Positions 1 to 55,180 of a stretch of DNA of 55,180 nt are shown one piece after another. The notes under the pieces are model-generated. The model searched no databases. It saw only the letters and a list, made by a program, of their open reading frames with translations, and had not been told where the DNA came from. Position numbers and translations under genes: made by a program. Numbering within the stretch: the first letter of the stretch is position 1; each line of letters starts with the position of its first letter. Source of the stretch: Hylemonella sp. GTDB taxonomy: Bacteria > Pseudomonadota > Gammaproteobacteria > Burkholderiales > Burkholderiaceae_C. The stretch covers positions 1 to 55,180 of the forward strand of contig NZ_JAPZSV010000013.1 in assembly GCF_027532185.1 (NCBI RefSeq). The letters run 5' to 3'.

Positions 1-1
1 C

Positions 2-817
2 TATGCCTCGGCCACGCTGAGTCTGGACGCCATGCCCCAGGCCGAGAAGGCCGGCGTGCTCTTCTTCGCCCCCTTCTCCGGCGCCAACCCGGTACGCAAG
101 CCCAGCCCCGTGGTGCACACGCTGCGGGCCTCCTACGGCGACGAGCTGGAGAAGATGCTGACGTTCTGGACCAGTCTGGGCATGAAGCAGGTCGTGGTCA
201 TCCACTACGACGACGAGGTCGGTGTGCAGAACTTCGGCGTCGTCAACGAATACCTGGTGCGCCAAGGCAAGACGCCCAAGGCCTTCTCGCTCAAGCGTAA
301 TGCGGTCATCGACAGTGCCAAGATGAACGAGCTGATCGCGCTCAAGCCCGAGGTCATCATCAACACCGTGCTCTCGGGCCCGGCCGCCGAAATCAGCAAG
401 CAGCTGGCGGCACGCGGCCAGTTCGTGCCCATGTCCAGCCTGTCCTTCGTGGGCGCGCAGCAGTACATCACCGCGGCCGGTGACGCGGCTGCCGGTGTCT
501 CGATCTCGCAGGTGGTGCCCAACACGGCGGCCTCGCTGCCCGTGGTGCGCGAATGCGCCAAGGCGCTGCAGGACCATGGCATCACCACGCCCATGAACAG
601 CACCCAGCTCGAAGCCTGCATCGGCGCCAAGGTGCTGGCCGAGGCCATGCGCCGTAGCAAGCGCCCCGGCGACGCCAAGGCACTGCTGGCCACCTTGCGC
701 AATCTGGGCAGCTACGACGTGGGCGGCTTTGCCGTGCACTACGGGCCCGAGCAGAACCACGGCAGCAAATACGTGGAGCTGGCCATGGTCACGCGCGGCG
801 GCAAGCTGAGGAATTGA
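2..817 (+). CDS. ABC transporter substrate-binding protein, 3' part
   Basis: The frame is open from base 2, so the gene begins before the window and an internal ATG at 32 is not its start. The visible 271 residues match the periplasmic-binding fold type I (Peripla_BP_6, LivJ/LivK-like). The segment EKAGVLFFAPFSGANPVRK is the usual 'competing explanation' strand before the ligand hinge, and the C-terminal part ends in VELAMVTRGGKLRN. Such proteins bind amino acids or small organic acids in the periplasm and hand them to a Liv-type permease. The ligand cannot be read from this fragment, and no permease genes follow because a terminator lies directly downstream. Family call is firm; substrate unknown. 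Confidence 0.85.
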   Translation, partial: YASATLSLDAMPQAEKAGVLFFAPFSGANPVRKPSPVVHTLRASYGDELEKMLTFWTSLGMKQVVVIHYDDEVGVQNFGVVNEYLVRQGKTPKAFSLKRNAVIDSAKMNELIALKPEVIINTVLSGPAAEISKQLAARGQFVPMSSLSFVGAQQYITAAGDAAAGVSISQVVPNTAASLPVVRECAKALQDHGITTPMNSTQLEACIGAKVLAEAMRRSKRPGDAKALLATLRNLGSYDVGGFAVHYGPEQNHGSKYVELAMVTRGGKLRN

Positions 818-851
818 AGGTTGCTTGAGGGAGTCTCCAGAGGGAATTGCA

Positions 852-877
852 AAGGGCGCCGATGGCGCCCTTTTTTT
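852..877 (+). terminator. Rho-independent terminator of the binding-protein gene
   Basis: A 9-bp GC-rich stem (AAGGGCGCC / GGCGCCCTT) with a 3-nt loop is followed by seven T. It lies 35 nt after the stop codon and also faces the end of the convergent gene at 895. Confidence 0.9.
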
Positions 878-894
878 ATCCGGTCCTCACGCGT

Positions 895-2004
895 TCAAAC
901 GCTGAGTTCGCGCGCCGTGATCTGGTAACGGAAGGCATCGGGGGAATAGGAGTCGAGGCGCTCGTCGGCCGTCTCGCAGACCGGGTACATCAGGAAACCA
1001 AGCCTGGGGCCCCGGGCGCCGGGCAGGTCCACGTCGTGCGCCATGTTCCAGCCCAGCCAGTTGCCTTCCCAGCCGCCGAAGAGGGCACGGTTCACCGGGG
1101 CCACCACGGGGTGTCGCGTGTCCTTGATCCATTCCGCCGTCTCCAGGCGCATGACCTTGGCGACGTCGGCCGGATCGGCGGCCACCCAGCCATGGTCCTT
1201 GAGCCAGACTTCGGCACGGCAGTGCTGTGCCCCCTTGAGGCTGGCCGGGTTGCCGCTGAGCTCCTTGTAGCCGAAGGCCGAGGGTGCCAGGCGCAGGCCG
1301 TAGACATCGCGCGCGGGCAGGCCCACGGCGCGGCACAGGCCGACGTAGAGCGCGTTGATATCGGCGCACTTGCCGCCCAGGTTGCCGGTCTCCAGCATGG
1401 TCTTGATGTCGCCCTCGCCGCAGCCGCGCACCTTGGGTTCGCGCCAGCTGTTGCGCACCACCCAGTCGTAGAGGGCACGCGCCTTCTCGACGTCAGTCTT
1501 CGCGCCGCGCGTGGCGTCCAGCGCGGTCTTGCGCACGATACCGTCGGTAGGCAGCAGGGCCGTGGGCTGGGTCCAGAAGCGCAGACTGGCGGCGTCCTCG
1601 TACGCCGGTTTCTTTTCGGCCCAGTTGATGGCGCGGTTGCGCGTCTGGATGCGGCTGGTGATCTCGACCCAGGGCTGCTTCTCGCCCGGGGCGAACTCGA
1701 TCTGCAGCAGCCGCGCGCCGTAGACGGCGTCGCTGTTCATGCGGGTTTGACCATTGCTGGCGTAGTGGCTGGCCACCGAGCGCTGCCAGTCGCTGTCGAT
1801 CGAGGGCACGGGCAGCCAGAGGCGCGTCTGGCCTTCGGCCTGCTGGACGTCGACGCGGGTGGTGACCTCGAAGGTCCGCCAGGCGCCGGGCTGGGGGTTG
1901 AACTGGCGCTCGGCCGGTGCGGTCTGCGCCTGCGCCTGGGGCCAGGTGTAGGCGGCCGTGGCGGCGGCCGCGTTGATAAGGAAGTGGCGACGTGCGGTGG
2001 TCAT
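895..2004 (-). CDS. Tat-exported transglutaminase-core domain protein
   Basis: 369 residues from the ATG at 2004. That start has GGAGA about 8 nt upstream and opens a twin-arginine-like signal (ARRHFLINAAAATAAY, residues 4-19); the longer frame reading up to 2166 has no such support. The transglutaminase-like (papain-fold) triad is visible: Cys213 in GGKCADINALY, His261 in QHCRAEVWL, Asp277 in VAADPAD. The N-terminal half is a beta-rich region typical of this family. It is probably a periplasmic protease or cross-linking enzyme; the substrate is unknown. The gene is divergent from the Tgl-like gene at 2168, an unrelated transglutaminase family, with a 163-nt spacer between them. Confidence 0.85.
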   Translation of the reverse strand: MTTARRHFLINAAAATAAYTWPQAQAQTAPAERQFNPQPGAWRTFEVTTRVDVQQAEGQTRLWLPVPSIDSDWQRSVASHYASNGQTRMNSDAVYGARLLQIEFAPGEKQPWVEITSRIQTRNRAINWAEKKPAYEDAASLRFWTQPTALLPTDGIVRKTALDATRGAKTDVEKARALYDWVVRNSWREPKVRGCGEGDIKTMLETGNLGGKCADINALYVGLCRAVGLPARDVYGLRLAPSAFGYKELSGNPASLKGAQHCRAEVWLKDHGWVAADPADVAKVMRLETAEWIKDTRHPVVAPVNRALFGGWEGNWLGWNMAHDVDLPGARGPRLGFLMYPVCETADERLDSYSPDAFRYQITARELSV

Positions 2005-2167
2005 GAAGAGATCTCCGGATGCAATGAAAACGTCGCCGGCGCAGGTGAAGAGGCCCCGGAACGACGGTGAGCCGCGGCGCGGCTGCGGCACGATTATCAA
2101 TTGCGCAACACACCGGCGTTTTTCCCTATCTATCCCACACAGGGGCTGGGGTATATTGAATTCCACG

Positions 2168-3352
2168 ATGAGAAAGCTGCTTGATATCTACGATGCCGCG
2201 GAGCACGCGCCGGACCCGGCGCTGCCCCAGAGCCGCGGCATCGTCCTGCGCGGCCTGCAGGGCGGGCGCAGCAGCAGTGCCGTGGCGCAGGCCGTGCTGG
2301 AACAGCTCGATGCCCGCGACCTGGCCGCCATGGTGCAGGCCGAGTCCGGCCTGGATGGCCAGGGCCGCTGGCTGCGTCTGTGGCTCGCGCCCTGCAGCAC
2401 CCAGGCCTGGGCACCCGGCCACGACACCATGCATCTGGCCGACACGCTGGGTCTGGCCACCCAGGCCAGTGCAGCCGATCTGCAGCGCGAGATCCTGCTG
2501 ACCCTGCTGATCAGCCCCACAGGCCTGGACTTTCCCAGCCTGGACGAGCTGGTCTCGGCCATCCGCATCCGCCGCAACATCGTGCAGGCCGCGCGCCGCA
2601 CCACGCTGGCCTTCGAGACCCACGCGGCCGAGCGCCCCGAAGACTGCTGGACCTACGTAGAGGACAAGGGCTTCACCCTGCTGCCCGGGGTGTCGCTGAT
2701 CGATGCACTGATCAAGACCACCCAGCCCGAGGTCTCGGGCCGGCTCTATTCCTTCTCCTGCTACCGCGCCACCGAGTACGTGATCCTGCTGGGCATTGCG
2801 CAGGAACTGGCGCAATGCAACCCTGAACTCTTCCAGCGTCTGCAGAGCCTGTGGCAGCGGCGGGCCATCGTGTCCGAGGAGTTCCACAACGTCTTCCTGC
2901 GCGAGCAGGGCTCGATGGACGCCCCGCTGCCGCCGCTGTACTACGTGCCCGGCGACCGCGTCTGGTTCCGCAATCCCGACGGGCCTTCCGCCGATGCCTG
3001 CGGATTCGAGGGCTCCTGGGTCATGTACCTGGGCGGCGGCCAGTTCACCAACTTCTGGAAGCAGCACCAGCCCTACACGCTCACGCGCAAGTGCGTGGAG
3101 ATCTACCACTGGCGCCATGGCCTGTACCAGGACGCAGCAGGTGAATCGCAGATTGACGAGCAGCGCATCGAGCCGCTGATCGAGGCCACGCTGGCCAACC
3201 CCTTGGAGCTGGCCCGTGTGATGGCGCTGATGACGCGCTGGCGCGAACCCCGCGGCGTCTACACCGAAGCCGGCGGCTGCATGGACACCACGCGTGAGTT
3301 CGCGCGCTGGGTGCGCCCGGGCAGCGCAGACATGCCCATCCCCAGCACCTGA
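2168..3352 (+). CDS. Tgl-like protein-glutamine gamma-glutamyltransferase homologue
   Basis: 394 residues from ATG 2168; no clear Shine-Dalgarno, and longer upstream extensions run into the divergent gene. Residues about 105-300 align from memory with Bacillus subtilis spore-coat transglutaminase Tgl: [20 protein letters not shown] matches its N-terminal helix, [15 protein letters not shown] its Cys116 segment, and [12 protein letters not shown]...[12 protein letters not shown] its C-terminal strands. The nucleophile is conserved as Cys198. The Tgl partners Glu187 and His200 align with Ser283 and Phe296; Glu281 and His300 are nearby. The protein has about 100 extra residues at the N-terminus and 90 at the C-terminus. 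No signal peptide is seen. Five nt separate it from the acyltransferase gene. Homology is strong; activity is uncertain because the partner residues differ. Confidence 0.75.
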
Positions 3353-3357
3353 GCCCG

Positions 3358-4398
3358 ATGCCAAGACAGACGCACGTCGATGCGCTCAAGTGCATCGGCT
3401 CGCAGCTCATCGTGCTGCACCACTTCTCGGCCTACGGCCCGCTCTCCGAGGCCTTGCACCGCCTGGCCCCGGCGCTGGCCGGCTGGCTCTATGACTACGC
3501 GCGCATGGCGGTGCAGATCTTCCTGGTGCTCGGGGGCTACCTCGCCATGCAGGCCCTGGTGCCGGCCATGCGGCGCGACGCCGCCACCCTCGGGCGCACC
3601 CTCCTGCTGCGCTACCTGCGCCTGGCACTGCCCCTGCTGGCCGCACTCGCGCTGGCTGTGCTCGCGGCCCTGCTGGCACGCCAGGTCCTGGCCGCGGACT
3701 TCATCCCCGCCGCCCCCGGCTGGGGCCAGGCCCTGGCCCATGCGCTGCTGCTGCAGGACGTGGTGGACGCCGAGGCGCTGTCCGCCGGCGTCTGGTACGT
3801 GGCCATCGATCTGCAGCTCTACGCCCTGCTCGCCCTGCTGCTCTGGCTCGGACAGCGCGGTGGACGCCCGGCCCCGGCGCTGTGGCTGACGGCCGGCCTC
3901 ATGCTGCTCTCGCTGCTGGTCTTCAACCGCGACGCGCGCTGGGACGACTGGGGTCTGTACTTCTTCGGCAGCTATGCGCTGGGCGCACTCGCGGGCTGGG
4001 CGGCGCGCTCCTCGCGGGCCGTGCATGGGCTGACGCTGCTGGCCGTGCTGGGCCTGCTGGCGCTGGGCCTGGACTGGCGCGCCCGCATCGCCCTGGCCCT
4101 GGGTGTGGCCCTGCTGCTCGGGCTGTCCGCCGCATCACAGCGTGAGCTGCCCCTGCCGGCGCGCCTGCAAAAAGGCGTGGAGGCGCTGGGGCGCACCTCC
4201 TATGCCCTCTTCCTCGTGCACTTCGCCGTGCTGTTGCTGGTCAACGCGCTGTACGCCCTGCTGGCACCGCAAAGCGCGGGGCTCGCCGTGCTGCTGCTGG
4301 GCCTGGGATGGGCCGGCAGTGTGGCGCTGGCCTTTGTGTTCGAGCGCCAGATCGAAGCGCCGCTGAACCGGCGGCTCAGGTCCTGGCGCCCGGCTTGA
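3358..4398 (+). CDS. Acyltransferase 3 family membrane protein
   Basis: 346 residues, starting 5 nt after the Tgl-like gene and so presumably cotranscribed. The N-terminus [22 protein letters not shown] is the hallmark of Acyltransferase_3 (OafA/YrhL-like) proteins: a first helix with the His pair and an 'R/K-x-x-x' cytoplasmic start. About nine to ten hydrophobic segments follow (for example [19 protein letters not shown] and [16 protein letters not shown]). The family moves acetyl or other acyl groups onto sugars of lipopolysaccharide, peptidoglycan or exported glycans. The acceptor here is unknown. The 3' end overlaps the convergent tlpA-like gene by 23 nt. Confidence 0.85.
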
Positions 4399-4911
4399 GC
4401 TGGCTGCGCAGCAGCGGCTCCACCAGGGCCTGGGCCTCGCGCCCGCTCCAGTCCACCTCGCCGCGCACGCGCTGACGTGGCCGGCCTTCGGTGTCGATCA
4501 GGAGGGTGGTGGGCAGCACCGTGGCACCCCAGGCCTTGGCGGCCTCGCTCTTCGGGTCGAGCAGCACCGTGAGCTCCAGGCCGCTGGACTGCAGATACTG
4601 CGCAATGCGCCGCGGGCCCTCCCCCACATTCACGGCCAGCACCTGGAGTTGCTCGGGCCCGTAGATCTCGGCCAGCTGCTGCAGGGAAGGCATCTCGGCG
4701 CGGCAGGGCGGGCACCAGGTGGCCCAGAAATTGATCACCACGGCACGACCGCGCAAACGCTCCAGGGTCCAGGTCTGGCCCTGCATGTCCAGCGCCGAAA
4801 GCGGTGGGGCCGCGCGGCCTGCAGGCCAGGGCGTCACGTCGTAGCCACGCTGGGCCAGCGCCGGCAGCGCTGCCGTGCCTAGCGCCCAAGCGAGAACATG
4901 ACGGCGTTGCA

Positions 4912-4912
<1 letters not shown>
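4376..4912 (-). CDS. TlpA/ResA-like thiol-disulfide oxidoreductase
   Basis: 178 residues with an N-terminal export signal ([20 protein letters not shown]). The thioredoxin fold carries the redox motif Cys67-Pro-Pro-Cys70 in [16 protein letters not shown], and the cis-proline is in [10 protein letters not shown]. This is the pattern of AhpC/TSA-Redoxin TlpA-type proteins that reduce disulfides in the periplasm, for instance during cytochrome maturation. Its start codon shares one base with the alaS stop (TGATG), so translation is probably coupled to alaS. Confidence 0.9.
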
Positions 4913-7536
<2,624 letters not shown>

Positions 7537-7601
7537 GGTGTTCTGGGTGACGGCAGAGGCGCGCCGCGCGCACCTAACTGCTTGATTTTCTTGAACTATC
7601 G

Positions 7602-7607
7602 ATTATA
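7602..7607 (-). promoter_or_regulatory. Candidate -10 box of alaS
   Basis: TATAAT on the minus strand, 65 nt before the alaS start, in an AT-rich patch unusual for this sequence. No good -35 hexamer is visible at 16-18 nt, so the call rests on the -10 alone. The same 177-nt spacer must also hold the gabD promoter on the plus strand. Confidence 0.4.
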
Positions 7608-7713
7608 GGTTTGAGGCCCCGCCCCGGCTGGCTGTCACCCGCGCGATGACCCTGCCGACAACGCACTGGCACAATCCTCGGACCGACGAGACACCTGCCC
7701 CGGAGAGACTGCC

Positions 7714-9198
7714 ATGGACATGAAGACATCCCCCCTCGCCCAGCTCAAGGACCCCAGCCTGCTCAAGACCGATGCGCTGGTCAACGGCCTGTGGATCCAG
7801 GGCGCCGCCGCCACACGCTTCGACGTGCTGGACCCGGCCACGGGCCACAAGCTGGCCGACGTGGCCAACCTCGGCCCAGCCGATGCCGAGCAGGCCATCC
7901 AGGCCGCCAACGCCGCCTGGCCGGCCTGGCGCAGCCTGACCGGCAAGGAGCGCAGCGCCATCCTGCGCAAATGGTTCGACCTGCTGATGGCCCATCGGGA
8001 TGACCTGGCGCGCATCATGACCGCCGAACAGGGCAAACCTTTCCCGGAAGCCAAGGGGGAGGTCAGCTACGGCGCCAGCTTCGTCGAGTGGTTTGCCGAG
8101 GAAGCCAAGCGTGTCAACGGCGAAACCCTGCCCAGCTGGGACAACAACCGCCGCCTCATGGTCATCAAGCAGCCCATCGGTGTCTGCGCGGCCATCACGC
8201 CTTGGAACTTCCCGCTGGCCATGATCACGCGCAAGGTCGCCCCGGCCCTGGCGGCGGGCTGCCCCGTGATCATCAAGCCGGCCGAGCTGACCCCGCTCAC
8301 GGCCCTGGCTGCAGCCGAGCTGGCCGTGCGCGCTGGCATCCCGGCCGGGGTCATCAACATCCTGACCGCCGACGCCGACAACTCCATTGCCGTCGGCAAA
8401 GTCTTCTGCTCCAGCGACACGGTGCGTCATATCAGTTTCACCGGCTCCACCGAAGTGGGCCGCATCCTCATGGCGCAGAGCGCACCCACCGTCAAGAAAC
8501 TGAGCCTGGAGCTCGGCGGCAACGCGCCCTTCATCGTCTTTGACGACGCCGACCTCGACTCGGCCGTCGAAGGCGCCATGGCCAGCAAGTACCGCAACGC
8601 CGGCCAGACCTGCGTCTGCGCCAACCGGATCTACGTGCAGGACGGCGTCTACGACGCCTTCGTGCAGAAGTTCGCCGCCAAGGTGAAAGAGGTCAAAGTC
8701 GGCAACGGCTTCGAGGCTGGCGTCTCGCAAGGTCCGCTGATCGAAGACGCGGCCGTGGAGAAGGTGCAGCGCCATGTGGCCGACGCGGTGGCCAAGGGCG
8801 GCAAGATCGTGGTGGGCGGCAAAAAGCTGCAAGGCCAGTTCTTCGAGCCCACGGTGCTGTCGGAGGCCAAGCAGAACATGCTCTGCGCCACCGAGGAAAC
8901 CTTCGGCCCCTTCGCGCCCGTGTTCCGCTTCAATACCGAAGAGGAAGTCATCGCCATGGCCAACGCCACCATCTTCGGTCTGGCCACCTACTTCTACACC
9001 CGCGACGTGGGCCGCATCTTCCGCGTCAGCGAGGCGCTGGAATACGGCATGGTGGGCATCAACGTGGGCGTGCTGGCCACCGAACACGTGCCCTTTGGCG
9101 GCGTCAAGCAGTCCGGCCTGGGCCGCGAGGGTTCACACCACGGCATGGACGACTACGTGGAACTCAAGTACCTCTGCCTGGGCGACATCCTCAAGTAA
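7714..9198 (+). CDS. gabD: NAD(P)-dependent succinate-semialdehyde dehydrogenase
   Basis: 494 residues. The aldehyde-dehydrogenase signature is complete: PWNFPLAMITRK for cofactor binding, Glu266 in LELGGNAPF and nucleophile Cys300 in GQTCVCANRIY. The order and spacing fit GabD, which oxidises succinate semialdehyde to succinate in the GABA shunt. Glutarate-semialdehyde dehydrogenase is a close alternative because GabD and DavD are hard to separate by eye. GGAGA precedes the ATG by 7 nt. A tRNA-Gly gene lies 23 nt after the stop, without its own clear promoter, so read-through is likely. Confidence 0.9.
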   Translation: MDMKTSPLAQLKDPSLLKTDALVNGLWIQGAAATRFDVLDPATGHKLADVANLGPADAEQAIQAANAAWPAWRSLTGKERSAILRKWFDLLMAHRDDLARIMTAEQGKPFPEAKGEVSYGASFVEWFAEEAKRVNGETLPSWDNNRRLMVIKQPIGVCAAITPWNFPLAMITRKVAPALAAGCPVIIKPAELTPLTALAAAELAVRAGIPAGVINILTADADNSIAVGKVFCSSDTVRHISFTGSTEVGRILMAQSAPTVKKLSLELGGNAPFIVFDDADLDSAVEGAMASKYRNAGQTCVCANRIYVQDGVYDAFVQKFAAKVKEVKVGNGFEAGVSQGPLIEDAAVEKVQRHVADAVAKGGKIVVGGKKLQGQFFEPTVLSEAKQNMLCATEETFGPFAPVFRFNTEEEVIAMANATIFGLATYFYTRDVGRIFRVSEALEYGMVGINVGVLATEHVPFGGVKQSGLGREGSHHGMDDYVELKYLCLGDILK

Positions 9199-9221
9199 AC
9201 TACGCAGCACAGAACAGATCT

Positions 9222-9295
9222 GCGGGTGTCGTTCAATGGTAGGACTCTTGCTTCCCAAGCAAATAACGTGGGTTCGATTCCCATCACCCGCTCCA
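9222..9295 (+). tRNA. tRNA-Gly (anticodon CCC)
   Basis: Cloverleaf of 74 nt with encoded CCA. The acceptor stem GCGGGTG/CACCCGC is perfect, the T arm is TGGGTTCGATTCCCA, and the D arm contains GTTCAATGGTAG. The anticodon loop is TTCCCAA with CCC at 9254-9256. The outermost anticodon-stem pair (27-43) is a C-A mismatch. Confidence 0.97.
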
Positions 9296-9334
9296 GAATG
9301 AAAAAACCGGCCCGCGTGGCCGGTTTTTTCATTC
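9296..9334 (+). terminator. Strong terminator after tRNA-Gly
   Basis: A perfect 17-bp inverted repeat with a 5-nt loop begins at the base after the tRNA CCA. The inner stem is ACCGGCC/GGCCGGT and runs into six T, so it can terminate in either direction. Confidence 0.92.
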
Positions 9335-9371
9335 TGCGGACTGATGAGGGATCTGACCCACCGGGTTCGCT

Positions 9372-9396
9372 CAAGACAGTCCAGTGGACTGTCTTG
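9372..9396. repeat. 12-bp-arm palindrome
   Basis: CAAGACAGTCCA and its reverse complement are separated by one base. It lies between the tRNA terminator and the end of the esterase gene. No T-tract follows, so it looks like a REP-type unit or protein site and not a terminator. Confidence 0.6.
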
Positions 9397-9423
9397 GACG
9401 CGCATAGCGCGGTCGCGCAGCGA

Positions 9424-9460
9424 TGAAATTGCAAGCAGCGCAGCGTTGCGCGCAATTTCA
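9424..9460. repeat. Inverted repeat TGAAATTGC / GCAATTTCA
   Basis: Nine-base arms flank a GC-rich 19-nt centre containing GCAGCGCAGCG. With the palindrome 28 nt to the left it forms a two-hairpin composite, as in REP or small non-autonomous elements. No coding signal is seen in 9335-9491. Confidence 0.55.
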
Positions 9461-9491
9461 CATTCCCATCAACTGTCGCCTAGCAAACCCG

Positions 9492-10202
9492 CTACCCGCC
9501 TTCAGCTGCCCCGAGGAAAAACGAGACCGCCCGCTCCACAACCGACGGCACGATCACATGATCCCCGTCAAACGGCAGCAGTGTCAGGTCCACCCCCTCC
9601 TCCAGCAACTTCAGCGCATGCGGCCGCGCGCTGGTCTCAAACGGCAGCTGGCTATCCGAACGTCCATGCGCGATGAAGACCTTCGGTGAACCGTGGCGCA
9701 CAAAGGTGTTCATGAAGCCCGCCGACAACGCGATCACATGGCTGACCACGTCGCCATTGCTCAGCCCCACGGATAGCGCGTAGCTGCCGCCGTCCGAGAA
9801 GCCCGCAAAGGCCAGGTGCGCCGGATCGAGCCGGAAGTGCGAGGCCACCTGCTGCAGGGCGGTGTCCAGGCGCTCGAGATCCGGCCCGTGACCGCCGATC
9901 ACGATGTCCCAGGTCGGGAACATGGACTGCGGCGCCAGCAGCAGAAAGCGACGCGCGCGCGCCCAGCGCACGAAGTGCGGCAGCATCCGGTTGGCCTCGC
10001 CGCCCGCGCCATGGAACAGCACAAGCAGGGGAACGGGGGCCGTCAGATCCAGGTCCTCGGGCACCACGAGCACTGCCTCACGCCCCTCAGGAAATGGCAG
10101 CGCATGGCGGCCCGGGGGCAGGGGCGCTTCGGTCGGCGTGGGCGGCGGCTGGAACGTCATGCGTCCAAGCAAGGCGCCACCCATGAGATTCGGGTCCAGC
10201 AT
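9492..10202 (-). CDS. Alpha/beta hydrolase, phospholipase/carboxylesterase type
   Basis: 236 residues from ATG 10202, which has GGAG 7 nt upstream (a TTG two codons earlier is less likely). The alpha/beta-hydrolase features are VLFHGAGGEANR for the oxyanion loop, the nucleophile Ser in GFSDGGSYAL, Asp in HGRSDSQLPF and His in FDGDHVIV. This matches the carboxylesterase/phospholipase_2 group, cytoplasmic serine esterases of broad specificity. The substrate is not evident. It is divergent from the BLUF gene. Confidence 0.85.
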   Translation of the reverse strand: MLDPNLMGGALLGRMTFQPPPTPTEAPLPPGRHALPFPEGREAVLVVPEDLDLTAPVPLLVLFHGAGGEANRMLPHFVRWARARRFLLLAPQSMFPTWDIVIGGHGPDLERLDTALQQVASHFRLDPAHLAFAGFSDGGSYALSVGLSNGDVVSHVIALSAGFMNTFVRHGSPKVFIAHGRSDSQLPFETSARPHALKLLEEGVDLTLLPFDGDHVIVPSVVERAVSFFLGAAEGG

Positions 10203-10382
10203 CAACAAACTCCGGGGGTCACGGCGCAGGCCGCATCGATAGGCCGGGGAATGTTAACCCGGGCGCCCGGCCTTTGAGGGCTCGGGCCTTGGCGCCGCCC
10301 CCGCGCATGGCCATCCACAGGCTCAGGACATGGCCGGCTCCGCCATCTGTCCGCATAATGGCGGACAAGAAGGAGAACCCCC

Positions 10383-10805
10383 ATGCTCGTACAGCTCACC
10401 TATGCCAGTCAGGCCACCCAGACCCTGGGGCCGATGGACGTCAAAGACATCCTGCAGAAATCTCAGCGCAACAACGCCGCCGTGGGCGTGACCGGCGCCC
10501 TGTGCCTGGCCAATGGCATCTTCCTGCAGCAGCTGGAAGGGGATCGCGACGTGGTCAACCAGGTCTACCTGCGCATCCTCAAGGACAGCCGCCACAGCGA
10601 GCCGGCCATCCTGGATTTCAGCGAAATCGCCTCACGCCGCTTCAGCAACTGGAACATGGGCCTGATCTCCTCGCTGGCCGAGAACCGCCAGATCTTCCTC
10701 AAGTACTCGCGCAAATCGGAATTCGACCCCTACAGCATGAGCCCGTCCTCCTTGCGCGGCTTCTTCGACGAGATCGTTCAGGGCGGGGTACGCTGGATCG
10801 GCTGA
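10383..10805 (+). CDS. BLUF-domain blue-light sensor
   Basis: 140 residues, a single BLUF domain with a short C-terminal helical tail, like PixD/BlsA-type photoreceptors. The flavin-photocycle residues sit where expected: Tyr7 in QLTYAS, Asn31 in QRNNAA, Gln49 in FLQQLEG, Trp90 and Met92 in FSNWNMGL. The domain binds FAD and rearranges its hydrogen bonds on blue light. There is no fused output domain, so it must act through a partner protein. AAGGAG lies upstream of the ATG. A 6-bp hairpin without T-tract (10806-10822) follows the stop. Confidence 0.95.
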   Translation: MLVQLTYASQATQTLGPMDVKDILQKSQRNNAAVGVTGALCLANGIFLQQLEGDRDVVNQVYLRILKDSRHSEPAILDFSEIASRRFSNWNMGLISSLAENRQIFLKYSRKSEFDPYSMSPSSLRGFFDEIVQGGVRWIG

Positions 10806-10823
10806 CGACGGGCCAGCCGTCGC

Positions 10824-11138
10824 TCAGAGCCTCCCGAAACGCGACGCGGCCGCCCCTGGGTGGTGGTCACGGAACAGGGCCGTGAGCCCCATGAGGCAAT
10901 TGCGCGCCTGCGCCTCGCCGCACGCTGCGGCGATGGCATTCATGAGTTCGGGGCGCAGGTACCAGAGGCTCTCCAGGTCCTGTGCGTATTCCAGCTGGCG
11001 CTGCAGCGCCTCGGCGTCGCGGCCCAGATGCTCCTCCACGGCACAACGCATGGCCAGACGCACCCGCTCGACCACGGCCCCGGGGGTCTCGGTTTCGTGC
11101 GAGCCCAGCCGGGCCCAGAAGCTTGGACGCAGACGCAT
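10824..11138 (-). CDS. Conserved-looking small protein of unknown function
   Basis: 104 residues from ATG 11138 (MRLRPSFWARLGSHETETPG). Upstream extension to 11258 is possible but reads as low-complexity Arg/Pro sequence. The protein looks alpha-helical with a run of Leu, Ala and Glu in the middle and ends in HHPGAAASRFGRL. I do not recognise the family. It is convergent with the BLUF gene with an 18-nt gap. No Shine-Dalgarno is evident, so the start is uncertain. Confidence 0.55.
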   Translation of the reverse strand: MRLRPSFWARLGSHETETPGAVVERVRLAMRCAVEEHLGRDAEALQRQLEYAQDLESLWYLRPELMNAIAAACGEAQARNCLMGLTALFRDHHPGAAASRFGRL

Positions 11139-11254
11139 GACGCAAACGGTGATGACAGCAGACTGCCGTCGATGATGGCCGCTTATGCCCCGCGCGAAGC
11201 CCACTGGAACAGGCCGTTCACCGGCCATTTCCGCGTATGCCGCAAGCCCCCAAA

Positions 11255-11282
11255 GCAAAAGGCCCCGGACGGGGCCTTTTGC
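11255..11282 (-). terminator. Terminator of the scoAB operon
   Basis: A 13-bp perfect stem (GCAAAAGGCCCCG / CGGGGCCTTTTGC) with a 2-nt loop sits 17 nt past the scoB stop. Read on the minus strand it ends in TTTTGC. Confidence 0.85.
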
Positions 11283-11298
11283 ATGGAGAGCACGAGGC

Positions 11299-11937
11299 TC
11301 AGATCAGCTTGACGCCGGTCTTGGACTGGATGAACTCACGCGTCACGCCCGGGGCCAGCTCCACGAGCTTGAGGCCTTGCGGGGTGATGTCCATCACCCC
11401 CAGGTCGGTGATGATGCGGTCGATCACGCCCTTGCCTGTCAGCGGCAGCGTGCACTCGGGCAAGATCTTGAAGTCTTCCGTGCCGTCCTTCTTCTTGGCC
11501 ACGTGCTCCATGAGCACGATGCAGCGCGGCACGCCAGCCACCAGGTCCATGGCGCCGCCCATGCCCTTGACCATCTTGCCGGGGATCATCCAGTTGGCCA
11601 GGTCGCCCTTCTCGCTGACCTGCATGGCGCCCAGGATCGAGAGGTTGATCTTGCCGCCGCGGATCATGGCGAAGCTTTCGTGACTGCCGAAGATGCTCGT
11701 GCCCTTGATCGTGGTCACGGTCTGCTTGCCGGCGTTGATGAGGTCGGGGTCGACCTCATCCTCGGTCGGGAAGGGGCCGATGCCCAGCATGCCGTTCTCG
11801 CTCTGCAGCCACACCTCCATGTCGGCAGGCACGAAGTTGGCCACCAGGGTCGGCATGCCGATCCCGAGGTTCACGTAGAAGCCGTCCTGCAGCTCCTGGG
11901 CCGCACGCGCGGCCATCTGGTCTTGGGTCCAGGGCAT
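11299..11937 (-). CDS. scoB: 3-oxoacid CoA-transferase subunit B
   Basis: 212 residues from ATG 11937. The catalytic glutamate is in the conserved [12 protein letters not shown], and [11 protein letters not shown] is typical of class I CoA-transferase beta subunits. With ScoA it transfers CoA from succinyl-CoA to acetoacetate or another 3-oxoacid, linking ketone-body or polyhydroxybutyrate breakdown to the TCA cycle. The AGGAGG Shine-Dalgarno is the 3' arm of a 9-bp stem (11941-11975) that ends 3 nt before the ATG. It is the second gene after scoA, with a 100-nt spacer. Confidence 0.95.
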
Positions 11938-11940
11938 GAT

Positions 11941-12022
11941 CAAGCCTCCTGCCGAGCCGCCTCAAAGGAGGCTTGCGCCCCCTCGGGGGGCAGCGAATAC
12001 ACGAAGTGATGAGCGTGGGGGT
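11941..12022 (-). repeat. Structured intercistronic element, copy A
   Basis: Bases 11941-11975 form a 9-bp stem (CAAGCCTCC / GGAGGCTTG) with an inner 3-bp hairpin GAG-CCGC-CTC. On the mRNA sense strand the 3' arm holds the scoB Shine-Dalgarno and stops 3 nt before the start codon. A second part to 12022 has CCCCCTCGGGGGG and ACGAAGTGA. A related copy lies at 43021-43122. Confidence 0.75.
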
Positions 12023-12037
12023 ACATATCGGTTCTCC

Positions 12038-12739
12038 TTACTTCTTCTCGGTGAGCGTGCGCTTCTCGATGCGCTTCTCGGGCGTGGCATTGAGCACGAT
12101 GCGGTGCACATAGATGCCTGGCAGGTGGACATCATCCGGGGCCAGCTCGCCGGTCTCGACGATCTTCTCCACCTCCACGATGCAGACCTTGCCGGCCATG
12201 GCCGCGGCCGGGTTGAAGTTGCGCGCCGTCAGGTTGAAGCGCAGGTTGCCCGACTTGTCGGCGATGTCGGCTTTCACCAGGGCCACGTCGGGCACCAGGG
12301 AACGCTCCATCACATAGGTCTCGCCGTCGAACTCGCGCAGCTCCTTGCCCTCGGCCACCACGGTGCCCACGCCGGTCTTGGTGAAAAAGGCCGGGATGCC
12401 CGCACCGCCGGCACGCAGCTTCTCGGCCAGCGTACCCTGGGGCGTGAACTCCAGCTCCAGCTCACCGGCCAGGTACTGGCGCTCGAACTCCTTGTTCTCG
12501 CCCACGTAGCTGGAGATCATCTTCTTGATCTGGCGCGTCTGCAGCAGCTTGCCCAGGCCGAAGTCGTCGACGCCGGCGTTGTTGGAAATGGCCGTCAGGT
12601 TCTTGATGCCGGCATCACGCACGGCGTCGATCAGGGCCTCGGGGATGCCGCAAAGGCCGAAGCCCCCGACGGCAATCAGCTGGCCGTCACGCACCACGCC
12701 CTGGATGGCGGCGGCCGCACTCGGATAGACCTTGTTCAC
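12038..12739 (-). CDS. scoA: 3-oxoacid CoA-transferase subunit A
   Basis: 233 residues from a GTG start at 12739, preceded by AAGGAG at 6 nt. The CoA-binding glycine loop GGFGLCGIPEAL and the segment NNAGVDDFGLGKLL are typical of the alpha subunit of succinyl-CoA:3-ketoacid CoA-transferase. It works as a heteromer with ScoB, encoded next. The divergent PAS-LuxR gene 87 nt away is the likely regulator. The spacer to scoB carries the repeat element described at 11941. Confidence 0.95.
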   Translation of the reverse strand: MNKVYPSAAAAIQGVVRDGQLIAVGGFGLCGIPEALIDAVRDAGIKNLTAISNNAGVDDFGLGKLLQTRQIKKMISSYVGENKEFERQYLAGELELEFTPQGTLAEKLRAGGAGIPAFFTKTGVGTVVAEGKELREFDGETYVMERSLVPDVALVKADIADKSGNLRFNLTARNFNPAAAMAGKVCIVEVEKIVETGELAPDDVHLPGIYVHRIVLNATPEKRIEKRTLTEKK

Positions 12740-12779
12740 GCTGTTCTCCTTGTCTCGGTATTTGTTTCAGCAGAGCGTA

Positions 12780-12817
12780 CGATACTACTTATAGAGGTAC
12801 GTAGTTATGCCTAAAAT
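12780..12817. promoter_or_regulatory. Divergent scoAB / luxR-type control region
   Basis: The AT-rich spacer holds an imperfect inverted repeat around 12784-12804 (TACTAC ... GGTACGTA) and a TAAAAT hexamer at 12812. TATAAG and TAGTAT on the minus strand could serve as -10 boxes for scoA. The repeat is a candidate binding site for the adjacent LuxR-type regulator; hexamer assignments are tentative. Confidence 0.4.
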
Positions 12818-12826
12818 ACGACCCCC

Positions 12827-13381
12827 ATGGACATCGACTACCGCCTGGCCTTCGAATACGCGCCCATCGGCATGGTGCTCTCGCGCGACCGCATCATCAT
12901 GGACTGCAATCGGCAGCTGTGTGACATGTTCGGCACTACGCGCGAGGCGCTCGTCGGCCAGTCCTTCCAGGTGCTCTACCCCAGTGCCGAGGAATTCGAG
13001 CGCATCGGCGCGCGCATCGTCCCCATCATGAACCGCCAGGGCAGCTACGCTGACGACCGCATCATGAAACGGGTCGATGGCCGTTTCAAGGGCGAGGTTT
13101 TCTGGTGCCATGTCACCGGCCGCGCGCTGGACCCGGAACAACCCCTGGGCGCCGGCATCTGGACCCTGGAAGATCTGAGCGCACGCCGTCCGGTCAAGTC
13201 CGAACTCACCGCGCGCGAGCGTGAGGTCGCCGCCCACCTGCTCGAAGGCCTGACGTCCAAGGAAATCGGCAAGTCCCTGGCCATCAGCTACCGCACGGTG
13301 GAAATCTACCGCGCCCGCCTCATGCGCAAGTACAAGGCCAACACCACGGCCGACCTGGTGCACAAGCTCACGGTGGGCTAA
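12827..13381 (+). CDS. PAS-domain LuxR-family transcriptional regulator
   Basis: 184 residues. An N-terminal PAS domain (about 5-115, LAFEYAPIGMVLSRDRIIMDCN) is followed by a LuxR/NarL helix-turn-helix (about 123-180, ELTAREREVAAHLLEGLTSKE, then YRTVEIYRARLMRKY). There is no receiver Asp pocket, so the signal is sensed through the PAS domain and not by phosphorylation. It is divergent from scoAB and probably controls that operon. The ligand is unknown. No Shine-Dalgarno is obvious before the ATG, and a -10-like TAAAAT only 10 nt upstream hints at a very short leader. Confidence 0.88.
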   Translation: MDIDYRLAFEYAPIGMVLSRDRIIMDCNRQLCDMFGTTREALVGQSFQVLYPSAEEFERIGARIVPIMNRQGSYADDRIMKRVDGRFKGEVFWCHVTGRALDPEQPLGAGIWTLEDLSARRPVKSELTAREREVAAHLLEGLTSKEIGKSLAISYRTVEIYRARLMRKYKANTTADLVHKLTVG

Positions 13382-13416
13382 AGCGGCGCGTCGGCCGGGT
13401 TCAACAGACGGTACTC

Positions 13417-13436
13417 GCCGTGCGACACCGCACGGC
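13417..13436 (+). terminator. Hairpin after the PAS-LuxR gene
   Basis: A perfect 8-bp stem GCCGTGCG / CGCACGGC with loop ACAC lies 36 nt after the stop. There is no T-tract, so termination would need help or the stem has another role. Confidence 0.4.
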
Positions 13437-13547
13437 GCCTCGCGGACATGTCCTGGCCGGACGTAGGGGTCAGCCGGACAGACGCGCGCCTTTTGCGGCA
13501 GAATCGGACCGATGCCCAAAAAATGGGCACAGGGAGAAGGGGAGCGG

Positions 13548-16500
13548 GTGAAAACGCACTCAAGCTTCGAAACCAAGGTTCTGGCTGCCTTCACTGCTGC
13601 CATGCTGGTGGTGGCGGGGCTGGTCGCAGTCACCTGGAAAGTGGCCCAGGACGCCACCGACGCATCCCGCTGGATCACCCACACCTACCAGGTCATCGAC
13701 CATCTCACCCGCATCCGCGGGGAGACGCTGCAGATCGATTTCAGCACCCAGGGCTACCGCCTCACGGGCGACGCCGGTCGCCTGACTGAGCGCGACGAAG
13801 CCATCGCCCTGCGTGAGGCCCTGCTGGAACGGGTGCGCGACCTCGTCGCCGACAACAGCGTGCAGATGGCCCGCCTGCAACAACTGCGCGCGGTGCTCGA
13901 CGAACGCCTGGCGATCTCACGCCGCCTGGTGGAACTCATCCGTACCCAGGGCACCGAGGCCGCCACACGCTACGCGAACAACGCACCGCTGCAGGCCACA
14001 CGACAACTGACCTACCGACTGCTGCGCGAGATGGAGGCCGACGAGTTGCGCCTGCTCGACGAACGCAAGAATGCCTACGAAAGCGCCAAGCGGGCGCTGA
14101 TGGGCGCCGGCCTCGTTGTGGCGCTGCTGCTCTCCGCCCTGCTCACCGGCACTTACCTGCTGTTGCGTCGCCAGCTGCGTGCCACCGAAGCGGGCCGCCA
14201 GGCCCTGGCCGAAAGCGAGGAGAACCTGGCCATCACCCTGCACTCCATCGGCGACGGCGTCCTGGTGACCGACCGCGCTGGCCGCATCACGCGCATGAAC
14301 CCGGTGGCCGAGCGGCTGACTGGCTGGACGCAGGCGCAAGCCCTGGGTCACCCGATCGACGAGGTCTTTCCCATCGTGCACGAGGAGACGCGCGCACCGG
14401 CGGAAATACCGGTCGCCCGGGTACTGGCCACCGGTGAGGTGCAGGGGCTGGCCAACCACACCACCCTGTTGGCGCGCGACGGACGCGAGATCCCCATCGC
14501 CGACAGCGCAGCCCCCATCCACAACGCCAGGGACGAGATCGTCGGCGTGGTAATGGTCTTCCGCGACGTCAGCGCCGAGCGCGCGGCCCAGCGTCTGGTG
14601 ACCCAGCAGAACCTGCTGCTGGAACAGAACGTGATCGAGCGCTCGGCCCAGCTGCGCGAGAGCCAGGAACACCTGAACAGCATCATCAACGGTGCCCCGG
14701 CCCTGATCGCCTACCTCGATACCGAGTTGCGCGTCGTCTACGCCAACACGCATTTCCGTCGCCGCTTCGCGCCCGACGGTCGCGATATCACCGGCCGCAC
14801 CGTGCGCGAAGTCGCGGGGGAGGAGCGCTATGCGATGGCCAGCGCTGCCCTCGCCCGCGCGCTGCAGGGCGAAGCGCAGAGCTTCGACTGGCAGCCCTTT
14901 CCGGACGTCTGGCAGGTGAGCAACTATGTCCCGCGTCGCGACGCACAGGGACAGGTGATCGGCTGCTACGTGCTGGGCACCGACATCACCGAACGAAAAC
15001 GGCACGAGTCCCAGATCGAAACCCTCAACACCGAGCTGGCTCAACGCGTGCGCGAGCTCGAACATGTCAGCCGCGCGCTGCGCACCCTCAGCGCCGGCAA
15101 CCGCACCATGCTGCGTGCCCACGACGAGCAGGAGCTGCTTGACAGCATGTGCCGTACGATCGTGAACGCCGGCGGCTACAGCGTGGCCAAGGTCTGGTTC
15201 CGCTCCGACGATGCCGGCCAGTCGCTCTGGCCGGCCGCCGAGCATGGCTACCCCGGCGGCATGGCTGCGCTGCGCCTGCGCAAGACCAGCTGGGCCGACA
15301 ACGCCCACGGCCGCAACATCGTGGGCATGGCCATCCGCAGCGGAGAGCCTGTGGCGGTGCAGGACATCGCGGCCGACCCGAACCACGCCCCTTGGCGCTC
15401 GCTGCTTGACGGCCAGGCCTCGGGCCTGGCCTGCCCGCTGCACGTGGGCGGCAGTGTGATCGGCGCCCTGGCCATCTACCAGCCCGAGCCCGGTGCCTTC
15501 GACGCCGACGAGATCAGCCTGCTCAGTGCCCTGGCCGACGACCTCGCCTTCGGCATCACCACCCTGCGCGAGCGAGCCGAGCAGCAGCGCACGCGCCAGG
15601 CCATGCACCACCTGACCCACCACGATGCGCTGACCGGCCTGGCCAACGAGACCCAGTTCAACGAGCTGCTCAACGCCGCCGTGGAGCAGGGCCTGCGCGG
15701 CGGCGCGCATTTCGCCATGCTGCAGACCAATATCGAGCGCCTGGGCGAGATCAACGACGCACTGGGCTTCAGCCAGGGCGACCAACTGCTGCGTGAGTTC
15801 GCGCAGCGTCTGGCCCAGGCCGCACCGCCCGGTGCCACCGTGGCGCGCCTGCGCGGCGACGAATTCGCGCTGCTGCTGCCCGGCGGTGACAGCGCCGCGG
15901 CCCAGCGCCTGGCGCTGCGCCTGCACGAGGTGCTGCGCCCACCCTTCGCGCTGGCCGATCTGGCGCTGGACGTCACGGCGCGTATCGGCATCGTCGCCTA
16001 CCCCGAACACGGCCTGACCCCGCACGACCTGTTCCGCCACATGGACATGGCCGTGCGCCAGGCCAAGAAGCAGGGCAACGGGCTGGCGCTCTACGACCCG
16101 CGGCTCAGCCCCGCGCCCGCGCAGCGTCTGACCTTCGCCGGTGAGCTGCGCCGTGCCATCGAGGGCGGACAGCTCACGCTCTACCTGCAGCCCAAGGTCG
16201 AGATGGCCAGCGGTCGCGTCTGCGGCGCTGAAGGCCTGGTGCGCTGGGCCCACCCTGTGCGCGGCATGATCCCGCCCGGCGAATTCATCGAGCTGGCCGA
16301 GCACACCGGCCTGATACGCCCTTTGAGCGCCTGGGTGCTGGAAACCGCCTTCCACCTGAACCAGCACTGGAGCGGACGCGGCCAGGGCCTGCCCATCGCC
16401 ATCAACCTCTCCGCGCGTAATCTGCGCGACGAAAGCCTGCCCCCGCTGATCCGCGACCTGCAGACGGCCTGGCGCGGCGGCGAAGGCCTGCTGGAGATCG

Positions 16501-16898
16501 AGATCACCGAGAGCACCGCCATGGAAGACCCGGAGTTCGCGCTGCGCGTGCTGCACGAGCTGCGCGACCTGGGCGTGCCGCTGCACATCGACGACTTCGG
16601 CACCGGCTACTCCTCGCTGAGCTATCTGCAGAAGCTGCCCGTGGACTGCATCAAGATCGACCAGTCCTTCGTGCGCAATATGGTGAGCAGCAAGGAATCG
16701 GCGCTGATCGTGCGCTCCACCATCGACCTCGCGCACGACCTGGGCCGCAAGGTCGTGGCCGAGGGCGTGGAAACGCGTCAGCACTGGGAGCAGCTGGCCA
16801 CCCTGGGCTGCGACATGGCCCAGGGCTACTACATCGCCCGCCCCATGCCGGCCGAGGCCTTCCAGGCCTGGCTGCGCGACTACCAGCCCCCAGACTGA
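13548..16898 (+). CDS. Membrane sensor with CHASE3-like, PAS, PAS, GAF, degenerate GGDEF and EAL domains
   Basis: 1116 residues from GTG 13548, which has AGAAGG 7 nt upstream; an ATG at 13512 would add 12 residues but lacks a Shine-Dalgarno. Two membrane helices (11-30, 185-206) bracket a CHASE3-like four-helix sensor. Two PAS domains (about 225-345, 372-485) and a GAF domain (about 515-675) follow. The GGDEF motif reads RGDEF (769-773) and the metal-binding Asp of the first strand is replaced (LQTNIERLG), so cyclase activity is unlikely. The EAL domain keeps its key residues (EGLVRW 895-900, INLSARN, EITEST, DDFGTGYSSL, KIDQSFV, AEGVET). I infer a c-di-GMP phosphodiesterase tuned by envelope and cytoplasmic signals. 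Confidence 0.92.
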   Translation: MKTHSSFETKVLAAFTAAMLVVAGLVAVTWKVAQDATDASRWITHTYQVIDHLTRIRGETLQIDFSTQGYRLTGDAGRLTERDEAIALREALLERVRDLVADNSVQMARLQQLRAVLDERLAISRRLVELIRTQGTEAATRYANNAPLQATRQLTYRLLREMEADELRLLDERKNAYESAKRALMGAGLVVALLLSALLTGTYLLLRRQLRATEAGRQALAESEENLAITLHSIGDGVLVTDRAGRITRMNPVAERLTGWTQAQALGHPIDEVFPIVHEETRAPAEIPVARVLATGEVQGLANHTTLLARDGREIPIADSAAPIHNARDEIVGVVMVFRDVSAERAAQRLVTQQNLLLEQNVIERSAQLRESQEHLNSIINGAPALIAYLDTELRVVYANTHFRRRFAPDGRDITGRTVREVAGEERYAMASAALARALQGEAQSFDWQPFPDVWQVSNYVPRRDAQGQVIGCYVLGTDITERKRHESQIETLNTELAQRVRELEHVSRALRTLSAGNRTMLRAHDEQELLDSMCRTIVNAGGYSVAKVWFRSDDAGQSLWPAAEHGYPGGMAALRLRKTSWADNAHGRNIVGMAIRSGEPVAVQDIAADPNHAPWRSLLDGQASGLACPLHVGGSVIGALAIYQPEPGAFDADEISLLSALADDLAFGITTLRERAEQQRTRQAMHHLTHHDALTGLANETQFNELLNAAVEQGLRGGAHFAMLQTNIERLGEINDALGFSQGDQLLREFAQRLAQAAPPGATVARLRGDEFALLLPGGDSAAAQRLALRLHEVLRPPFALADLALDVTARIGIVAYPEHGLTPHDLFRHMDMAVRQAKKQGNGLALYDPRLSPAPAQRLTFAGELRRAIEGGQLTLYLQPKVEMASGRVCGAEGLVRWAHPVRGMIPPGEFIELAEHTGLIRPLSAWVLETAFHLNQHWSGRGQGLPIAINLSARNLRDESLPPLIRDLQTAWRGGEGLLEIEITESTAMEDPEFALRVLHELRDLGVPLHIDDFGTGYSSLSYLQKLPVDCIKIDQSFVRNMVSSKESALIVRSTIDLAHDLGRKVVAEGVETRQHWEQLATLGCDMAQGYYIARPMPAEAFQAWLRDYQPPD

Positions 16899-16948
16899 AC
16901 GGGACACGGGCCGGTCTATCATGGCCGCAACACCATGAGGAGACCACC

Positions 16949-17530
16949 ATGAGCCGCTACCCTGCCCCCGAGATCAAGGACCTGCCCGAGGACATCCGCG
17001 CCAAGATCCTGGAGGTGCAGGAGAAGGCCGGCTTCGTGCCCCAGGTCTTTCTGGCGCTGGCGCGCCGGCCGGCCGAGTGGCGCGCCTTCTTCGCCTACCA
17101 CGACGCGCTCATGCTCAAGGAGGACGGCGGCCTGAGCAAGGGCGACCGCGAGATGATCGTCACCACCACGAGCGCGGCCAACCAGTGCCTCTATTGCGTG
17201 GTGGCGCATGGTGCCCTGCTGCGTATCTACGAGAAGAAGCCCCTGGTGGCCGACCAGGTGGCGGTGAACTACCGCAAGGCCGACATCACGCCGCGTCAGC
17301 GCGCCATGCTGGACTTCGCCATGAAGGTCTGCCTGCGCTCGCATGAAATCGAGGAGACCGACTTCGCCCCGCTGCACGCGCACGGCTTCTCGGACGAGGA
17401 CATCTGGGACATCGCCGCCATCACAGCCTTTTTCGGTCTCTCGAACCGCATGGCGTCCTTCAGCAACATGATGCCCAACCCCGAGTTCTACCTGCTGGGA
17501 CGCGTGCCGCGGGAAAAAAAGCCAGCCTGA
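16949..17530 (+). CDS. AhpD-like peroxidase-related protein
   Basis: 193 residues. The AhpD/carboxymuconolactone decarboxylase fold is shown by NQCLYCVVAHGALL, with redox Cys80 and Cys83 and proton-relay His87. The length and the N-terminal LPEDIRAKILEVQEKAGFVPQVF match the 'peroxidase-related enzyme' subfamily. These proteins reduce peroxides or act in oxidative defence; the electron donor is not known here. GAGGAG lies upstream of the ATG. It begins 50 nt after the EAL protein and may be in the same transcript. Confidence 0.88.
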   Translation: MSRYPAPEIKDLPEDIRAKILEVQEKAGFVPQVFLALARRPAEWRAFFAYHDALMLKEDGGLSKGDREMIVTTTSAANQCLYCVVAHGALLRIYEKKPLVADQVAVNYRKADITPRQRAMLDFAMKVCLRSHEIEETDFAPLHAHGFSDEDIWDIAAITAFFGLSNRMASFSNMMPNPEFYLLGRVPREKKPA

Positions 17531-17624
17531 CCCCACGCTTGTCATGCCGGCGCCGCTGGCCTATGCTTGCCCTCCCGGGGCGTTGATCCGCGGCCATTCC
17601 GCCGCCGCCCGGAGAGAGACTGCC

Positions 17625-18080
17625 ATGCGTTCCATCCATCCCGCCGCTGCCCTGCTCACCACCCTGCTGCTGTGCACGCCTGCCCACGCCGCTGACGACG
17701 GCTACAACAGCGGCGCCAGTGATGATGGCCTGCGGCCGGCACGCACGCAGATCGCCGAGAAGAACTGGCTGAGTGCCGTGGCCACCCTCAACGCCTACAC
17801 GCGGGCCAACCCCAAGAGCGCCGATGGCTACAACCTGCTGGGCTACAGCTACCGCCAGCTGCAGCGCTACAACGAGTCGCTCGATGCCTACCAGCGCGCG
17901 CTCGCGCTCGATCCCAAGCATCGCGGCGCCCATGAGTACATTGGCGAAGCCTATCTGGCGCTGGGCCGGCTCGACAAGGCCAAGGAACACCTGGATGCGC
18001 TGGACAAGATCTGTTTCCTTCCTTGCGAGGAATATCGCGACCTGAAGCGCTCCTACGAAGCGGCCCTGCGCAGCAAGTAG
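17625..18080 (+). CDS. Periplasmic TPR-repeat protein
   Basis: 151 residues from ATG 17625, with GGAGAG upstream and a Sec signal peptide (MRSIHPAAALLTTLLLCTPAHA). The mature part holds about three tetratricopeptide repeats, for example YNLLGYSYRQLQRYNESLDA and HEYIGEAYLALGRLDKAKEH. The C-terminal KICFLPCEEYRDLK, with two Cys five residues apart, is a recurring ending in small secreted TPR proteins. Likely role is protein-protein contact in the periplasm. No partner is evident next to it. Confidence 0.85.
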   Translation: MRSIHPAAALLTTLLLCTPAHAADDGYNSGASDDGLRPARTQIAEKNWLSAVATLNAYTRANPKSADGYNLLGYSYRQLQRYNESLDAYQRALALDPKHRGAHEYIGEAYLALGRLDKAKEHLDALDKICFLPCEEYRDLKRSYEAALRSK

Positions 18081-18227
18081 CTCGGTCGGTCAGGACCGGA
18101 CGCCCGGTTCAGACACTCAGAAACTTTCCCAGTCGTCGTCGCACCTGGCGGGCATGGTCGGCCTGGCTGAGGATGCCGGCACGGCCGGCGCACGGGCGCA
18201 GGGGCCCGGCGTCGAGTGTCAGCGCGT

Positions 18228-20939
18228 TCAGACCGCGGCCCAGACCGCCTCGGCAGGCAGCGGACGACCTACGAGGTAGCCCTGCAGGACATCGCAGCCC
18301 TTGGCACGCAGAAAGGCGGCCTGCTCCTCGGTTTCCACGCCTTCGGCGATCACGCGCATGCTCATCTGGTGCGCCATGGCGATGATGGCGCCGCAGATCG
18401 CCGCATCCATCGGATCGGTGGTGATGTCGCGCACAAAGCTGCGATCGATCTTCACGCAGTCCACAGGGAAGCGCTTCAGATAGCTCAGGCTGGAGTAGCC
18501 GGTGCCGAAGTCATCAAGCGCCACGCCCACGCCACGCGCGAGCAGCGCATCCAGGGTGCGGCTGATCACCTCGGGCTGGTCCATCATCACCGACTCGGTG
18601 ATCTCCAGGTGCAGTAGCGGGGGCGGCAAGCCGGTACGCGCCAGCACCCGCTCCACCACCTCGACCAGATCGGACTGCTTGAACTGGATGCCCGATACAT
18701 TGACCGCCACGGGCACATGGCACACCCCTTCCAGTCGCCACTGCTGGTTCTGCCGGCAGGCCTCCTCCAACACCCACTCGCCCAGCGGCAGGATCACCCC
18801 GGTCTGTTCGGCCAGCGCGATGAACTGCAGGGGCGAAACGAGCTCACCACCGCGGCGCCAGCGCACCAAGGCTTCGAAGCCAACCAGGCGGCCTGACACC
18901 GTGTCCTTCTGCGGCTGGTAGTGCAGCTCGAACTCCTGCTGCGCCAGCGCCTTGCGCAGGTCACGGGCCAGCTCCAGCCGCTGCTCGCCGCCCACGTTGT
19001 GGTCGGGCTGGTAGCTGCGCACCACCCCGCGGCCGTCGGCCTTGGCGCGGTACATGGCGAAGTCCGCGTGCTGGATCAGCTCCATCACCGTGCTGCCATC
19101 GTGCGGGAAGATGGCCAGGCCGATGCTGGCCGCCACAAAGTACTCCTTGCCCTGCAGCTCCAGCGGCTCGGCCAGGGCCACGCGCAGACGCTCCACCGCC
19201 TGCACCAGCTCGGCGCTGTCGCCGATGCCGGCAAACAGGATCACGAACTCGTCGCCGCCCAGACGTGACACGGTGTCGCCAGGCCGTACGCCTGCGGACA
19301 GCCGACGCGCCACCGTCTTGAGCACCTCGTCCCCCGCGGTATGGCCGATGCTGTCGTTGAAGGTCTTGAAGTTGTCCAGGTCGATGAAGGCCACCGAGAA
19401 CGGCGCCCCGCCGCGCTGCCCCTGATGGATGGCCTGCGCCAGGCGGTCCTCGAGCAGCTGGCGGTTGGGCAGACCCGTCAGCATGTCGTGATGCGCGCGG
19501 TGGGCCAGCTCCTGTTCATGGCTCACGCGCTCGCTCACATCGGTCTGGATGCCGACGTAGTGCGTCACACGGCCGTCCGCATCGCGCACCGGCGCCAGCC
19601 GCAGGTTGTTCCAGAACAGGCTGCCGTCGCGCCGGTAGTTGCGCAACGTGACCTCGGCGGGACGATGCTCCCGCAAGACCAGGCGCAGCTCCTCCAGGCC
19701 GGGCTGCTCACGGTCTTCGCCGTGCAGGAAACGGCAGTTGCGGCCCAGGACCTCGGCAGCGCTGTAGCCGGTCATGCGCTCGAAGGCCGGGTTGACGAAG
19801 ACCATGGGATGATCATCCTGCAAGGCATCGCAGATCACGATGCCCTCGGTGCTGGCCATGACCGCGGCCTTCTGCAGCTGCAATTGCTCCAGCATGCGGC
19901 TCAGGCCGGCGTTGAGCTGCTGGAACTCCACCGAGACACCCGGCTCGGCGACCTGCGCCGCCGCCTCGCCACGACCCGCAGCCTGCATGCGCGCCATCAG
20001 ATGCGCCATGGGCCGGGCCACCTGGCGGTTGGCCAGCCAGAGCGCAAAGAACACACCCAGCAGCGTGCCGGCCAGCAGCACGGCCAGATTGCGCCGCAGC
20101 TGGGCGATGCCCGGGCCCAGCACCTGTTCGCGCTGGGCGCTGACGGCCACGTAGACGCGGGTGCGCTGCGGCTCCCCCACAGGCACCAGCACATTCAGGT
20201 AGCGCGCACCCGCCGCATCCATCGTCTCGAACTCGCCCTCCTGGCTGGCGCGCACCGCCTCGCGCAGACCGGGATCGGGCACCGGCTGGCCGATCGCTGC
20301 GGGCGGGGCCTGGGTTGAAGCCAGCAGGAGACCCGAGGCGTCCATCAGATAAGCCTGGATGGTGCCGGAGAGCCGCAGGTCCTTGAGCCGCTGGTCCACC
20401 CGCGCCAGGTCCAGACCGACATAGGCCACGCCCTTGAGCTGCTGGCCATAGTCATAGACCGGCACCGAAAACACCAGGGCCGGGCGTCCCGAGCCACGCC
20501 CGACCACGAACTCTCCGATCGTGAAGTCCTCCGTACGCAGTGCCTCGCGGAAATAGTTGCGGTCACGGGCATTGAAGGCCATCGTCGTCGGTGGACCGAC
20601 GCAGCGCAGCTGCCCCTCCAGGGTCAGCACGCCGATGCTGGTGTAGGCCGGACTGGCCGCCGCCACATTGGCGATGAATTCCTGACAGAGTTGCGCCAGG
20701 TCTGAACGGCGCACCGAAGGACCGCTGGCGATCGTGCCCAGGATCTGGCGCACCCCTTCGATCGACTGCTCCAGACTGGACGCCGCCAGACCGGCCACCG
20801 ACTGCAGGTCCTGCCGGGTCCGCTGCAAAGCCTCGCGCTGATCGCGGGCGTGGCTGTAGAGCTGCAGCGCGATGGCCGGCAGTACCGCCATCACGATCAG
20901 CAACAAGAGCCAGGTCCGCAGCCGCCGGTTACGAAACAT
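18228..20939 (-). CDS. dCache-HAMP-LOV-GGDEF-EAL blue-light c-di-GMP enzyme
   Basis: 903 residues. Two membrane helices (about 8-28 and 284-303) flank a periplasmic dCache sensor; a HAMP-like segment follows. The PAS domain at 355-470 is a LOV domain: photoactive Cys402 in GRNCRFLHGED, Asn434 and Asn444 in RNYRRDGSLFWNN, and Gln465 in HYVGIQTDVSE. The GGDEF motif is intact (561-565) with a product-inhibition site RPGD at 552-555. EAL is intact (FEALVRW 688-694, EITES, DDFGTGYSSL, KIDRSFV, AEGVET). It can in principle both make and degrade c-di-GMP, controlled by an external ligand and blue light. LOV assignment is by motif. Confidence 0.93.
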   Translation of the reverse strand: MFRNRRLRTWLLLLIVMAVLPAIALQLYSHARDQREALQRTRQDLQSVAGLAASSLEQSIEGVRQILGTIASGPSVRRSDLAQLCQEFIANVAAASPAYTSIGVLTLEGQLRCVGPPTTMAFNARDRNYFREALRTEDFTIGEFVVGRGSGRPALVFSVPVYDYGQQLKGVAYVGLDLARVDQRLKDLRLSGTIQAYLMDASGLLLASTQAPPAAIGQPVPDPGLREAVRASQEGEFETMDAAGARYLNVLVPVGEPQRTRVYVAVSAQREQVLGPGIAQLRRNLAVLLAGTLLGVFFALWLANRQVARPMAHLMARMQAAGRGEAAAQVAEPGVSVEFQQLNAGLSRMLEQLQLQKAAVMASTEGIVICDALQDDHPMVFVNPAFERMTGYSAAEVLGRNCRFLHGEDREQPGLEELRLVLREHRPAEVTLRNYRRDGSLFWNNLRLAPVRDADGRVTHYVGIQTDVSERVSHEQELAHRAHHDMLTGLPNRQLLEDRLAQAIHQGQRGGAPFSVAFIDLDNFKTFNDSIGHTAGDEVLKTVARRLSAGVRPGDTVSRLGGDEFVILFAGIGDSAELVQAVERLRVALAEPLELQGKEYFVAASIGLAIFPHDGSTVMELIQHADFAMYRAKADGRGVVRSYQPDHNVGGEQRLELARDLRKALAQQEFELHYQPQKDTVSGRLVGFEALVRWRRGGELVSPLQFIALAEQTGVILPLGEWVLEEACRQNQQWRLEGVCHVPVAVNVSGIQFKQSDLVEVVERVLARTGLPPPLLHLEITESVMMDQPEVISRTLDALLARGVGVALDDFGTGYSSLSYLKRFPVDCVKIDRSFVRDITTDPMDAAICGAIIAMAHQMSMRVIAEGVETEEQAAFLRAKGCDVLQGYLVGRPLPAEAVWAAV

Positions 20940-21079
20940 CCTCCACCCTCTTTCCGTGTCGCCCGCAGGCTGGCCGTTTCAGGTTGTCCGTAGAATCGCA
21001 GGGGCCGACTCCCTGGCACACACTCTAGCGGAGGCAGGACATTCGCGCCATCAGGGACATTCCCCCGGACGCCCGGTAC

Positions 21080-21862
21080 TCAGGTCGCGAAGCCGTCGTC
21101 GGCCTGGATCACCGCGCCGTTGATGAAATGGCTTTCGTTGGCACACAGCATCACCAGCACCGCGTCCAGATCGGCCGGCTGGCCCACGCGCTTGCGCGGC
21201 AGCATGCTGATGAGCTTCTGGCCCTGCTCGGTCTGCCAGTGGTGGTGGTTGATCTCGGTGTCGATATAACCCGGGCACAGCGCGTTGACGTTGATGCCGA
21301 ACTTGCCCCACTCCGTGGCCATGGCGCGCGTCATGTGCACCACGGCGGCCTTGCTCATGCAGTAGATGCCGATCTGCGGCAGCACCTTGAGCCCGGCCAT
21401 TGACGCGATGTTGACGATGCGCCCCCCGGTGTAGGTACCGGGTGCGGCGCCCTTGGCGCGCGCGATCATGCGTTTGCCGACCTCCTGCGCCACGAAGAAG
21501 GCACCCTTGGTGTTGGTGTCCAGCACGAAATCGTAGTCTTCTTCCGTCACGTCCACGATGCGCTGCGTGGTGCTGACGCCCGAGTTGTTGATCAGGATAT
21601 CGATGGAACCGACCTCGGTCTCGGCCCGCGCCACAGCGGCGCGGATGGAGCCCAGATCGGTCACGTCCAGCTCCACCACATGGGCGTCCCCGCCCTCGCC
21701 CTCGATCTGCGCGCGCAGCTCCTTGAGTTTTTCCACGCGGCGCGCGGCCAGCACCACGGCCGCACCAGCGCGCGACAGGGTGCGCGCGAACTGGGCGCCC
21801 AGGCCGCCCGAGGCGCCGGTGATGAAGGCCACACGGCCGGAAAGATCGATGCTGTACGCCAT
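21080..21862 (-). CDS. Short-chain dehydrogenase/reductase
   Basis: 260 residues. The Rossmann glycine motif is TGASGGLGAQFA, NNSG marks the SDR strand 4, and the catalytic triad is Ser in NIASMAG with Tyr-x-x-x-Lys in IYCMSKAAV. This is a classical cytoplasmic NAD(P)-dependent oxidoreductase. It is divergent from the ETF-quinone oxidoreductase, with a TetR-type operator candidate in the spacer, so a role in acyl-CoA or fatty-acid metabolism is plausible but not shown. GAAAGG precedes the start. Confidence 0.9.
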   Translation of the reverse strand: MAYSIDLSGRVAFITGASGGLGAQFARTLSRAGAAVVLAARRVEKLKELRAQIEGEGGDAHVVELDVTDLGSIRAAVARAETEVGSIDILINNSGVSTTQRIVDVTEEDYDFVLDTNTKGAFFVAQEVGKRMIARAKGAAPGTYTGGRIVNIASMAGLKVLPQIGIYCMSKAAVVHMTRAMATEWGKFGINVNALCPGYIDTEINHHHWQTEQGQKLISMLPRKRVGQPADLDAVLVMLCANESHFINGAVIQADDGFAT

Positions 21863-21895
21863 GGCGGAACCTTTCGCAAAATACCCGACAAAAAA

Positions 21896-21909
21896 AGAAC
21901 GGTCGTTCT
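21896..21909. promoter_or_regulatory. Palindromic operator candidate, TetR type
   Basis: AGAACG-GT-CGTTCT in the 178-nt spacer between the divergent SDR and ETF-QO genes. The AACG...CGTT form is typical of TetR-family operators. It lies 34 nt before the SDR start. No tetR gene is adjacent. Confidence 0.5.
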
Positions 21910-22040
21910 ATTTTGTGGTCATTCCGATTTAAAATCAGTCGCGCATCCGACAGGTTGGGCCCGGGTTTGACCCTAGCATCCCGCGCCGGACCCGCACCAT
22001 TATCAAGCGACTTCCCGCACCGAGACAGAAAGCAGCCGCC

Positions 22041-23723
22041 ATGACCCACGATGAAATCCTTGCCCAGTTCGGCCCCCGCGAAGCCATGGAATACGACGTG
22101 GTCGTCGTCGGCGGCGGCCCCGGCGGTCTGTCCACGGCCATCCGCCTCAAGCAGCTGGCCGCCGAAAAGGGCACGGACGTCTCGGTCGTGGTGCTCGAAA
22201 AAGGCGGTGAGCCCGGCGCCCACATCCTCTCGGGCGCCGTCATGGACCCGATTGCCCTCAACGAGCTCTTCCCAAACTGGAAAGAACTGGGCGCCCCCCT
22301 GAACCAGCCCGTCACCGGCGACGAAGTGCTCTTCCTATCGGAGACCGGCGCCAAGAAAACCCCCAACTTCTTCGTGCCTGACTGCTTCCACAACGAGGGC
22401 AACTACGTCATCAGCCTGGGCCTGGTCACCAAGTGGCTGGGCGAGCAGGCCGAGGCCCTGGGCGTGGAAATCTTCCCCGGCTTCACGGCCGCCGAGGTGC
22501 TCTACAACGAAGACGGTTCCGTCAAGGGCGTGGCCACGGGCAATATGGGCATCGGCAAGAACGGCGAGCCCACGGACAGCTTCCAGCTCGGCATGGAACT
22601 GCACGCCAAGTACACGGTGTTCGCCGAGGGCGCGCGCGGCCATCTGGGCAAGCAGATCATTGCGAAGTACAAGCTCGACGAAGGCAAGGACCCGCAGAGC
22701 TACGCCCTGGGCGTCAAGGAGCTGTGGGAAGTGCCGGCTGACAAGGCCCAGCCCGGCCTGGTGGTGCACACCGCCGGCTGGCCCATGGACAACAGCACCT
22801 ATGGCGGCGGCTTCCTCTACCACCTCGAAGGCAACAAGGTCACGCTGGGCTTTGTCACGGGCCTGGACTACCAGAACACCTACCTGAGCCCCTTCGAGGA
22901 GATGCAGCGCTGGAAGACCCACCCGGCCATCCGCAAGCACATCGAAGGCGGCAAGCGCATCGGCTACGGCGCGCGCGCCATCACGGCCGGCGGCCTGCTC
23001 TCCCTGCCCAAGACCATCTTCCCGGGCGGCGTGCTCGTGGGCTGCGATGCGGGCTACCTCAACGCCAGCCGCATCAAGGGCAGCCACGCCGCGATCAAGA
23101 GTGGCATGCTGGCCGCAGACGCTTTGTACGACGCCGTCACGGGCGGCCGCCAGCATGACGAACTGGCCGCCTACCCCGTGGCCTTTGCACAGAGCTGGCT
23201 GCACGAGGAACTGCACAAGTCGCGCAACTTCAAGCAGTGGTTCAAGAAGGGCAACCTCATCGGCGCCCTCATGACCGGCATCGAGCAGTGGTTCCTGCCC
23301 AAGATCGGCATCAAGACCCCGCCGTGGACGATCCATCGCAAGGAAGCCGACCACACCCGCCTCAAACCCGCGGCCGAGTGCACGCCCATCGCCTATCCCA
23401 AGCCGGACGGCAAGCTGACCTTCGACCGCCTGTCCAGCGTCTTCATCAGCAACACCAACCACGCCGAAGACCAGCCCGCCCATCTGACGCTCAAGGACGC
23501 CAGCGTGCCCGTGCGCATCAACCTGGCCAAGTTTGCCGGCCCCGAGAGCCGCTACTGCCCGGCCGGGGTCTACGAATTCGTGCAGAAGGATGGCGCCGAC
23601 CAGCTCGTCATCAACGCGCAGAACTGCGTGCACTGCAAGACCTGCGACATCAAGGACCCGACGCAGAACATCGTCTGGGTCACGCCCGAAGGCGGCGGTG
23701 GGCCGACCTACAGCGGGATGTAA
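22041..23723 (+). CDS. Electron transfer flavoprotein-ubiquinone oxidoreductase
   Basis: 560 residues, normal length. The FAD motif is DVVVVGGGPGGLSTAIRL near the N-terminus. The C-terminal 4Fe-4S ligands are Cys in RYCPAGVYEF and the CVHCKTCDIKDP cluster. It is a membrane-associated enzyme that passes electrons from ETF, reduced by acyl-CoA and other dehydrogenases, to ubiquinone. Adjacent etfAB genes are absent from this window. The spacer upstream, shared with the SDR gene, holds the palindromic operator. Confidence 0.97.
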   Translation: MTHDEILAQFGPREAMEYDVVVVGGGPGGLSTAIRLKQLAAEKGTDVSVVVLEKGGEPGAHILSGAVMDPIALNELFPNWKELGAPLNQPVTGDEVLFLSETGAKKTPNFFVPDCFHNEGNYVISLGLVTKWLGEQAEALGVEIFPGFTAAEVLYNEDGSVKGVATGNMGIGKNGEPTDSFQLGMELHAKYTVFAEGARGHLGKQIIAKYKLDEGKDPQSYALGVKELWEVPADKAQPGLVVHTAGWPMDNSTYGGGFLYHLEGNKVTLGFVTGLDYQNTYLSPFEEMQRWKTHPAIRKHIEGGKRIGYGARAITAGGLLSLPKTIFPGGVLVGCDAGYLNASRIKGSHAAIKSGMLAADALYDAVTGGRQHDELAAYPVAFAQSWLHEELHKSRNFKQWFKKGNLIGALMTGIEQWFLPKIGIKTPPWTIHRKEADHTRLKPAAECTPIAYPKPDGKLTFDRLSSVFISNTNHAEDQPAHLTLKDASVPVRINLAKFAGPESRYCPAGVYEFVQKDGADQLVINAQNCVHCKTCDIKDPTQNIVWVTPEGGGGPTYSGM

Positions 23724-23764
23724 AGGGACCTGGGCCGCCGTCACATGACGGCGGGCCCGCAGGC

Positions 23765-24010
23765 TCAGGCGCTGAGGCCGCGGAACACCCGGCGCGTGAA
23801 CTCGTCACGGTCGGCCTGGGCGTCATTGGCCAGGCGACGCAGCGGCTCCACCTGCCCCAGCTCTTCGGCGCTCGGGGCTGCTCCCTTGCCCTCGGCAAAG
23901 GCTTTGAAACGCATGAGGTTGCGCTGCTCCACGCGACGGGCTTCCTGGTGGGCGGCAACCCAGCGCTGATGCAGCGCTTCCCACTGCTGACCCGCTTCCT
24001 GCATGTCCAT
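23765..24010 (-). CDS. Small helical protein of unknown function
   Basis: 81 residues from ATG 24010 (MDMQEAGQQWEALHQRW), with AGAGG 6 nt upstream. The longer frame to 24163 is Arg/Pro-rich and has no ribosome site. The sequence is charged and almost certainly helical, with no Cys, signal or membrane segment. I do not recognise the family. It converges on the ETF-QO gene with a 41-nt gap. Confidence 0.6.
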   Translation of the reverse strand: MDMQEAGQQWEALHQRWVAAHQEARRVEQRNLMRFKAFAEGKGAAPSAEELGQVEPLRRLANDAQADRDEFTRRVFRGLSA

Positions 24011-24213
24011 GCCCTGCCTCTTTCTGCTGGAGGCCATGGCGTACCCAGGAGACGTTCCGGGGCAGAGGCCGCTGGCCGGGCGCCATCTTAAGCGCCGCTT
24101 CCTGCCCGACGGCCGCCGTTGCCCGCTTACGGACGGTAAGGAAATGTGAGAACGGTCGCGCAAGGTTGGCTAAGCGGCCGTTTCAGGCCCGATCGGCCGG
24201 CGGGCAAGCCTGC

Positions 24214-24368
24214 TCAGCCCGGTGGTCGTTCGCACAACGCCTTGAGGCGCTCCAGCGCCCGCGGCCAGAGATCCAGTCCTTGTAGCTCTCGGGGGCCAGC
24301 ATCAGATCCCAGACACGGGAAACCGGGGCGGCGATGGTCAGGATGAAGTGCAGACGTTGGGCGGGCAT
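24214..24368 (-). pseudogene. Remnant of an SRPBCC (AHSA1/START-like) gene
   Basis: From ATG 24368 the first 32 residues (QRLHFILTIAAPVSRVWDLM) look like the start of an SRPBCC ligand-binding domain. The frame then changes: the next frame encodes WPRALERLKALCERPPG followed by a stop at 24214, the typical C-terminal helix of this family. The roughly 100 residues expected between are missing. I infer an internal deletion that also broke the frame. The neighbouring PhnB-type gene often accompanies AHSA1 genes. Confidence 0.6.
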
Positions 24369-24484
24369 GGGGGGCTCCTATGAGTTTGAGGCGCGCTCAA
24401 GGGGAAGGATGGGTTCGTGGCGGGTTGATGTCGGATGCCGCAAGACTGTCGAGCCGGCGCTCGTGCGCCAGGCTCAAGAGACTG

Positions 24485-24967
24485 TCAGCCCCGAACCGCC
24501 GCCTCGATCGCGGCGACGTCGATCTTCTTCATCCTCATCATCGCGTCGAACGCGCGCCGGGCGGCCGCCCGATCGGAGCTTGTGTAGGCGCGGGTCAGAG
24601 CGACCGGCGTGATCTGCCAGGAGATACCCCACCTGTCCTTGCACCAGCCACACTCGCTTTCCTGTCCACCGTGGCTGACGATCGCGTTCCAGTAGCGATC
24701 CGTCTCGGCCTGATCGGCCGTGGCGACCTGGAACGAAAACGCCTCGCTGTGCCGAATCCCCGGCCCACCGTTGAGGCCCAGGCAGGGAATGCCCATGACG
24801 GTGAACTCGACGGTCAGGACATCCCCCTCTTTACCGGCCGGATAGTCAGCGGGGGCGCGGTGCACCGCGTCCAGCGAGGAGTCGGGAAAAGTACGGGCAT
24901 AGAAGCGCGCCGCCTCTTCGGCATCGCGCTCGTACCAGAGACAAACCGTGTTCTTTGCGATCTTCAT
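24485..24967 (-). CDS. VOC-family protein, PhnB / 3-demethylubiquinone-9 methyltransferase-like fold
   Basis: 160 residues with AGGAGG upstream. N-terminal NTVCLWYERDAEEAARFYARTF and the central CKDRWGISWQITP are the hallmarks of the PF06983 glyoxalase-fold group, often misnamed 3-demethylubiquinone-9 3-methyltransferase. The C-terminal segment RAAARRAFDAMMRMKKIDVA is the usual tail. The enzymatic function is unknown for most members. It is followed by the broken SRPBCC gene. Confidence 0.88.
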   Translation of the reverse strand: MKIAKNTVCLWYERDAEEAARFYARTFPDSSLDAVHRAPADYPAGKEGDVLTVEFTVMGIPCLGLNGGPGIRHSEAFSFQVATADQAETDRYWNAIVSHGGQESECGWCKDRWGISWQITPVALTRAYTSSDRAAARRAFDAMMRMKKIDVAAIEAAVRG

Positions 24968-25195
24968 GCTGGCTTCCTCCTTCAGGATCGTTGATCAGGC
25001 GTGAAATGACGCCCAAGGCAAGCCATGCATGAAACCGGTGACCTGCAGGTACGCCGATTGCGCCGGGACGGTGGCTGACACCACCACCTATGGCGCGCTT
25101 GCCCAGGTATGGACACGACGAACCAGGGCCCGGTTGATCGACAAGACAGCATGCGGCGGCCGGCCTGGGGCTCAGCCTCGGCCGACCGCGCCAGG

Positions 25196-25702
25196 TCAGG
25201 CCGCCCCCAGAAAATCCCGCTTCCCGATCTCCACCCCGTTGTGGCGCAGGATGGCGTAGGCCATGCTGACGTGGAAGTAGAAGTTGGGGATGGCGTGCCA
25301 CTGCAGATAGTGCAGCCCTGGGTAGCGCTCCTCGCCATCACGTCGCTTGAGCGTCACCTCCCTTTCTTCGCTGCCGTCGATCTGCGCCGGGGCGAAGGTC
25401 TGCAGGTAGGCGATGGTCTTGGCCACGCGGGCCTGCAGCTCGTCCAGCGTCTTTTCCGTGTCTTCGTAGACCGGCGGCGTGACGCCAGCCAGGCGTGCGG
25501 CGCAGCCCTTGGCAGTATCGGTGGCGATCATGATCTGGCGCGTGAAGGGCAGCATGTCGGGCGCGAGGCGAAAGCCCGTGTACGCGCTCTCGTCGATCTT
25601 TCTCGCCTGGGCGTGCGCCTGGGCTTTGGCCAGGATGGCGTTGAGGTTGCCCAGCATGTGGATGAAACGCGGCACGCTGGCCTGGTACATGGATATCGGC
25701 AT
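25196..25702 (-). CDS. DUF1993 family protein
   Basis: 168 residues, GGAG 6 nt before the ATG. The N-terminus MYQASVPRFIHMLGNLNAIL and C-terminal HWAIPNFYFHVSMAYAILRH-like segment (HAIPNFYFHVSMAYAILRHN) match DUF1993, a DinB-like four-helix family with conserved His that may bind metal. The function is unknown. It lies 33 nt after the DUF2789 gene on the same strand and is probably cotranscribed with it. The 228-nt stretch 24968-25195 downstream shows no gene. Confidence 0.85.
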   Translation of the reverse strand: MPISMYQASVPRFIHMLGNLNAILAKAQAHAQARKIDESAYTGFRLAPDMLPFTRQIMIATDTAKGCAARLAGVTPPVYEDTEKTLDELQARVAKTIAYLQTFAPAQIDGSEEREVTLKRRDGEERYPGLHYLQWHAIPNFYFHVSMAYAILRHNGVEIGKRDFLGAA

Positions 25703-25735
25703 TCGGAACTCCGGGGGGTGGGCAAAACAGTAGAT

Positions 25736-25978
25736 TCAGCGCACAGGACCGCGCAACGCCAGGTTGAGCTGGTCCACGAGCTCGGCCCAGTCGGCGTCGC
25801 GCTGCAGTTCGTCGCGCAGCCAGGTCGCCTGCGCCGGCGACCAGAAGGGAGCGTCTTCCAGACGCACATGGTCGGCCAAAGGCGAGTGCTTCTGGATGAA
25901 GGCGCTCACGTCCTTCACATCACTGGGCAGACCCAGCTGGGCAAAGAGTTCGCAGAACTGGTGGTGGTGCGGGGACAT
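25736..25978 (-). CDS. DUF2789 family protein
   Basis: 80 residues, AAAGGAA upstream. FCELFAQLGLPSDVKDVSAF and HSPLADHVRLEDAPFWSPAQ are the signature halves of DUF2789, a small soluble family of proteobacteria with no known role. It is the first gene of a likely pair with DUF1993 and is divergent from fumC. Confidence 0.8.
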   Translation of the reverse strand: MSPHHHQFCELFAQLGLPSDVKDVSAFIQKHSPLADHVRLEDAPFWSPAQATWLRDELQRDADWAELVDQLNLALRGPVR

Positions 25979-26133
25979 GGTGTTTTTCCTTTCCTGGTGG
26001 TGGCCGGCCCTGATGGCGGCAGGGACGCGGCCTCCATTATTGGGCGACGGCGATGCGGTCGGGGTGTAATGTGCAGCAGTAACCCCGGCACAGCGGTGGG
26101 CAAGCCCGGCGCTGGGCCTCTCAGGAGCGCATC

Positions 26134-27546
26134 ATGTTCACGCCCACACCCGCCACCCCGACCCGCACCGAGCGCGACACCTTCGGCCCCATCGCGGTGC
26201 CGGCTGATCGGCTCTGGGGGGCGCAGACGCAGCGTTCGCTGCAGTTCTTCGCCATCTCCACCGAACGCATGCCGCCCGAACTGGTACTGGCCCTCGCCCA
26301 GGTCAAGCAGGCCGCTGCAAGGGTCAACGGCACGCTGGGCTTGCTGCCGGCCGACAAGGCTCGCGCCATCGACCAGGCCGCGGCCGAGGTGCTGGCGGGT
26401 CAGCACACGGGGGAGTTCCCGCTCTCGGTCTGGCAGACGGGCTCGGGCACGCAGAGCAATATGAACATGAACGAGGTGCTGGCCAACCGCGCCTCAGAGC
26501 TGCTGGGTGGACCGCGTGGCAGTGCACGCAAGGTGCACCCCAACGACGAAGTCAACCTGGGCCAGTCGTCCAACGATGTCTTTCCCACGGCCATGCACCT
26601 GGCCGCGGCCCAGGCCATCGCCGCCCGTCTGCTGCCGGCCCTGGAGCGCCTGCGTACCACGCTGGCCGCCAAGAGCCTGGCCTTTGCCCCTATCGTGAAG
26701 ATCGGCCGCACCCATCTGCAGGACGCCACGCCGCTGACCCTGGGCGACGAGTTCTCGGGCTACGTGGCCCAGCTCGACGGGGCCGAGGCACAGATCGCCG
26801 CCACGCTGCAGGCGGTCTACCCGCTCGCCCTGGGCGGCACGGCGGTGGGGACGGGGCTGAACACGCACCCGGAATTCGGCGCACGCGTCGCGGCCGAGCT
26901 GGCGCGCAGCACGGGTCTGCCTTTCACCAGTGCACCCAACAAGTTCGCGGCGCTGGCCGCACACGACGGCTTGGTGGCCGCGCACGGCGCGCTCAAGACC
27001 CTGGCCGTCGCATTGATGAAGATCGCCAACGACGTGCGCTGGTTGGCCTCGGGCCCGCGCTCGGGCCTGGGTGAGATTGCGATTCCCGAGAACGAACCGG
27101 GTAGCTCCATCATGCCGGGCAAGGTCAACCCCACGCAGTGCGAGGCGCTCACCATGCTCTGCGCCCAGGTCATGGGCAATGACGTGGCTGTGAGCGTGGG
27201 CGGGGCTTCGGGCAACTTCGAGCTCAATGTGTTCAAACCGCTGATCGCGCACAACCTTCAGCAGAGCATCCGCCTGCTGGCCGAGGGCATGGACAGCTTC
27301 GAGCAACACTGTGTGCGCGGTATCGAGGCGCGCGAGGAACGCATCCGAGAACTGCTGGACCGCTCGCTCATGCTGGTCACGGCGCTGGCGCCGCACATCG
27401 GCTACGACCAGGCAGCCGCGATCGCCAAGCACGCACACAAAGAGGGCAGCACCTTGCGCGAGGCCGCGCTGGCTCTGGGCCATGTGAGTGGGGCGGACTT
27501 CGATCGCTGGGTGCGCGCCGAGGATATGGTGCGCCCGGGCTTGTGA
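26134..27546 (+). CDS. fumC: Class II fumarate hydratase
   Basis: 470 residues. The superfamily signature is [15 protein letters not shown], and [14 protein letters not shown] and [11 protein letters not shown] give the other two active-site regions. It interconverts fumarate and malate in the TCA cycle without an iron-sulfur cluster, which makes it oxygen- and iron-starvation-tolerant. AGGAG lies 6 nt upstream. The gene stands alone, with a cupin gene 166 nt further on. Confidence 0.97.
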
Positions 27547-27685
27547 GGGTCTGGCCCCACATCTCCCGCCAGGCCTCAGGTCCATGCCCGCAAACCTTGC
27601 GCCAAATCACGAACGGCTTGGGCACGGGTCTTTTGACTGCGGCTGGCGCGCGCTGGACACAGCGGCAGCGCAAGCGCACCATGCA

Positions 27686-27700
27686 GCTGTCGCAGCGACA
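27686..27700. promoter_or_regulatory. Perfect palindrome before the cupin gene
   Basis: CTGTCGC-A-GCGACAG, seven-base arms around one base, ends just before the GGAGG ribosome site of the cupin gene. It could be an operator or an mRNA hairpin. No match to a named site comes to mind. Confidence 0.35.
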
Positions 27701-27712
27701 GGAGGACAGACC

Positions 27713-28048
27713 ATGGCCCAGCCCCATGTGCCATCCGGTGAAGTGGTGAGCGTGCGCCCGCTGGGCGCCGCGCTGGCCCAAACACGCACCCGCGCCCTCC
27801 TCAAGGCCGAGCAGCTGGAGGTGGTGCGCATCGTGCTGCCCGCGGGGACCACGCTGCGCGAGCACCAGACATCGGGCGAGATCACGGTGCAGTGCATCGA
27901 GGGTCGCATCGAATTCACCACGCCCGCAGGGGTGCAGACCATGGTTGCGGGTGATTTCATCCACCTGCGCGGCGGCGAAGCGCATGCCCTGCGCGCCGTC
28001 GAAGACGCCTCGGCACTCGTGACGATCTGCCTGCTGCCGCGGCGCTGA
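27713..28048 (+). CDS. Small cupin-domain protein
   Basis: 111 residues from ATG 27713, with GGAGG upstream; the frame is open further upstream but without a start signal. The single cupin barrel is seen in VLPAGTTLREHQTSGEITVQ (motif 1, with His and Glu ligands) and GDFIHLRGGEAHAL (motif 2). The protein is cytoplasmic and may bind a metal. Function is unknown; such proteins appear near fumC, stress and denitrification genes. Confidence 0.8.
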   Translation: MAQPHVPSGEVVSVRPLGAALAQTRTRALLKAEQLEVVRIVLPAGTTLREHQTSGEITVQCIEGRIEFTTPAGVQTMVAGDFIHLRGGEAHALRAVEDASALVTICLLPRR

Positions 28049-28099
28049 GCGGGCCGCGCTGGCATCGGGCCGCGGGATGGGTTAACCTTGCGCCCATCC

Positions 28100-28228
28100 A
28101 TGAATGTCCAGTTCCTGATCATCGGCCAGCATCTGGCGCGCAGCACGCGCGGGCGGCCTTGCGCGCCGCCGGCTGCCGCACGCTGACCCTGCGCACGCGC
28201 GCCGCCACTGGCGCGCCCTGATCATTTT
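28100..28228 (+). other. Possible gene fragment before hppD
   Basis: An ATG at 28100 opens a peptide MNVQFLIIGQHLARSTR; a +1 shift would continue as [17 protein letters not shown] to a stop near 28222. It could be a decayed gene or chance. No Shine-Dalgarno is present. Confidence 0.2.
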
Positions 28229-28240
28229 TGGAGATTCCTC

Positions 28241-29320
28241 ATGGCCGATCTGTTTGACAACCCCATGGGCCTGTGCGGCTTCGAATTCGTCGAGTTCGCC
28301 GCGCCTGCCCCCCACACCCTGGAGCCCCTGTTCGAGAAGATGGGCTTCTCCCTGGTGGCGCGCCACCGCAGCAAGGACGTGCTGCTCTACCGCCAGGGCG
28401 AGATCAACTTCATCGTCAACCGCGAGCCCCGCAGCCTGGCTGGCTACTTTGCGGCCGAGCACGGACCCTGCGCCTGCGCCATGGCTTTTCGCGTGCGCGA
28501 TTCGCACAAGGCCTATGCGCGCGCGCTGGAGCTGGGCGCCCAGCCGGTGGACGTGCCCACGGGCCCCATGGAGCTGCGCCTGCCGGCGATCAAGGGCATC
28601 GGCGGCGCGCCGCTGTACCTGATCGACCGCTACGAGGACGGCAAAAGCATCTACGACATCGACTTCGAGTTTCTCGAAGGCGTGGACCGGCATCCGCGCG
28701 GGCACGGCCTGAAGATCATCGACCACCTCACGCACAACGTCTACCGCGGACGCATGAGCTTCTGGAGCCAGTTCTACGAGAAGCTGTTCAACTTCCGCGA
28801 GATCCGCTACTTCGACATCCAGGGTGAGTACACGGGGCTGACCAGCCGCGCCATGACCGCTCCCGACGGCATGATCCGCATCCCGCTCAACGAGGAGTCA
28901 GGCAAAGGCAGCGGGCAGATCGAGGAGTTCCTCATGCAGTTCAACGGCGAGGGCATCCAGCACATCGCCCTGCTGACGGACGATCTGATCGCCAGTGTCG
29001 ACGCGCTGCAGCTGGCCGGCATTCCGCTGATGACCGCGCCCAACGACATCTATTACGAGATGCTGGCCGAACGCCTGCCCGGCCACGGCGAGCCCGTGCC
29101 CGAGCTGCAGGCGCGCGGCATCCTGATGGACGGTTCGACCCGCGACGGCAAAGCGCGCCTGCTGCTGCAGATCTTCAGCCAGCCCCTGCTGGGGCCGGTG
29201 TTCTTCGAGTTCATCCAGCGCAAGGCCGACGAGGGCTTTGGCGAGGGCAACTTCAAGGCCCTGTTCGAAAGCCTGGAGCGCGACCAGATCCGCCGCGGCG
29301 CGCTCAAGGTCGGGGACTGA
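28241..29320 (+). CDS. hppD: 4-hydroxyphenylpyruvate dioxygenase
   Basis: 359 residues, two VOC-type halves. The iron ligands of the C-terminal half are His162 in IIDHLTHNV, His241 in [10 protein letters not shown] and Glu323 in [18 protein letters not shown]. It converts 4-hydroxyphenylpyruvate to homogentisate in tyrosine and phenylalanine degradation. GGAG lies 7 nt before the ATG. Homogentisate dioxygenase and fumarylacetoacetase are not in the window, so the gene is detached from the rest of the pathway. Confidence 0.97.
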
Positions 29321-29332
29321 AGCGCGCCTACT

Positions 29333-29620
29333 TCAACGCTGCGGCTGCGTCAGGCGCTCACGCAGCAGCAGCGCCATGAAGACCAGGCCCGCGCTCAGGC
29401 TGGTGTGGCCGCTGTAGCTGACCAGACCCAGGGCCCAGCCCTGACGGCCCACGGCCGCGGCCAAGGCCAACAGCAGACTGGCCCAGCCGGCCAGACGCAA
29501 GGCGCGCGTGCAGCGCGGCGCCAGGGCGTGGCCGAGCTGGATGTCCTGCTGCCGCTCGGTGGCCAGGGCCAGCACGGCAAAGCCGAGCAGGCTGGGCCCA
29601 AAGATCAAGGCGTGGTTCAT
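29333..29620 (-). CDS. DUF3325 membrane protein
   Basis: 95 residues with three hydrophobic helices (LLGFAVLALATE, LAGWASLLLALAAAVG, SAGLVFMALLLRE) and the conserved RQQDIQLGHA segment. This matches DUF3325, found with PepSY-type iron-uptake genes. Its ATG overlaps the PepSY gene's stop by 4 nt (ATGA). It is the last gene of the operon and converges on hppD with a 12-nt gap. Function unknown. Confidence 0.85.
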   Translation of the reverse strand: MNHALIFGPSLLGFAVLALATERQQDIQLGHALAPRCTRALRLAGWASLLLALAAAVGRQGWALGLVSYSGHTSLSAGLVFMALLLRERLTQPQR

Positions 29621-31236
29621 GCGCCCTCCCCGGCCGCGCACGCCATGGCCGCCACCGGCGCCTTGCGGCGCGCCGGCTGCGCGGCCTGCGGGTGCCGCGC
29701 CAGGCGCAGGGCCATCAGGGCATGCAAGGCGGCCAGGGCCCAGAGCATCAGGTCCATGCCCGCATAGACCCAGTCCCCCTGGGCGATGCTGTGCCAGATC
29801 GGACGCGCCGTCGTGAACGCGTTGAGCAACGGCAGCAGGGCCAGCACCACGGTGGCCGCCCAAAGCTGCGTGAGCCAGGCCTCGCGCGCCGGGCGCAGCA
29901 CGGCATGCAGCAGGGTCACGGCCCAAACGATGAAGAAGACGTGGATCTCCCAGTCGCCGCGCTGCGCCAGGTCCAGCGGCAGCAGGCGGTTGGCCCAGAG
30001 CAGGCTGGCCATGGCGATAGACAGGCCTGCAATGGCTGCAATGTTGAGCCGCTCCACCAGCCGGAAGCCGAAGTAGGGGCGCTCGGGGTCGGGCAGTTTC
30101 TGGCGCCGTTTGACGATCCACATCACCAGCCCCGTGCCCACCATGGCCGTGCCGGCCAGACTCACGATGAAGTAAAGCCAGCGCAGGGTGGTGTCGCTGA
30201 AGCGCCCGAGGTGCAGGGCGTAGAGTACGCCACGCGTCTCGGCTGCGGCGCCCACGTGGTCCTTGACCTGCAGCAGCTGGCCGCTGGCGCCTTCGAACAG
30301 CAGGTACTGCGGGCTCATGGAGACGCGCCCTTCGTCACCGCGCGTGACGAGCACGCGCGCAGCCGCATCGCCCGGGTGGTTGACGATGACGCGCTCGACA
30401 TGGGTCTCCCCCCAGCGCGCCTGGGCCTGACGCACCATGTCGTCGACCGGCGCCAAAGCCGCCTTCTGGCCACTGGCCTGGCCCGAAGGGGCGGCGGCGC
30501 TGAGCTCGGCCGTGAGCTGCTGACGTTCGGCGGCGGTCTGGAAGGCCGCCTGCTCACCCCAGGGCATGTACATGGCCATGAGCGTGACGAGACCCGTGTA
30601 GGTGATCATCAGGTGGAACGGCAGGCCGAAGACCGAGAGCGCGTTGTGCGCATCGAGCCAGGAGCGCTGCCCTTTGCCCCAGCGGAAGGTGAAGAAGTCG
30701 ATGAAGATCTTCTTGTGCGTGATCACGCCGCTGACGATGGCCACGAGCATGAACATGGCGCAGAAACCGGCCAGCCAGCGCCCCCAGAGCACGGGCATGT
30801 AGTGGAACTGGAAGTGGAAGCGGTAGAAGAACTCACCGCCCCGAGTGTCGCGCGCGGCGACCTTGGCACCGGTGGCCGGGTCGAAGGTGGCTTCCTCGAA
30901 GCCGCGCTGGCCCGGTGTGCGGGGTGCCAGGCGCCAGAAGCTGCTCACACTGTTGCTACGCTCGTCGGGCAGGCGCAGGCTCCACTGCGTAGCGTGCGGC
31001 GCGAGCACGGCCAGCTGGTCCACGACGCGTTGCGCGACCAGGGCCTCGTCGGGTACCTGGGCCTGGTACGGCAGCTCGGGCCGCATCCACTGCGAGATCT
31101 CGTCGCGGAAATAACTCACCGTGCCGGTGAGGAACATGGCATAGAGGAACCAGCCCGTGAGCAGACCGGCCCAGATGTGCAAGTCCGACATGGTCTGGCG
31201 GATGCCGCGGGGCTTGGGCTCGTCGCGGGTGTTCAT
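29617..31236 (-). CDS. PepSY-associated membrane protein of iron-siderophore uptake
   Basis: 539 residues from ATG 31236; the open frame to 31596 overlaps other real genes and is not used. The family (PepSY_TM, PF03929-like) is shown by the start TMSDLHIWAGLLTGWFLYAMF, the long periplasmic loops with PepSY segments, and HNALSVFGLPFHLMITYTGL. About seven membrane helices are visible and paired His (HIWAG, HFQFHYM, HKKIF, HNAL, HLM) suggest heme or metal binding. Family members are proposed inner-membrane ferric-siderophore reductases. Overlaps DUF3649 and DUF3325 by 4 nt each. Confidence 0.9.
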   Translation of the reverse strand: MNTRDEPKPRGIRQTMSDLHIWAGLLTGWFLYAMFLTGTVSYFRDEISQWMRPELPYQAQVPDEALVAQRVVDQLAVLAPHATQWSLRLPDERSNSVSSFWRLAPRTPGQRGFEEATFDPATGAKVAARDTRGGEFFYRFHFQFHYMPVLWGRWLAGFCAMFMLVAIVSGVITHKKIFIDFFTFRWGKGQRSWLDAHNALSVFGLPFHLMITYTGLVTLMAMYMPWGEQAAFQTAAERQQLTAELSAAAPSGQASGQKAALAPVDDMVRQAQARWGETHVERVIVNHPGDAAARVLVTRGDEGRVSMSPQYLLFEGASGQLLQVKDHVGAAAETRGVLYALHLGRFSDTTLRWLYFIVSLAGTAMVGTGLVMWIVKRRQKLPDPERPYFGFRLVERLNIAAIAGLSIAMASLLWANRLLPLDLAQRGDWEIHVFFIVWAVTLLHAVLRPAREAWLTQLWAATVVLALLPLLNAFTTARPIWHSIAQGDWVYAGMDLMLWALAALHALMALRLARHPQAAQPARRKAPVAAMACAAGEGA

Positions 31237-31532
31237 CGTGCGCCTCCACCCGCCCAGACCCAGCTCGCGGCCAGCAGCAGCGGCAGAGCCGCCAACAGCA
31301 GCCCGGCCCAGGCACGCCGCGCGCTGCGAACGGCAAAGACCCAGATCACTGCGCCCGTGTAGACCCCAAAGCTCGCCAGCATGCCGGTGAGCACGGCCTG
31401 CGGCCGGCTCATGGGCAGGGCCAGCGCGGCGACGCTGGCCAGCGCCGCGAGCGCGTAGCCCCCGAAGAGGGCCGCCACGATGCGCGAGATCAGCGGACCG
31501 ACGTGACGGATGCGGTGCAGGACAGCGTTCAC
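31233..31532 (-). CDS. DUF3649 membrane protein
   Basis: 99 residues with three hydrophobic helices. The segment SRIVAALFGGYALAALASVA and LPMSRPQAVLTGMLASFGVY are typical of DUF3649, an accessory protein almost always next to PepSY-type iron-uptake genes. It overlaps DUF4198 and PepSY genes by 4 nt on either side, implying translational coupling. The molecular role is unknown. Confidence 0.87.
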   Translation of the reverse strand: MNAVLHRIRHVGPLISRIVAALFGGYALAALASVAALALPMSRPQAVLTGMLASFGVYTGAVIWVFAVRSARRAWAGLLLAALPLLLAASWVWAGGGAR

Positions 31533-32257
31533 TTGCTCTGGTAAGGCGCAGCGGCCGGAGGCGCCGGGATGGGTTCCAGCCCGGCGGGCTGCACATAGCT
31601 CAGCGTGGTCGTGTAGCTGATGCTGTCGTACTTCTCGGGGCCGTTGACGCCGGCGCGCTCGCCGGGCGTGCGCTCGGTGTGACTGACCTCGGCCACATAA
31701 GGGCCCTTCCAGGGCAGGCTGAACTGCACCCGGCCCTCGGCGTCGGTCTGCGCTTCTCGCGCCCAGCCCGACTGGGTGACCAGCGTGACCTTGGTCTTGG
31801 CCTTGGGCTGGCCCTGGTAGTAGAGCCTGAACTCGCCGGCCTTGCCTGTGGGCACCAGATCGAGCACGAGGCGCGGCTCCTGCGCCGAGAAATCGGTGAT
31901 GAGGCGCGCGGCCGGGTGGTACCAGCCTTTACCGCCATCCTTGATGTTGAAGAGCGGATAGCGAGCCTCCTCAGCCACGATGCTCTCGCCCTGGCCAGCC
32001 TTGAAAGGCAGGGTGTAAGCATCGCGGGCCTTACCGGCCCGCGCGCTATTCTTCACGTCCTGGCCCGCGACCAGGGTGGCCGTGGGCTGCACGAACTTGT
32101 CGAGCAGGCCTGGCGAGACCTCGCGCAGGTTTTCGCCGAACTCACCGAAGCGCAGGACCGTACCCTGGCCTTCGGCCGGCTCCAGCCAGATCTGATGGGC
32201 GTGCGCCGCACCTGCGGCACAGACCAGGGCAGCGAGCGCGATCCAGAGTTTTTTCAT
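31529..32257 (-). CDS. DUF4198 periplasmic protein
   Basis: 242 residues with a Sec signal (MKKLWIALAALVCAAGAAHA) cut before HQIWLEP, the conserved mature start of DUF4198. The rest is beta-rich with GWAREAQTDAEGRVQFSLPW, an Ig/CarboxypepD_reg-like fold. Homologues occur in nickel, cobalt and iron uptake loci and are thought to bind metal with the N-terminal His. AAGGAG precedes the start. It is the second gene of the operon after the TonB receptor, 38 nt away. Confidence 0.88.
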   Translation of the reverse strand: MKKLWIALAALVCAAGAAHAHQIWLEPAEGQGTVLRFGEFGENLREVSPGLLDKFVQPTATLVAGQDVKNSARAGKARDAYTLPFKAGQGESIVAEEARYPLFNIKDGGKGWYHPAARLITDFSAQEPRLVLDLVPTGKAGEFRLYYQGQPKAKTKVTLVTQSGWAREAQTDAEGRVQFSLPWKGPYVAEVSHTERTPGERAGVNGPEKYDSISYTTTLSYVQPAGLEPIPAPPAAAPYQSK

Positions 32258-32295
32258 GAGGGCTCCTTGGAATGGAAGGGGTCAGCAGATGGACA

Positions 32296-34476
32296 TCAGA
32301 AATCGACGGTGGCCGAGACCACGAGGGTGCGCGGGGCGCTGACGGTGGCGTAGTTGTTGCCGCTCATCATCCAGTAGCTCTTGTCACTCAGGTTCTCGAT
32401 AGCGGCGCGCAATACGAGCGGACGGCCGTCCATCTGCGTGCGATAGCGTGCACCGATGTCGTACCGGGTCCAGCCCGGAACGACGAAGGTGTTTTCGCTG
32501 TTGCCGTAGGCCGATGAGGTATTGATCACACGGCCGTTCAGGCTCAGCCCCTGGACCCAGGGCGTATCCCAGTCGGCACCAAGATTGACGGTGCGGAACG
32601 GAACGCCACCCGTCCTGTTGCCAACGTTGGTTCCACCCGTCGCGCTGGTGAGCTTGGAGTCATTGAACATCGCGCTGGTCATGAAACGCAGGCCACGCTG
32701 AACCTCGCCATACGCCGTGAGCTCCAGACCCCGGTTACGGTTTTCGCCGTTGTAGCTGAGGACATTGTTCTCGGCCATGGCATTAGGGCGCTCGATCTGG
32801 AACAGGCTGAGCCCGGTCATGACCTTGCCCCAATCCACCTTCACACCCACTTCGCGCTGCGTGGACTTGTAGGGAGCTAGGATTTCGCCCGCATTGTTGT
32901 AGGTCGCACCCACAATCTGGCCACGCGTCAGGCCTTGGGTGTAGTTGCTATAGAGCGAGACATGGCCTGCGAGCTTGAACACGATGCCTGCCAGGGGGGA
33001 CGCCGCGCTGGCCTTGTAATGCGTGGTTTCAGCGCCTGTCGTCTGATTGAAGTTCTGCTGCACGATGGACTGGTCACGCACACCCACGGTCAGCAGCAGG
33101 CGGTCTTCGGCAAACGCCATGGTGTCCGTCAGTGCGTTGCTGTACAGGATGTTGTCAGCGCTCTTCGCCGCAGGACCCCGTGGGGTCGTCACGGTCGGCA
33201 GCGGCGCGGGGTTGTACAGGCTCGATGCGTTCCGGGTGGTTGAGGTCGCATAGAAATAGCCGGACTCCTGGTCAAGGCGGCTGGTCGCAAAGGTCAGCGT
33301 ATGCGCCACGCTGCCGGTGGCGAAGCGCTTGCGCAGCCCGGCGTCAGCCACGGTGGTCTTGCTGTAGTAGTCGTAGTAGCCATTGCGCACATAGAAATTG
33401 CCTTGTGCATCGATACCGCTGGCGCTGCCAGCTGCGGAGGCCATGGCACTCGGAAAGATCTGCTGATAGGCATAGTCGGTGTAGCCTATGCCGCCGTAGA
33501 CCATCAGCGTGTCGCTGAGGTCGTATTCCAGCTTGCTGGCCACCGTGTTGTTACGTGAATCAAACTGCGTGCCCGGGTAGTAGTTCAGACGGGAATCGGG
33601 CGGTGTCGGAACCTGCGTGATGCCGGCGACAAAGCCGCTCTGCGGGCGGAACTCGCTGATCTCATCGCGCTGCGCCAAACCGTCGAGCGACCACCGCAGA
33701 TTCCGGCTGCGGTAGTCCACCGCCAGCGCCCCCAGTCCCAGCTGCTGCTTGCTATCGTCGATGGTGCCCTCACCGCTGCGTACAACGCCGTTGAAGCGCA
33801 CGCCCCAGGCTTTGTCCTCACCAAAGCGGCGGCCTAGATCGAGGTGGGTACCCAGCTGCGACTTGCTCAGATAGCTTGCCGTCAAACGGGTCAGAGGCTC
33901 GTCGCCGGCACGCTTGGTCACCAGGTTCATGCTGCCGCCGATGCTGCCGTTCGGCGGCACGCCATGGGCCAGTGTGCCCGGCCCCTTGAGCACCTCCACG
34001 CGCTCCACCATTTCCACCGGCAGGCGGCTGGTCGGTGCCAGCCCGTACATCCCGTTGATGCCGATATCGGCGTTCGAGACGGTGAAGCCGCGAATCTGGA
34101 ACTCGTCGCCAAAGCCCCCGGCCGAGGTCAGGGCACGCACCGAGGCGTCGTTCGCCACCACGTCGGCCACGCTACGGGCCTGCTGGTTTTGCAGTTGCTC
34201 AGCGGTGTAGTTGGCTGTGCTGAAGGGCATGTCCATCACATCGGCCGTGCCCAGCATGCCCAGGCCGCCGCCGCGGGCCAGCTGTCCGCCGGCATAGGGC
34301 TGCGGCAGGCCGCCTTCGGCCTGCTCCACCACCCTCACCTCCTTGAGCGTGCCCTCGGTCGCGACCGTCTGGGCCAGTGCGCCACCGGCCGCCAGGGCCA
34401 GCCCGGCCCCCAGCAGGGGTTGCAACAAGGCGACCAGGGGACGAAGAGCGAACCTGGGAGGACGGGCGTATTTCAT
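32296..34476 (-). CDS. TonB-dependent siderophore receptor
   Basis: 726 residues from ATG 34476; the frame runs on to 34557 through the promoter and is not coding there. A signal peptide ends near residue 35. The plug domain has QQARSVADVVANDASVRAL and QIRGFTVSNADIGINGMYGL, VEVLKGPGTLAHG being typical of FhuA/FpvA-type siderophore receptors. The protein ends in aromatic VSATVDF, the beta-barrel assembly signal. It imports a ferric siderophore, using TonB energy; the ligand is unknown. A Fur box lies 50-75 nt upstream. It leads the operon to DUF3325. Confidence 0.95.
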   Translation of the reverse strand: MKYARPPRFALRPLVALLQPLLGAGLALAAGGALAQTVATEGTLKEVRVVEQAEGGLPQPYAGGQLARGGGLGMLGTADVMDMPFSTANYTAEQLQNQQARSVADVVANDASVRALTSAGGFGDEFQIRGFTVSNADIGINGMYGLAPTSRLPVEMVERVEVLKGPGTLAHGVPPNGSIGGSMNLVTKRAGDEPLTRLTASYLSKSQLGTHLDLGRRFGEDKAWGVRFNGVVRSGEGTIDDSKQQLGLGALAVDYRSRNLRWSLDGLAQRDEISEFRPQSGFVAGITQVPTPPDSRLNYYPGTQFDSRNNTVASKLEYDLSDTLMVYGGIGYTDYAYQQIFPSAMASAAGSASGIDAQGNFYVRNGYYDYYSKTTVADAGLRKRFATGSVAHTLTFATSRLDQESGYFYATSTTRNASSLYNPAPLPTVTTPRGPAAKSADNILYSNALTDTMAFAEDRLLLTVGVRDQSIVQQNFNQTTGAETTHYKASAASPLAGIVFKLAGHVSLYSNYTQGLTRGQIVGATYNNAGEILAPYKSTQREVGVKVDWGKVMTGLSLFQIERPNAMAENNVLSYNGENRNRGLELTAYGEVQRGLRFMTSAMFNDSKLTSATGGTNVGNRTGGVPFRTVNLGADWDTPWVQGLSLNGRVINTSSAYGNSENTFVVPGWTRYDIGARYRTQMDGRPLVLRAAIENLSDKSYWMMSGNNYATVSAPRTLVVSATVDF

Positions 34477-34528
34477 GGGTGAGGGTTCCGGCAACAGGGA
34501 AAGGGTTGCATCAAAAAGATTAGTGATG

Positions 34529-34552
34529 CGAATGATAATGGTTATTATTATA
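34529..34552 (-). promoter_or_regulatory. Fur box and -10 of the iron-uptake operon
   Basis: On the minus strand AATAACCATTATCATTCGC matches the Fur consensus (GATAATGATAATCATTATC) closely, and a perfect TATAAT -10 overlaps its upstream edge (34547-34552). The region is far more AT-rich than its surroundings. Fur with iron would block the promoter directly. Confidence 0.85.
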
Positions 34553-34590
34553 TTCACAGAACCGACGACGGTCCTGGCGGCCCCGCCCCT

Positions 34591-35118
34591 TCAGTCCCGC
34601 GCGCGGGGCCTGAGGATCATCTGATCCTGCTGCAGCAGGATGTCAAAGCGAGCGAGAAAGCTCTGGCCCAGCAGGGCATCGCTGCTGTCGGGGCCCGTGA
34701 GGCCCACGCCCACCCGCACAGCCGAGACGCTGACCGGCCCCACGGTCACCGGCACACCGGCGACGATGCGGCCGGGGCGCTGGCCATTGGCCGTCATGAA
34801 GACGGCCGACTCCCCGGCCCCCAGGCCCGCCTTGCGCGCCAGCTCTTCGCTGACCGACACCAGAGACGCGCCGGTATCCACGAGAAAGTTCACGGGCTGG
34901 CCGTTGACCAGGCCGGGCGCATAGAAATGCCCGTCACGGGCGCGCGGGATCACGAGCTCGCCACGGGCGCTGACCGTCACGGGCGCCGGCTGCAGGTAGC
35001 GGTCCATGAAGTAATAGAGCACGCCCATCACCGCCAGCCAGAAGGCCAGGATGCCCAGCGTGCCGCGGCGTACGCTGCGGCCCAGCCCGGCCCTCACCTC
35101 GTCTTCCTGCTCGCTCAT
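34591..35118 (-). CDS. Membrane-anchored retropepsin-like aspartic protease
   Basis: 175 residues. One membrane anchor (about 20-38, LGILAFWLAVMGVLYYFMD) precedes a clan AA domain with the active-site Asp81-Thr-Gly in FLVDTGASLVSV and a C-terminal LLGQSFLARFDI, the 'ALLGM' hydrophobic-Gly motif of the TIGR02281 family. It would dimerise in the periplasm. The substrate is unknown. The gene starts 14 nt after the diguanylate cyclase and is probably its operon partner; it ends 39 nt before the Fur box. Confidence 0.88.
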   Translation of the reverse strand: MSEQEDEVRAGLGRSVRRGTLGILAFWLAVMGVLYYFMDRYLQPAPVTVSARGELVIPRARDGHFYAPGLVNGQPVNFLVDTGASLVSVSEELARKAGLGAGESAVFMTANGQRPGRIVAGVPVTVGPVSVSAVRVGVGLTGPDSSDALLGQSFLARFDILLQQDQMILRPRARD

Positions 35119-35132
35119 GGCCAGGGAGTATC

Positions 35133-36344
35133 TCAGGCTGCCAGCAGCACCTGGTTGCGGCCCTGGCGCTTGGCGAGGTAGAGCGCCACGTCCGCCTCCT
35201 TGAGCAGGACCTCGGCATCGGCCTCGTGGCGCGGCTGACCCGCGGCCACGCCCATGCTGATGGTGACGACGGGGGCTGCCGGTGAATGCGCGTGGGGCAT
35301 GGCCTCGGCCTCGACCGCCCCGCGCAGGCGCTCGGCGAATTCGCGCGCCGTGGCGGCATCGGCACCGGGCAGCACGACGACGAACTCCTCGCCGCCGTAG
35401 CGCGCCACCAGCTCACCGGCACGGCGCGCCACGCCCGCCAGTACCCCAGCCACCCGGCGCAGGCATTCGTCGCCAGCCTGGTGGCCGTAGTGGTCGTTGT
35501 AGGCCTTGAAGTGGTCGACGTCAATCAGCACCAGCGCCAGCGAAGCGCCCTGGCGCGCCGCGCGCTGCCACTCCTCGGCCCAGGCCTCGTCGAAGCGCCG
35601 TCGGTTCGCCAGGCCCGTGAGCGCATCGGTGCTGCTGAGCGCGGCCAGCTGCCGGTTGCTGCGTTCGAGCTCGGCGGTGCGCTCGCGCACGGTGGCTTCC
35701 AGGCCCTCGTTGGCGCTGCGGATCTCCTGCTGCAGGCGCGCCTGCTCGGCCATATCCGCCTGCACGCGGCGCGCGAAGCGCCAGCCCACCCAGAGCAGCA
35801 GCAGCAGTGCCGCCATGCGCAGGGCATAGGTGATCTGGCGCAGACGCTGGACCTCGAGGTCGCGCTGCGCCAATTCCTCGGTCAGCGCGCTGATGACGGA
35901 TTCGGTGGTGATCTCGTAGATCTTCTTGGCCAGCAAGTAGTCGTCTTCAACCAGCACGTCGCGGGCACGGCGCCAGTTGCCCACGCGCATGTAGCGCAGC
36001 GAACGGGCCTCGGTGGCGCGCAGCCCCTGCTGCAGCTCCAGCAGCACCGAGATGTCGCCCGACAGCCTGAGGGCCCGGCTGAGCTCGGCCACCGTGCCCA
36101 CCGTAGCGGTGAGTTGCTCGTCCACCGCGTCATAGCGGCTCACGCGCAGCAGCTTCTGCTCCAGAACCGCGCTGCCCAGCAGGCTGCTGAGCTCCTGCTC
36201 GAGGCGCACGATGCGCTCCAGCCGCGTGCTGATGCCCAGATGGCGCACGTGCATGTCCTCGCTGCGCGCGTCGGCATACATGCCCAGTGCGAAGGTCAGG
36301 ACCAGAACGGCCACCGCAATGTAAATGCTGCCCAGGTACCTCAT
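35133..36344 (-). CDS. Membrane-bound diguanylate cyclase (GGDEF)
   Basis: 403 residues from ATG 36344. Two membrane helices (6-24, 177-193) enclose a helical periplasmic sensor, then a coiled coil (about 200-240) leads into the GGDEF domain. The active site is intact: LIDVDHFKAYND and GGEEF (317-321). The inhibitory-site RxxD is RAGE, so product inhibition may be weak. It makes c-di-GMP from two GTP. Upstream extension to 36449 has no ribosome site. Operon with the aspartic protease. Confidence 0.92.
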   Translation of the reverse strand: MRYLGSIYIAVAVLVLTFALGMYADARSEDMHVRHLGISTRLERIVRLEQELSSLLGSAVLEQKLLRVSRYDAVDEQLTATVGTVAELSRALRLSGDISVLLELQQGLRATEARSLRYMRVGNWRRARDVLVEDDYLLAKKIYEITTESVISALTEELAQRDLEVQRLRQITYALRMAALLLLLWVGWRFARRVQADMAEQARLQQEIRSANEGLEATVRERTAELERSNRQLAALSSTDALTGLANRRRFDEAWAEEWQRAARQGASLALVLIDVDHFKAYNDHYGHQAGDECLRRVAGVLAGVARRAGELVARYGGEEFVVVLPGADAATAREFAERLRGAVEAEAMPHAHSPAAPVVTISMGVAAGQPRHEADAEVLLKEADVALYLAKRQGRNQVLLAA

Positions 36345-36440
36345 CGTGCTTTTCTTGTCGGAGCGTCCGGGGGGATTGGCGCCTCCCTCAAGGCGTGGCA
36401 GCCATTGTGCAGGCCCCGGGCGGACCTTGGCAAAGAAAGA

Positions 36441-36741
36441 TCGGCACAAATGCGCAATCCCGCGTACAATACGCTTCGCTGCTGCAACTTGCTTACCTTT
36501 GCGCAGCTGTTGTCTGACACGGCCCGCGGTCCTACCTACACCGCCCGCCCCGCCTGACCGGCCGCTCTCACCGGCTTTTTCTGGTCGTCACACTCCCCTT
36601 CTGCGGCAAGCCCTATCCCCGGTCTTTTGACGTTTCCTTTCCCTGACCGGACCGCCTGGCGGCTTGTGCCGCGACGTCCTGCCTTGTGCTCGACGGTTTG
36701 ATTGACCTTTGCAACGCGCGACGATACGCGCGCCCCTTTTG
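36441..36741 (+). promoter_or_regulatory. Promoter and long leader of the infA cassette
   Basis: TCGGCA (36441-36446) and TACAAT (36465-36470) with an 18-nt spacer form a plausible sigma-70 promoter. Transcription from about 36477 gives a leader of some 265 nt before the first start codon. The leader is pyrimidine-rich and has no open frame. Long leaders are typical of cold-shock mRNAs; that role is inference. The stretch 36345-36440 shows nothing else. Confidence 0.45.
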
Positions 36742-36978
36742 ATGAACACCACCCTAGAAAAAGCATTCTCGGTGGGCAAGTACCTTGTCTCACCCCTCAT
36801 CCGCACCACCGACACGGGCCGCTACCAAGCGTCCGTCTCGATCCGCAGCGGCAGCGGCCGCGGCACGCATGACCGCGTGTTCCGCTTCGTGCCCGAATTC
36901 AGCACGCGTGAAGGCGCACTGCAGTACGCCATCAACGAAGGCTGCAGCTGGCTGCGCCAGCGCCACAGCTACGCCTGA
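36742..36978 (+). CDS. Small basic protein of unknown function
   Basis: 78 residues from ATG 36742 ([20 protein letters not shown]); no Shine-Dalgarno, and an in-frame start at 36709 is possible. The sequence alternates polar and hydrophobic residues ([20 protein letters not shown]), suggesting a beta sheet, then a helix with [16 protein letters not shown]. It resembles small RNA- or DNA-binding folds but I do not recognise the family. It is the first gene of the cassette with infA 37 nt downstream. Confidence 0.65.
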
Positions 36979-37015
36979 CCCCGTTACACATCGACAAGCC
37001 CCGAAGGAGGACCCC

Positions 37016-37282
37016 ATGGCCAAGGAAGAACTGATCGAAATGCAAGGCAAGGTAGAAGAAGTGCTGCCTGATTCGCGCTTTCGCGTCACCCTGGACAACG
37101 GCCACAGCCTGGTGGCCTATACCGGCGGCAAGATGCGCAAGCATCACATCCGCATCCTGGCGGGCGACAAGGTCTCGCTGGAACTCTCGCCCTATGACCT
37201 GGGCAAGGGCCGCATCACCTTCCGCCACCTCGAACCCCGCTCCGGCGGTGCACCGGCCCAGCCGCGTCGCACCTTCCGCTGA
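37016..37282 (+). CDS. infA: Translation initiation factor IF-1
   Basis: 88 residues, full S1/OB fold: [20 protein letters not shown], then [20 protein letters not shown] and [16 protein letters not shown]-1 occupies the ribosomal A site during initiation. The C-terminal tail [12 protein letters not shown] is longer than in E. coli. Burkholderiales often carry two infA genes; this one, outside the ribosomal-protein cluster and beside an RNA-binding protein, is probably the extra cold-linked copy. AAGGAGG precedes the ATG. Confidence 0.95.
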
Positions 37283-37377
37283 ACCCCTTCCTTGATGGTT
37301 TTTCAAACCAAGACCGTCATTTCCCCCGCGCCGAGATGTCACTGGCATCAACAGCGCTTTTTTTGAAAGGCTCTCCC

Positions 37378-37716
37378 ATGAGCAGCAAACTTTACGTCGG
37401 CAACCTCTCCTACTCGGTGCGCGACGACGATCTTCAACAAAAATTCGGTGAGTTTGGCGACGTGCAGTCCGCCAAGGTCATGATGGACCGTGACACCGGC
37501 CGCTCCAAGGGCTTCGGCTTCGTGGAGATGGGCTCGGCCGATCAGGCCGAGTCCGCCATCCGCGGCATGAACGGCCAGAACGTTGACGGCCGCGACATGG
37601 TCGTGAACATCGCCCGTCCGATGGAGCCGCGCACCGGTGGTGGCGGCTTCGGCGGCGGCCGTCGTGAAGGCGGCGGCGGCGGTTACGGCGGCGGCGGTGG
37701 CCGTCCCCGTTACTGA
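37378..37716 (+). CDS. Glycine-rich RRM RNA-binding protein
   Basis: 112 residues from ATG 37378, with AAAGG upstream. One RNA-recognition motif: RNP2 LYVGNL (5-10) and RNP1 KGFGFVEM (44-51). A Gly/Arg tail (about 88-112) follows, as in cyanobacterial Rbp and plant cold-inducible RNA-binding proteins. It probably acts as an RNA chaperone. It is the third gene of the cassette with infA, and a strong terminator follows. Confidence 0.93.
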   Translation: MSSKLYVGNLSYSVRDDDLQQKFGEFGDVQSAKVMMDRDTGRSKGFGFVEMGSADQAESAIRGMNGQNVDGRDMVVNIARPMEPRTGGGGFGGGRREGGGGGYGGGGGRPRY

Positions 37717-37737
37717 AGCCTCGCGGCTTCGCCTGAG

Positions 37738-37763
37738 AAACCGGCCCCTGGGCCGGTTTTTTT
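37738..37763 (+). terminator. Terminator of the infA-RRM cassette
   Basis: 9-bp stem AAACCGGCC / GGCCGGTTT with a 4-nt loop and a run of seven T, 22 nt after the RRM gene stop. Confidence 0.93.
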
Positions 37764-37809
37764 ACGCCTGCACGGTTAAGATCATCGCCTCGACTATGGA
37801 GTGACGGAC

Positions 37810-38178
37810 ATGATCAGGTTCAGCGACGAACACGTGTGGGTGCGGGTGGAGGGCGAAACAGGCGTGGTGGGCATCACCGTGCATGCCCAGGACACCCTGG
37901 GCGACATCGTCTTCGTGGACCTGCCGGCCGTGGGCAAGGTGCTGGCGGCCGGCGAGATCGCCGGCGTGGTCGAATCTGTCAAGGCCGCGGCCGACGTCTA
38001 CACCCCGGTCAGCGGTACCGTCACCGAGGTCAACGAAGCCCTGCGCGCCGACCCGGCCCTGGCCAACAGCGAGCCGTTGAGCACCGGCTGGTTCTACAAG
38101 CTCAGCCTCAAGAACCCGGCCGAACTCGACACCCTGATGGACGAAGCCGCCTACGCCAAGTTCAGCGCCCAGGCCTGA
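37810..38178 (+). CDS. gcvH: GcvH-type lipoyl carrier protein
   Basis: 122 residues from ATG 37810, with GGAG 8 nt upstream; a GTG at 37801 is the alternative. The lipoylated lysine is Lys58 in VVESVKAAADVYTPVSG, and ALRADPALANSEPLSTGWFY gives the C-terminal half. GcvH shuttles the aminomethyl group between P, T and L proteins of the glycine-cleavage system. No gcvT or gcvP lies in the window, so it is a lone copy here. It could be a second H protein or a lipoyl-relay carrier. Confidence 0.9.
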   Translation: MIRFSDEHVWVRVEGETGVVGITVHAQDTLGDIVFVDLPAVGKVLAAGEIAGVVESVKAAADVYTPVSGTVTEVNEALRADPALANSEPLSTGWFYKLSLKNPAELDTLMDEAAYAKFSAQA

Positions 38179-38194
38179 GGCCTGCGCCCCGGGC

Positions 38195-38239
38195 CTGTCA
38201 CCCGGCTGTCGTCAGCCTGTCATCTTGCGGCCGTACAAA
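38195..38239 (+). promoter_or_regulatory. Triple Pho box and -10 of phoX
   Basis: Three direct 7-mers (CTGTCAC 38195, CTGTCGT 38206, CTGTCAT 38217) repeat with an exact 11-nt period. A -10 box TACAAA starts 10 nt after the last repeat (38234). This is the textbook PhoB-activated promoter layout, with no -35 hexamer needed. Confidence 0.92.
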
Positions 38240-38295
38240 CGGCAGACCGGCATCCGCCCGCGGTGCCTTCCCTCCGACGCAAGACGACCGACGAC

Positions 38296-40197
38296 ATGGC
38301 CAAAGACTTCGCCCGCATGGAGAACAGCAACTGTTCCTCCAACCCCAGCTTTCATGACGTTTCCGACCCGGCCCGCCGCACAGTGCTGCGCGGCGGCCTG
38401 GGCGCCGCATTGGGCGGCCTGCTAGCCCCGCTGGCCGGCTGTGCCAGCCCTGGCACCCGCAAGCCCTTGCTGGGTTTTGCCAGCGTGCCGGTAAGCACGG
38501 CGGACAGCATCGTGGTCCCCGAGGGCTATCTCGCACAGGTCATCGCGCCCTGGGGCGACCCCGTGGGCTTGCCCGAACACAGTCCGGCCTTCCGGTCCGA
38601 CGGCGGCAACAGCGCGGTGGAGCAGGCTGCCCAACTGGGGATGCACCACGACGGCATCCACTACTTCGCCCTGCACGGCTCCGAGCGCGGCCTGCTGGTG
38701 CTCAACCACGAGTACACCGACGAGGGCCTGCTGTTCGCCGACGGCCAGCAGAACTGGAGCGCCGAGAAGGTACGCAAGGCCCAGGCCGCGCATGGCGTCT
38801 CGGTGATCGAGGTCGTGCAGCGCCGCGGGCGCTGGGAGCAGGTACGTCCCTCGCCCTGGGCGCGGCGTATCACGGCCAACACACCCATGGCCGTGGCCGG
38901 TCCGGCAGCAGGCCATGCGCTGATGCGCACCAGCGCCGACCCCGAAGGCCGCCGCGTGCTGGGCACGCTCAACAACTGCGGCAGCGGCATCACGCCCTGG
39001 GGCACCTACCTCAGCTGTGAAGAGAACTTCATCAACTACTTCAGCGGCGGTGACACACCCAGCGAGCATGAAAAACGCTGGGGCCTCCGGAAGGGCGATG
39101 CCGGCGGCTACCGCTGGCACGAGCATGACGCCCGCTTTGACGCGACGCGGGAGCCCAACGAGCCCAACCGCTTCGGCTGGATCGTGGAGATCGACCCCAT
39201 GGATCCGACGTCCACCCCGATCAAGCGCACGGCCCTGGGGCGCGCCGCGCACGAAGGCGCCACGGTGGCAATCACGAAGGACCGCCGCGCGGTGGTCTAC
39301 ATGGGCGAGGATGCGCGCTTCGAATACATCTACAAGTTCGTCAGCCGTGATCGCATCCAGAGCGGCGGGGCGCGCGCCAACGCCACGCTGCTGGACCACG
39401 GCACGCTCTACGTCGCCAGGTTCAACCCGGACGGCAGCGGCCAATGGCTGCCCCTCACCCATGGCCAGGGCCCCCTGACGGCCGCGAACGGCTTTGCCGA
39501 TCAGGGAGACGTGCTGATCAGGAGCCGCCAGGCAAGCGACGCGCTGGGAGCCACCAAGATGGACCGACCCGAGTGGATCGATGTGGACCAGAACGGCTGG
39601 GTCTACTGCACGCTGACCAACAACAGCAACCGGGGTGCGGGCGCAAGCCCGGGCACGGATGCCGCCAACCCGCGCGCCGGCAACAGCATGGGCCACATCA
39701 TCCGCTGGCAGGAAGACGGTGACTTCGACAGCACGCGCATGCGCTGGAACCACTTCGTACTGGCCGGCGACCCGGCCAACACGCGCGCCGAAGCGCGCGG
39801 CAATGTGCAGGGCGACATGTTCGCCTGCCCTGATGGCCTCTGGACCGATGCGCGCGGCCTGCTCTGGATCCAGACTGATATGTCGACCTCGGCCATGGGC
39901 AAGGGGGATCTGGCACGCATGGGCAACAACATGATGCTCGCCGCCGACCCGGCCACGGGCGAGATCCGCCGCTTCCTCACTGGCCCGCGGGGCTGCGAGA
40001 TCACGGGCGCCACGGCCACGCCGGACGGCCGCACGATGTTCATCAACATCCAGCACCCGGGCGAGAGCCCCTCGGAGCGCAGCGACCCGGCCGATCCGGG
40101 CCGCTACTCCACCTGGCCCTCGGGCCAGCCCGGCGCGCGTCCGCGTTCAGCCACGGTGGTCATCCGCAAGCGCGATGGCGGTGTGATTGGGACCTGA
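38296..40197 (+). CDS. phoX: PhoX-family alkaline phosphatase
   Basis: 633 residues from ATG 38296; no good Shine-Dalgarno, so the start could also be 38317. A twin-arginine signal (ARRTVLRGGLGAALGG) ends in a lipobox-like LAGC, so the mature enzyme is periplasmic or lipid-anchored. The PhoX (DUF839) core is seen in LNNCGSGITPWGTYLSCEEN, GRAAHEGATVAI and NVQGDMFACPDGLW. PhoX enzymes use calcium and iron to release phosphate from organic esters. A three-unit Pho box upstream shows phosphate-starvation control. Confidence 0.94.
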   Translation: MAKDFARMENSNCSSNPSFHDVSDPARRTVLRGGLGAALGGLLAPLAGCASPGTRKPLLGFASVPVSTADSIVVPEGYLAQVIAPWGDPVGLPEHSPAFRSDGGNSAVEQAAQLGMHHDGIHYFALHGSERGLLVLNHEYTDEGLLFADGQQNWSAEKVRKAQAAHGVSVIEVVQRRGRWEQVRPSPWARRITANTPMAVAGPAAGHALMRTSADPEGRRVLGTLNNCGSGITPWGTYLSCEENFINYFSGGDTPSEHEKRWGLRKGDAGGYRWHEHDARFDATREPNEPNRFGWIVEIDPMDPTSTPIKRTALGRAAHEGATVAITKDRRAVVYMGEDARFEYIYKFVSRDRIQSGGARANATLLDHGTLYVARFNPDGSGQWLPLTHGQGPLTAANGFADQGDVLIRSRQASDALGATKMDRPEWIDVDQNGWVYCTLTNNSNRGAGASPGTDAANPRAGNSMGHIIRWQEDGDFDSTRMRWNHFVLAGDPANTRAEARGNVQGDMFACPDGLWTDARGLLWIQTDMSTSAMGKGDLARMGNNMMLAADPATGEIRRFLTGPRGCEITGATATPDGRTMFINIQHPGESPSERSDPADPGRYSTWPSGQPGARPRSATVVIRKRDGGVIGT

Positions 40198-40227
40198 CAC
40201 CCCTAAGGGGCTACGCCGCCGCGTACT

Positions 40228-40283
40228 GACGGCCAGAGGCCGTCGCTCTTCGGGCGGTCCCAGCCTGCGCAGGCAGGCTGGGA
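40228..40283. terminator. Tandem hairpins between phoX and anbu
   Basis: A 7-bp stem GACGGCC / GGCCGTC and an 11-bp stem TCCCAGCCTGC / GCAGGCTGGGA lie between convergent genes. There is no T-tract. They probably end both transcripts with help, or are REP-like units. Confidence 0.5.
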
Positions 40284-40386
40284 GCTGCAGCCCTCAGCCC
40301 CTCTCTCGCCGACGGCGGGAGAAGATGCTCCCGGCGGCCTGGCCAAGCCAGTTCCGCGCGAGCCTTGGCCCAAGACCCGTCGTCGG

Positions 40387-41118
40387 CTAATTCCAGTAGC
40401 CCGGGTCGGGCAGCTCATTGAAGACCTTGCGCAGCTGCTCGCCCCAGCGCTCGCGCAGCGAGGTGAAATAGGGGTCCTTGCCATCAATCTGGGCCCGACG
40501 TTTCACCTCAAAGCTATCTTTTTCATAGCAAAGAAGATCCAGTGGCAGGCCCACCGATAGGTTGGACTTCATGGTCGAGTCCATGGAGATCAGGCAGCAT
40601 TTGGCCACCTCGTCCAGGCTCAGCTGGCCGCCGATCACACGGTCCAGGATGGGTTTGCCGTACTTGGACTCGCCGATCTGGAAATACGGCGTCTCGGGCG
40701 TGGCCTCGATGAAGTTGCCGGCCGCGTAGATGTTGAAGAGCCGCGGCTCCTCGCCCTTGATCTGCCCGCCCAGGATGAGGCTGACGTTGAACTCGATGCC
40801 GAACTCCTTCAGCGCCGCGGCATCGCGCTCATGCACCTTGCGCACGGCCTCGCCCACAATCTTGGCCGCCGAGAACAGATTGGGCGCATTGGCCAGACTC
40901 TTTTCTCCCGCGGTCCCCATCTGCACCTTCAGGCCGCTGGCCACCGACTGGCTGATGGCCAGGTTGCCCGCAGTGAGCAGCACCAGCACGCGCTCGCCCG
41001 GCACCTCGTAGACGTGCATTTTGCGGAAGGTGTTGATCTGGTCCACCCCGGCATTGGTGCGCGAGTCGGACAGGAAGACCAGTCCGGCTTCGTTGCGGAC
41101 GGCGACGCAATAGGTCAT
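40387..41118 (-). CDS. Anbu, proteasome-related N-terminal-nucleophile protein
   Basis: 243 residues from ATG 41118. I chose this start because it puts Thr directly after Met (M-TYCVAVRNEAGLVFLSDSR), the nucleophile of the proteasome beta fold; the frame to 41226 adds a non-conserved tail. SDSRTNAG and GKPILDRVIGGQLSLDEVAK are typical of Anbu, also called bacterial proteasome homologue. Known Anbu forms open helical rings; its protease role is unsettled. It ends the operon CP-ATP-grasp, alpha-E, transglutaminase, Anbu. Confidence 0.93.
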   Translation of the reverse strand: MTYCVAVRNEAGLVFLSDSRTNAGVDQINTFRKMHVYEVPGERVLVLLTAGNLAISQSVASGLKVQMGTAGEKSLANAPNLFSAAKIVGEAVRKVHERDAAALKEFGIEFNVSLILGGQIKGEEPRLFNIYAAGNFIEATPETPYFQIGESKYGKPILDRVIGGQLSLDEVAKCCLISMDSTMKSNLSVGLPLDLLCYEKDSFEVKRRAQIDGKDPYFTSLRERWGEQLRKVFNELPDPGYWN

Positions 41119-41234
41119 GGCGCTGTAGTCTCCAGCTGTGTTCTTGGTCGGTGCGCCCTCGGGCGCACCGGTCTGCGTGGCCGCGGTTGTATCCGGGACG
41201 GGATCGCTGGCGGACGGAAGGTTCATGCGCGATC

Positions 41235-42059
41235 TTACTGGTCGGCGCCCTGCACCGCCACGCTCACGGTGAGCGCCTCACCGGCACCACCGACATGGAT
41301 GCCGCGCATGGGGCTGGCGTCGGCGTAGTCGCGGCCCACGGCCAGGCGGCAGAGCTCAGGGCCGGCAAGACGCTGGTGCGTGACGTCGAAGCCCACCCAG
41401 GCCCCGGCACCGCCACGGGCGCGCGGCAGCCAGGCTTCGGCCCAGGCATGCGAGGCGGCGTGGCTGGCATCGGTCAGCAGGTAGCCGCTGACATAGCGCG
41501 CCGGAATGCCGCGGGCGCGGCAGCAGGCCAGGAATACGTGGGCCATGTCCTGGCAAACGCCCTGCCCCTGGCGCAGCACCTCGGCCGCGGTGTGGAACAC
41601 GTCAGTGACGCCCTGCACATAGGCCACGCGCGTGAAGACGGCGTCGACCAGGGCTTGCAAGGTATCCGGGTGCGCCAGGTCCTCGGCCCGGACGCCGGTG
41701 ATCGCCTCGGCAGCCAGGGCATCGATGGCCGCGTCTGCGCTGGTCAGCGGCGTGGGTTGGGCAAAGGCCAGCGGTGGCACGGCCGAATCGTGGGGCAGCA
41801 GCACGCCGCGCTCGTCCGCCGTCTCGACCTGGCCCTGAGCGACCACACGCACCTCGTCGTGCGGATCGGTCAGCGAGGTGACGAAGATGGCATTGCCATA
41901 GGCGTCGGTCTGGGCCCAGCGCCGGCCCGGCGCGTCGATGCGCCAGTGCAGCACGCGCTGGCCGCCATCTCCACGCGGCCACAGGCGCATGTACTGCAGG
42001 CTGTAACTGGCGGGCACCGCGTAGCGGTAGAGGGTTTCATGGCGAATGTCGAGCAGCAT
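41235..42059 (-). CDS. Transglutaminase-family protein of the Anbu operon
   Basis: 274 residues. The N-terminal beta domain (HETLYRYAVPASYSLQYMRL) is the bacterial transglutaminase-like (BTG) N domain. The catalytic triad is Cys169 in GQGVCQDMAHVFLACCRARG, His204 in SHAWAEAWLP and Asp225 in GFDVTHQR. Such cytoplasmic proteins are always found with alpha-E and ATP-grasp genes and may process or make an amide-linked peptide. The gene starts 16 nt after the alpha-E stop. Substrate unknown. Confidence 0.93.
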   Translation of the reverse strand: MLLDIRHETLYRYAVPASYSLQYMRLWPRGDGGQRVLHWRIDAPGRRWAQTDAYGNAIFVTSLTDPHDEVRVVAQGQVETADERGVLLPHDSAVPPLAFAQPTPLTSADAAIDALAAEAITGVRAEDLAHPDTLQALVDAVFTRVAYVQGVTDVFHTAAEVLRQGQGVCQDMAHVFLACCRARGIPARYVSGYLLTDASHAASHAWAEAWLPRARGGAGAWVGFDVTHQRLAGPELCRLAVGRDYADASPMRGIHVGGAGEALTVSVAVQGADQ

Positions 42060-42075
42060 GGTCGCTCCTGGGGTC

Positions 42076-43017
42076 TCAGCTGATGGGCAGCAGGAAATCC
42101 TGCGCGATGCGGTTGCCCAGATCGGCCGTGCCGTCCAGGAAATCGGTCAGCACGGCGTGCAGGCCGCGCGCGGCGATGTCCTCGATACGGCCGTAGCGCA
42201 GCCCCGAGTACATGGCGCCGGCACGCCGCATGGTTTCCTGGGAACGCGCATTGGCAACCTGACCCAGGATCTGGTGGACCTCCTTCATGCACGCGTGCAG
42301 GGAGCGCGGCATGTCCTCGCGCAGGATCAGCAGCTCCGCCACGCGCTGCGGCGTGATCATGTCGCGGTAGACCTTGCGGTAGATCTCGAAGGCCGAGACC
42401 GAGCGCAGCAGCGCACTCCACTCGTAGTACTCGCCATCGGCACTGGTCTGCGGCGCGAGTTCGTCAAACTTCACGTCGAGCAGACGGGCCGTGTTGTCGG
42501 CGCGCTCGAGGAAGGTCCCGAGACGTATGAAATGGAAGGCTTCGTCCTGCAGCATGGTGCCCACGGTGACACCGCGCGAGAGATGGGAGCGGAACTTGAC
42601 CCATTCGAAATACTTGGTGAGCTCGCTTCCCTGGATGCTGCCCTGGGGCAGGGACTGCACCGAGTCACGCGCCTCCAGCCAGGTGGTGTTGACGGTCTCC
42701 CAGACCTCGGACGTGACCGTGCCGCGCACGGCATGGCAGTTCTCACGTGCGGCACGCAGGCAGGCCAGGATGGACGAGGGGTTGTCCAGGTCCACGCTCA
42801 TGAAGCGCAGCACGTTGCCGGCGGTGATGACGCCGTACTTGGCGCGGTAGGCCTCCTCCAGGCCGTTGATACCCAGGGCGGCGCCCCAGTAGCCCCCCTG
42901 GACGTGCGGCGTCTGTAGCGACATGCGGTAGCTCACCTCGAGCATCCGCGCGATATTCTCGGCCCGCTCGGTGTAGCGGGACATCCAGTAGAGGTGGTCA
43001 GCGGTGCGGGACAACAT
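42076..43017 (-). CDS. Alpha-E domain protein
   Basis: 313 residues from ATG 43017 (MLSRTADHLYWMSRYTERAE), the hallmark start of the alpha-E family. GGAG of the Shine-Dalgarno lies 7 nt upstream, inside the 3' arm of a 9-bp stem (43021-43055). The open frame to 43308 overlaps the ATP-grasp gene and is spurious. The family is helical and Glu-rich, and is fused or adjacent to ATP-grasp and transglutaminase proteins. It is thought to be part of a peptide-ligase complex; biochemical function is unknown. Confidence 0.93.
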   Translation of the reverse strand: MLSRTADHLYWMSRYTERAENIARMLEVSYRMSLQTPHVQGGYWGAALGINGLEEAYRAKYGVITAGNVLRFMSVDLDNPSSILACLRAARENCHAVRGTVTSEVWETVNTTWLEARDSVQSLPQGSIQGSELTKYFEWVKFRSHLSRGVTVGTMLQDEAFHFIRLGTFLERADNTARLLDVKFDELAPQTSADGEYYEWSALLRSVSAFEIYRKVYRDMITPQRVAELLILREDMPRSLHACMKEVHQILGQVANARSQETMRRAGAMYSGLRYGRIEDIAARGLHAVLTDFLDGTADLGNRIAQDFLLPIS

Positions 43018-43020
43018 GGT

Positions 43021-43122
43021 CAGGTCTCCTGCCGGGCCGCCCCAAGGGAGACCTGGGCCCCACGGACATCGAAGAGGGCCATGACTGGCCCCGGGCGCCG
43101 CGAACGAAGTGAGTTTCGGGGC
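43021..43122 (-). repeat. Structured intercistronic element, copy B
   Basis: Bases 43021-43055 form a 9-bp stem (CAGGTCTCC / GGAGACCTG) with an inner 3-bp hairpin GGG-CCGC-CCC. The sense strand 3' arm gives the alpha-E Shine-Dalgarno and ends 3 nt before the start. ACGAAGTGA recurs at 43104. Copy A is at 11941-12022; the two 35-nt cores share 28 bases. Confidence 0.75.
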
Positions 43123-43126
43123 AGCA

Positions 43127-44557
43127 TCATGCTTCTGCCTCCAGCACCCAGGTGTCCTTGGTGCCGCCGCCTTGCGACGAATTGACCACCAGGGAGCCGG
43201 CCTTGAGCGCCACGCGGGTGAGCCCGCCGGGCGCCATGCGAACCTCACGCCCCGACAGCACGAAGGGCCGCAGATCGATGTGGCGCGGGGCAATGCCCGA
43301 TTCCACAAAGGTCGGGCAGGCCGAGAGTGCCAGCGTGGGCTGGGCGATGTACTTGTCGGGTGCGGCCTTCACGCGCGCGCGGAAGGCTTCGACCTCCGCC
43401 TTGGTGGAGGCGGGTCCAACCAGCATGCCGTAGCCGCCTGCGCCATGTGTTTCCTTGACCACCAGCTGTTCCATGTTGGCGAGCACGTAGCTCAGTTCAT
43501 CCGGCTTGCGGCACTGGTAGGTCGGCACGTTGGCGATCAGGGGCTCCTCCGAAAGGTAGAAGCGCACCATATCCGGCACATAGGGGTAGATGGACTTGTC
43601 GTCCGCCACGCCCGTGCCGATGGCATTGGCCAGCGTGACACGGCCGGCGCGGTAGACCGAAAGCAGGCCAGCGACGCCGAGTGCCGAATCGGCGCGGAAA
43701 GCCAGCGGGTCGAGAAAGTCGTCGTCAATGCGGCGGTAGATCACGTCCACACGGCGCGGGCCCTGGGTGGTTCGCATGAAGAGCGTCTCGTCGTGCACGA
43801 ACAGGTCCTTGCCCTCGACCAGCTCCACGCCCATCTGCTGGGCCAGGAAGGCATGCTCGAAATAGGCGCTGTTGTAGGCGCCGGGTGTCAGCACCACGAC
43901 AGTGGGATCATCCACGCCAGCGGGCGCCGCCTGGCGCAGGGTGTCCAGCAGCAGATCCGGGTAGTGATCGACCGGCCGCACCTTGCAGCGGCCGAAAAGC
44001 TCGGGGAAGAGGCGCATCATCATCCGCCGGTTCTCCAGCATGTAGGACACGCCCGAAGGCACGCGCAGGTTGTCTTCCAGCACGTAGTAGGCCGCGTCCT
44101 GCCCCGGCAGCGAGGCGCGCACGATGTCGATGCCGGCGATGTGCGCGTAGATGTCGTTGCGCACACGCACGCCCTGCATCTCGGGCCGGTACTGGGCATT
44201 GCAGAAGACCTGCTCGGCCGGCACCAGGCCGGCCTTGACGATGCGCTGGCCGTGGTAGATGTCGTGGATGAAGGCGTTGAGCGCATTGACGCGCTGGCGC
44301 AAGCCGCGCTCCAGCAGCTCCCACTCCGCCGCGGGGATGATGCGCGGCACGATGTCAAAGGGGATCAGCCGCTCCTTGCCCGCATTCTCGCCATAGACCG
44401 CGAAGGTGATGCCGGAGCGGTGAAAGGCCGAATCGGCCTCTGCACGCTTTTGGGCGATGTGCGAGGCGGGCATCAGCGACAGCCAGTCCTGGTAGGGGGC
44501 GTAATGCACACGCGCGCCCCCGTTTGGGGCATGCATTTCGTCAAACACGTTCTTCAT
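43127..44557 (-). CDS. Circularly permuted ATP-grasp protein, type 2
   Basis: 476 residues. The N-terminal FDEMHAPNGGARVHYAPYQ, NALNAFIHDIYHGQRIVKAG and central VVVLTPGAYNSAYFEHAFLA are the family signature (CP_ATPgrasp_2, formerly DUF404/DUF407). NLRVPSGVSYMLENR and LVVKETHGAGGYGMLVGPAS contain ATP-binding residues. It is expected to form an amide bond using ATP in the cytoplasm, with substrates unknown. First gene of the Anbu operon; AAGG sits in a loop of a hairpin just upstream. Confidence 0.93.
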   Translation of the reverse strand: MKNVFDEMHAPNGGARVHYAPYQDWLSLMPASHIAQKRAEADSAFHRSGITFAVYGENAGKERLIPFDIVPRIIPAAEWELLERGLRQRVNALNAFIHDIYHGQRIVKAGLVPAEQVFCNAQYRPEMQGVRVRNDIYAHIAGIDIVRASLPGQDAAYYVLEDNLRVPSGVSYMLENRRMMMRLFPELFGRCKVRPVDHYPDLLLDTLRQAAPAGVDDPTVVVLTPGAYNSAYFEHAFLAQQMGVELVEGKDLFVHDETLFMRTTQGPRRVDVIYRRIDDDFLDPLAFRADSALGVAGLLSVYRAGRVTLANAIGTGVADDKSIYPYVPDMVRFYLSEEPLIANVPTYQCRKPDELSYVLANMEQLVVKETHGAGGYGMLVGPASTKAEVEAFRARVKAAPDKYIAQPTLALSACPTFVESGIAPRHIDLRPFVLSGREVRMAPGGLTRVALKAGSLVVNSSQGGGTKDTWVLEAEA

Positions 44558-44703
44558 GGTGCACGAGCCTTGTTCTGCACCAGAGACTCAGCAAGGCCCG
44601 TGCCCGGCCGGGGACGCCGTCAGGGCAAATGGCCCGATGAACGTGAATCAGCCGGGAAGGACGGCAGAGTGCCGCCCCGGGTCTTCAGGAGACCGCCCGA
44701 CGC

Positions 44704-45237
44704 TCAGTCGGCGCCGCGCCAGCGATGGTTGATCTGGCGTGTGACCAGGGCCTGGAGGTAGCGCCCCAGCGCCATCGCGCCTTCGAGCACCATCATCATG
44801 ATCAGAGCCACCACGCCACCGGAGATCAGGGCCTCCTGCGTCAGCGGAGCCGTGGCGGTGTACTGGATCAGGGTCTGCTCACGCAAGTCGGCGTCGGCAC
44901 GCACGAGCAGATGCCACAGGCGCCCGGGCAGATGCGTGTCCAGCGCCACGCGCTCCATCTCCAGCTGCTGCTTGCGTCGGTACATGCGCTCGATGGCGTC
45001 GCCCTCGGCCTTGAACGGCGCCACATTGCTGTCACGGTGCAGCTTGATCAGGGCTTCGACATTGCCGCCCGTGTGCTGGTTGGCAATGATGAGAAAGGGC
45101 TGGAAATTGAGGGTGACCTCACGCAGGCTGGCATCCACGCGCTTGGCGTATTGATCGGCCAGGCTGGGCAGCTGCATGCCCAGCAACATGAAGATGCAGG
45201 CCACGGCGATCAGCAGATAACGCAGCAGGAACGACAT
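44704..45237 (-). CDS. DUF2937 membrane protein
   Basis: 177 residues from ATG 45237, with GGGAG upstream. An N-terminal helix (LLRYLLIAVACIFMLLGMQL) and a C-terminal helix (LISGGVVALIMMMVLEGAMA) frame a charged helical loop starting LADQYAKRVDASL. The layout matches DUF2937, inner-membrane proteins of unknown role. It stands alone, 146 nt after the Anbu operon start on the same strand. Confidence 0.82.
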   Translation of the reverse strand: MSFLLRYLLIAVACIFMLLGMQLPSLADQYAKRVDASLREVTLNFQPFLIIANQHTGGNVEALIKLHRDSNVAPFKAEGDAIERMYRRKQQLEMERVALDTHLPGRLWHLLVRADADLREQTLIQYTATAPLTQEALISGGVVALIMMMVLEGAMALGRYLQALVTRQINHRWRGAD

Positions 45238-45374
45238 GAAAGACCACTCCCTGGGTGAGGCAAGCCCGTGAACATACCCGAAACCGGCACATGCGCCGGG
45301 CCGCGGATACATCCGCTTGCAGTTTCCTGCACCTCGGGACGTCTGGCAAGCCCGGGCCGGCCTGCCGGGGAGGC

Positions 45375-46052
45375 TCAGCCGGCCGGCGATCCGGCTTTAG
45401 CCGCCGAAGCGGCAATGCGGCGCAGCGCTTCCTCGTAGGCCTCGGGCGGCTGCCCGCCCGAGATCAGGTAGCGCTGGTTCACGACCACGGCGGGCACGGC
45501 GGTGATGCCGGCCTGCTGCCACTGCATCTCGCTCTCGCGCACGGCCAGCGCGTACTCCTCGCTGCCCAGGATGGCCTGGGCCCGAGCCGCGTCCAGCCCC
45601 ACGGTGGCGCAGGCGCGCAGCAGCACCGCGTGATCGGACACGTTCTCAGCCCGGCCATGGTAGGCAGCGAGCAGCTCGCGCTTGAGCGCGTACTGCTTAT
45701 CCGGCCCCTGCTCGCCGGCCCAGTGCAGCAGACGGTGTGCATCGAAGGTGTTCCAGATGCGTCCCCGGCCCTCGGGTTTGAAGGCGAAGCCAACGGCCGC
45801 ACCCCGCTCCCGGATGCGCTCGCGTATCTCGGCCTGCTGCTCGGGCGTGGAGCCGTACTTCTGCGTCAGGTGCTCGGCGATGTCCTGCCCTTCAGGAGCC
45901 ATGCCCGGGTTGAGCTCAAAGGGCTGAAACGTGATGTGGGCATCGACCTCACCCAGCAGCTTGTCCAGCGCGGTGTCCAGGCCCGCCAGGCCGACGGCGC
46001 ACCAGGGGCAGGCCACGTCGGAGACGAAATCGATTTGAAGGGTGGTGGTCAT
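45375..46052 (-). CDS. DsbA-family oxidoreductase, FrnE type
   Basis: 225 residues without a signal peptide, so cytoplasmic. The thioredoxin redox motif is Cys15-Pro-Trp-Cys18 in SDVACPWCAVG, and the helical insertion has WNTFDAHRLLHWAGEQG. The cis-proline is in GITAVPAVVVNQRYLISGGQ. This is the FrnE/YwbO-like group, linked to oxidative-stress tolerance in Deinococcus. The partner is unknown. The Shine-Dalgarno is weak. Confidence 0.92.
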   Translation of the reverse strand: MTTTLQIDFVSDVACPWCAVGLAGLDTALDKLLGEVDAHITFQPFELNPGMAPEGQDIAEHLTQKYGSTPEQQAEIRERIRERGAAVGFAFKPEGRGRIWNTFDAHRLLHWAGEQGPDKQYALKRELLAAYHGRAENVSDHAVLLRACATVGLDAARAQAILGSEEYALAVRESEMQWQQAGITAVPAVVVNQRYLISGGQPPEAYEEALRRIAASAAKAGSPAG

Positions 46053-46154
46053 GAATTGCTCGCAACAGCGGACAGACGTCCGTACAGGCTGAGATTGTGA
46101 TGCAAGCTGTGGCTCCCATGCATCATCACGGGTTTACGAGCACGCGGATCGGTA

Positions 46155-46181
46155 CTGACAGCTGGCAATTCTGGGTATAGT
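46155..46181 (+). promoter_or_regulatory. Candidate promoter of the lipoprotein gene
   Basis: CTGACA and TATAGT hexamers are separated by 15 nt, shorter than the usual 17. They sit 43 nt before the start codon in an AT-richer stretch. Confidence 0.4.
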
Positions 46182-46223
46182 GCCTGCGCTGCTAGGTAGC
46201 CGCATAACAGTCAGGGAGACATC

Positions 46224-47264
46224 ATGCATCGTTTGTCAATTCGCGTTCTGGCCATCGCATTGGCCGTGCTGGCCACAGGCTGCGCCTCGGTCACCGGTTC
46301 ACCCCATCAAAGCATCGCTATCGAAACCCGCGACCACACTGGCGATCCGGTGGGCGGCGCCAACTGCGAGTTAATCAATAACAAGGGGCGCTGGCTGCTG
46401 ACCACTCCCGGATCCGTCACCGTCAACAAGTCCAATCAGGACATGTATGTCACCTGCTCCAAAGAGGGCTTGGACACTGCCAAGCAGACGGTGGTTTCGG
46501 AAACACGTGGTGCCATGTTCGGCAACATCATCATCGGAGGTGGCATTGGCGCTCTGATTGATCACAGCAGTGGCGCCGCTTATGACTACCCGGCCTCTTT
46601 GCTGGTTGTTCTGAATGCCCCGGGGAAGCAGCAGTCATCCAACACCCCTCCACAACCCGTTGTGACTGCCCAGGCCCATTCACTCCCGATGGTCGCGCAG
46701 GTTCAGAACCTGCAACCCATGATGATCAACACTGGGAAGAAACCTGCCACCGGCGACGAATGGGAGTATGTCGCGCACGACAAGATCTTCGGCAAAAAGA
46801 GAAAGCTGCTCTGGCGCGTCAAAGCCGTGGAGGCCTCTGGTGTGCTGGAAGAACTGCTGGTCGACGGACTGCCAGTCACTCAGTGGGTTTTCGACCGCTC
46901 GGCTTTGCTGATGGCCACTCCCTCGGAATCAGGCCTGATGCTGGGGTCCCACTGGGCGGGTACACAGATGCCTTCCCAGATGTCCGCGACGGGAAACCTC
47001 GGCTCCTGCGCCCGCTTTCAGTGCCAAGTCAACGCCAAGTTCGGCGGGCACGATCGCATCACGGTGCCAGCCGGTACGTTTGACGTTGTGCGTTATTCCG
47101 GCAGTTTCTCGGTCAGCCCTTCTGCCCTTCGCTTCTATGGCCAAGTCAACTTCTGGTATCACGAAAAAAGCCAACGCCTGATCAAACAGACCGTCAATCT
47201 CCGCCAAAGCGAATTCGCACTGGACGAGACGATCGAACTGCAGGCGGCTCGCGCCTATCAGTAA
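46224..47264 (+). CDS. Lipoprotein of unknown function
   Basis: 346 residues with a lipoprotein signal (MHRLSIRVLAIALAVLATGC, lipidated Cys20). The first half (25-140) looks like a carboxypeptidase-regulatory-type beta domain followed by a glycine-rich hydrophobic segment (GNIIIGGGIGALI). The second half (about 180-340) is another beta-rich domain with WEYVAHDKIFGKKRKLLWRV. I do not recognise the family. Base composition is visibly less GC-rich than its neighbours, with codons such as TTG, AAA and TCC more frequent, which suggests recent acquisition. Confidence 0.75.
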   Translation: MHRLSIRVLAIALAVLATGCASVTGSPHQSIAIETRDHTGDPVGGANCELINNKGRWLLTTPGSVTVNKSNQDMYVTCSKEGLDTAKQTVVSETRGAMFGNIIIGGGIGALIDHSSGAAYDYPASLLVVLNAPGKQQSSNTPPQPVVTAQAHSLPMVAQVQNLQPMMINTGKKPATGDEWEYVAHDKIFGKKRKLLWRVKAVEASGVLEELLVDGLPVTQWVFDRSALLMATPSESGLMLGSHWAGTQMPSQMSATGNLGSCARFQCQVNAKFGGHDRITVPAGTFDVVRYSGSFSVSPSALRFYGQVNFWYHEKSQRLIKQTVNLRQSEFALDETIELQAARAYQ

Positions 47265-47301
47265 GAGTAAGGCGCAAGATGGCAGAACGGCCGCCTGAGA
47301 T

Positions 47302-48678
47302 TCAGCTCGTGACCTCCAATGGCGAGATGGCCGTAGAGCCAAGGTATCTGGCGGCAAATGCACCTACCGTACTCGCTGGCAAGGGCAACCAGACGGTGTG
47401 CCCATCGCCGGCTGCGATAGACACCGGCTGCCCCTTGGTGTTCTCCATGCGCGTGACCTCGTGATCCACATTGCCGGTCGGCTGGATCAGCTCCAGCCGG
47501 TCGCCGACCGAGAACTTGTTTTTCACCCGCACCTCAGCCAAGCCGCGTGACGCGTCGAAGGCCACGACATCGCCCACATACTGGCTGCGGCCGGATTCCG
47601 AATAGCCCTGCAGGTAGTTCTGGGTCTCCTGTGGCGTGTGGCGCTGGTAGAAGCCCGAGGTGTAGCCGCGGTTGGCCAGGCCTTCGAGCTGGCCGAGCAG
47701 GGCCGGATCCAGGCCCCGGCCGGCCACCGCGTCGTCGATCGCCTGGCGGTAGCTCTGCACCGTGCGCGCCACGTAGTAAGGACTCTTGGTGCGCCCCTCG
47801 ATCTTGAGTGAGTCCACGCCGATCTCGACCAGGCGCTGCACATGCTCGATGGCACGCAGGTCCTTGGAGTTCATCACGTAGGTGCCGTGCTCGTCTTCCT
47901 CGATGGGCATGAACTCGCCGGGGCGTTTGCTTTCCTCCAGCAGGTAGGCGATCGAATCGCGCGCCTCCTTGTCGAGCGTCTGCCCGCCCGAGCCGCAGGC
48001 GTGGCTGCTCGCGCCTGGGGGCGCAAGCACGTCACCGCTGGCATCGACCTGGGCGGTGTGGGTTTTGTAATCCCAACGGCAGGCATTGGTGCAGCTGCCC
48101 TGGTTGGCGTCGCGGTGGTTGAAGTAACCCGAAAGCAAGCAACGGCCCGAGTAGGCGATGCACAACGCGCCGTGCACGAAGACCTCCAGCTCGCTGTCCG
48201 GACAGTCCTGCCGGATCTCGGCCACTTGGTCCAGCGAGAGTTCGCGCGAGAGGATGATGCGCTTGACCCCCACGCTGTTCCAGAACTTCACGGCCGCCGA
48301 GTTCACCGTGTTGGCCTGCACAGACAGGTGGATTTCCATCTCGGGCCAGCGCTCGCGCACCAGCATGATGAGGCCGGGGTCGGACATGATCATGGCGTCC
48401 GGCCCCAGGGCGATCACCGGCGCCATGTTGTTGACGTAATGCCGCACCTTGTTGCCGTGCGGAAAGATGTTGGAGACCAGGAAGAACTTGCGGCCGAGCG
48501 CATGCGCGCGCTCGATGCCGGCCTGAAGCACCTCCAGGCTGCCGAAGGCGTTGTTGCGCACGCGCAGCGAATAGCGCGGCTGGCCGGCATAGATCGCGTC
48601 GGCGCCGAAGGCGAACGCCGTCTCCAGCATGGCCAGCGAGCCGGCCGGCGCCAGCAGCTCGGGCACCTTGCGGCTCAT
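47302..48678 (-). CDS. trhP: U32-family tRNA hydroxylation protein TrhP (YegQ)
   Basis: 458 residues. The U32 'peptidase' start [20 protein letters not shown] and the Cys set [20 protein letters not shown]...CRW, ligands of an iron-sulfur cluster, identify TrhP, which makes 5-hydroxyuridine at tRNA position 34 using prephenate-derived chemistry. The C-terminal domain reads [19 protein letters not shown]. Its ATG overlaps the aroQ stop by 4 nt. The link with aroQ fits because TrhP needs prephenate, made downstream of the shikimate pathway. Confidence 0.93.
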
Positions 48679-49130
48679 CGTTGCTCCGCGAGCTGGGCCA
48701 GCCCGGCAATCGCCAGGACATAACCATTGACACCGAAGCCCGCCATCACCGCACGAGCAACCGGCGAGATGTAGGACCGGTGCCGGAAAGCTTCGCGCGC
48801 ATGAACGTTGCTGATGTGCAGCTCAATCAGCGTCACGCCCGCGCCCTTGATGGCGTCGTGCAGCGCAATGCTGGTGTGCGTGTAGGCCCCGGCATTGAGG
48901 ATCACCCCGGCCAGGGTACCTGCGGCCTGGGCGCGACCGGCTTCGTGGATCCAGTCCACCAGTTCGCCCTCGTGGTTGCTCTGACGGAAATCCAGTTGGA
49001 GGTTGTGGACCTCGGCAGCCCGCTCGCACAGAGCCTGCACGTCCGCCAAAGTCTGCGAACCATAGACCTGCGGCTCGCGCGTGCCGAGCAGATTGAGATT
49101 GGGGCCGTTGAGGACGAGGACGGTTTTCAT
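48675..49130 (-). CDS. aroQ: Type II 3-dehydroquinate dehydratase
   Basis: 151 residues. [20 protein letters not shown] holds the catalytic Tyr23 and Arg18; [20 protein letters not shown] contains the proton-donor His. It removes water from 3-dehydroquinate in the shikimate pathway. The C-terminus overlaps the start of trhP. The dodecameric type II enzyme differs from E. coli AroD. Confidence 0.97.
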
Positions 49131-49209
49131 GCGTTTTTTCCCGTGCGAGAGTCTGCCGATTGTGCCATTGGGCTACCATTCGACGAGAAGAACCACAAGG
49201 AGACGCACG

Positions 49210-50496
49210 ATGACCACCCCCAAGCTCCAAGAACTCGGTGCTGCCCAGGCCGCGGCCCTGCTGCAGCGACGCGAGCTCAAGGCCGAGGATCTGGTGCGCG
49301 CCTGCCTGGAGCGCGTGGCCGCGCGCAACGACGATATCCATGCCTTCACCCACGTGGACGCCGTTTCGGCCCTGGCCCAGGCCCGTGCGTTGGACGCCGG
49401 CCCCGTGCGCGGCCCCCTGCACGGCCTGCCGCTGGGCGTGAAGGACCTGTTCGACACCACCGACCTGCCCACAGCCTACGGGTCGGCGGTTTACGCCCAC
49501 CACCGGCCGGCGTCCGATGCTGCCAGCGTCACCCTGTGCCGCGAGGCCGGCGCCATCGTTCTTGGCAAGACCGTCACCACTGAGTTCGCCTACTTCACGC
49601 CCGGCCCCACGGTCAACCCGCACAACGCTCTGCACACGCCCGGCGGCTCGTCCAGCGGCTCAGCGGCAGCGGTGGCCGACCACATGGTGCCACTGGCCCT
49701 GGGCACGCAGACCGCGGGCTCCATCATCCGGCCCGCGGCTTACTGCGGCGTGGTCGGCTACAAGCCCAGCCTGGGCCGCGTGGTGCATGCGGGTGTCAAG
49801 AGCCTGTCGCCCACGCTGGACGTGATTGGCGGCTTCGGCCGCCATGTCGAAGACACCGCCCTGCTCGGTGCCGTGCTCACTGGGGACCTGCGCCTGCTGG
49901 AAAACCATGTGCACGGCACGTTGCGCATCGGTCTCTTCCCCTCCCCGTCCTGGGACCAGGCAGACGCCGACACGCAGAAGGCCTGGGAGCAGGCCACCAA
50001 TGCGCTGGCGAAGAACAGCGACCGTTGCCAGGACCTCGACCTCTCGCGTGATTTCGGTGAACTGATCCAACTGCAGAAGGACGTGATGAGCTACGAGATG
50101 GCGCGCTCGCTGAGCTTCGAGCGCCTGCGCCATCGCGAGGCCCTGAGCCCGGCCCTGCAGGCCCTGCTGGACACGGGCATGGCCATCAGCGGCGCGCAGC
50201 ATGCCGCCAACCTGCAGCGTACAGCGGACTGGCGCCTGCGCATCGACGCACTGTTCGAGCGCCACGATGTGCTGCTCACGCCCAGCACCACGGGCGCCGC
50301 TCCCGAAGGTCTGGCTGCTACGGGTGACCCGCTGTTCTGCCGCAGCTGGTCCCTGCTGGGCCTGCCTGCCGTGCACCTGCCCCTGATGCGCAACGCCAAG
50401 GGCCTGCCCGTGGGCCTGCAGCTCGTGGGACGCATGGGTGAGGACCACAAGCTGCTGGCCGCGGCCCGGCAGATCCACGACAAACTGCTTTTCTGA
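49210..50496 (+). CDS. Amidase-signature family hydrolase
   Basis: 428 residues from ATG 49210, with AAGGAG 6 nt upstream. The Ser-cisSer-Lys triad is Lys in LPLGVKDLFDT, cis-Ser in GGSSSGSAAAVA and nucleophile Ser in GTQTAGSIIRPA. The enzyme hydrolyses amides; the substrate is not evident and it is not GatA. Its TGA stop shares one base with the nitroreductase ATG, so the two are co-translated. Confidence 0.92.
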   Translation: MTTPKLQELGAAQAAALLQRRELKAEDLVRACLERVAARNDDIHAFTHVDAVSALAQARALDAGPVRGPLHGLPLGVKDLFDTTDLPTAYGSAVYAHHRPASDAASVTLCREAGAIVLGKTVTTEFAYFTPGPTVNPHNALHTPGGSSSGSAAAVADHMVPLALGTQTAGSIIRPAAYCGVVGYKPSLGRVVHAGVKSLSPTLDVIGGFGRHVEDTALLGAVLTGDLRLLENHVHGTLRIGLFPSPSWDQADADTQKAWEQATNALAKNSDRCQDLDLSRDFGELIQLQKDVMSYEMARSLSFERLRHREALSPALQALLDTGMAISGAQHAANLQRTADWRLRIDALFERHDVLLTPSTTGAAPEGLAATGDPLFCRSWSLLGLPAVHLPLMRNAKGLPVGLQLVGRMGEDHKLLAAARQIHDKLLF

Positions 50497-51092
50497 TGCA
50501 TCCCGACGAGCTGCCCGCAGCCCTGCAGGCCTTGCTGAGCCGCCATTCGCTCGGTCCGCGCTGGATGGTCGCGCCGGGGCCCAGTGCTGCCGAGCTGCAG
50601 CTCGCCGTGCGGGCCGCGCTGCGCGGCCCCAACCACGGCCGCCTGCAGCCCTGGCGCCTGGTGCAGATCAGCACGGCACAGCGCCCGGCCCTGGCGGACC
50701 TGTTCGAGCAGTTCGCACACGACGATGGCAAGAACGAGGAAGACGTGGCTGCCGAGCGCGAGCGTGCCTTCAACGGCCCGGTGCTCGTGGCCTGGGTCGT
50801 ACGCATCGTCGCTGTGGACAAGGTGCCGCCGCACGAGCAGTGGATCTGCGTGGGCGCGGCCATGAGCAACTTCATGAACGCCGTGCATGCCCTGGGCTAC
50901 GGTGCCAAGATCCTGAGCGGCCGCAAATGCCAGCACCCTGCCATCACCCGCGCCTTCTGCGGCGACGGCGAACAGCTTGTGGGCTTCACCTGCATTGGTA
51001 CGCCCACACGCGCGCTGGAGGCGCGCGAAGCAGATGATGCAGCGCCCCGTCTCTCAGACTGGCCGGGCCCGGCCCAGGGAGGATCTGAATAA
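50496..51092 (+). CDS. Nitroreductase-family protein, YdjA-like
   Basis: 198 residues. SLGPRWMVAPGPSAAELQLA, AALRGPNHGRLQPWRL and GAAMSNFMNAVHALGYGAKI are typical of the short FMN-binding YdjA/TdsD-type nitroreductases. The C-terminal half has GFTCIGTPTRA. The cofactor is FMN and the substrate is unknown. Start codon overlaps the amidase stop (TGATG). Confidence 0.9.
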   Translation: MHPDELPAALQALLSRHSLGPRWMVAPGPSAAELQLAVRAALRGPNHGRLQPWRLVQISTAQRPALADLFEQFAHDDGKNEEDVAAERERAFNGPVLVAWVVRIVAVDKVPPHEQWICVGAAMSNFMNAVHALGYGAKILSGRKCQHPAITRAFCGDGEQLVGFTCIGTPTRALEAREADDAAPRLSDWPGPAQGGSE

Positions 51093-51112
51093 GTCCCGCC
51101 ATGCGCGTTCGA

Positions 51113-51280
51113 GTCAGAAACGGGATGATCTGACCGCCCACATCGTGCGTCGTGTGCCAGTAGGCACACGCAAGCGATTGGGTGGGCAAAGGGCCCGTTT
51201 TTGGCCGAACCCCTTCGGGGGCGTGGTTTTGCGGGCGATCCGCCGCGTTGCAAAACCAGGCAAGCCGTCCAGGCTTGCCT
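51113..51280. repeat. Cluster of four inverted repeats
   Basis: GTCAGA/TCTGAC (51113-51134), GTGTGCC/GGCACAC (51152-51169), GGTTTTGC/GCAAAACC (51225-51257) and AGGCAAGCC/GGCTTGCCT (51258-51280). They fill the spacer between the nitroreductase and the convergent MFS gene. The last may serve as terminator, but no T-tract follows. Confidence 0.5.
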
Positions 51281-51339
51281 TGGGTTGTGCGCCTTGCGAC
51301 TCATCCCGCATAAGCCTCGCCGCACGCGGCGCGACTTGT

Positions 51340-52509
51340 TCAGACCTTCCCTAGCAGCCGCCAGACGCGCCAGGCACAGAAAGCGGCCAGCAGCGCGCAC
51401 ACCGAGCAGGCCCAGAACACCGCCGACAGCCCCAGGTGGCTGCTGATCACGCCGCCGACCAGGCCGCCCAGCACCCCGGGCACGCCGTAACCCAGCGTGA
51501 CATACAAGGCCTGGCCACGGCCGCGCAGCCGCCCCGGGAAGTGATGCGAGAGCAGCGCGGTGCTGGTCGCGTGGTGTGCGGCAAAGGTGAAGGCGTGCAG
51601 CGCCTGGGCGAGCAGCAGGACCGGCCACCAGGCCGCCCACTCGGCCGTCATCGCCATGCGCAGGGCCGTGAGCAACGCACACAGCAGCAGCCAGCCTGGC
51701 AGCGTCAGACGCGGCAACCAGCGGCCCTGGGTGTAGAACCAGACGATCTCCACGATCACCGAGATGCCCCACATGAGGCCGATCGCATCCTTGCCGTAAC
51801 CCAGCGCATCAAGGTGCAGGGAAAGATAGATGTACATGCCCATGTGTGCCAGCACATGAAAGAGGGCCGAGGCAAAGAACCAGCGCATCGCAGGCTGACG
51901 CAGCACAGGCCAGAGCGAGGGCTTGGGCGCGTGGGCCAGCTGCTCTTCCTTGAGATCAGGCAGCCACCAGGCGCTGGCCGTGACCAGGGCCAAAGAGCCC
52001 ACGGTCCAGGCCGGGAAGTCCCCCAGGCCGCGCCACTCGAACCAGGCCCCAGCCACGAAGACCGTGACCAGAAAGCCCAGCGAACCCCAGAGCCGCACAC
52101 GGCCGTAGCGCTTCGCGTCGAAGGCACCGTCCGCGCTCACGAGATGGGCGAGCGCGGCCTCGCTCATGGGCATCATGGCGCTGGTGTGCAGGAAGACAAT
52201 GAAGAGGACCAGCGCCAGCCAGGCCGTGCCGCCGTCGATCCACAGGCCCATCGAGATCAGGAGCGCCGTGGTGGACGCATAGCGCAGCAGCTTGATGCGC
52301 TCGCCCGTGTGATCGCTGAGCCAGCCCCAGGCCAGCGGTCCGACCAGACGCGTGGCCGGCGGCACAATCATCAGCAGGCTCAGGGTCATCAGGCTGTAGC
52401 CCAGATCCTTGAGCCACAGCGGCAGGTAGGGATTGAAAAAACCGATGTGCGCGAAGTAGCTGGCCGACAGGGCCGAGAAGGGCAGCAGCTGCCGGCGCGC
52501 GCGCGACAC
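51340..52509 (-). CDS. MFS transporter
   Basis: 389 residues from a GTG at 52509. Twelve hydrophobic segments are visible. The start PFSALSASYFAHIGFFNPYLPLWL is typical of the MFS_1_like / HcaT-type group, which carry nucleosides or aromatic acids. LWGSLGFLVTVFVAGAWFEW marks the mid-loop. The substrate is unknown. The start lies 8 nt after the tautomerase stop, suggesting one transcript with tautomerase and aldolase genes. Confidence 0.87.
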   Translation of the reverse strand: MSRARRQLLPFSALSASYFAHIGFFNPYLPLWLKDLGYSLMTLSLLMIVPPATRLVGPLAWGWLSDHTGERIKLLRYASTTALLISMGLWIDGGTAWLALVLFIVFLHTSAMMPMSEAALAHLVSADGAFDAKRYGRVRLWGSLGFLVTVFVAGAWFEWRGLGDFPAWTVGSLALVTASAWWLPDLKEEQLAHAPKPSLWPVLRQPAMRWFFASALFHVLAHMGMYIYLSLHLDALGYGKDAIGLMWGISVIVEIVWFYTQGRWLPRLTLPGWLLLCALLTALRMAMTAEWAAWWPVLLLAQALHAFTFAAHHATSTALLSHHFPGRLRGRGQALYVTLGYGVPGVLGGLVGGVISSHLGLSAVFWACSVCALLAAFCAWRVWRLLGKV

Positions 52510-52517
52510 CGCGAGAC

Positions 52518-52706
52518 CTACTTCTTCTCGCTCCAGAGGACGCCGCCCGTGGCCCAGTCCGACTTCTTGATGTCGGTGATGATCACGTCCACGGCCTCGG
52601 GCGAGCTGCCCAGGGTCTTGACGGTGGCCTCGGTGACGGCTTTGACGAACTCCCTCTTCTGCTCGGGCGTGCGGCCTTCGAACATCTCAACGCGGATGGT
52701 GGGCAT
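52518..52706 (-). CDS. 4-oxalocrotonate tautomerase-family protein
   Basis: 62 residues, typical length. The catalytic base is Pro1 after Met removal (MPTIRVEMFEGRTPEQKREF), and Arg at positions 11-12 plus Trp50 fit the family. It tautomerises 2-hydroxymuconate or a similar acid. AAGGAG lies upstream. It sits between the class II aldolase and MFS genes, a small catabolic set. Confidence 0.92.
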   Translation of the reverse strand: MPTIRVEMFEGRTPEQKREFVKAVTEATVKTLGSSPEAVDVIITDIKKSDWATGGVLWSEKK

Positions 52707-52718
52707 GGTGTGACTCCT

Positions 52719-53459
52719 TCAGAGTTTGTAGGATGGATCGATCTGGTCGAGCCGGCGCAGCAGCGCGGGCCATTCGGCATCGCCGTCGCGCTCGCTGCCG
52801 TCGCCGACCCACTGGGCATAGGTGCGCGCGGCGACCTCGTCGCTGGCCACGAGCACACGGCCGCCAGTGGCGGCCATGGCGCGCAGCTGGGCCCGCGCGG
52901 CGCGCTCCAGATGGTGCATGAGCATATAGGCCTCGGCCACGGTGCGGCCGACGGTCAGCGTGCCGTGGTTCTCCAGGATCAGGCCGTCGAGCTCGCCGAG
53001 GTTGGCCACGAGACGCCGGCCCTCTGCCTCGCCCAGGGCCAGGCCTTCGTAGGCGTGGCGGCCGAGACGACGGAATAGACGCATGGCATGCTGCGTCGTC
53101 GGCAGCAGGCCGCCGGGCACCATGGCCAGGGCCAGGCCCCATTCCGTGTGCAGATGCAGGACACAGTGTGCACTCTGACGGGCGGCGTGGATCGTGCCAT
53201 GGATGGCAAAGCCCGTGGGGTTGACCGCGTAAGGCGAGTCATCGAGCTTGCGACCCCGCGTGTCCACCTTCACCAGATTGGACGCCGTGACCTCGCTGAA
53301 CAGCAGGCCGTAGGGGTTGATGAGATAGGCGCCCTCCTCGCCTGGCACGGCGGCAGAGATGTGGGTGTAGATGGTGTCGTCCCAGCCGTTGAGCGCGGCC
53401 AGGCGATAGGCCGCGGCCAGATCGACGCGCGTGGCGCGCTCGGCCTCGCTCATCCGCAT
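52719..53459 (-). CDS. Class II aldolase/adducin-family protein
   Basis: 246 residues from ATG 53459 (53453 is also possible; no clear Shine-Dalgarno). Zinc ligands of the family are in LHLHTEWGLALAM and ENHGTLTVG. GWDDTIYTHISAAVPGEEGA marks the N-terminal region. These proteins split or decarboxylate short sugar-phosphate or hydroxy-acid substrates. It starts a likely operon with tautomerase and MFS. A repeat-rich 168-nt spacer separates it from aroC. Confidence 0.87.
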   Translation of the reverse strand: MRMSEAERATRVDLAAAYRLAALNGWDDTIYTHISAAVPGEEGAYLINPYGLLFSEVTASNLVKVDTRGRKLDDSPYAVNPTGFAIHGTIHAARQSAHCVLHLHTEWGLALAMVPGGLLPTTQHAMRLFRRLGRHAYEGLALGEAEGRRLVANLGELDGLILENHGTLTVGRTVAEAYMLMHHLERAARAQLRAMAATGGRVLVASDEVAARTYAQWVGDGSERDGDAEWPALLRRLDQIDPSYKL

Positions 53460-53545
53460 GTCAGCGCCGCCCGGCCGCCCGAAGGCGCTGACCCGCCCCT
53501 TTGGGGCTGACGCCTGCGGCTCCTTGCCTGCCTGCGCAGGCAAGG
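53460..53545. repeat. Two hairpins between aroC and the aldolase gene
   Basis: GTCAGCGCC/GGCGCTGAC (53460-53492) touches the aldolase start codon, and CCTTGCCTGC/GCAGGCAAGG (53522-53545) has loop CTGC. The second shares CTGCGCAGGCA with the hairpin at 40258-40283. The first could form in the aldolase mRNA leader. Confidence 0.55.
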
Positions 53546-53627
53546 ACAGGCGGAAGAGGCGCCGTGTCTCGCGGCGACAAGTCCAGAGAGCGACACACAG
53601 TGCGCGAACGCGGGAGCCTGATGGTCA

Positions 53628-54722
53628 TCAGACGCTACCGGGGATCGGCGGCACGGGCAGCTGCACGTCGCCACATTGGGCGCGATGCCGCAGCGCATGG
53701 TCCATGAGCACCAGCGCCAGCAGGGCCTCGGCAATCGGCGTGGCACGGATGCCCACGCAGGGATCATGGCGGCCCTTGGTGATGAGCTCGGTGGCCTGGC
53801 CTTCGGTGGTGATCGATTCGCGCGGGATCAGGATGGAGCTCGTGGGTTTGATGGCGATGGACACCTCGATGTCCTGGCCCGTGCTGATGCCGCCGAGCAC
53901 GCCGCCCGCCTTGTTGCCCACGAAGCCGTTGGGCGTGAGGCTGTCGCCATGCGTGCTGCCCTTGTCGGCCACGGCCGCGAAACCGGCACCGATCTCCACG
54001 CCTTTGACGGCGTTCAGGCCCATCATGGCATAGGCGATGTCGGCGTCGAGCTTGTCGTAGAGCGGCTCGCCCAGACCGACCGGCACCTTCGTGGCCATCA
54101 CGCGCAGGCGCGCGCCGCAGGAGTCGCCCGACTTGCGCAGCGCTTCCATATAGTTTTCGAGCGCCGACACGTCGGCCATGGGCGCGAAGAAGGGGTTGTT
54201 CGGCACGTGCTCCCAGGACTCGAAAGGGATGGTGAGCTCGCCGATCTGCGTCATGCAGCCGCGGAACTCGGTCCCGTACTTTTCCTTCAGCCATTTCTTG
54301 GCCACGGCACCCGCGGCCACCGTGGGCGCGGTCAGACGGGCCGAGGAGCGCCCGCCACCGCGCGGGTCGCGCAAGCCGTACTTGCGCCAGTAGGTGTAGT
54401 CGGCGTGGCCAGGGCGGAAGGTCTGCAGGATCTGGCCGTAGTCCTTGCTGCGCTGGTCGGTGTTGCGAATCAGCAGCGCAATGGGCGTGCCCGTGGTCTT
54501 GCCTTCGTAGACACCGGAAAGGATCTCCACGGCATCGGGTTCGTTGCGCTGGGTCACGAATTTGGAGGTACCGGGGCGGCGGCGGTCGAGTTCGGTCTGG
54601 ATGTCGGCCTCGGCCAGCGCCATGCCGGGCGGGCAGCCGTCGATCACGCAACCGATCGCCGGGCCGTGGGATTCACCGAAGTTAGTGACCGTGAAGAGGT
54701 GTCCGAAGGTGTTGCCGCTCAT
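53628..54722 (-). CDS. aroC: Chorismate synthase
   Basis: 364 residues, full length. The N-terminal [20 protein letters not shown] and [27 protein letters not shown] are the first two signature motifs; the second carries catalytic His and FMN-binding residues. It converts EPSP to chorismate with reduced FMN. The start codon at 54722 sits one base after a 7-bp hairpin whose 5' arm and loop hold the Shine-Dalgarno. No promoter is evident in the repeat-rich upstream stretch. Confidence 0.98.
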
Positions 54723-54723
54723 G

Positions 54724-54742
54724 CCTGGGATTATCTCCCAGG
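54724..54742 (-). promoter_or_regulatory. Hairpin over the aroC ribosome site
   Basis: CCTGGGA-GATAA-TCCCAGG on the sense strand, ending one base before the aroC ATG. The 5' arm and loop contain GGGAG, the only good Shine-Dalgarno, so the site would be hidden when the stem forms. Confidence 0.5.
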
Positions 54743-54828
54743 ACCTCGGGACAATGCGCCACGCGCAGGCCAGTGCGGGGCGAGCTTGATTTGGTCCGGA
54801 TACCCCCCGCTAGGGTGGCAAGCCGGGT

Positions 54829-55084
54829 CTCGCCCCGGCGGGCGACTCCCTTTTCTTGTCTCGCCAAGATAAGGAAGCAAAAGAAGGCGAGCCGGATTCG
54901 TCGGCCCTGCGCTGCGCTACGGGCACGCTGCGTTGCTCGGTCTGAGCGGGGTGCGCGCAAACTCGCCCTGCGGGCTCAGACATGCGCGCCCCTTTTCCCG
55001 CTCAGCCCTGCGCTACTCGCCTCCTCATGACGGCAGGGGGACCGAATACGAATTCAACAAGGACGCGCCATGGCGCGGCCTTGT
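54829..55084. repeat. Repeat-rich non-coding end with a 28-nt palindrome
   Basis: 54723-55180 has no gene I can support. It holds TCGCC/GGCGA (54830-54845), an imperfect CTTTTCTTG/CAAGATAAG hairpin (54850-54873), part of a CTTTTCTTG...CCAAGA...AAGAAGGCGA unit seen widely in proteobacterial spacers, and a palindrome centred on CGCGCCATGGCGCG (55057-55084) with one mismatched pair. Confidence 0.5.
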
Positions 55085-55180
55085 GGGGCCCGGCTGCTGG
55101 GTTGTTGGTATCCCCCGCCCTTGTGTCTGTGCCGAGAAGCGCAGCGGCAGGCGGATCAAGAGACGCGCATGTTTGAGGCG

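What the first reader, a model, noticed from the sequence alone, without database searches (positions are those of the whole stretch)
11941..43055. A covarying RNA-hairpin element at two loci supplies the ribosome site
Two 35-nt segments, 11941-11975 before scoB and 43021-43055 before the alpha-E gene, are 28/35 identical. In the sense strand each has a 9-bp outer stem, an inner 3-bp hairpin with GCGG loop, the Shine-Dalgarno in the 3' arm, and ends exactly 3 nt before the ATG. The seven differences comprise three compensatory pairs (outer stem positions 3/33 and 5/31, inner stem 15/22) and one loop change. That pattern is what selection on RNA structure leaves. It may gate translation of the second cistron, or be a repeat family that settles before genes.
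Basis: partly seen in the sequence, partly recalled or inferred. Interest (0 to 1): 0.85.

Follow-up and report, generated by a model that had tools for sequence, protein, structure and literature searches.

The report
Mobile hairpin minicistron at gene starts
A short mobile DNA repeat of beta-proteobacteria lands at the start codons of genes in operons and brings a tiny reading frame and, in one branch of the family, its own ribosome-binding site in a hairpin, so that the gene it lands on can probably stay coupled to its operon.

Summary
The hairpins at 11941-11975 and 43021-43055 are 28/35 identical, with three compensatory pairs (the inner one is 14/21, not 15/22). They are the 3' half of a ~90-nt interspersed repeat, with at least 22 copies in this genome and relatives in many named Burkholderiales and Rhodocyclales genomes. 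Empty sites in relatives show insertion at the start codon. Among testable GGAG-armed copies this held for 66 of 67 and 52 of 53, against 0-3 in the other frames. GGAG-armed copies lie at starts (ATG within 3-14 nt in 87 of 90); same-core copies without GGAG mostly do not (25 of 123, 5 of 36), though 9 of 16 in the own genome do. The SD is predicted to be more buried than native SDs. Best reading: a translational-coupling element that works like mycobacterial MIRUs and engineered bicistronic leaders, probably of the 2011 "BRE" family, for which no function was proposed; letters could not be compared. No experiment; no mobilising enzyme found.

The parts
11939..12030 (-). Repeat copy A (about 90 nt) between scoA and scoB
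   Evidence: Model R1 match 11937-12031, 93.9 bits (the copy was among the 38 sequences of the model); absent at the orthologous junction of G016 and G020
11941..11975 (-). 3' hairpin of copy A
11945..11950 (-). AGGAGG Shine-Dalgarno in the 3' arm of copy A, 7 nt before the scoB ATG
   Evidence: Sequence
11940..12026 (-). Minicistron A, 28 codons plus TGA; stop 2 nt before the scoB ATG
   Evidence: stop-to-start offset -5
12032..12037 (-). GGAGAA, by inference the original SD of scoB, now in front of minicistron A
   Evidence: The empty sites of G016/G020 have GGAGAACrACATG at the scoB start
11299..11937 (-). scoB, 3-oxoacid CoA-transferase subunit B (downstream gene)
   Evidence: TIGR02428
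12038..12739 (-). scoA, 3-oxoacid CoA-transferase subunit A (upstream gene)
   Evidence: TIGR02429
43018..43127 (-). Repeat copy B, with a diverged 5' half, before the Alpha-E gene
   Evidence: Model R1 match 43017-43131, 49.9 bits (also among the model's sequences); absent at this junction in G020, G016, G025, G013 and others
43021..43055 (-). 3' hairpin of copy B
43025..43030 (-). AGGAGA Shine-Dalgarno in the 3' arm of copy B
   Evidence: Sequence
43020..43127 (-). Minicistron B (a start 3 nt earlier, at 43130, is also in frame); stop 2 nt before the Alpha-E ATG; its start overlaps the stop of the upstream gene
42076..43017 (-). Alpha-E family gene (downstream gene)
   Evidence: PF04168
43127..44557 (-). 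Circularly permuted ATP-grasp gene (upstream gene)
   Evidence: PF14403

Best explanation
Both loci are insertions of a short mobile repeat that works as a translational-coupling leader. It inserts at the start codon of a gene inside an operon and leaves an ATG on both sides. The left ATG, behind the gene's original ribosome site or overlapping the upstream stop, starts a roughly 25-35 codon minicistron. Ribosomes translating it run through and unfold the 3' hairpin, whose 3' arm holds the Shine-Dalgarno sequence of the downstream gene, and they stop at or next to that gene's start codon. They then re-initiate there, or let a new ribosome bind the exposed site. When the minicistron is not translated the hairpin hides the site, so expression follows the operon. 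Shown by sequence: insertion, frame, stop-start placement, SD placement, stem covariation; predicted by folding: burial of the SD. Inferred: that the minicistron is translated, that the hairpin represses, that coupling occurs, and that the element moves or moved by itself.
For: (1) Insertion: orthologous junctions without the element in relatives at scoB (G016, G020), Alpha-E (11 of 12 resolved loci) and two further own-genome sites. (2) Placement: among 90 GGAG-armed copies from the places listed by a 299-genome search, 87 have an ATG 3-14 nt downstream, 79 a called gene start there (caller run without SD bonus) and 87 lie between co-directional genes; of 86 in the 80 listed named loci, 80, 69 and 75. 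Of 125 in all 120 genome-contig loci, 115 have the ATG; without copies already in the first set, 109 of 118. Controls with the same core: 5 of 36 with GGA[A/C/T] arms and 25 of 123 without GGAG; background 0.14. Among non-GGAG copies that also lie between co-directional genes, 9 of 50 have a start within 20 nt, against 78 of 87 GGAG copies. (3) Frame: the ORF from the 5'-edge ATG stops within -15..+10 nt of the gene start in 66 of 67 (family set), 52 of 53 (named set), 9 of 9 (own genome) and 6 of 6 (non-GGAG, start within 20 nt); the same sequences read in frames +1/+2 give 3/3, 0/1, 0/0 and 0/0. (4) In GGAG copies the frame is kept although the 5' motif is read in any of three frames: 29/42, 59/91, 13/18. 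(5) SD-like tetramers precede the minicistron ATG in 45/68 and 40/61, against 103/680 and 95/610 control ATGs. (6) Predicted unpaired probability of the SD: median 0.064 (n=87) against 0.314 for native SDs (n=195). (7) Of 121 start-proximal copies with an upstream gene, 96 such genes end within 4 nt of the minicistron ATG; left and right flanks are more alike at -5..-1 than shuffled pairs. (8) One independent annotation: a Variovorax plasmid copy has a 28-codon minicistron that stops 1 nt before a RefSeq-annotated start.
Against: No expression or ribosome-profiling data. The minicistron counts leave out copies without a recognisable 5' motif or 5'-edge ATG, with a called start farther than 20 nt, or outside the ++ context: of 90 family copies 67 were tested, of 86 named 53, of 22 own 9; copy B of the window was dropped from the own-genome test. 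By the stricter scan 22 of 90 and 25 of 86 GGAG copies have no open phase-0 minicistron. The sets overlap: 8 of the 22 own copies are also in the non-GGAG set and 2 in the family GGAG set. In the own genome start proximity is not special to GGAG arms (6 of 6 GGAG, but also 9 of 16 others), so the SD arm cannot be the whole story. Shifted frames are an imperfect null in GC-rich DNA. The target duplication is weak and its length not fixed. The generic hairpin stem covaries over only about 7 pairs; -8/+9 to -10/+11 do not exceed shuffles.
Confidence: 0.78

Rival explanations
1. A stand-alone cis-regulatory RNA: the hairpin hides the SD and is opened by temperature, a protein or a ligand; the ORF is incidental.
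For: Stable hairpin with a predicted buried SD; stem covariation.
Against: The two window genes behind it are unrelated in function; the minicistron frame and stop-start placement would be unexplained; of 7 Rfam matches listed in the window only a tRNA is over its gathering score.
Confidence: 0.08
2. A neutral palindromic repeat: it inserts anywhere, only harmless insertions survive, and the paired changes come from hairpin-templated (quasi-palindrome) mutation rather than selection on RNA.
For: Many family members are inside genes in both orientations (20 sense, 28 antisense of 123); arms differ as matched pairs.
Against: GGAG arms and start codons go together with few exceptions, and the frame is kept in three different ways. 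This may still be right for the non-GGAG branches.
Confidence: 0.12
3. The product matters: the minicistron encodes a conserved functional peptide (..SLPPEGAQASLGAARREA).
For: Peptides look alike across the GGAG branch.
Against: The N-terminal part is read in three different frames, and the compensatory inner pair changes Glu to Gly; start-proximal non-GGAG copies read the hairpin in another frame.
Confidence: 0.04
4. A transcription terminator or attenuator between the two genes.
For: Strong GC-rich hairpin between genes.
Against: The hairpin is followed by the start codon, not by a run of U.
Confidence: 0.02

Closest known systems
MIRU (mycobacterial interspersed repetitive units; Supply et al. 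1997, not read: seen only as described in the review PMC12548453, passages read)
   Same: Short interspersed repeat, apparently mobile, inserted at start codons, with an internal ORF coupled to the gene, there with a 4-nt overlap.
   Different: Different phylum; no sequence comparison was made; here the coupled gene's SD can lie in a covarying hairpin inside the minicistron, spacing varies, and other branches of the family sit inside genes. Whether MIRUs carry such a hairpin was not checked.
BRE, beta-proteobacterial repeat element (Hot et al. 2011, PMC3110155; section 14 and passages read)
   Same: About 90 bp, GC-rich, reported from Comamonadaceae, Bordetella and Azoarcus, tandem copies, mostly intergenic, some inside genes. 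Probably the same family.
   Different: Its letters are in figures and supplements not available here, so identity is untested. Section 14 proposes no function and mentions no start-codon placement or ORF. Copy A is 64% GC, at the low end of the 63.7-78.9% given for Bordetella BREs.
Bicistronic design (BCD) expression leaders (search listings; one passage in PMC12548453)
   Same: Leader ORF that delivers ribosomes to the next gene and cancels inhibitory RNA structure; that the second SD lies inside the leader is recalled.
   Different: Engineered and not mobile.
Rickettsia palindromic elements, RPE (passages in PMC10969869)
   Same: Palindromic mobile elements found inside coding sequences in frame, as the in-gene copies here appear to be.
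   Different: Sequences were not compared and the host differs; the GGAG branch here is at gene starts instead.

Membership tests
MIRU | Insertion at start codons | tested here: met
   Empty sites at four own-genome loci
MIRU | Internal ORF coupled in position to the downstream gene, 4-nt overlap | tested here: met
   Stop next to start in 66 of 67 and 52 of 53 testable copies; exact ATGA overlap in 23 of 66 and 23 of 52, other spacings in the rest. Coupling itself was not measured.
MIRU | Sequence relationship to mycobacterial MIRUs | not tested
   No MIRU sequence was fetched; the hosts are beta-proteobacteria. I therefore say 'works like', not 'is a' MIRU.
BRE | About 75-91 bp repeat of beta-proteobacteria, dispersed and tandem, in intergenic regions and some genes | tested here: met
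   (many neighbours at about 84-86 nt)
BRE | Sequence identity to the published BRE | not testable with these tools
   None of the four sequence fragments tried occurs in the main text; figures and supplements not available
REP element with RAYT transposase | Element flanks a Y1 (PF01797) transposase gene | tested here: not met
   6 Y1_Tnp loci in 5 genomes (5 of 6 over the family cut-off); no core within 3 mismatches in any of the 6 loci of about 3.3 kb
Rfam families | Match above a gathering score | tested here: not met
   Of 7 matches listed in the window at E up to 5, only a tRNA at 9222-9292 is over its gathering score
Intrinsic terminator | Hairpin followed by a U run | tested here: not met
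   ATC/ACC then ATG follow

The most novel reading that the evidence does not exclude
A selfish repeat that spreads harmlessly because it carries a ready-made bicistronic leader: wherever it lands on a start codon it takes the gene's old ribosome site for its own minicistron and gives the gene a new, hairpin-hidden one, so it both survives in operons and rewires each hit gene into strict coupling. It is a second, independent origin of the MIRU strategy, with the SD inside a covarying hairpin, spread through many lineages of beta-proteobacteria.
Probability: 0.55. Interest if true: 0.8.

Novelty: new variant of a known kind. Interest (0 to 1): 0.68.

Why it matters
It would show how a mobile element can enter the most sensitive point of a gene without breaking it, give a natural collection of about 200 candidate bicistronic leaders (90 plus 118 GGAG-armed copies), some with empty sites in relatives, for testing translational coupling, and propose a first function for a repeat family (probably BRE) for which the 2011 paper proposed none.

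Tried and rejected
Rejected: terminator (no U run), known Rfam RNA, RAYT-linked REP, phage origin (no match in 50,697 phage records at E 0.01). Idea dropped: that the hairpin arms copy the target sequence; the scoB empty site lacks the arm sequence. Plasmids: 6 records match, none with 80% coverage; two were opened, and the Variovorax one lies just before a RefSeq-annotated start, has no GGAG arm, but has a minicistron. The covariance model was built from 38 sequences that include both window copies and other own-genome copies, so their scores are partly by construction; the search scored 150 of 3,331 first-look candidates, so 22 own copies is a lower bound. Of the 22, 19 are in ++ context and 15 have a called start 6-18 nt from the core (my count; one search gives 6 of 6 GGAG and 9 of 16 others within 20 nt). 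The first context table of the named set had a coordinate error in its called-start columns; one search replaces it. The printed list was cut; its totals are whole. My gene caller is a home-made codon-usage scorer trained on the window, not a published tool.

Limits of the counts: the family set (90) and the set from the 80 listed named loci (86) share 6 copies. One search listed only the first places of each genome; I took all listed places except copy B of the window, and copies at a locus edge were dropped (at least 1 in the family set, 1 of 87 named, 3 in the 120-locus set). GGAG arms were part of the search pattern, so only what lies outside the pattern (ATG, ORF, context) is a test; in that set the pairs -1/+2 to -3/+4 are fixed by the pattern and carry no covariation evidence. 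The non-GGAG set (123) comes from the own genome, one place from each of 30 genomes, one very copy-rich genome and five same-genus genomes, so it is not an even sample. Alpha-E junctions: 12 of 29 fetched loci could be resolved, 11 short and without the element, 1 with an unrelated 167-nt spacer; 17 unresolved. Paper searches, of which I saw listings (top hits only where many); none listed a report of this function for a beta-proteobacterial repeat.
Full report
What is there. In the minus (sense) strand each is the 3' half of a longer repeat whose general form is CCCCCACGCT...CACTTCGTG...CGCTGCCCCCCGAGGGGGC, then left arm, CTTGGGGCGGCCCGGC, right arm. Copy A spans about 11939-12030. Copy B spans about 43018-43127 and has a diverged 5' half.

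How widespread. The own genome has 22 matches to a covariance model at E up to 0.01, a lower bound because 150 of 3,331 candidates were scored. The exact 16-nt core occurs in 60 of 120 relatives, 56 of these in the same family, with one reverse-pattern control hit in all 120. One genome has 98 copies with up to one mismatch (2 control hits), many at about 84-86 nt spacing. A pattern for the GGAG-prone branch occurs in 71 of 299 family genomes, and a tighter one in named genomes such as Variovorax, Acidovorax, Polaromonas, Paraburkholderia, Trinickia, Azoarcus and Zoogloea.

It is an insertion. At scoB the closest relatives (92-96% identical in the flanks) read ..TAAGGAGAACrACATG.. where this genome has ..TAAGGAGAACCGATATG-element-TTGATCATG... 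At Alpha-E the resolved empty sites read like GAGGCATGACCATG (11 of 12 resolved loci, of 29 fetched). Two other own-genome copies also have empty orthologous sites; one of them is filled in one relative, G017. So the element goes in at the start codon and an ATG stands on both sides. Flanks left and right of start-proximal copies are more alike at -5 to -1 than shuffled pairs (z 1.9-3.7, 126 copies), a weak sign of target duplication. The scoB junction also carries a copy in G230 and G128 (L195, L210), and Alpha-E in G149 (L312) and in a Trinickia contig (L454), judged by the first residues of the downstream ORF only.

The minicistron. From the left ATG an ORF runs through the hairpin and ends at the next start: [28 protein letters not shown] in copy A. 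The test takes the ATG nearest the 5' motif and asks whether its ORF stops within -15..+10 nt of the called gene start (caller without SD bonus). Family GGAG set: 90 copies, 67 testable (9 with a start farther than 20 nt, 9 without motif, 2 without ATG, 3 not in ++ context), 66 pass; the shifted frames pass 3 and 3. Named set: 86 copies, 53 testable (11, 8, 4 and 10 dropped), 52 pass; shifted 0 and 1. Own genome: 22 copies, 9 testable (4 far, 6 without motif, 3 not ++), 9 pass; shifted 0 and 0. Non-GGAG copies: 123, 6 testable within 20 nt (41 far, 73 not ++ or in a gene, 2 without motif, 1 without ATG), 6 pass, three of them own-genome copies; out to 60 nt 17 of 23 pass against 3 and 5. In one search the 5' motif of GGAG copies is read in all three frames, yet the ORF that joins the hairpin in one fixed phase is there in each (29/42, 59/91, 13/18; 25 of 176 copies had no motif). 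Non-GGAG copies show 0 of 96 in that phase, but the start-proximal ones pass in other phases. Inheritance of one frame does not readily explain this; selection for an open path from start to stop does. Of 121 upstream genes, 96 end within 4 nt of the minicistron ATG, so the minicistron is tied in at both ends. In a Variovorax plasmid a copy without GGAG arm encodes MKYPHAHHCVYRCPPRGRSAPFGRPGGH and stops 1 nt before the RefSeq-annotated start of a permease gene.

The Shine-Dalgarno arm. With GGAG in the right arm 87 of 90 copies have an ATG 3-14 nt on; of the 3 others two show a GTG nearby. In the named set 80 of 86 do, 75 of 86 in ++ context and 4 inside a called gene. With the same core but another arm, 5 of 36 and 25 of 123 do, near the background of 0.14; among non-GGAG copies in ++ context 9 of 50 have a called start within 20 nt. 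The own genome is an exception: there 9 of 16 non-GGAG copies also have a start within 20 nt, so start-codon insertion is wider than the SD branch. The GGAG is predicted unpaired with median probability 0.064, against 0.314 for 195 native SDs from the window and fetched loci; 4.6% of these lie below 0.064. SD-like tetramers precede the minicistron ATG in 45 of 68 and 40 of 61 cases, against about 15% of control ATGs.

Covariation. In 160 distinct GGAG-type arm sets the inner pair core5/core12 is G-C 111, A-T 45, G-T 2, A-C 2, where the pattern allowed all four; core1/+1 is C-G 91, T-A 51, C-A 15, T-G 2, C-C 1. Outer pairs -7/+8 and -8/+9 pair in 88% and 76% against 41% and 47% shuffled; -9/+10 is 58% against 47%, and -10/+11 equals its shuffles. 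In 114 non-GGAG sets -1/+2 pairs in 98% against 48% shuffled, -4/+5 in 68% against 34%; -6/+7 is within the shuffled range and -8/+9 to -10/+11 are not above it. Shuffles ignore relatedness, and arms come in branches, so part of this is inherited; hairpin-templated mutation could also make paired changes in one step. Covariation alone therefore does not prove selection on RNA; frame and SD placement are the stronger evidence.

How it probably works, and what is inferred. Ribosomes reach the minicistron from the upstream gene or from the gene's old ribosome site, melt the hairpin that hides the new SD, stop at the gene's start, and re-initiate or make way for a new ribosome. The review PMC12548453 (passages read) describes both the RNA-unfolding and the scanning model for other coupled genes. 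No translation, coupling or movement has been measured here.

What it resembles. MIRUs of mycobacteria are described in that review in very similar words. The function is thus a known kind; the lineage, the hairpin-borne SD and the in-gene branches make it a new variant. The sequence family is probably BRE (PMC3110155), judged by size, taxa, tandem habit and location only. That the function is unreported rests on the ten paper searches named in Tried and rejected, in an open-access library only, and on section 14 of the BRE paper.

Noticed in passing
window 53450-53560, minus strand (L025): A third, diverged copy of the core (2 mismatches) with another 5' module; its right arm GGCGCTGAC is followed directly by an ATG at the called gene start 53453. 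It is not among the model matches.
   Followed up: partly
window 40246-40301 and 53503-53558: An inverted repeat pair (82%) resembling the module GCCTGCGCAGGCAGGC...CAGCCCC that stands in place of the 5' half of the element in several loci (L013, L064, L066, L186): the family seems to swap modules.
   Followed up: no
L042, L053, L147, L171, L178, L052 and others: Copies inside called genes in both orientations (48 of 123 non-GGAG copies), apparently read through in frame, like Rickettsia palindromic elements.
   Followed up: partly
L191/L248 (G268), L444 (Caballeronia telluris), L415, L428, L460: Tandem copies: some chained by ATGA overlaps, some fused into one longer ORF.
   Followed up: no
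G254 loci L251-L259: A branch with TCAG/CTGA arms, scattered in various contexts; this genome holds 38 matches to the TCC..GGA pattern.
   Followed up: no
L514 (own genome C12:134741-135067): A Y1 transposase (RAYT-like) gene, open frames of 237-340 aa in the five genomes searched, with GGGGTCAGA-type sequence in the flanks of several, not this repeat.
   Followed up: partly
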